Shown one piece after another: positions 1-21,910 of a stretch of DNA of 21,910 nt. The position numbers and the translations under genes are program-made. The DNA is taken from the NCBI GenBank assembly GCA_026770585.1, contig MU646688.1:381344-403253 (forward strand), read 5' to 3'. The stretch is from Baffinella frigidus. Taxonomy: Eukaryota > Cryptophyceae > Cryptomonadales > Baffinellaceae. How positions within the stretch are numbered: position 1 is the first letter of the stretch; every line of letters starts with the position of its first letter. Under the pieces are notes generated by a model that was given only the letters and a program-made list of their open reading frames with translations, searched no databases and was not told where the DNA came from.

Positions 1-99
1 CGACCCCCCCCCTGCTCGAGGACGGGCGCGGAGTCCCGCAGAGGAGCGCCCACCCCCCCCACCAGCGGCTGAGGGGGAGGGGGGCGGGGTCTTGCGGAC
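1..99. other. GC-rich edge sequence, no assigned feature
   Basis: Runs of C and G. It may be intron or the continuation of gene A. Nothing can be assigned with confidence. Confidence 0.3.
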
Positions 100-162
100 G
101 TTCCATCGCCCGTTGAGCACCTCCGAGTGTGGTACGACGCTCTTCGGCCCCACCCCTCCCGC
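100..162 (-). CDS. Candidate gene A exon near the window edge
   Basis: 21 codons in phase 0, acceptor CTGCAG, possible donor GTCCGC. It reads AGGVGPKSVVPHSEVLNGRW. A similar stretch at about 288-349 keeps PTSVVPHSEVLNGR but then meets a stop, so one of the two is an active exon and the other a decayed copy. The donor is uncertain, and the frame may run on towards the window edge. Confidence 0.42.
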
Positions 163-3100
163 CTGCAGGGGGCGTGGAGGCCTTCTGAATAAAATATGAT
201 TAAATGCCCCCTCCCCGTGGTGCTCATCAAAACTTGCTCGGTGCAAAGACATTGTGTTATCAAGGCCTCCACGCCAATTGGTAGGCTTTGACTATCGCCC
301 GTTGAGGACTTCCGAGTGCGGGACAACGCTCGTCGGCCCCACCCTCATCCGGCAACAAGTATTTTTATTTTAAAATCTGCATGAAAATTACTACACAAAT
401 GCTTCGGGACGTGACCTATGCGTAGTAATTTTCCTTGCCAGGTTTTTAAAAGAAAAATACTTGTTCCCGGATTAACCCCCTCCGCCTGCGCCCGGCATCC
501 ACGCTTCACGGTGTGGGCTTCACGCTTTACAATGTGGGGTGCACCGTTTAGAGTGTGGGGTGCAGGGGTTACCGGCGAGGATGCATCGCGCGCCCCCCTC
601 GACACAGACATCGACGCCATCCGCGCGGGAGAAGTCTCCTTCTCGAGGCGTGCTGCGTCGCGCGACGCGAGATCGTTCCATCCCCAGGATGTTGCCGCTG
701 CCGGCTCGCCAGACTCCTCCACCTGCATCCGGGGTAGTGCATACCGCGGCGGTGACTATTGGTGGGCCGTACGCGAGACGCGAGGGCGTTCCAACCCCAG
801 GTTGCTGCCTTCGGTTGTCAGCCTCTACCTGCATCGGTTTTAATTTAAAACTTTCTGGCAATGAAATTTACTACGCATAACAAGTTTTACTGGAAATATT
901 AAAGCATTCCTGTAGTAATTTTCGTGGAATCCAAAAGGTTTAAATTAAAACAGTTTTCATATGCGATCAGCAGCCTCCTCCTCCTCCTGCATCCGCGCCC
1001 GCCCGATCACCCAACCGACCACCCGATCAGAATAACACTGTGCCGAAGCGGCCCGTCTGAAGGCCATAGACGTTTGGAGGCTTAAGAGAGCAATGGAGAG
1101 GAATCTCGAGGCTTAAGAGTAATTTCGAGGAAGAAGAAGCATCCGAGTAGTTGATGCCAAGGCGTTGACTATTGGTGGGTCGAAGGGGGCTCTTCGGCGC
1201 GCGTTCTTGGCCGGGGAGCGCAAACCCACCAACCACTTAGCAGCCACCGGGGGTTTCACGGATACAGCCCATCTAAACTATTTTTACTAGAATCTTATCC
1301 ATTGCCCTGGAACCTAACCGGAATTTCACCTTGAGATCAAGGTAAAAAGGTCATCAGTCTTTGCTAAGTGGACCGCCTCCCTGGGACACACCACACCGTC
1401 TGGATTTCACTGAAATGGCAGGTGACACTCGGCACGATAGGATTCAACAATATCACGCTCCCGGGATAATGTACGGTTACAGAGCAACCTTGGTAATGAC
1501 CGACTCCCGGTAGGTGACTGCCTATAGCCTTTTCTGCGCGCGTGGGAGGCCGCCTCCTAGAGATTATCGTCTCCAACACAATTGATGGGTTATGCAATTA
1601 ATAGATTTTCGTCTCCAGAAAAAATAACCCAATAAATCATAGTTCGTCTCCAACGCATGCATTATAATCTAAGACGCAATCACCTTGCCGAGGCTGGTGT
1701 CGAGTCGGTTGCGCGAGATGTGCAGCGGCGCCGGGGCCTCGATGTCCCGTCCGAACAACCCCGCCTTTTTCTCCGCGCCGCTGCGACAGGGGTGCCGCGG
1801 GGTCAGGGTCTCGTCTCGGATTGGGGGTGGGGATTCTCTTCCAGTCAACCCTGCCTTGCACGCCACGCCACTGCGAGGAGGTTGAGTGGTTTAGGGTTTA
1901 GGGTTTAGGGTTTAGGGTTTAGGGTTTAGGGTTTAGGGTTTAGGGTTTAGGGTTTAGGGTTTAGGGTTTAGGGTTTGGGGTTTAGGGTTTAGGGTTTAGG
2001 GTTTAGGGTTTAGGGTTTAGGGTTTAGGGTTTAGGGTTTGGGGCCGTGTTGGTGTTAAGGTCTCTCCCCGTCCAGGATTTCGACTGACGCTCAGGGTTCA
2101 GGGGGTGGACTGACGTGTTGGCCTCCCGCTCTCGCGCGCGCGCCCGGACGAGCGCGTCGCCCACTTCGGCAGCGGTCGGGCGCTGGTGGGGGGGGCGTGC
2201 CAGCAGCCTCGGCAGACACCCTGCCACCTGCACACACATACCACCTTTGTATTTAGGGGTGAAGATGCGGATATATCAATTCAAAATGGATATGTGGGAT
2301 GTTAGTGATACGAGGAGCGTGATGTTTGGGCGACAGAGGCAGAGGCAGGTGTCGGGCGGTGGTGTGTGAGGGGGGGCAGGAGCCCCCTGCATGCTCTCCC
2401 AACACTTGAGCGTATTACGCTGATACTACGCTGAATCGCCCAACAATTCAGCGTGCGGGTGGACGACCTAGTTCCGGTGTCAAGCTAATCACTGCATTCC
2501 GTTGGGTGGTACGGTATCCAATTCGGTAGGATGGTACGGACTGCCGGAATCAGGGTGGCGCCGGAAACAGGTGAGCCGCCCAGATTACGCTGAATGCCAA
2601 TGCAGCGTATGTTTTAAAAGATCAGCAGGAAAGGATTTAGGGCGTATGGTTTCGGGGTGAGGGTTCAAGAGGAGGGGGATTGGGGTTGAGCCAAACCCCT
2701 CCACCCACTCTCCAACCCCAAAAGGTGAGCGAAGACGCTCCAGCGTGGCCCCACGCGCTTCGGTCCTCGACGTTTTTCAACAACCAATTTCACACAGATA
2801 AAATTGACGCCAGCCTTGTACATACCAAGGTCAACTGTAAAATGGTTTGTGTTGGTTGTCACGGCAAGTGGCATGACCTCAAATGCCCCGCACCCCCACC
2901 CCACGCGCAACCCTAACCCCTACACCCTACACCCTACACCCTACACCCTAAAGGACACGGTGAAACCTTATTCGAGAGTTGGAAGGTATTCGAGAGTGGG
3001 AAGCTCTGCGAGAGTGGCTGGAGGGGACGTGACCTCGCACGCGCCGCAGCCCCACCCCGCTGTCTTTTCAGCTGCACCTGGTGTAGGGTTTAGGGATCAG

Positions 3101-6100
3101 GGTTTAGGGTTTAGGGTTTAGGGTTTAGGGTTTAGGGTTTAGGGTTCAGGGTTGAGGGTTGAGGGTTTAGGGTTTCTTGGCAGCACCTCCACAGCAGCAG
3201 CTCCGCACCAGCCTCCCCGCCACGGATCGCGCCGCCTGCGTTTGCGGTTTAGGGTTTAGGGTACGGCACCCTAACCCTTAGCCCTTGAGGTTGGAGAGTG
3301 GGTGGAGGGCGCCTGTCCGCGATGGGGGGGGTCAGATCACCTAGCTCTGTCTCAGGCTATTTGGACCAAGCAATTTTGTGCGCCCGGGCTCGTTTCCGCT
3401 CCAAAATTGACGGATCTTTACCGCACACCCAACATGTCAACTGAAGGATATTCGGTGAACCCGAGTGAAGCAGAGCTATGAACAGGGCACCTGGGCTCCC
3501 TCAAGTCCTAGCGGAACAGCCCTCCTCTTTAGACAAACCCCAATTCCGGCGTCAGCACCCCCCCCCCGGTCCGGGCAGGGTGGAGGGTGGAGGGAATAAG
3601 GGTGTTCAAGGTTTAGGGATGTTTAGGGTTCAGGGGCGGGGTGGAGGCCTTCTTAATAAAACGTCTTTGTACCGAGCAATGTTTATTGAGTACCACGAAA
3701 ATGAATGGACCGATCTGTGAAGCCCACCACCAGCAACCCGTAGCAGCTTTTACCGGGTCCGTGCAAGATCCGGGAATGAAATTCTTTTTTGGATTTATTC
3801 TTAGGACCCTACAGTAGGAAACCCTAGGGACCTCGAATTGCTGACGAGAGATACCGATGAGATCCCATCAGCTTAGCTGAAAATTACTACAGTACCCGGC
3901 CCGGTCATAAGGTGTTACGGATTGCTGGTGGCAGTGTGTGGTGTTCGACGTACCGTGGTGACGCGCGAGGCCGCGGCGAGCGACGCAGGCATCGGGTCGC
4001 TCGCGGGTGCGAGCACCACCACTGCGGTCAGGCCGTGCGCGTCACCATCCTCGGTCATTCAGGGTGCTGCGTTCACGCTTCGGGGAACACCGCGGACCAT
4101 TTCAGCTGCAAATATTTCCAGGTTCAGGGTGCAGGGTACAGGGTGCAGGGTGCAGGGTGCAGGGTGCAGGGTGCAGGGTGCAGGGTTCAGGGTGTAGGGT
4201 TCAGGGTTCAGGGTGCAGGGTTCAGGGTTCAGGGTTCAGGGTTCAGGGTTCAGAGTTCATGGTTCAGGGTTCAGGGTTCAAGGTTCAGAGTTCATGGTTC
4301 AGGGGTTCAGGGTTCAAGGTTCAGAGTTCATGGCTCAGGGTTCAGGGTTCAAGGTTCAGGGTTTAGGGTTCAGGGTTCAGGGCTTAGGGTTCAGGGTTCA
4401 GGGTTCAGGCTTTAGAGTGTATGGTTGAGGGTTGAGGGTGTATGTTTCAGGGTTTAGAGTGTGGTTCAGAGTTGAGAGTGTATGGATCAGGGCTGAGGGT
4501 GTATGGTGCAGGGTTGGGAGTGTATGGTTCAGGGCTTACAAGTGTATGGTTCAGGGTTTAGAGTGTATGGTCGAGGGTTTAGAGGGTATAGTTTCGGGAG
4601 TAGGGTTGACACCAAGGACGATGCCAGCGGCAAACATGTCCGCAGGCCCCGACGGTCCTCTGTAATCCCTTTCTTTCCCAGGGCCACGCGAGCCACTGGC
4701 ATTGGAGCCGTTTTCGTTGGAGCCGTTATTCACGCGCTCGGGCGCGAGGTACGAGTCGGGCTGCGCGGGGGACGTGACTTTTAGGGGACGTGACATTTAG
4801 GATGGGCGAGCGGGCATCGGATGCCCGTGATTGTGGGGCGTCAGATGCCCGGCTTGCTACGGGACGTGTTGTGAGAGTGCACACCCTGCGAGGTCCACTC
4901 ATGACCACACAAGGTCATCGCAGGGTGTCCACTCCGATGCGGGGCCAGCACGCACCACACCACCAACCCTCATGGGAGGAGCAAATCGTCGATTTTGGAT
5001 TTCGAATTGCACCCTACGGAGGGGTGGGATCCCACCCCTCTGTAAGGTGAAACTCGATTATTAAAATCGACGATTTGCTCCACCCGTGAGGGTTGGTGGC
5101 AGATGGAGTGGTCGAGAGGCGGGTCTTCCAGCTACGTCCCACTCTATTTGGTCTCACCAATTCGGTGAGCCCAGGATCTTCCCCCCTCCAAAGTTGACAG
5201 ATTCGTCCAACACACCCAGGCTCGGCAGAGGTACAGCTGTTCACCGGAGGAGCGTGGGACGGCGCCGCCAGTGTATTCTCTCTCTCTCTCACACACACAC
5301 ACACACTCACTCACTCGCTCTCTCTCGCTCTCTCTCTCTCTCTCTCGCTCTCGCTCTCTCTCTCTCTCGCTCTCTCTCGCTCTCTCTCTCTCTTGCTCTC
5401 TCTCTCGCTCTCGCTCTCTCTCTCTCTCGCGCGCGCTCTCTTTCTCACCGGAGGAGCGTGGGAAGGCGGCGCAAGATCGGCCAGGCCCACGTCCGAGAGC
5501 TTTGCCTGTCGCGCGGGTGCTTCAGGGTTTAGGGTTTAGGTTTAGGGTTTAGGGTTTAGAGGTTAGGTTTTAGGGTCTAGAGGTTAGGGTTTAGGGTTTA
5601 GGGTTTAGGGTTTAGGGTTTAGGGTTTAGGGTTAAGGGTTAAGGGTTAAGGGTTTAGGGTTTAGGGTTTAGGGTTTAGGGTGTAGAAAGCGTCTGACTGA
5701 GTCGGGTGAAGCGTGTTTGACGAGAGGGCTACCTGGAGACGCGCCGTCTTTTCGGGAGAGGAGGGCATTGCCAGGTTGCCGGACTATCCTTAAGTTGCCA
5801 GGATGGGCGTGCGGCACAAACCCGTCAACTTTGGAGCGAAAAAGAGCCCGGGCCAACCAAACCGGTGTGCCGAAATAGACTGGGACCTGGAGGGGCGACG
5901 CGGCGTCTTTTCGGGAGAGGAGAATGTTGGCCGGGCGCACGTTCCCGTGCGCGAGCAGCATTTCCGTGTGCAGGAAGTGCAGCCCCTGTCATCACACGCG
6001 CCCTTCATCACATGAAACCGGCAAGCACCATCATCGAGGAAGCCTCGGGGGGGAATATGACTATCTGGCCACTCGAGGGATACGCCCGGGTGATGTGACG

Positions 6101-6747
6101 TGCTGGGGCATGCTGGGGCATGCTGGGGCACGTCGCGATATCCTAGATCTGCCTCACGCGGGTTGGACCACTATTCTCGAGTTAACATGCTGGGTGCGTG
6201 GTACAAATTCGTGAACTTTGGAGCGCAAAAGAGCCGGGGCTCACGAAATTGGTGCTCCGCCGAAAGAGACTGAGACAGAAATAGATGGCCGGGAGGGAGG
6301 CACACACACCGAGCACACGTGGATGAAGAGGTCCATGGCCAGCTCGAGCGGGACGCAGTCATCGCCCGGGGAAGATGATGACCCACCGCCTCTCCCAGCG
6401 TGCATCAGGAGTTCTTTGAGAGTGCCTTGCTCAGACCACTCGCTGAGGACCAGCACGGCGCTGCCGACGCGCCGCCGCTCGAGGACGGCGCCGTAGTATC
6501 GGACAATGTGCGGGTGAGGCGGTAACTGTGCGAGCAGGCTGGCGTCCTTCCGGATTCTCTCCGCATCCTCCTTCAGCGAGCAAACCAACGTCTTTACTAC
6601 AGCCAGGGAACCCACTGACACCCCCTGGAGGTGTGGGGGGACGGGGCGGGCGATGCGCGCTTGGGAGGTGCTCCACCCCGTCTCGCGGGCCCCGGAGAGT
6701 TCCCTGATGACCTCGAGCCCAGGGGTTCCGGACTCTTTCTTCGCCAT
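100..6747 (-). CDS. Gene A: split gene for an atypical protein kinase / pseudokinase (span of all exons)
   Basis: Seen: minus-strand exons at 6747-6310, 5985-5887, 5505-5449, 4760-4613, (candidate 4021-3954), 2227-2115, 1780-1684, 722-573 and (candidate 162-100). All are bounded by AG and GT and join in one phase, giving about 410 codons. Read in order they give the landmarks of a kinase fold: AVVK lysine (about residue 52), HPHIV, HGNVRPAN catalytic loop (about 159-166), SDVGLADL, YLAPER, DMFAAGIVL, CLPRLL and RPTAAEV. Known: kinases normally show HRD and DFG. Here the catalytic Asp is Asn, the loop Lys is Arg and DFG is DVG, so phosphotransfer may be weak or absent; HGN loops are known in plant receptor-like pseudokinases. 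No membrane segment or signal peptide is visible, so it is probably cytosolic. The N-terminus starts almost at the kinase domain, so upstream exons are possible. The region between the APE exon and the C-lobe looks short or has missing exons. Confidence 0.72.
288..349. repeat. Diverged copy of the 100-162 block
   Basis: About 60 bp strongly similar to about 101-160; both contain TCGCCCGTTGAG and CGGCCCCACCC. On the minus strand it retains the peptide VVPHSEVLNGR and then a stop. It lies upstream of the candidate exon in the sense direction. Confidence 0.7.
351..472. mobile_element. Foldback / MITE-like element
   Basis: The left arm contains CAACAAGTATTTTTATTTTA and the right arm ends in its near-perfect inverse (AGAAAAATACTTGTT). 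The arms are about 44 bp and meet the core GAAAATTACTAC / GTAGTAATTTTC. The element is AT-rich inside GC-rich sequence, with no coding capacity. Confidence 0.7.
573..722 (-). CDS. Gene A exon: C-terminal extension, part 2
   Basis: 50 codons, phase 0 at both ends, acceptor TGCAG, donor GTAACC. It starts VEESGEPAAATSWGWNDLAS and continues as an Arg/Ser/Ala-rich, probably disordered tail. No family is recognised. A copy of the first half with its acceptor is visible at about 757-816. Confidence 0.5.
836..952. mobile_element. Foldback / MITE-like element, related core
   Basis: Arms TTTTAATTTAAAACTTT and AAAGGTTTAAATTAAAA are inverted copies. Both reach the same AAATTTACTAC / GTAGTAATTTTC core as the element at 351-472, so the two belong to one family or share a core. 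Confidence 0.65.
953..1683. other. Gene A intron, no recognised gene
   Basis: Mixed sequence between the exons at 722 and 1684. CCACTTAGC at about 1224 and GCTAAGTGG at about 1363 are inverted copies, and TCGTCTCCA occurs three times in 1568-1651. No exon, RNA gene or recognised transposon protein was found. Confidence 0.4.
1684..1780 (-). CDS. Gene A exon: C-terminal extension, part 1
   Basis: One leading base plus 32 codons, acceptor TCGCAG, donor GTGATT. It reads GAEKKAGLFGRDIEAPAPLH, then ISRNRLDTSLGK. No known domain is recognised. It follows the kinase domain in phase. A diverged copy of its 5' end with an acceptor lies just upstream on the sense strand at about 1842-1878. Confidence 0.6.
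1842..1878. repeat. Echo of the 1684-1780 exon start
   Basis: On the minus strand CTCGCAGTGGCGTGGC and AAGGCAGGGTTG parallel the true exon's TCGCAGCGGCGCGG and AAGGCGGGGTTG, acceptor AG included. It is upstream of the true acceptor. Confidence 0.6.
1886..2042 (+). repeat. Telomere-type heptad array (GGGTTTA)
   Basis: About 22 nearly perfect TTTAGGG units with one TTTGGGG variant near 1975. It is internal and flanked by unique exons, so it is an interstitial array. On the sense strand of gene A it reads CCCTAAA and lies upstream of the exon at 1780. Confidence 0.95.
2115..2227 (-). CDS. Gene A exon: kinase C-lobe end (RPTAAEV)
   Basis: 37 codons plus two bases, acceptor GTGCAG, donor GTCAGT. 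CLPRLLARPPHQRPTAAEV is the conserved end of a kinase C-lobe (the CL..rP..RPta.eV pattern), including the structural Arg of subdomain XI. An Arg/Ala-rich helix (ALVRARAREREAN) follows and ends the domain. The phase joins cleanly to the exon at 1780-1684. Confidence 0.75.
2228..3340. other. Gene A intron region, repeats only
   Basis: Contains short inverted TACGCTGAAT / ATTCAGCGT motifs around 2405-2605, CCCTACAC repeats at 2911-2950 (opposite to the usual orientation here) and a heptad array at 3083-3174. A minus-strand GT-AG-bounded block at about 3189-3243 was considered as a kinase exon but has no recognisable motif. Confidence 0.4.
3083..3174 (+). repeat. Telomere-type heptad array
   Basis: GGTTTAGGG units with GGATCAGGG, GGTTCAGGG and GGTTGAGGG variants. 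Same orientation as the 1886-2042 array. Confidence 0.9.
3341..3478 (+). mobile_element. Dispersed ~130-bp element with CTAGCTCTG ends, complete copy
   Basis: Starts CTAGCTCTGTCTC and ends ACCCGAGTGAAGCAGAGCTA, so its ends are inverted copies. The body contains GTGCGCCCGGGCTCGTTTCC, AAAATTGACGGATC and CACACCCAACATGTCAACT, which recur at about ten places in this window. It has no coding capacity and resembles a MITE or introner-like element. Confidence 0.75.
3738..3832. repeat. Repeat shared with 18624-18752
   Basis: GCAACCCGTAGCAGCTTTTA and the palindromic AGGACCCTACAGTAGG match GCAACCCGAAACAGCTTTTT and AGGACCCTACGGTAGG in gene B. The same element family is therefore in introns of both genes. 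Confidence 0.6.
3954..4021 (-). CDS. Candidate gene A exon between helix F and the C-lobe
   Basis: Bounded by ACCGCAG and GTACGT on the minus strand. It has two leading bases and 22 codons, so it fits the phase of both the exon before it (one base over) and the exon after it (phase 0). It reads VVLAPASDPMPASLAAASRV. No kinase motif is visible and the joined product is shorter here than a normal C-lobe, so it may be chance or may have missing neighbours. Confidence 0.35.
4121..4605 (+). repeat. Degenerate heptad array (GGTTCAGGG / GGTGCAGGG)
   Basis: About 480 bp of variant telomere-like heptads: first GGTGCAGGG, then GGTTCAGGG, then longer units around GTGTATGGTTCAGGG. Open frames across it translate as GFRVQGS-type peptides only because 21 bp is a multiple of the repeat. 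The array ends a few bases from the gene A donor at 4612. Confidence 0.93.
4613..4760 (-). CDS. Gene A exon 4: kinase activation segment end and helix F
   Basis: 49 codons plus one base, acceptor GCGCAG, donor GTGTCA. PDSYLAPERV carries the APE motif (A204-P-E206). An Asn/Gly/Ser-rich insert of about 20 residues follows, then GPSGPADMFAAGIVL, equivalent to the 'sDVWSfGvvL' of helix F. The exon starts in phase 0, so it joins exon 3 directly as SHAPP-PDSYLAPE. It ends with one base over, so the next exon must start with two. Confidence 0.8.
4959..5099. mobile_element. Long foldback element centred on GGGATCCC
   Basis: Ends CCACCAACCCTCA and TGAGGGTTGGTGG are perfect inverses. Inside, GGAGCAAATCGTCGATTTT pairs with AAAATCGACGATTTGCTCC, and GGAGGGGTGGGATCC with its inverse. 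Both arms are about 65 bp with few mismatches, and the centre is near 5030. It sits in an intron of gene A. Confidence 0.85.
5132..5220 (+). mobile_element. Partial copy of the ~130-bp dispersed element
   Basis: Contains CTCTATTTGGTCTCACCAAT, GGTGAGCCCAGGATCTT, AAAGTTGACAGATTCGTCCA and CACACCCAGG, in the order of the complete copy. The 3' end is missing. Confidence 0.65.
5230..5272. repeat. Echo of the gene A DVG exon 3' end
   Basis: CACCGGAGGAGCGTGGGACG matches CACCGGAGGAGCGTGGGAAG at the true exon end (5447-5466), including the GTGA donor. It lies in the downstream intron. Confidence 0.7.
5275..5445 (+). repeat. Microsatellite (CT)n with (CA)n and CG interruptions
   Basis: Long CT dinucleotide tract beginning with CACACACACA, interrupted by CGCT units. 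It lies between the echo and the true DVG exon. Confidence 0.95.
5449..5505 (-). CDS. Gene A exon 3: kinase magnesium loop (DVG variant)
   Basis: 19 codons, acceptor GACAG, donor GTGAGA, phase 0 at both ends. It reads AKLSDVGLADL followed by APPSHAPP, matching the usual 'KLSDFGLA' block with Val for Phe. The metal-binding Asp is retained. The exon was too short to stand out as an open frame; it was found by looking for the expected block between the HGN and APE exons. A copy of its 3' end with a GTGAAC donor lies at about 5230-5272. Confidence 0.8.
5521..5690 (+). repeat. Telomere-type heptad array with variants
   Basis: TTTAGGG units with GAGGTTAGG, GGTCTAGAGG and three GGGTTAA units. It abuts the acceptor side of the DVG exon on the sense strand. 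Confidence 0.93.
5728..5782. repeat. Echo of the HGN exon 3' half
   Basis: GTCTTTTCGGGAGAGGAG is identical to the true exon. On the minus strand it reads LLSRKDGASP and is followed by a GTAGCC donor-like site. It sits beyond the dispersed element in the same intron. Confidence 0.72.
5783..5886 (-). mobile_element. Dispersed ~130-bp element, minus orientation
   Basis: On the minus strand: TCTATTTCGG, GCCCGGGCTCTTTTTCGCTC, AAAGTTGACGGGTTTGTGCC, GGCAACTTAAGGATAGTCC. It begins within about six bases of the donor of the HGN exon. Confidence 0.75.
5887..5985 (-). CDS. Gene A exon 2: kinase catalytic loop (HGN variant)
   Basis: 33 codons, acceptor ACAG, donor GTCCCA, phase 0 at both ends. It reads GLHFLHTEMLLAHGN, then VRPANILLSRK. 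This is the helix E / catalytic loop block, where HRDLKPxN is expected. The catalytic Asp is replaced by Asn and the loop Lys by Arg, while the metal-binding Asn (PAN) is kept. A dispersed ~130-bp element begins within a few bases of the donor, and a decayed copy of the exon's 3' half lies beyond it at about 5728-5782. Confidence 0.82.
6103..6132 (+). repeat. Short tandem repeat TGCTGGGGCA x3
   Basis: Three perfect 10-bp units next to a dispersed element. Confidence 0.9.
6150..6285 (-). mobile_element. Dispersed ~130-bp element, minus orientation
   Basis: Plus strand reads CTGCCTCACGCGGGTTGGAC, ACTATTCTCGAGTTAACATG, GAACTTTGGAGCGCAAAAGA, ending near GAGACTGAGACAGAAATAG. This is the inverse of the 3341-3478 copy and lies just inside the intron after gene A exon 1. 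Confidence 0.72.
6310..6747 (-). CDS. Gene A exon 1: kinase N-lobe
   Basis: 146 codons from an ATG at 6747. Residues 11-20 (LEVIRELSGA) look like the first beta strand, followed by a poor glycine loop. AVVKTL holds the ATP-anchoring Lys at about 52. KDASLL has Asp where the helix C Glu is expected. HPHIVRYYGAVLE and VLVLSEWSEQGTLKELL are typical strand 4-5 and hinge sequence. A Gly/Ser-rich insert (about 119-126) precedes LELAMDLFIHVCS. I chose the donor after Ser146 (GTGTGT) because it restores normal spacing to GLHFLH in the next exon. An alternative GTGTGC donor at 6318 would remove three residues in the same phase. The ATG is the first in the open frame, but a further 5' exon cannot be excluded. 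Confidence 0.75.
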
Positions 6748-7450
6748 TGCTCAATCCAGGTTGCCGAAAATAATGACACTGCTGCAAAGAATGTCGCAGG
6801 GTCTCCTTTTGAGCGCTTGGCCTGTTGTGCGAGGCAAAGATTGGGAACAGAGTAACGGAGTTACAAACGTTCGACAGCCATGCCGAGGCGCCCACGTCAC
6901 CCCTGCCTCAATACCGAAAATACAGAGGAACCTGGGCCCGCCTCGGGACGGTGGATGCATTTATGTGTTCATTATCGGGTATATTTTATTTTCCCATTCA
7001 AATTCAGTCGAAATCCGTGTGAACCGAGCAAATTTCGTGCTCGTAACCTGTGCCAGGATAATCGGAATTTTTAACGCCCGGGTGGACCGGTGGGGGAGGA
7101 GTTCTCTTCTCGCCACTCATCCACTCATCCCCGCATCGTCGCTTCACATCGCAGGGTCGCTTCCAGTTCTCGCCCTTCGGTCCCCCCCCCCCTCCCCTCC
7201 CTTCCCCCCACTCTCCACCTGTCTCCACCACCCTCCTGACTTTCGCCGCTGGAGAAGCCGCCGCCCCCCTGACGCCCCCTGCCGCCACCCCATGCGACCA
7301 TCCGCGGGGTTTCCCGCTGCCACGCTGCCCGCACGAGCCCTGCGCTGCAGCTGCTGCAACTCTGCAGCTGATCGGATCGTGCCACCGCAGTGTATTCGCG
7401 GGGGTGGACGGGGGTGACCCCGCCCTGCCGCTTCCCGCTCCACGGCCGCG
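6748..7450. promoter_or_regulatory. Divergent intergenic region between genes A and B
   Basis: About 700 bp between the chosen start codons of two head-to-head genes. It contains an AT-rich patch at about 6976-6990 (GGTATATTTTATTTTC) and a GC- and pyrimidine-rich stretch from about 7180. It carries no telomere-like heptads, unlike both gene bodies. It is a likely bidirectional promoter with two 5' untranslated regions, an inference from layout. A further 5' exon of gene A could lie here. Confidence 0.4.
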
Positions 7451-7718
7451 ATGGCGGGCCGCCATGGCGTGAGGCTAGCGGCGGTCGCCCTGTGCCTGCT
7501 GGCCTCCGCCGCACGCGCCGACCCGCCCCCGACGCCCGAAGCCGGGCACTTCCGCGGAGGGTCCATTGCATGGACCTCGCTCGGCGGGAACGAGGTGGAG
7601 TTTGAGATCCTCTCGTCGTGGCGGCGGTCACACAATGGGCACTACCTCCATGGATCCCCAGCGATGGGGCAGATCTTCATCGGCGATGAGGCGAGCGTTC
7701 CCCGCACGGATCTTGCCT
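7451..7718 (+). CDS. Gene B exon 1: signal peptide and start of beta-rich domain
   Basis: 89 codons plus one base; the start GCCGCGATGG has a good context (purine at -3, G at +4). Residues 1-23 form a classic signal peptide: basic n-region (GRHGVR), hydrophobic LAAVALCLLASAA and an ARA cleavage site before DPPP. The mature part has HFRGGSIAWTSLGGN and VEFEILSSWRRS. The frame meets TAG at 7721, but a donor GTTAGG at 7719 leaves one base that joins the next exon as Trp-Gly-Asp-Asp (WGDD), the expected family motif; this decided the exon end. Confidence 0.82.
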
Positions 7719-10700
7719 GTTAGGGTCTGCAACGAGATGGTACCCACTATTCCGCGCGGGGATCGGAAACCCGGGCTACAAATCCGCCAGACTGAAACGA
7801 TAAAAACTCTTCACTTCGGAGGGCAGTGGGAATGATTCGCGCTGAAGATGGATTGGTGTGGCAGAAAGGCATCGAGGACTAAACGGTTGGAGTGCAGGTC
7901 ACGGTTGGAGGGCAGAGCTCGCCTCGGCTTCTCTTTGGTGATTCGCCTTACCCTCTCATGACCCTCGCCGCACCCTCTCATCACCCTCTCATCACCCTCT
8001 ACCCCCCGCGCCAGGCGGATCTTGCCAGGGACAAAGCCGTTAGGGTTCACAGCTTTTCTGGTAGGACTTGGCTGCTTCCAACTTCACGAGGTGCCGACTT
8101 CGCGACTTTCAAAGGGTTGTAAAGGTCGTTCAACGTTTTTCAGAGCACCTTTTCAAGTTTCGTGGTACAAAGAACATTTCCAAGTCGGCAAATCTGTAAG
8201 TCGAGAAGGGCCAAGTCCTACCAGAAGAGCTCTAGCTCCCGAGGTTCCTTCAAATTTGATCTGGCCTAGTCGACCAAACTTTCAAATTTCTTCACGCCAA
8301 ATTCCAAGACAAACAATTTGCAAGAGGAGCTTCGATGCTGGAAGGAGGACTATCTTAACAATCAGTTTCTTCCTAAAAGTCGTGGTTTCACGCGGGGTGG
8401 TCACGTTCCTCCCCGAAATTCGGGGAGTAACGTGATCACCCTCAGTACAGAGCATACAACTACCTGAGACCAACGTTTTTTATGAAGCGCCTTTTCGAGG
8501 CTCGGGTGGCCTCAACCCTCAACCCTCAACCCTAAAACCCTAAACTGTAACCCGTGCACCGTGAAACCTGAAACCTTAACCCCTAACCCTGAACCCTGAA
8601 CCCCTGACGTTGGAACGCAGGGGACGACTCATTCGCATACCTGGTCGTGAAAGTCACCGACTACTCTGAGGCAGACGACTGGTCACCCTGCCCCCTCACC
8701 CATAAACCCCTGAACCCCAAACCCTAAACCCTAAACCCCAAACCTTATACCCTACACCCTAAACCCTAAACCCTGAACCCTAAACCCCGGAACCCTAAAC
8801 CGTGAACCCTAAACCCTGAACCCTAAACCCTAAACCCTACACCCTGAACCCTAAACTCTAGACCCTCGCTAGCTCTGTCGCAGTGTGTCGACCTAGACTG
8901 AGAAGTGGGTGCCGCGACAGCCCCTTGCACGCTGCTCCTTGCAAGTCCGTGCAAGCAATCATTGCGCCCCCTCACCCCTCACGTGCCGCCACTTCCCCTC
9001 ACCCCCCCCCCCCCAACCAATGCGGTGTTGGAACCACCCTCACCCAGCTTTCACCTCCCCACCCCCACCCCCTAACCCCCCTCTACCCCCGAATGCAGGT
9101 TCTCCGGGGTGTACCGCGTGAATCACAGCTACTCGAACCCGAACCAAGGGTGGCGAAACACGACCTCGCAGTATGGGGAGGTGTTCGTGACGCAGGGCTC
9201 CCCGTGGGAAGCGGCCTTCACTGGATGCTGCCGTTTGCCCAACCTTATCAACGCCGCGGTGAGTGAAAGAGGGAGAGAGAGAGAGAGGGAGGGAGAGGGA
9301 GGGAGGGAGGGAGGAAGAGGGGGAGAGAGAGTGAACCGGGCCAACCTGAATGACCGCCGCTACCCACCGGAGCGTCTTGGGAGCGTCTCCACCGCGGCGG
9401 TATGCCGTGGTGGGTGCGCCTGGGGTGGGTGCGCCTGGGGTGGGTGCGCCTGGGGTGGGTGCGCCTGGGGTGGGGGGGTTAGGGTTTGGAAGTGTGGGGT
9501 GCGGACGTTTGTCGAACCTCGAGAACGCCGCAGTGCGTGCGGGTGGGGGGGGTCGGTTTGGGTAGAGTGGAGGGTTTAGGGTTTAGGTGAAACTGCGGGT
9601 TTTGAGGATAGGGTTTGGGGTTTAGGGTTTGGGTTCTTGAGGGTAGGAATTGGGGTTTAGGTACTTCAAGGTAGGGTTTAGGATTTCAGTACTTGAAGAT
9701 TAACGGGAACAGCCTCAGCTGCACACCCCCTCACGCCAAACCCTGCAACACATTTCCGGTCGGAATTTCCTTTTGACGCCCACGGTTTGGAACCCTCACG
9801 GTAACCCCCAAAACAGGGGGAGGCGTGTTTAGGGTTTAGGTACTTCTGTAGGGGTTGGGATTTCTTCTTCTTCTTCTGAGGTAGTTGAAGGCAAACGGGA
9901 ACAGAGGAACCCCCTGACGGCAAGCCCTGAAACAGGGAGAGGCGTGGAGCCTGGAGGCGCCGATCGATCTTGTCCAAATCTCGGGCATGCCCTCCCTCCG
10001 CTCCAAGGTAAACCCTAAACCCCAAACCCTAAGCACTAAACCCTAAGCCCTAAACCCTGACCCCTAAACCCTAAGCCCTAAACCCTGACCCCTAAGCCCT
10101 AAGCCCTAAACCCTAAACCCTAAACCTTAAGCCCTAAACCCTTGACCATAAACCATAAACCATAAACCATAAACCATAAACCATAAACCCAAGGTGAACC
10201 CTAACCCCTAAACCCCAAACCCCCATGTAAACCCTAAACCCTAAACCCTAAACACTAAACCCGGACCCCGCGAGCAGGCGTACGCCGAAGAGATCGCCCT
10301 AAACCCTAAACCCCAACCCCCAAACCCCGAAGCGCAAAGCTGAAAGGGCACACCGTACGGCAGGACATGATGGCGTTGGCGCGGACAGCCCTCCCGACGC
10401 CGGTGTGTCCGATCCCTGGGAAGGTGCTCCCCCAAACCCTCGACCCGACACCATCCGCACCCCACACCATCAACCTTGCGCCTCAAACCCTCAACCCTCA
10501 ACCCGCACCTCACACGATCAACCGTGCACATTAAAACCTGAAGCGTAACCCCGAAACGCTCCCTCGGGAAGCACGCCAAGAGGGGAGACTAAACCCTAAA
10601 CCCGAAACCCGAAACCCGAAACCCGAAACCCTAAACCCTAAACCCTAAACCTCAAACCTTAAACCCTAAACCCACATCCTAAATCTAGCCCCAAAACGCA

Positions 10701-13700
10701 AACCCGCGCCTCCTCTGGAAGGCATTCGGCGCGAACCCCACACCCCCCCTAAACGCTAACCCTAACCCTAACCCTAACCCTAACCCTAACCCTAACCCTA
10801 ACTCTAACCCTAAAACGCAACGCTAACCTCGGCAGGCGTTCGGCGCGATGGGGGGGTGCGCGAAGCTGCACTTTTCGGGGATTAAATGCGGGGAGCAGAC
10901 GGCCGAGGTGGGCGAGATCGGCACGCTCCTCGCATCCAAGGCCGAGCCGGTCATCACCCTCAACCATAAATCACGCCCTAAACAATAAACTACCCTAAAC
11001 CATATACTACAACCCCTCAACCACCCATAAACCATCAACCTAAACCATCAACCTAAACCATCAACCACAAACCATAAACCCTGGAAGCGGTGCTCGCGTG
11101 GGTGATCAGCGGCCGAGCCGGTGATCACCCTACACCACAACCCCGAAACACACCCTAACCCCTGAACCCTAAATCTGAAACCCGAAAGCCTGAACACGAA
11201 ACTCGAAACGCACAACCCAAATACTCTCGCGTCCAAGGCGGAGCCGGTGAGCCCGAGCCCTGCACCATATGCATACCCCCTAAACACAATGCACAAAACA
11301 CACCACACACACAAAAAAATCAAAGCCTGAAACAAGTCGCGACCGGGCTGGCTGGAGGTGTACCGAGACGGCACGGGGCAGACCGAGACAGCACGGGGCA
11401 GACCGAGACGGCACGGGGCAGACGCACGTCTGACATCCCTCCTACCAAAACCGCCCGATTCCGCGAGTTCACACCACCACGACCTCTGCGGAATCCCCAC
11501 ACCCTAAGCTCTACACCCCAAACCCCGAGCTCTACCCCCCAAACCCCAATCCGCTAAACCCCAAAACCTATCCACCAAAACAGGTGGTGAACGGGCTGGA
11601 GGTGTATCCGGACGGGACGGTGCAGATGGCCTGCCAGTCAGGTACCACCACCCCTCCGAGGCTGACCAAATCGATGATTGTTTGGAGCCGTTTCTTCGGG
11701 TGGCACATTCGTTTTCGAAGGTGCCGCCCGAGGAATTGGCGCATGCTCCAGCCTCGATTTGGTCCGCCTCGGAGGGCTGGTGGTAGTGAGCCTCACGCCG
11801 AAAGTGAAACTCCCCGTGACTTGTTGAGAAGTAGGTTTCATGGAAGAAGGAAGAAGAATTCGTCAGTCAGGTTCTTCCCTGGGTGAGGGTTGAAGGTTCA
11901 GTCGACCACGTCACCCTCAACCCCTAAACGCCAACGCCCAACCCCTACTCCCTACCCCCTACCCCCTAACCTAATGCCAGGCAACGCACCCCGGCAAGAT
12001 GAACAGCAGTTGCAAAAACGCCTCGAACAGCAGCCTCGCGCTCGAGCGCGTTTTCTCACCCCTAACTATTAGGGTCCCCCGAAACCAAAGCCTACGCCCA
12101 ACCCCTAACACCTGACTGCATGGCAAGGTGTCTCACCGCAGGGCTCTACTGAGTGCCCCACTTCGACCTTAGTTGTTCTTCTTTCTTTGTTGAAAGAGGG
12201 TTCTTTATTGGCAACCAACTGGCCAGGATCGTTGCCCTTTCATTGTTGAGTTGAAACCTCCTTTCAAACAAGCCACGCAGCTGATGCAGAAAGGCAACGG
12301 TGGATCAGCTGATGCAGAAAGGCAACGGTGGATCCAGGATGCCTTGTTTGGACGCGCCCTCGCGTGGACAGAGAGCTAAACCCCAAACCCAGACCCCTAA
12401 TTTCTGCATGACAGGGTGCCCCTAACCCCTAAACCCTAAACGCTAAACCGTAACTTGCGGATGGCAGGGTGCCTCGCGGCGGGGCTGTACTCAATTGGCA
12501 TCAAGCTCGGGTTTGGCACCGTCAAGTCCATCCAGGTCCCATCGCGTCAAGCGGTTACACGTTAGGGTTGGGCCTTCGGAGTTCTCAACAATATCATGTG
12601 TGAATATGAAGTCTATGAATTACGCCCTTCGGCGTACGCCTGGCCGCGGGGTTTTCGGGGATATGGGATAGGTGTTGCGGGACCGGGGACAGGGGACACG
12701 GGTTAGGGGTTACCTTGGGCTTAGGGGTTAGAACCTGGTGAAGTAAGCGTGAATGCTTATGGTGTGGACCACCCTCGGGCCGAGGGCGCGCAGCGCGCAG
12801 GATGCTGCGCGCGCACCAGTGCACCCTAAACCATCAACTATAAACCCTCAACCCTAAGCCCTAAACCTTAAATCCTAAACCCTACACCCTCAACCCTGAA
12901 CCCTCCTGACGGCAGGTGACGAACGACGGGAACGGAACATGCGCTGTTGGCACCTGGCCGCTCACGGTGTACCCCGAAACCCTCGACCCTAAACCCTAAA
13001 CCCTAAACTCTAAGCCCTAAACCCTAAACCCCGAGCCCTGAACCCTGGACCCGAAACCCTGAACCCTGAACTCTGAACCCTGCACCGTATACGCTGAACC
13101 CTAAACCCTAAACCCTAAACCCTAAACCCTAAACCCTAAACCCTAAACCCTAAAACCCCAACCCCTAAACGCTACCCCTCCCCTTAGGTGACGTGCCCAG
13201 GCGCACCAGCATTCAAGGCGCTGTGCCTGGCCGCGGGGGGCGGGCACGCGGCAGGCTCCTACACTGTCGCCGCCAACGGTGCGTGCATCGGACACCCTCC
13301 TACATTCAGGGTAGGTCAGCCGACGGTGTTGACTATGGCAGGCTGTATGCCCTTCTGAGGGTGTCGGGACGGAGGGGGTGGGGCGTTGGCCAACACTGTC
13401 GGCGCCAACGGTGCCTCTCGGACACTTGTTCTTCTGCTTTGCTCTCGAGCCGAGAACTGATTGATCTGAAAGAAAGGCAGGGACCTGTCCGGTCGGCGCC
13501 AAGGGTCTGTCTCCGCGCGGAAGGGCCCTTTCGTGCGGTATTCCATGGGGGTGTTCCAGAGGGAGAGGTCTTTTACTACCAACATAGCCGCCATGTACTC
13601 GGGTTTGCTGACGAAGGCTGGTGTGTGCGTTCTGCTGCGTGGTCGGTTTCTGTGCATCACTTTGCGCCCCGCTCTGCGGGCTGGCTAGCTAGCCCTTGTT

Positions 13701-14308
13701 GACCCCCCAGGTGCGGTGGCATGCAAGGCTTTCAGCTCTCACCTGCTACCCCCGGCCGCCGCGGATGCCTCAGAAATGCGGGGGCTGCGCCCTGTACCCT
13801 CAACCGTGAACCCTAAACCCTGAACCCTGAACTCTAAACCATGAATCCTAAACCCTGAACTCTAAACCCTGAACCCTGAGCCCTGAGCCCTGAACCATGA
13901 ACCATGAGCCCTGAGCCCTGAACCCTGAACCTTGAATCCTGAGCCATGAGCCCTGAACCCCAAACGCCTAATCCCATACCCGAACTTGCAGGGAAAGTGT
14001 CGGGGGTGACGCTGAGCAGCCAAGGGTCGGGGTACCTGTACGGACCGAGCTTCGCATCTGGCGCCTGCCCCCGCGCTGCGTTTGCCCCTGTCCTGCTCCA
14101 GACCGAGGTCGAACTCCACTCTCGTTGAGGCTTCAGGCTTCAGGGTTGTTGACAAACGCGCTTACATTCGTTGGACTTGAGGGATTCAGATAGCTTTTGG
14201 CATTCTGCAGACCGAGGTGTGGCGCTTCTTTTTCTTTGTTGCTCTCGAGCCTAAGAATGGGTTGTCCGGAATGAGTGAGTGATCCCAACGTTGCATATCT
14301 TGCGTCTT

Positions 14309-14341
<33 letters not shown>

Positions 14342-17300
14342 CTCGAACCCAGAATCGAGTGATCTGAAGTAGGTTTTGTATCAGGCCAGTACCCCAGTCC
14401 TGGCAGTTCACCGTGCCAGGTTCTCTTTTCAGAACGTGTTGACGCAAACGCTGCTCATTTCAGGACGTGTTAACGCAAACAGTACTGAATATCAGGACGT
14501 GCGGACGCGCCCGGTACTAATGTCAGGACGTGTGAACGCGCCCGGTACTAATGTTGGGACGTGTGAACGCGTGGCAGTTGAACGTGGTGGTGCACGTGCA
14601 AGATCGGCACTACTGCTACGAGACCACCGACCCGACAATCCCCAAGCCCGAGAAACCTTGCAACCCCGATAACCCCCTGGTACCCCCCCGCGCCAAGATC
14701 TGGGTTTCTCGTTGAGGGTTGAGGGATGAGCCTGGAGATTGTAGCACACGCCTCAGCCGTGTCGATCCCAACACGCCTCAGCCGTGTCGATCCCAACACG
14801 CCTCAGCCGTGTCGATCCCAACACGCCTCAGCCGTGTCGATCCCACACGCCTCAGCCGTGCACGCCTCAGCCGTGTCGATCCCAAGCACACGCCTCAGCC
14901 GTGTCGATCCCACACGCCTCAGCCGTGTCGATCCCACACGCCTCAGCCGTGTCGATCCCAATAACCCCTTGTCCTGTCCCCGCGCCACCTCCCTGTTCTG
15001 TCTCACTCTATTTCGGCGATTTGGTCTATTTGGGCGAAGCGGTCTGGTGAGCCCGGGCTGTTTCCCTTTGCTGTAAAGTTGACGGGGTTGTACGACGCAG
15101 CCAGCATGTCAACTTAGGAATAGTATGTCTGTCCATCTACTGACTTATTTCGTCAATCTACTAAATCATCCCGTCCATCTACTCACGCATCCCGTCCGTG
15201 CAGATGGTCTACACGGGCGCAGTGCTCCCGCAGATCCGTCTGTCCATCTATTGACCAAATTCCTGTCTTTATTGGCTACATGTTCATGTTTGTCCATATG
15301 TTGACTAAATATTGCGTCCCCGGCAAATGAGATGGTAGACACGGACGCAGATCTCCCGCAGGCGCACCTCGCCTCCTTCCCGGGGATCGCGTCCATCTAT
15401 TATCATTCCTTTCCCGGAAACAGTCCGTGTACGCCGGCACTGTCAGCAGTCGTGTTATGCGATCAACAAACGGCGCCAACTCCACATCCGTATGTCAATC
15501 TAGTTACTCATTCCGTCCATCTACTAACGCATCCCATCCCTGGCAGATCGTCTACACGGGCGCAGTGCTCCCACAGATGCACCTGACCTCCTTCCCGGGG
15601 ATCGGGGCGGGATGGGATCCTGTTCGGAAGGCCGCGACGCCGGTCGTGACTGGCTTCCTGCCGAGTGTCACGTCCTTCGCGTCCGGCGCCGCTGGCCAGG
15701 TTGCGAACATCCATCGCCACGCACTCCAATCGGGGCAGTGAAGCCTATCATATTCACTACGGTAGGCCGTAGTGCCCCTTCGAGAAACCTGGGGCTAGGG
15801 GCCCTGCGGGCTACCGTAGGCAATACCGGTTTGGAAGGACGTGACTCCGGCCGTGACTTCTTGCTTCGTGGTGAGTGTCACGTCCTTCGCGCGGGCCAGG
15901 TTCTAGCCAGGATTGTCATTGACATGCATTCCCTTTGCTTCTCGACTCCCGTTCAGGACCCCAGTCGAGTTGACTTGTCGTGTCCACGCCGAAAGTTGTC
16001 GGATTTGTACCGCACACCAGGGGTATCAATTTCCGGTCTCGTCAAAATGAGGAGCCCAGATTAACCTGAGTCAGGCAGAGCTAGGACGCCTCGAGGCTGT
16101 GCCTTTGTTCAAATGGTCATGCACGCGCGTCCAGTTTGTACCGCGCCAGAATTGTTATTACATATTGTATATTATGTATTATATTATATATATTAGAAGT
16201 GTGACGTCACACTGCACCGTGCAGACAAATGTTGACGCTGCAGCATCAACAGGCGGCGCCCCGGGGGGGTCTTAACCCCTCAACCCCTAACCCCCTCAAC
16301 CCTTGAACCCCTAGACCCCTGAACCCCTGAACACGAAACGCGACAGGCGGCGGCGGGGCGTACCCGTTCTGGTCCATTCAGGATGTGCCGTTCACGTGTT
16401 ATATATTATAATTGTCACGTGCACGTGTGCACACATGTGAACCCTTGTTCAGCACCATTCACCCTTAACCCCTAACCCCGTGAACCCCAACAGGCGGCAG
16501 CAGGGCACGTAGCGGCGTACGCAGGGTATCCGGTCAAAGTCACTTTCTCTGCGGAAGTCAACTGGTGCCAGGTCGCAAACCGTGCTCCCGAAACCTGAAA
16601 CCCTAAACCCCCACTCCTAAACACTAAACCCTAACCCCCCGAAACCCTTCGCACGATCGAAGCTGCATAGGACTCCCTAAACCCTAAATCCTAAACCCAA
16701 AACTCGAAACCCGAAACCGAAACCCCCGTGAAGTACCTTGAAGAACGTGAACCCGAAACCCGAAAGGCGAAAGGCGAAAGGCGAAAGACAGTGCACTCTC
16801 GCGGCGCAAAAAGCGGCATGTCGCATGCGCACGCTTCGGCCTCGTCCTGTCTTCGGCCTCGTCCTGTCGCGGCAGAGTCATCCTTGCTCTTTTGCATCAC
16901 CCTCACCAGGCACCCGACACAACGCTCACACCGGCGCAGACGGCAAACCCGTGTTGGTGTCAGATAAATTCATCTCAGAAGATAACAGAATCAGTTCCTT
17001 TTCAATAGGAGATGGCATAGGAGAAATTAGATAGGGCATAGTAAATTTAATTAGGCCTCCTAATTAAATGACAAGGCTAATTAGGGAACTGATTCAGTTA
17101 TCTTTCGAGATGAAAATGAGGCGGGCCCGTCCGTCCGTCCCAGCCTCCTCACTCCCGACGCGGGCCCGTACGCTTCTAACCCCAAACCCCTGACAGGCAG
17201 CCGACACGACGCTGACGGCGGCGAAGATGGCAGACGCGCGATGCCGGGTGAGAGAGGCAGGAGTGTCGTTGAGCTACGGCCCAATGCCGCCGAATGCCCA

Positions 17301-20300
17301 CTACTCCTTCGTGCAGGTGCCCTACCTCTTGTCTCGGTCTATTTCGGCTCGCCACTTCGACTATTCCCAATTTGGCATGCCGGGTTCGCGGTACAAAGCC
17401 GTCAACTTTGGCACGTGAAAGAGCCCCGGCGCACCAAATGAGTGAGCCCGGATAGACACGCGGTGTCTGGTGAAAGAGGCGGGGGTGTCGTTGAGCTACG
17501 GCCCGATGCCCCCTTCTGCGCACTACTCTTGTGTCCAGGGGCCCTAGCTCTATCTCCCAACGCTGATTTGCGCGAAGCGATTTGGTGAGCCCGGGATGTT
17601 TTCCGCGCCGAAGTTGACGGGGTTGTTCCGGGAACCCGGCATGTCAAGTTGAGAGTAGTGTTCTCTTCTCCGGTGGTGTGTGGCCAAAAAGGCCTCTGAT
17701 CGGGGTGTCGATCACCTATGCCTGATGCCGCTCACGCCGCGCTACTCGTTTTTTCGGGTTCCATTTCTTCTCTAATCGTTCAGTGACACACAGTCAGTAC
17801 TTTACGTTTGATGAATTCACGATGCATGCAGCGAGAGAGAGCGCGCGAGAGAGAGAGAGAGAGAGACAGCGAGAGTGTGTGTGTGGCAGCGTGTGTGTGT
17901 GTGTGTCACAGAGAGAGAGAGAGAGAGAGACCTTCGTTGATGACGCCATGGCCACATGCCTCATGTTTTCGGTTGACAATTGTAGGGAGTCGGAAAGCGT
18001 CAGCAATCATCTGAAGCGGTGCGTGTTTCGGACACGACAGCCGGACGCGATCACGGACCTGCTCATCACGTACGACAACCCGTTTTCAAAAACACCTTCC
18101 CGGACACTGAACTCAATAAACGGCGCCACCACACCCCATCCATCCATCTACTGTCTCATCCCGTCCCGTCCTGTCCATTTACTGGCTCCTTCCGTCTCGC
18201 CCCGTCCATCTACTGACAGATCGCGTCGCGTGGCGTCCATCTACTGACAGATCGCGTGTGGCAGCCGGACGCGATCACGGACCTGCTGATCACGTACGAC
18301 AATCCGTTTGCCTCCCACCGCCCTGGCCAAGAGCACGCCGTTGACCGTAAACCCTAAACCCTAAACCTTAAACCTAAACCCTATACCCTAAACCCTAACC
18401 CTAAACCCTAAACCCTAACCCTAAACCCTAAACCCTAAACCCTAAACCAGGAATGGCGAGGGATTTCGCGAACCACCCCGGCGCGGAGCAGGTCTCGAAA
18501 CCCGAAAGCAGCAACGGTGTACATTGGTTTTTGCATTTGGCAATATTGCGCGCGCGGTTTCGCAAACCGGCCCGGCGCAGCGCGGGTGCCCGTTGACGTT
18601 GTTTTTTGCATTTTCACGCGGTTGCAACCCGAAACAGCTTTTTCCGGGTCTGGGACCTTCGGATATCATTCCATAGGACCCTACGGTAGGACATCCCTAG
18701 GACCCTACGATAGGACATCCATAGGAACCTACGGCAGGACATCCCTAAGCACCTAAAGTTTTCGGGGGGGGGGGGGTAGATGGCTGATACACTTGAAAGT
18801 GTATAGTCTGGGATAAATTCCGACTTTGGAAAAGACGTTTCAAGCCGCTTGAGGCAGTAGATGGTTGGCAATACACCATATTGTGCGAACGGTACTGATT
18901 TTGAGGGCGTGTGGGGCAGGCGGCGCAAATGGGCTACGAGAGGGTGGACGCTAACCTCAACTCTGGGAACGGGGGGGCTTCCGTGTACCTCTGGTTCAAG
19001 AGATTCGACGCGGCTTCCAACAACACGGACCAGGTGTGTTCTAGCTCAAAAAAGGCATTCAGCCATGAATGCCTTTCTAGCTCTGCCTCACGCGGGTTGA
19101 CCGGCTATTCTCAAGTTGCCATGCTGGGTGTGCGGTACACATCCGTCAACTTTACAGCGGAAAAGAGCCTAGCTCCGTCTCAAGTCTGTGTGGGCTCACC
19201 ATTTTGGTGCGCCCGGGCGTTTTGGAGCGGAAATGTTGACGGATTTGTACCCCAAACCCAGCATGTCAAGTTGAGGATAGTCGGTCGACCCGACTGCAAC
19301 TGCTCGGAAGCGCGGGCGTGTGTCTTGCGCGTGTGGTGTGTGTGTGTGTGTGTCGGTGTATCAGCAAGTGGCTTCGTGTGCGTCGTTGTGTGAGCACTCT
19401 CACTCACTCACATACTCTCTCACTTGCTCTCTCGCTCCCCCCCAAGGAGGCGACCACACACATCAACGTCTCTTCGACCGGCCCCGAGGAGCACCTTCTC
19501 TCACTCTCTCTCTCACACTCACTCTCTCTCTCACTCGCACACACTCACTCACTCTCTCACACTCACTTCACTCACTCGCACTCATTCACTCTCACACTCA
19601 CACTCACACTCTCACACTCACACACTCACACATTCACGCTCTCACACACACACACACCCTCACACTCACACTCACTCCCTATCACACTCTCACACTCTCA
19701 CACTCCCACACTCTCACACTCTCACACTCGCACACTCACACACACAAAGAGTAAGTGACGCTCTCACACACACACGCTCTCAGGCGGCGATCACGCACAT
19801 CAACGTCTCAACGACCGGGCCCGAGGAGGAGACGCTCGCGTCGCGGGGCTTTCAAAAGCTCCCAGGAAACATCAACGAGCAGGTCCGACACCCTCAAACC
19901 ACACCTATCCGCGGTCGTGACACCCTGAAAACGCGCAGTTTCCAGGATTCAATACGCTATAACTACCTGTTGCGTCCGGTTGGTACCGGGGCACACCCTG
20001 AAACCGCACCTATCCGCGGGCGTGACATCCTGAAACCACGCCTTTTCGGGAACAACACGGCTGCCAGAAGCTCCCAGGAAACAGCAACGAGTAGGTTCGG
20101 GAAAACACGCGTTTCCGCGGTCGTGAAACACTGAAACCGCCGTTTCGGGAGCGACACGTTTTTCGGGAGATGCAAGTTTGGGGGGGAGCCACCAGTCGTT
20201 TCAAAAGGAATGTTTTTCACGTTTGCACGTTGAGACTAGAAACAATGTATGTGACATGTGACATGTGACATGTGACATGTGACATGTGACTCTTCGCTAC

Positions 20301-21910
20301 GCGATGTGTCCTTGGTGCACGTTGAGACTCAATCTGTCGAATCTGTCTTGTGGAATGTGTCCCCAGCCAACAGCTTCTTCGCCAAATCACTTTTTAAAAT
20401 GGTGCTGTGGGTCTCCCTAAACCCCATATCCTAAACCCTACACCCTGAACACTGGGCAGGCCGGGGGAAACGAAGTGTACATCTGGTACAAGAAAGCCTC
20501 TGGCATCGTCTCGTTTGAGGAGTCGCGTCCGCTACAGGCACCCTCTCCTCCTCCTAAACCCGCAGAACCCGCAGGACCCTTAACCCTAAACCCCAAACCC
20601 CAAACCCTAAACCTCAACCCTAAACACTCAACACTAAAGTCTCCTCCTCATTATCCGCTCTCAAGCTGGGAGAGAACAATTTAAATTTCTGTAATGACTC
20701 TCACGTGAAAATGGCTCAAGCCAGGTCCAGATTGTGGACCTGACTGGCGTATTGTGTTCCGAGTTGGCTCAACAGCTGTCGAGAGTGTTCACCTCGGTGA
20801 GTCGCAATGTGAGGGAGCCTGCCCGGTTCAGTCAACCGCCGTGCTCGGGACTCTTCGCCTGGAAACCCTAAACCCTAAATCTTAACCCCCAAACCACATA
20901 ATTTTTTCAACGTTACACACATATTGCAAAGACGAGTTGCGACTTCTAAAATGAAACCAATTGACATTAAACAAATAATCTCCATGTCCAGGCGGGGTTT
21001 GAGCTAGCGGTGACAAACATCTGGGTGCTTTCCGCGCGCTGACATGTGGGTGCTTTCCATCTGGGTGCTGAAAGCACCCAGAAGGCCTCTCCGACGGAGA
21101 GGCTCGAACCCCGGAACCTTGAACCTCAACCCCGAAACCCTGAACCGTATACCCCGAAACCCTGAACCGTATACCCTTCACTATGCAGGCGGGGTTCGAG
21201 GTAGCGGTGACAAACATCTCGGTGGTTTCATCGACAGCGGCGGTCGTCCCAGTGGGAGCTGGGTGCAACGCTTCGACCACCAACTGCTCCGACATCAACC
21301 CCTACGCCCTGGTCAAACCCGAAACACGAAACCTGAGCCCATCAACACGAAACACGAGACACGAGACACGCAACCGACAAGTGCTCCGACATCAACCCAT
21401 ACGAAGATTTGGTCTCCGCCCGTGATCCCAAACACGAAACAAAAAACACGAAACAAAAAAACGAAAAACGAATCCGAAACCTGGACCCGGAATTTGAAAC
21501 CCGAAACCCTAACCCCGAAAACCGAAAACCGAAACCTTAACCCCGAAAACCGAACACCGAAAACTGAAACCTGAAATCCTCAACGCTGAAACAGGGTCGA
21601 CAGGGGCTGGGCAACCTCTGGACGAAAGTCGACGGAAACCTCAACGCCGGCCTCCAGGTTACGCGCCCCCCGTATCATACGTGCATATATTATACGTGTA
21701 TGTACCTATACGTGTATGTACGTGTATGTACGTATATTTACGTATATGTACGTATATGTACGTATAGTACGTATAGTACGCACTTCGTATAGTACACCCG
21801 GGTTTCGGGTTTCAGGTTCGGAAACCTCAACGCCGGCCTGTAGGTTACGAGCCCCTCCCCGTGCCACTTGAACCCCCCCCGCGCCACTTGCAAACTAAGC
21901 AAGGTTATGA
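7451..21910 (+). CDS. Gene B: large secreted multidomain protein, 21 candidate exons, 3' end outside window
   Basis: Seen: exons 7451-7718, 8621-8681, 9099-9258, 9936-10007, (10364-10423), 10836-10949, 11584-11641, 12468-12535, 12916-12966, 13188-13278, 13992-14107, 14578-14679, 15547-15699, 16494-16571, 17197-17316, 18265-18339, 18920-19033, 19784-19882, 20460-20507, 21189-21311 and 21604-21657. All introns are GT-AG, phases agree at every join, and the sum is about 695 codons with no in-frame stop. Order: signal peptide 1-23; a beta-rich domain to about 187 with WGDDS and FTGCCR; a middle region with GxGxGY-type beta repeats (about 285-370); further segments to about 524; then MABP-like segments. 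Known: the WGDG/FTGCCR module occurs in large extracellular proteins of algae and other protists, and MABP beta-prisms bind membranes. Inference: a cell-surface or secreted protein. Coding DNA is about 15% of the span. Confidence 0.78.
8056..8226. mobile_element. Foldback element in intron 1
   Basis: Ends TCTGGTAGGACTTGGC (about 8056) and GCCAAGTCCTACCAGA (about 8210) are perfect inverses. Further inverted similarity (GCCGACTT / AAGTCGGC) extends inward. It is AT-richer than its surroundings. Confidence 0.7.
8396..8440. repeat. Near-perfect hairpin
   Basis: GGTGGTCACGTTCCTCCCCG pairs with CGGGGAGTAACGTGATCACC, 18 of 20 positions, with a loop of five bases (AAATT). Confidence 0.8.
8512..8870 (-). 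repeat. Telomere-type C-rich repeats around exon 2
   Basis: Degenerate CCCTAAA, CCCTGAA and CCCTCAA units on both sides of exon 2, interrupted only by the exon. Confidence 0.88.
8621..8681 (+). CDS. Gene B exon 2: WGDDS and DYSEADDW segment
   Basis: 61 nt, acceptor ACGCAG, donor GTCACC. It reads (W)GDDSFAYLVVKVTDYSEADD(W). Both border Trp codons are split by introns, and both are restored by the chosen sites, which is strong support. The first base pair completes the codon left by exon 1, and the last two bases join the G of exon 3. Confidence 0.83.
8871..8898 (+). mobile_element. Possible end fragment of the dispersed element
   Basis: Begins CTAGCTCTGTCGCAG, like the end of the 3341 copy, but the body is absent. 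Confidence 0.35.
9099..9258 (+). CDS. Gene B exon 3: FTGCCR segment
   Basis: One base plus 53 codons, acceptor ATGCAG, donor GTGAGT. It contains FSGVYRVNHSYSNPNQGW and WEAAFTGCCRLPNLINAA. The FTGCCR motif with paired Cys is diagnostic of the module as I remember it from algal and protist extracellular proteins. A decayed copy of the 3' end sits at about 9492-9537. Confidence 0.87.
9263..9335 (+). repeat. Purine microsatellite (GA / GGGA)
   Basis: GAGAGAGA then GGGAGGGAGG directly after the exon 3 donor. Confidence 0.92.
9409..9472 (+). repeat. 15-bp minisatellite
   Basis: Four units of GTGGGTGCGCCTGGG, almost perfect. Confidence 0.93.
9492..9537 (+). repeat. Echo of the exon 3 end
   Basis: GCGGACGTTTGTCGAACCTC and GAACGCCGCAGTGCG parallel GCTGCCGTTTGCCCAACCTT and CAACGCCGCGGTGAG of the true exon and donor. 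Confidence 0.6.
9560..9935 (+). repeat. G-rich heptads and echoes before exon 4
   Basis: GGTTTAGGG-type units in the orientation opposite to the rest of gene B. AACAGGGGGAGGCGTG at 9812-9827 copies the exon 4 start with its acceptor (AACAGGGAGAGGCGTG), and AACGGGAACAG recurs at 9703 and 9893. Confidence 0.65.
9936..10007 (+). CDS. Gene B exon 4: end of beta-rich domain
   Basis: 24 codons, phase 0, acceptor AAACAG, donor GTAAAC. GEAWSLEAPIDLVQISGMPS follows FTGCCR...NAA, as expected for this module (WSLEA..DL). The donor merges straight into CCCTAAACCC repeats. Confidence 0.8.
10008..10320 (-). repeat. C-rich telomere-type repeats after exon 4
   Basis: CCCTAAA, CCCTAAG and CCCTGAC units, then six AACCATA units at about 10145-10190. 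Confidence 0.9.
10364..10423 (+). CDS. Gene B candidate exon 5
   Basis: 20 codons in phase 0, acceptor GGCAG, donor GTGCTC; reads DMMALARTALPTPVCPIPGK. It fits the phase of both neighbours but shows no motif. It could be skipped without breaking the frame. Confidence 0.4.
10590..10815 (-). repeat. C-rich repeats including a CCCTAA hexamer tract
   Basis: Heptads, then from about 10757 to 10812 an almost pure hexamer CCCTAA run. This differs from the heptamer elsewhere and equals the TTAGGG type. Confidence 0.93.
10836..10949 (+). CDS. Gene B exon 6
   Basis: 38 codons in phase 0, acceptor GGCAG, donor GTCATC. It contains GGCAKLHFSGIKCGEQ (two Cys) and EVGEIGTLLASKAEP. No named domain. Pieces of both its ends recur in the flanking introns. 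Confidence 0.75.
10960..11580 (+). other. Intron 6 with echoes of exons 6 and 7
   Basis: CATCAACC/CATAAACC repeats; GGCCGAGCCGGTGATCACCC (about 11111) and CTCGCGTCCAAGGCGGAGCC (about 11225) copy the exon 6 end and donor; GGGCTGGCTGGAGGTGTACC (about 11346) copies the exon 7 start. Confidence 0.6.
11362..11421 (+). repeat. 20-bp tandem repeat x3
   Basis: Three units of ACCGAGACGGCACGGGGCAG, one with a single change. The unit continues an echo of exon 7 (its 'YPDGTVQ' part). Confidence 0.92.
11584..11641 (+). CDS. Gene B exon 7
   Basis: 19 codons plus one base, acceptor AACAG, donor GTACCA; reads VVNGLEVYPDGTVQMACQS. The overhanging G completes Gly with the first two bases of exon 8. Confidence 0.78.
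11642..12467 (+). other. Gene B intron 7
   Basis: About 825 bp with no gene. It holds scattered CCCCTAAC repeats, a 28-bp direct repeat at 12278-12333 and two echoes of the exon 8 start: ATGGCAAGGTGTCTCACCGC (about 12120) and ATGACAGGGTGCCCC (about 12408), each with an AG at the acceptor position. Confidence 0.6.
12278..12333 (+). repeat. 28-bp perfect direct repeat x2
   Basis: Two adjacent copies beginning CAGCTGATGCAGAAAGGC. Confidence 0.92.
12468..12535 (+). CDS. Gene B exon 8
   Basis: Two bases plus 22 codons, acceptor GGCAG, donor GTCCCA. CLAAGLYSIGIKLGFGTVKS leads into the first Gly-rich beta repeat. Two decayed copies of its start lie upstream (12117-12160 and 12403-12421). Confidence 0.8.
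12826..13175 (-). repeat. C-rich telomere-type repeats around exon 9
   Basis: CCCTAAA arrays on both sides of the 51-bp exon 9. The second is nearly perfect over about 13097-13155. Confidence 0.92.
12916..12966 (+). CDS. Gene B exon 9
   Basis: 17 codons, phase 0, acceptor GGCAG, donor GTGTAC; reads VTNDGNGTCAVGTWPLT. Joined to exon 8 it gives SIQVTNDGNGT, resembling 'V.VtngGsGY' beta repeats. It is too short to appear as an open frame of note. Confidence 0.72.
13188..13278 (+). CDS. Gene B exon 10
   Basis: 30 codons plus one base, acceptor CCTTAG, donor GTGCGT. It begins VTCPGAPAFKALCLAAGGGH and ends SYTVAAN. The overhanging G joins exon 11 as NGKVSGVTL, which argues against inclusion of the intervening block at 13711-13793. 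Confidence 0.78.
13390..13424 (+). repeat. Echo of the exon 10 end
   Basis: CACTGTCGGCGCCAACGGTG matches CACTGTCGCCGCCAACGGTG at the exon 10 donor. Confidence 0.72.
13795..13975 (-). repeat. C-rich degenerate heptads before exon 11
   Basis: CCCTGAA and CCATGAG units run to within about 16 bases of the exon 11 acceptor. Confidence 0.9.
13992..14107 (+). CDS. Gene B exon 11: second GxGY beta repeat
   Basis: Two bases plus 38 codons, acceptor TTGCAG, donor GTCGAA. KVSGVTLSSQGSGYLYGPSF is a clear 'V.gV.vt..GsGY..aP' repeat, and GACPRAAFAPVLLQTE follows. These repeats are common in extracellular beta-rich proteins. Confidence 0.83.
14304..14338 (+). repeat. (TTC)n microsatellite
   Basis: About eleven TTC units in intron 11. 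Confidence 0.93.
14430..14577 (+). repeat. ~32-bp tandem repeat ending at the exon 12 acceptor
   Basis: Five units around GGACGTGTGAACGCG; two carry CCCGGTACTAATGT. The last unit runs into GTGGCAG, the acceptor of exon 12. Confidence 0.85.
14578..14679 (+). CDS. Gene B exon 12
   Basis: 34 codons in phase 0, acceptor GGCAG, donor GTACCC. LNVVVHVQDRHYCYE, then a Pro-rich tract ending PCNPDNPL with two Cys. The frame would stop at 14714 if unspliced. Its acceptor lies at the end of a tandem repeat whose last unit supplies the splice site. Confidence 0.78.
14745..14961 (+). repeat. 25-bp minisatellite x9
   Basis: Nine copies of CACGCCTCAGCCGTG, eight followed by TCGATCCCA. One unit is cut to 15 bp. 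No unique spacers, so it is not a CRISPR array. Confidence 0.95.
14990..15125 (+). mobile_element. Dispersed ~130-bp element copy
   Basis: CTCTATTTCGGCGATTTGG, GGTGAGCCCGGGCTGTTTCC, AAAGTTGACGGGGTTGTAC, CAGCATGTCAACTTAGGAAT in the standard order. Confidence 0.75.
15125..15546 (+). repeat. CCATCTACTGAC repeats and echoes of exon 13
   Basis: Repeated GTCCATCTACTNAC motifs. GTCTACACGGGCGCAGTGCT with a CAG acceptor at about 15206 and ACACGGACGCAGATCTCCCG at about 15337 copy the exon 13 start; both reach stops or lack a donor. Confidence 0.75.
15547..15699 (+). CDS. Gene B exon 13
   Basis: 51 codons in phase 0, acceptor GGCAG, donor GTTGCG. It starts IVYTGAVLPQMHLTSFPGIG and ends VTSFASGAAGQ. 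It is the only one of several copies of this block that is open and has both splice sites; copies at 15200-15235, 15330-15400 and 15831-15912 are broken. Confidence 0.8.
15831..15912 (+). repeat. Echo of the exon 13 end
   Basis: GAGTGTCACGTCCTTCGCG is identical to the exon, followed by GGGCCAGGTTCT in place of GGCCAGGTTGCG. Confidence 0.75.
15950..16084 (+). mobile_element. Dispersed ~130-bp element copy, diverged
   Basis: AAAGTTGTCGGATTTGTACC, CACACCAGGGGTATCAA and the end GAGTCAGGCAGAGCTAGG. Confidence 0.6.
16198..16213. other. 16-bp perfect palindrome with TGACGTCA core
   Basis: AGTGTGACGTCACACT reads the same on both strands and contains the bZIP/CRE octamer. It is next to an AT-rich TATA-like tract (16150-16195) in an intron. 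No function is shown. Confidence 0.6.
16239..16493 (+). repeat. Intron 13 end: echoes of exon 14 with C-rich repeats
   Basis: CAACAGGCGGCGCC (about 16250) and GACAGGCGGCGGCGGGGCGT (about 16342) copy the exon 14 start CAACAGGCGGCAGCAGGGCA. CCCTAACCCC-type repeats at 16270-16340 and 16462-16490. Confidence 0.62.
16494..16571 (+). CDS. Gene B exon 14
   Basis: 26 codons in phase 0, acceptor AACAG, donor GTCGCA; includes GHVAAYAGYPVKVTFSAEVN and ends WCQ. Joined to exon 15 it gives NWCQAADTTLT. Confidence 0.8.
16588..16720 (-). repeat. C-rich heptad-like repeats in intron 14
   Basis: AAACCCTAAACCC and CCGAAACC units. Confidence 0.82.
16907..16946 (+). repeat. Echo of the exon 15 start
   Basis: ACCAGGCACCCGACACAACG copies GACAGGCAGCCGACACGACG, acceptor included. 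Confidence 0.68.
16970..17113. mobile_element. MITE-like element, 144 bp, 29-bp inverted ends
   Basis: TCATCTCAGAAGATAACAGA with ATCAGTTCC at the left pairs with GGAACTGATTCAGTTATC and CGAGATGA at the right, about 26 of 29 positions. The core is AT-rich with AATTAGG/CCTAATT. It separates an echo of exon 15 from the true exon. Confidence 0.82.
17197..17316 (+). CDS. Gene B exon 15
   Basis: 40 codons in phase 0, acceptor GACAG, donor GTGCCC. AADTTLTAAKMADARCR, then VREAGVSLSYGPMPPNAHYS, ending FVQ. An internal GTGAGA at 17248 is another possible donor. Two diverged copies of the second half lie downstream, each after a dispersed element. Confidence 0.8.
17325..17450 (-). mobile_element. Dispersed ~130-bp element, minus orientation
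   Basis: GGCATGCCGGGTTCGCGGTA, CGTCAACTTTGGCACGTGAA and AGAGCCCCGGCGCACCAAAT are the inverse of the standard body. It starts within about ten bases of the exon 15 donor. Confidence 0.72.
17455..17543 (+). repeat. Echo 1 of the exon 15 second half
   Basis: GTGTCGTTGAGCTACGGCCC is identical to the exon, then CGATGCCCCCTTCTGCGCAC and TCCAGGGGCC at the old donor. Confidence 0.82.
17543..17665 (+). mobile_element. Dispersed ~130-bp element copy
   Basis: CCTAGCTCTATCTCCC, GGTGAGCCCGGGATGTTTTC, GAAGTTGACGGGGTTGTTCC, GGCATGTCAAGTTGAG. It lies immediately after echo 1. Confidence 0.78.
17678..17765 (+). repeat. Echo 2 of the exon 15 second half
   Basis: GGGGTGTCGATCACCTATGC, CTGATGCCGCTCACGCCGCG and CTACTCGTTTTTTCGGGT follow the exon order with more changes. 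Confidence 0.6.
17830..17935 (+). repeat. (GA)n and (GT)n microsatellites
   Basis: GAGAGAGAGA, GTGTGTGTGT and again GAGAGAGAGA within 100 bp. Confidence 0.93.
18027..18105 (+). repeat. Echo of exon 16
   Basis: CGACAGCCGGACGCGATCAC and GATCACGTACGACAACC-like sequence copy the start of exon 16 with an AG; the copy diverges after about 55 bases. Confidence 0.82.
18130..18262 (+). repeat. CCATCTACTGAC repeats before exon 16
   Basis: GTCCATCTACTGACAGATCG occurs twice, with looser copies upstream. The same CCATCTACT motif precedes exon 13. Confidence 0.85.
18265..18339 (+). CDS. Gene B exon 16: start of MABP-like segment
   Basis: 25 codons, acceptor GGCAG. PDAITDLLITYDNPF is the opening strand of an MABP-type repeat ('ITdI.v...'), then ASHRPGQEHA. 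I chose donor GTTGAC at 18340 because the next exon needs phase 0. The stronger-looking GTAAAC at 18347 would break the phase. Confidence 0.72.
18346..18449 (-). repeat. CCCTAAA array after exon 16
   Basis: Heptads with a few TATACCC and CCCTAA variants begin seven bases after the chosen donor. Confidence 0.93.
18624..18752 (+). repeat. ~24-bp palindromic tandem repeat, shared with 3738-3832
   Basis: AGGACCCTACGGTAGGACAT recurs three to four times; each unit holds CCTAC-G-GTAGG. The left flank matches the gene A copy. Confidence 0.75.
18920..19033 (+). CDS. Gene B exon 17: MABP-like repeat core
   Basis: 38 codons in phase 0, acceptor GGCAG, donor GTGTGT. MGYERVDANLNSGNGG and ASVYLWFKRF match the hallmark 'GY..id.dLN.G.GG..vYLwyk' of MABP beta-prism repeats. 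This is the clearest domain signal in the protein. Confidence 0.85.
19051..19076. repeat. Perfect hairpin
   Basis: AAAGGCATTC and GAATGCCTTT with a six-base loop, between two CTAGCTC motifs just after exon 17. Confidence 0.8.
19077..19172 (-). mobile_element. Dispersed element, minus orientation
   Basis: CTAGCTCTGCCTCACGCGGG, GGCTATTCTCAAGTTGCCAT, CGTCAACTTTACAGCGGAAA. Directly followed by a forward copy. Confidence 0.75.
19172..19292 (+). mobile_element. Dispersed element, plus orientation
   Basis: CTAGCTCCGTCTCAAG, GTGCGCCCGGGCGTTTTGGA, AATGTTGACGGATTTGTACC, CAGCATGTCAAGTTGAGGAT. Forms a head-to-head pair with the copy before it. Confidence 0.78.
19390..19780 (+). repeat. CACTCT / CACA microsatellite
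   Basis: Long CA/CT-rich tract. Within it, GGCGACCACACACATCAACG at about 19449 is an echo of the exon 18 start (GGCGATCACGCACATCAACG). Confidence 0.93.
19784..19882 (+). CDS. Gene B exon 18: second MABP-like repeat, first half
   Basis: 33 codons in phase 0, acceptor CTCAG, donor GTCCGA. AAITHINVSTTGPEE begins a repeat and GFQKLPGNINEQ ends it, running into AGGNEVYIWYKK of the next exon. Confidence 0.84.
19883..20459 (+). other. Gene B intron 18
   Basis: Contains ATCCGCGG-CGTGACA direct repeats (19909-20035), an echo of the exon 18 end (AGAAGCTCCCAGGAAACAGC then GAGTAGGTTC at about 20066-20097) and a TGACATG heptamer run. No gene. Confidence 0.65.
20249..20290 (+). repeat. TGACATG heptamer repeat
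   Basis: Six tandem units. Confidence 0.93.
20460..20507 (+). CDS. Gene B exon 19: second MABP-like repeat, second half
   Basis: 16 codons, acceptor GGGCAG; reads AGGNEVYIWYKKASGI. Joined to exon 18 it completes 'NINEQAGGNEVYIWYKK'. The donor is uncertain: GTCTCG at 20508 keeps phase 0, while the frame stays open to about 20684 and other GTs exist. Confidence 0.7.
20508..21188 (+). other. Gene B intron 19
   Basis: C-rich heptads at 20570-20640, 20866-20895 and 21107-21180. A short GT-AG-bounded block at 20776-20796 was not accepted as an exon. GGCGGGGTTTGAGCTAGCGG at about 20990 is an echo of the exon 20 start. Confidence 0.6.
21061..21103. repeat. Two adjacent perfect hairpins
   Basis: CTGGGTGCT-GAA-AGCACCCAG, then GCCTCTCC-GAC-GGAGAGGC, three bases apart. 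Confidence 0.82.
21189..21311 (+). CDS. Gene B exon 20: third MABP-like repeat, first half
   Basis: 41 codons in phase 0, acceptor TGCAG, donor GTCAAA. FEVAVTNISVVSSTAAVVPV resembles the opening strand of a further repeat; an insert with two Cys (GCNASTTNCSDINPYAL) follows. Decayed copies of both ends lie in the flanking introns. Confidence 0.8.
21312..21603 (+). repeat. CGAAAC / CCCGAAAC repeats in intron 20
   Basis: Degenerate ACACGAAAC and CCGAAACC units. TGCTCCGACATCAACCCATA at about 21382 is an echo of the exon 20 end. Confidence 0.8.
21604..21657 (+). CDS. Gene B exon 21: third MABP-like repeat, second half
   Basis: 18 codons in phase 0, acceptor GACAG, donor GTTACG. GLGNLWTKVDGNLNAGLQ carries the 'kvDgNLNaG' hallmark. 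The next exon, expected to encode the 'YLwy' strand, is beyond the window. Confidence 0.8.
21675..21796 (+). repeat. TACGTATATG repeat
   Basis: Alternating TACGTATA and TACGTGTATG units, rich in the palindrome TACGTA. Confidence 0.92.
21816..21850 (+). repeat. Echo of the exon 21 end
   Basis: CGGAAACCTCAACGCCGGCC is identical to the exon, then TGTAGGTTACG replaces TCCAGGTTACG at the donor. Confidence 0.85.

Follow-up and report, generated by a model that had tools for sequence, protein, structure and literature searches.

Introns of five genes were shown to carry direct copies of the ends of their flanking exons, each copy lying on the side of the copied splice site (referred to below as echoes). 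At a strict cut (SW ≥28, with the terminal 60 nt of the exon aligned to the adjacent intron), a copy was present in the adjacent same-side intron at 27/136 exon ends, against 0/136 for the reverse complement and 4/2014 for non-adjacent introns. Echoes had been proposed in a first-pass annotation of the window (the whole 21,910-nucleotide stretch of DNA analyzed here); they were confirmed as real, the excess of exon-border similarity being recovered both by self-alignment and against shuffles, and they were local, direct, and on the expected side not only in gene B of the window but also in four further genes (CCT1, CCT4, CCT6, and HSP70). Their favored origin, held at a probability of about 45%, is local template switching combined with selection against working extra acceptors, plain tandem duplication supplying part of the copies.

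Gene models and samples

The window formed the terminal 21.9 kb of its contig (403 kb), in a genome of 382 Mb and 1364 contigs. A first spliced model of gene B led to three relatives, one of which was the MMETSP transcript protein P0001 (1014 residues, 728 of them held by the contig); the 23-exon model (Table 1) had a translation identical to P0001 throughout this portion, and its exon numbers differ from the first-pass ones because the transcript added three short exons and removed one. The introns of gene B were GT-AG in 20/22 cases and GC-AG in 2/22. PF01476, which we take to be LysM, was listed for P0001; gene B also had a sub-threshold Pfam match to SIBA-E_N (integrin beta-like), and its exons 19 to 22 resembled, by eye only, an MABP-like beta-prism. 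Gene A, divergent and on the minus strand, matched a kinase weakly (E 1.2e-5); its exons were placed by eye, and a transcript search for it gave no match.

The sample comprised five genes on five contigs: gene B, three CCT genes (CCT1 and the partial CCT4 and CCT6), and one HSP70 gene, the latter four annotated with a spliced aligner written for the purpose. The CCT genes were taken from ten matches on four contigs, three of which were used and the fourth left out, and the HSP70 gene was one of 17 matches, some of them with long unbroken frames. Two spurious aligned pieces, the 18th of CCT1 and a 17-nt one of CCT6, were left out; the CCT6 exon at 4851-4904, with an uncertain border, was kept in the exon-end counts and left out of the acceptor-context scoring.

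Table 1. Gene B exons, echoes, and MITE-like copies in the window (many of the pairs from self-BLAST of the TRF-masked window)
Feature	Position	Strand	Real counterpart	Identity and remarks
Gene B, E1-E23, as far as the contig reaches	7451-21657	+		Identical to P0001 over 728/728 aa
Gene B E1	7451-7690	+		
Gene B E2	7898-7937	+		
Gene B E3	8621-8681	+		
Gene B E4	9099-9258	+		
Gene B E5	9936-10007	+		
Gene B E6	10364-10423	+		
Gene B E7	10836-10949	+		
Gene B E8	11584-11641	+		
Gene B E9	12468-12535	+		
Gene B E10	12916-12966	+		
Gene B E11	13188-13278	+		
Gene B E12	13992-14107	+		
Gene B E13	14578-14679	+		
Gene B E14	15547-15699	+		
Gene B E15	16494-16571	+		
Gene B E16	17197-17316	+		
Gene B E17	18265-18346	+		
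Gene B E18	18451-18491	+		
Gene B E19	18920-19033	+		
Gene B E20	19784-19882	+		
Gene B E21	20460-20537	+		
Gene B E22	21189-21311	+		
Gene B E23	21595-21657	+		
E5 acceptor-side echo	9793-9827	+	9912-9946	83% over 35 nt, E 0.003; spans ~24 nt of intron
E7 donor-side echo	11111-11140	+	10940-10969	87%; crosses border
E7 second donor-side echo	11226-11246	+		19/21; GT next
E8 echo	11350-11382	+	Exon positions 11-43	28/33; without AG
E11 donor-side echo	13390-13425	+	13258-13295	84%
E14 acceptor-side echo	15204-15235	+		Exon 30/32; leftward intron also similar, score 68
E14 second acceptor-side echo	15330-15389	+	15545-15604	82% over 60 nt
E14 donor-side echo	15826-15891	+	15619-15681	80%, 3-nt gap
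E16 acceptor-side echo	16907-16951	+	17194-17238	80%; begins at CAG
E16 donor-side echo	17454-17551	+	17232-17329	81% over 98 nt; 13 nt of intron included
E17 acceptor-side echo	18038-18085	+	18262-18309	96% over 48 nt; begins at CAG
E20 acceptor-side echo	19445-19491	+	19782-19828	87% over 47 nt; begins at AG
E20 donor-side echo	20059-20140	+	19847-19934	76% over 88 nt
E22 acceptor-side echo	20989-21032	+	21186-21229	91% over 44 nt; begins at CAG
E22 exon-end echo	21378-21403	+	21281-21306	92% over 26 nt; ends 5 nt short of border
E23 donor-side echo	21819-21852	+	21633-21666	91% over 34 nt; enters intron
Gene A HGN exon donor-side echo	5735-5763	-	5894-5922	93% over 29 nt; model by eye
Gene A DVG exon donor-side echo	5243-5271	-	5447-5475	90% over 29 nt; model by eye
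Gene A region pair	659-696		772-809	84%
MITE-like family copy	3338-3481			
MITE-like family copy	5130-5218			
MITE-like family copy	5774-5886			
MITE-like family copy	6141-6287			
MITE-like family copy	15046-15124			
MITE-like family copy	17358-17457			
MITE-like family copy	17543-17659			
MITE-like family copy	19077-19296			

Frequency, side, and orientation of echoes

Gene B, CCT1, CCT4, and CCT6 together had strict echoes at 12/50 acceptor ends and 13/50 donor ends (same side 25/100; reverse complement 0/100; non-adjacent introns 4/1436), and HSP70 had them at 2/36 exon ends (non-adjacent introns 0/578; reverse complement 0/36). Echo density was thus not uniform, HSP70 being clearly poorer than gene B or CCT6. 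The strict echoes of gene B lay at 13/44 ends of 9/23 exons, the E18 donor being borderline (score 28); the reverse complement of the same intron gave 0/44 and the other-side intron 3/42, all three at short exons counted already. Addition of E23 (next to an open intron) and E5 (E=0.003 in self-BLAST, not significant in the 60-nt exon-end test) gave 11/23 exons. At a lenient cut (a score reached by 0/60 dinucleotide shuffles), exons 2, 4, 7, 8, 9, 11, 12, 14, 16, 17, 18, 20, and 22 were included, and the total with E5 and E23 was 15/23; the first-pass statement that most exons have echoes accordingly holds at the lenient cut and fails at the strict one. Echoes described earlier at the HGN and DVG exons of gene A were recovered by self-BLAST; of another placed at 573-722, a nearby pair was found (gene A region pair in Table 1), while 1684-1780 yielded no self-BLAST pair at E ≤0.01. 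The splice-site switching that had been suggested was not seen in the one same-species transcript protein, which uses none of the gene B echoes.

Self-pairs less than 700 nt apart in the four genes numbered 44 direct (30 including exon) and 7 inverted (0 including exon), exon-containing pairs thus being direct in 30/30 cases. Two candidates were rejected: (i) chance as the source of echoes, ruled out by the shuffle, reverse-complement, and non-adjacent-intron controls, and (ii) inverted copies of exon ends, numbering 0/136. The distance from copy to exon was ~80-600 nt (median 215), and the 25 strict echo spacings of the four genes summed to 5521 of 26828 intron bases (21%). No strict echo was a whole exon with both splice sites. 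Among 27 spacings typed by hand (the 25 strict ones, the second E14 acceptor echo, and E23), 11 fell within 185-225 nt, near the nucleosome repeat, this interval having been picked after the data were seen.

Structure of donor-side echoes

Donor-side echoes had a mean exon-side identity of 0.90, and the 15 bases beyond GT matched at a mean of 0.45, against 0.26 at random GT sites. The 13 strict events comprised (i) six with 9-12/15 matches beyond GT, CCT1 E9 among them in a CT repeat, and (ii) seven with 3-5/15 matches, one of which reached 10 after a shift. In CCT6 donor 4 (exon copy 33/33), CCT4 donor 7, and gene B E20, similarity continued for tens of bases with gaps, and these three are tandem duplications across the border. 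The intron part of the E23 echo measured 9 nt in the self-BLAST pair and ~16 by eye. Right edges of self-pairs fell near donors 4 times against 1.6 expected (p 0.085, not significant).

Structure of acceptor-side echoes

Acceptor-side echoes had an exon-side identity of 0.89 and kept the AG in 10/12 strict events, the AG being absent in gene B E8 and CCT1 E8; the 15 bases beyond AG matched at 0.36, against 0.26 at random AG sites. The copied exon stretch measured 24-51 nt in the four genes and 20 nt in HSP70, and 1/12 strict events in the four genes (gene B E8) began well inside the exon. Left edges of direct self-pairs in the four genes lay within -8 to +3 of the first exon base in 14/44 cases, against a mean of 1.4 and a maximum of 7 in 2000 circular shifts of the exon map; 14/14 offsets were between -2 and -6, and the 14 pairs came from ten exons, CCT6 E4 accounting for four of them and gene B E14 for two. 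Junction-touching self-pairs numbered 28/44, against 11.6 expected (maximum 23). At three unannotated loci (L007, L011, and L012, with the sense strand taken from CCCTAAA), AG lay in the first 6 nt of both copies in 18/39 direct pairs and in 6/39 of the antisense control, these pairs including left-over repeats and several of them sharing one exon.

Exon and adjoining intron were both repeated in HSP70 acceptor 15 and in the first six donor echoes above. HSP70 acceptor 15, where ~50 nt of intron plus ~20 nt of exon were repeated at 89 nt and the AG of the upstream echo is now CG, is a clean tandem duplication across the acceptor border. Loss or absence of the echo AG here and in gene B E8 and CCT1 E8 fits selection against a second working acceptor. 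Most acceptor echoes were without a repeated intron part in the ungapped test. A laxer test (anchored, gapped intron-side score ranked against random intronic sites, p<0.05) found intron-side similarity above random in 13/20 pairs (5/10 acceptors and 8/10 donors), derived partly from low-complexity sequence. This laxer result is the main evidence against a clean acceptor edge: since 5/10 acceptor pairs exceeded random, part of the sharp edge may be decay. To the left of the E17 acceptor echo, the intron had no significant similarity in this anchored gapped test, and the E20 acceptor echo had low-complexity similarity farther left.

Splice contexts were scored with a 22-position matrix trained on acceptors without echoes. 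The 15 echo contexts (four contributed by a single CCT6 intron and two by gene B E14; one, that of CCT1 E4, short of the strict cut; echoes without AG left out) scored -1.4, compared to 1.5 for real acceptors with echoes and -2.2 for random intronic CAGs; they did not differ from random CAGs (p 0.27) and were lower than real acceptors of the same exons (paired p 0.0006). An echo thus resembles YAG plus an exon start set in ordinary intron, not a retired splice site; silencing selection on the echo would give identical low scores. With the splice site setting the acceptor-side edge, selection can explain the missing longer copies; it does not explain the rarity of copies starting well inside the exon.

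Divergence of echoes and plain tandem duplication

Two events were left out of the codon count, the gene B E14 donor because its alignment was gapped and the final CCT6 exon because its phase was wrong. Exon/echo mismatches at codon positions 1, 2, and 3 then numbered 21, 17, and 48 (third position 48/86), and third-position mismatches were 56/114 once these two were included; such a lean would follow from continued coding by the real exon and not by the echo. Divergence at codon positions 1 and 2 was ~7% (own arithmetic) and should estimate neutral change in the echo. At that divergence a border-spanning duplication should keep ~86% intron identity, and 36% was observed. The youngest acceptor copies had the following matches beyond AG: CCT1 E6, 3/15 (exon 27/29); gene B E17, 5/15 (43/45); CCT6 E4, 5/15 (41/44); and CCT4 E3, 8/15 (41/43). 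The gapped intron-side test, which covered the first two of these and not CCT6 E4 or CCT4 E3, gave a score above null for CCT1 E6 and not for gene B E17. Simple decay would, on these comparisons, fail as an account of the acceptor edges.

Plain tandem duplication across exon-intron borders, with sharp edges arising from faster intron decay, was the origin suggested by the first-pass annotation, and as a general account it is rather unlikely. Selection would be expected to leave just such direct, same-side geometry, several cases are clear (HSP70 acceptor 15, CCT4 donor 7, CCT6 donor 4, and the second acceptor echo of gene B E14), and the intron side exceeded random in the 13/20 gapped pairs, some of them low-complexity; however, young acceptor copies match at only 3-8/15 beyond AG despite ~7% neutral divergence per lineage, and left edges cluster at -2 to -6. 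Border-crossing duplication therefore stands for six of the 13 strict donor echoes and for HSP70 acceptor 15, but not for most acceptor echoes, which stop at the splice site.

Arrays, fillers, and insertion

Intron 3 of CCT6 contained copies of the exon 4 start at 2797, 2956, 3149, and 3401 (reverse-complemented locus), together with a fifth, shorter copy near 3307 recognized by eye; these copies had differing left contexts, and a 187-nt block was itself duplicated. This arrangement shows stacked events. Gene B E14 had two acceptor echoes plus one donor echo.

Two fillers (sequence from echo to exon), those of E17 and CCT4 E3, were searched against the readable genome. The E17 filler (177 nt) had one match, itself, while a control MITE from intron 19 had at least 41 genome matches (40 of 998 candidates scored). 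The CCT4 E3 filler held a palindromic dispersed element with at least 43 matches (40 of 60 candidates scored), whose ends were separated from both exon copies by ~20-26 nt of filler; the element may thus be a later insertion, and an introner placed at the exon does not describe it. This element, the second palindromic dispersed one after the MITE, lay in an intron of CCT4 (L036, reverse complement 4437-4566), and its other copies had ends like GCGGTGTGCAGAGAAGTTGGC.

These fillers bear on a further explanation, namely, filler insertion in which the exon start becomes duplicated as a long target site (order AG-T-filler-AG-T), through a staggered break or primed reverse transcription with a sense-strand end at the splice junction. 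Such insertion would yield direct copies and a variable-length exon start with one fixed edge and differing left sequence, in agreement with the nested contexts seen in CCT6 intron 3. It is nevertheless improbable: the echo would be expected to retain the former working acceptor, but echo contexts resemble random CAGs; the newly formed downstream acceptor would need to prevail immediately; the E17 filler is without any other genome match, unlike the control MITE; and the CCT4 element stops short of the exon copies.

Several further features of intron composition were observed. Fillers common to introns of different genes were considered and set aside, since the matches came largely from a single MITE family, with few others. 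A MITE-like family, palindromic and ~130-140 bp long, was present in nine of 50 introns of the four genes, 15-50 nt behind the donor in four of the nine. The E14 and E17 fillers (15390-15546 and 18086-18264) shared a 56-nt piece and, by eye, both had minisatellite units around GTCCATCTACTGAC. Telomere-type heptamers on the sense strand were CCCTAAA 156 versus TTTAGGG 6 in the 50 introns of the four genes, CCCTAAA 43 versus TTTAGGG 0 in HSP70 introns, and, on the + strand of the gene A region (window 1-6750), CCCTAAA 1 versus TTTAGGG 50, as a minus-strand gene predicts. Branch-point-like CT[ACG]A[AC] occurred in the last 60 nt of 43/50 introns; 50 base shuffles gave a mean of 20. In sense, TTTAG/GG would be a cryptic acceptor and CCCTAAAC resembles a branch point, so selection may keep one orientation.

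Origin of the copies

We infer that the copies originated in local replication or repair slips within the gene. Under local template switching, with working extra acceptors removed by selection, the donor side would acquire a short border-crossing tandem duplication when a slip ran backward out of the intron into the end of the upstream exon; since the first donor stays in use, the donor-side copy would be harmless and decay. On the acceptor side, the equivalent slip would place a complete second 3' splice site upstream and spoil the mRNA. Acceptor copies would survive if the extra AG was absent or lost (HSP70 exon 15, CCT1 exon 8, and gene B exon 8), and the majority of survivors would consist of YAG plus ~20-58 nt of exon in an intron context that is not a working acceptor. 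These YAG-only copies would need a forward-and-back template switch (a short copy-paste) and not plain tandem duplication. Every event would lengthen the intron, and repetition would build arrays such as that in CCT6 intron 3, where one exon start occurs in five copies.

The preference for a YAG start over starts inside the exon is a step for which template switching does not account, and three observations are not predicted by copy-paste alone: (i) the 30/30 direct orientation of exon-containing pairs, (ii) the restriction of far-side copies in gene B to short exons, and (iii) YAG as the preferred left edge. The weight of evidence is that of five genes, HSP70 being echo-poor, with four of the 14 edge pairs derived from one CCT6 exon.

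It is also unlikely, though conceivable, that the intron undergoing removal receives back copies of splice-bounded pieces (YAG and 20-58 nt from the exon start), via RNA or via a DNA end bounded by the splice junction; if this were true, splicing would feed intron growth. A specific version, in which splicing-related RNA bounded at the 3' splice site (for exon ends, the 5' one) is copied back into its own intron, has a slim probability: the tract begins at YAG and both kinds of echo lie in the intron of the copied splice site, but about half of the donor copies extend well past the splice site. mRNA as the template was rejected, since, judged by eye, the end of the intron agreed with the bases preceding the echo no less well than did the end of the previous exon, gene B E16 being an exception by one base. 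Assembly error or collapsed diverged haplotypes, which the position of gene B at the end of its contig might suggest, is very improbable given that divergence from the exon is 4-21% in most strict copies (CCT6 donor 4, 33/33, is an exception), that distances are many and different across five genes on five contigs, and that gene B exons match the transcript protein exactly.

The lengthening of introns and the source of their sequence are long-standing problems, and in these genes that source can be read directly within the intron. Should the copied tract really begin at the splice site, this one genome would allow a connection between splicing and DNA change to be tested.

Comparison with known systems

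No description of recurrent exon-end copies in introns was found in the literature, as judged by titles. Exon pieces are duplicated beside the exon in internal gene duplication, which is a source of introns, and in tandem exon duplication; in contrast, no strict echo here was a whole exon, and none was present in the gene B transcript protein. Internal gene duplication is named as an intron source in PMC9860276, which also describes introners as insertions that alter intron-exon structure and whose target duplications can supply splice sites; introners form dispersed families that insert into exons, in some cases with duplications of 3-9 bp (PMC9860276). By comparison, the acceptor copies here measured 20-51 nt, the E17 filler was single-copy in the readable genome, and neither of the two fillers searched was itself a dispersed family, the dispersed element in the CCT4 filler not reaching the exon copies.

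For new introns of Daphnia, PMC4202315 proposes staggered double-strand-break repair, internal direct repeats, and stepwise lengthening of young introns, with intron/adjacent-exon repeats of 4-12 bp. Direct repeats flanking a filler, a trait of staggered breaks, were seen here as the order echo, filler, exon in the displayed strict events; the copies here were ~20-98 nt and decayed, and four of the five genes were conserved chaperones. In potato RdRp (PMC4974935), a tandem genomic duplication crosses the intron 1/exon 2 border, and the likeness is that the exonic piece of the upstream copy ends inside an intron, with splice signals inherited; that is one case in one gene with the intron part duplicated too, whereas echoes occurred here at 27/136 exon ends and most acceptor copies were without an intron part. 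Rogers and Bendich (2025; PMC11782384) described direct repeats of 4-30 bp at or near exon-intron borders in 213/213 introns; those repeats flank the intron, whereas here one border is repeated inside the intron, the repeats are longer, and controls are near zero.
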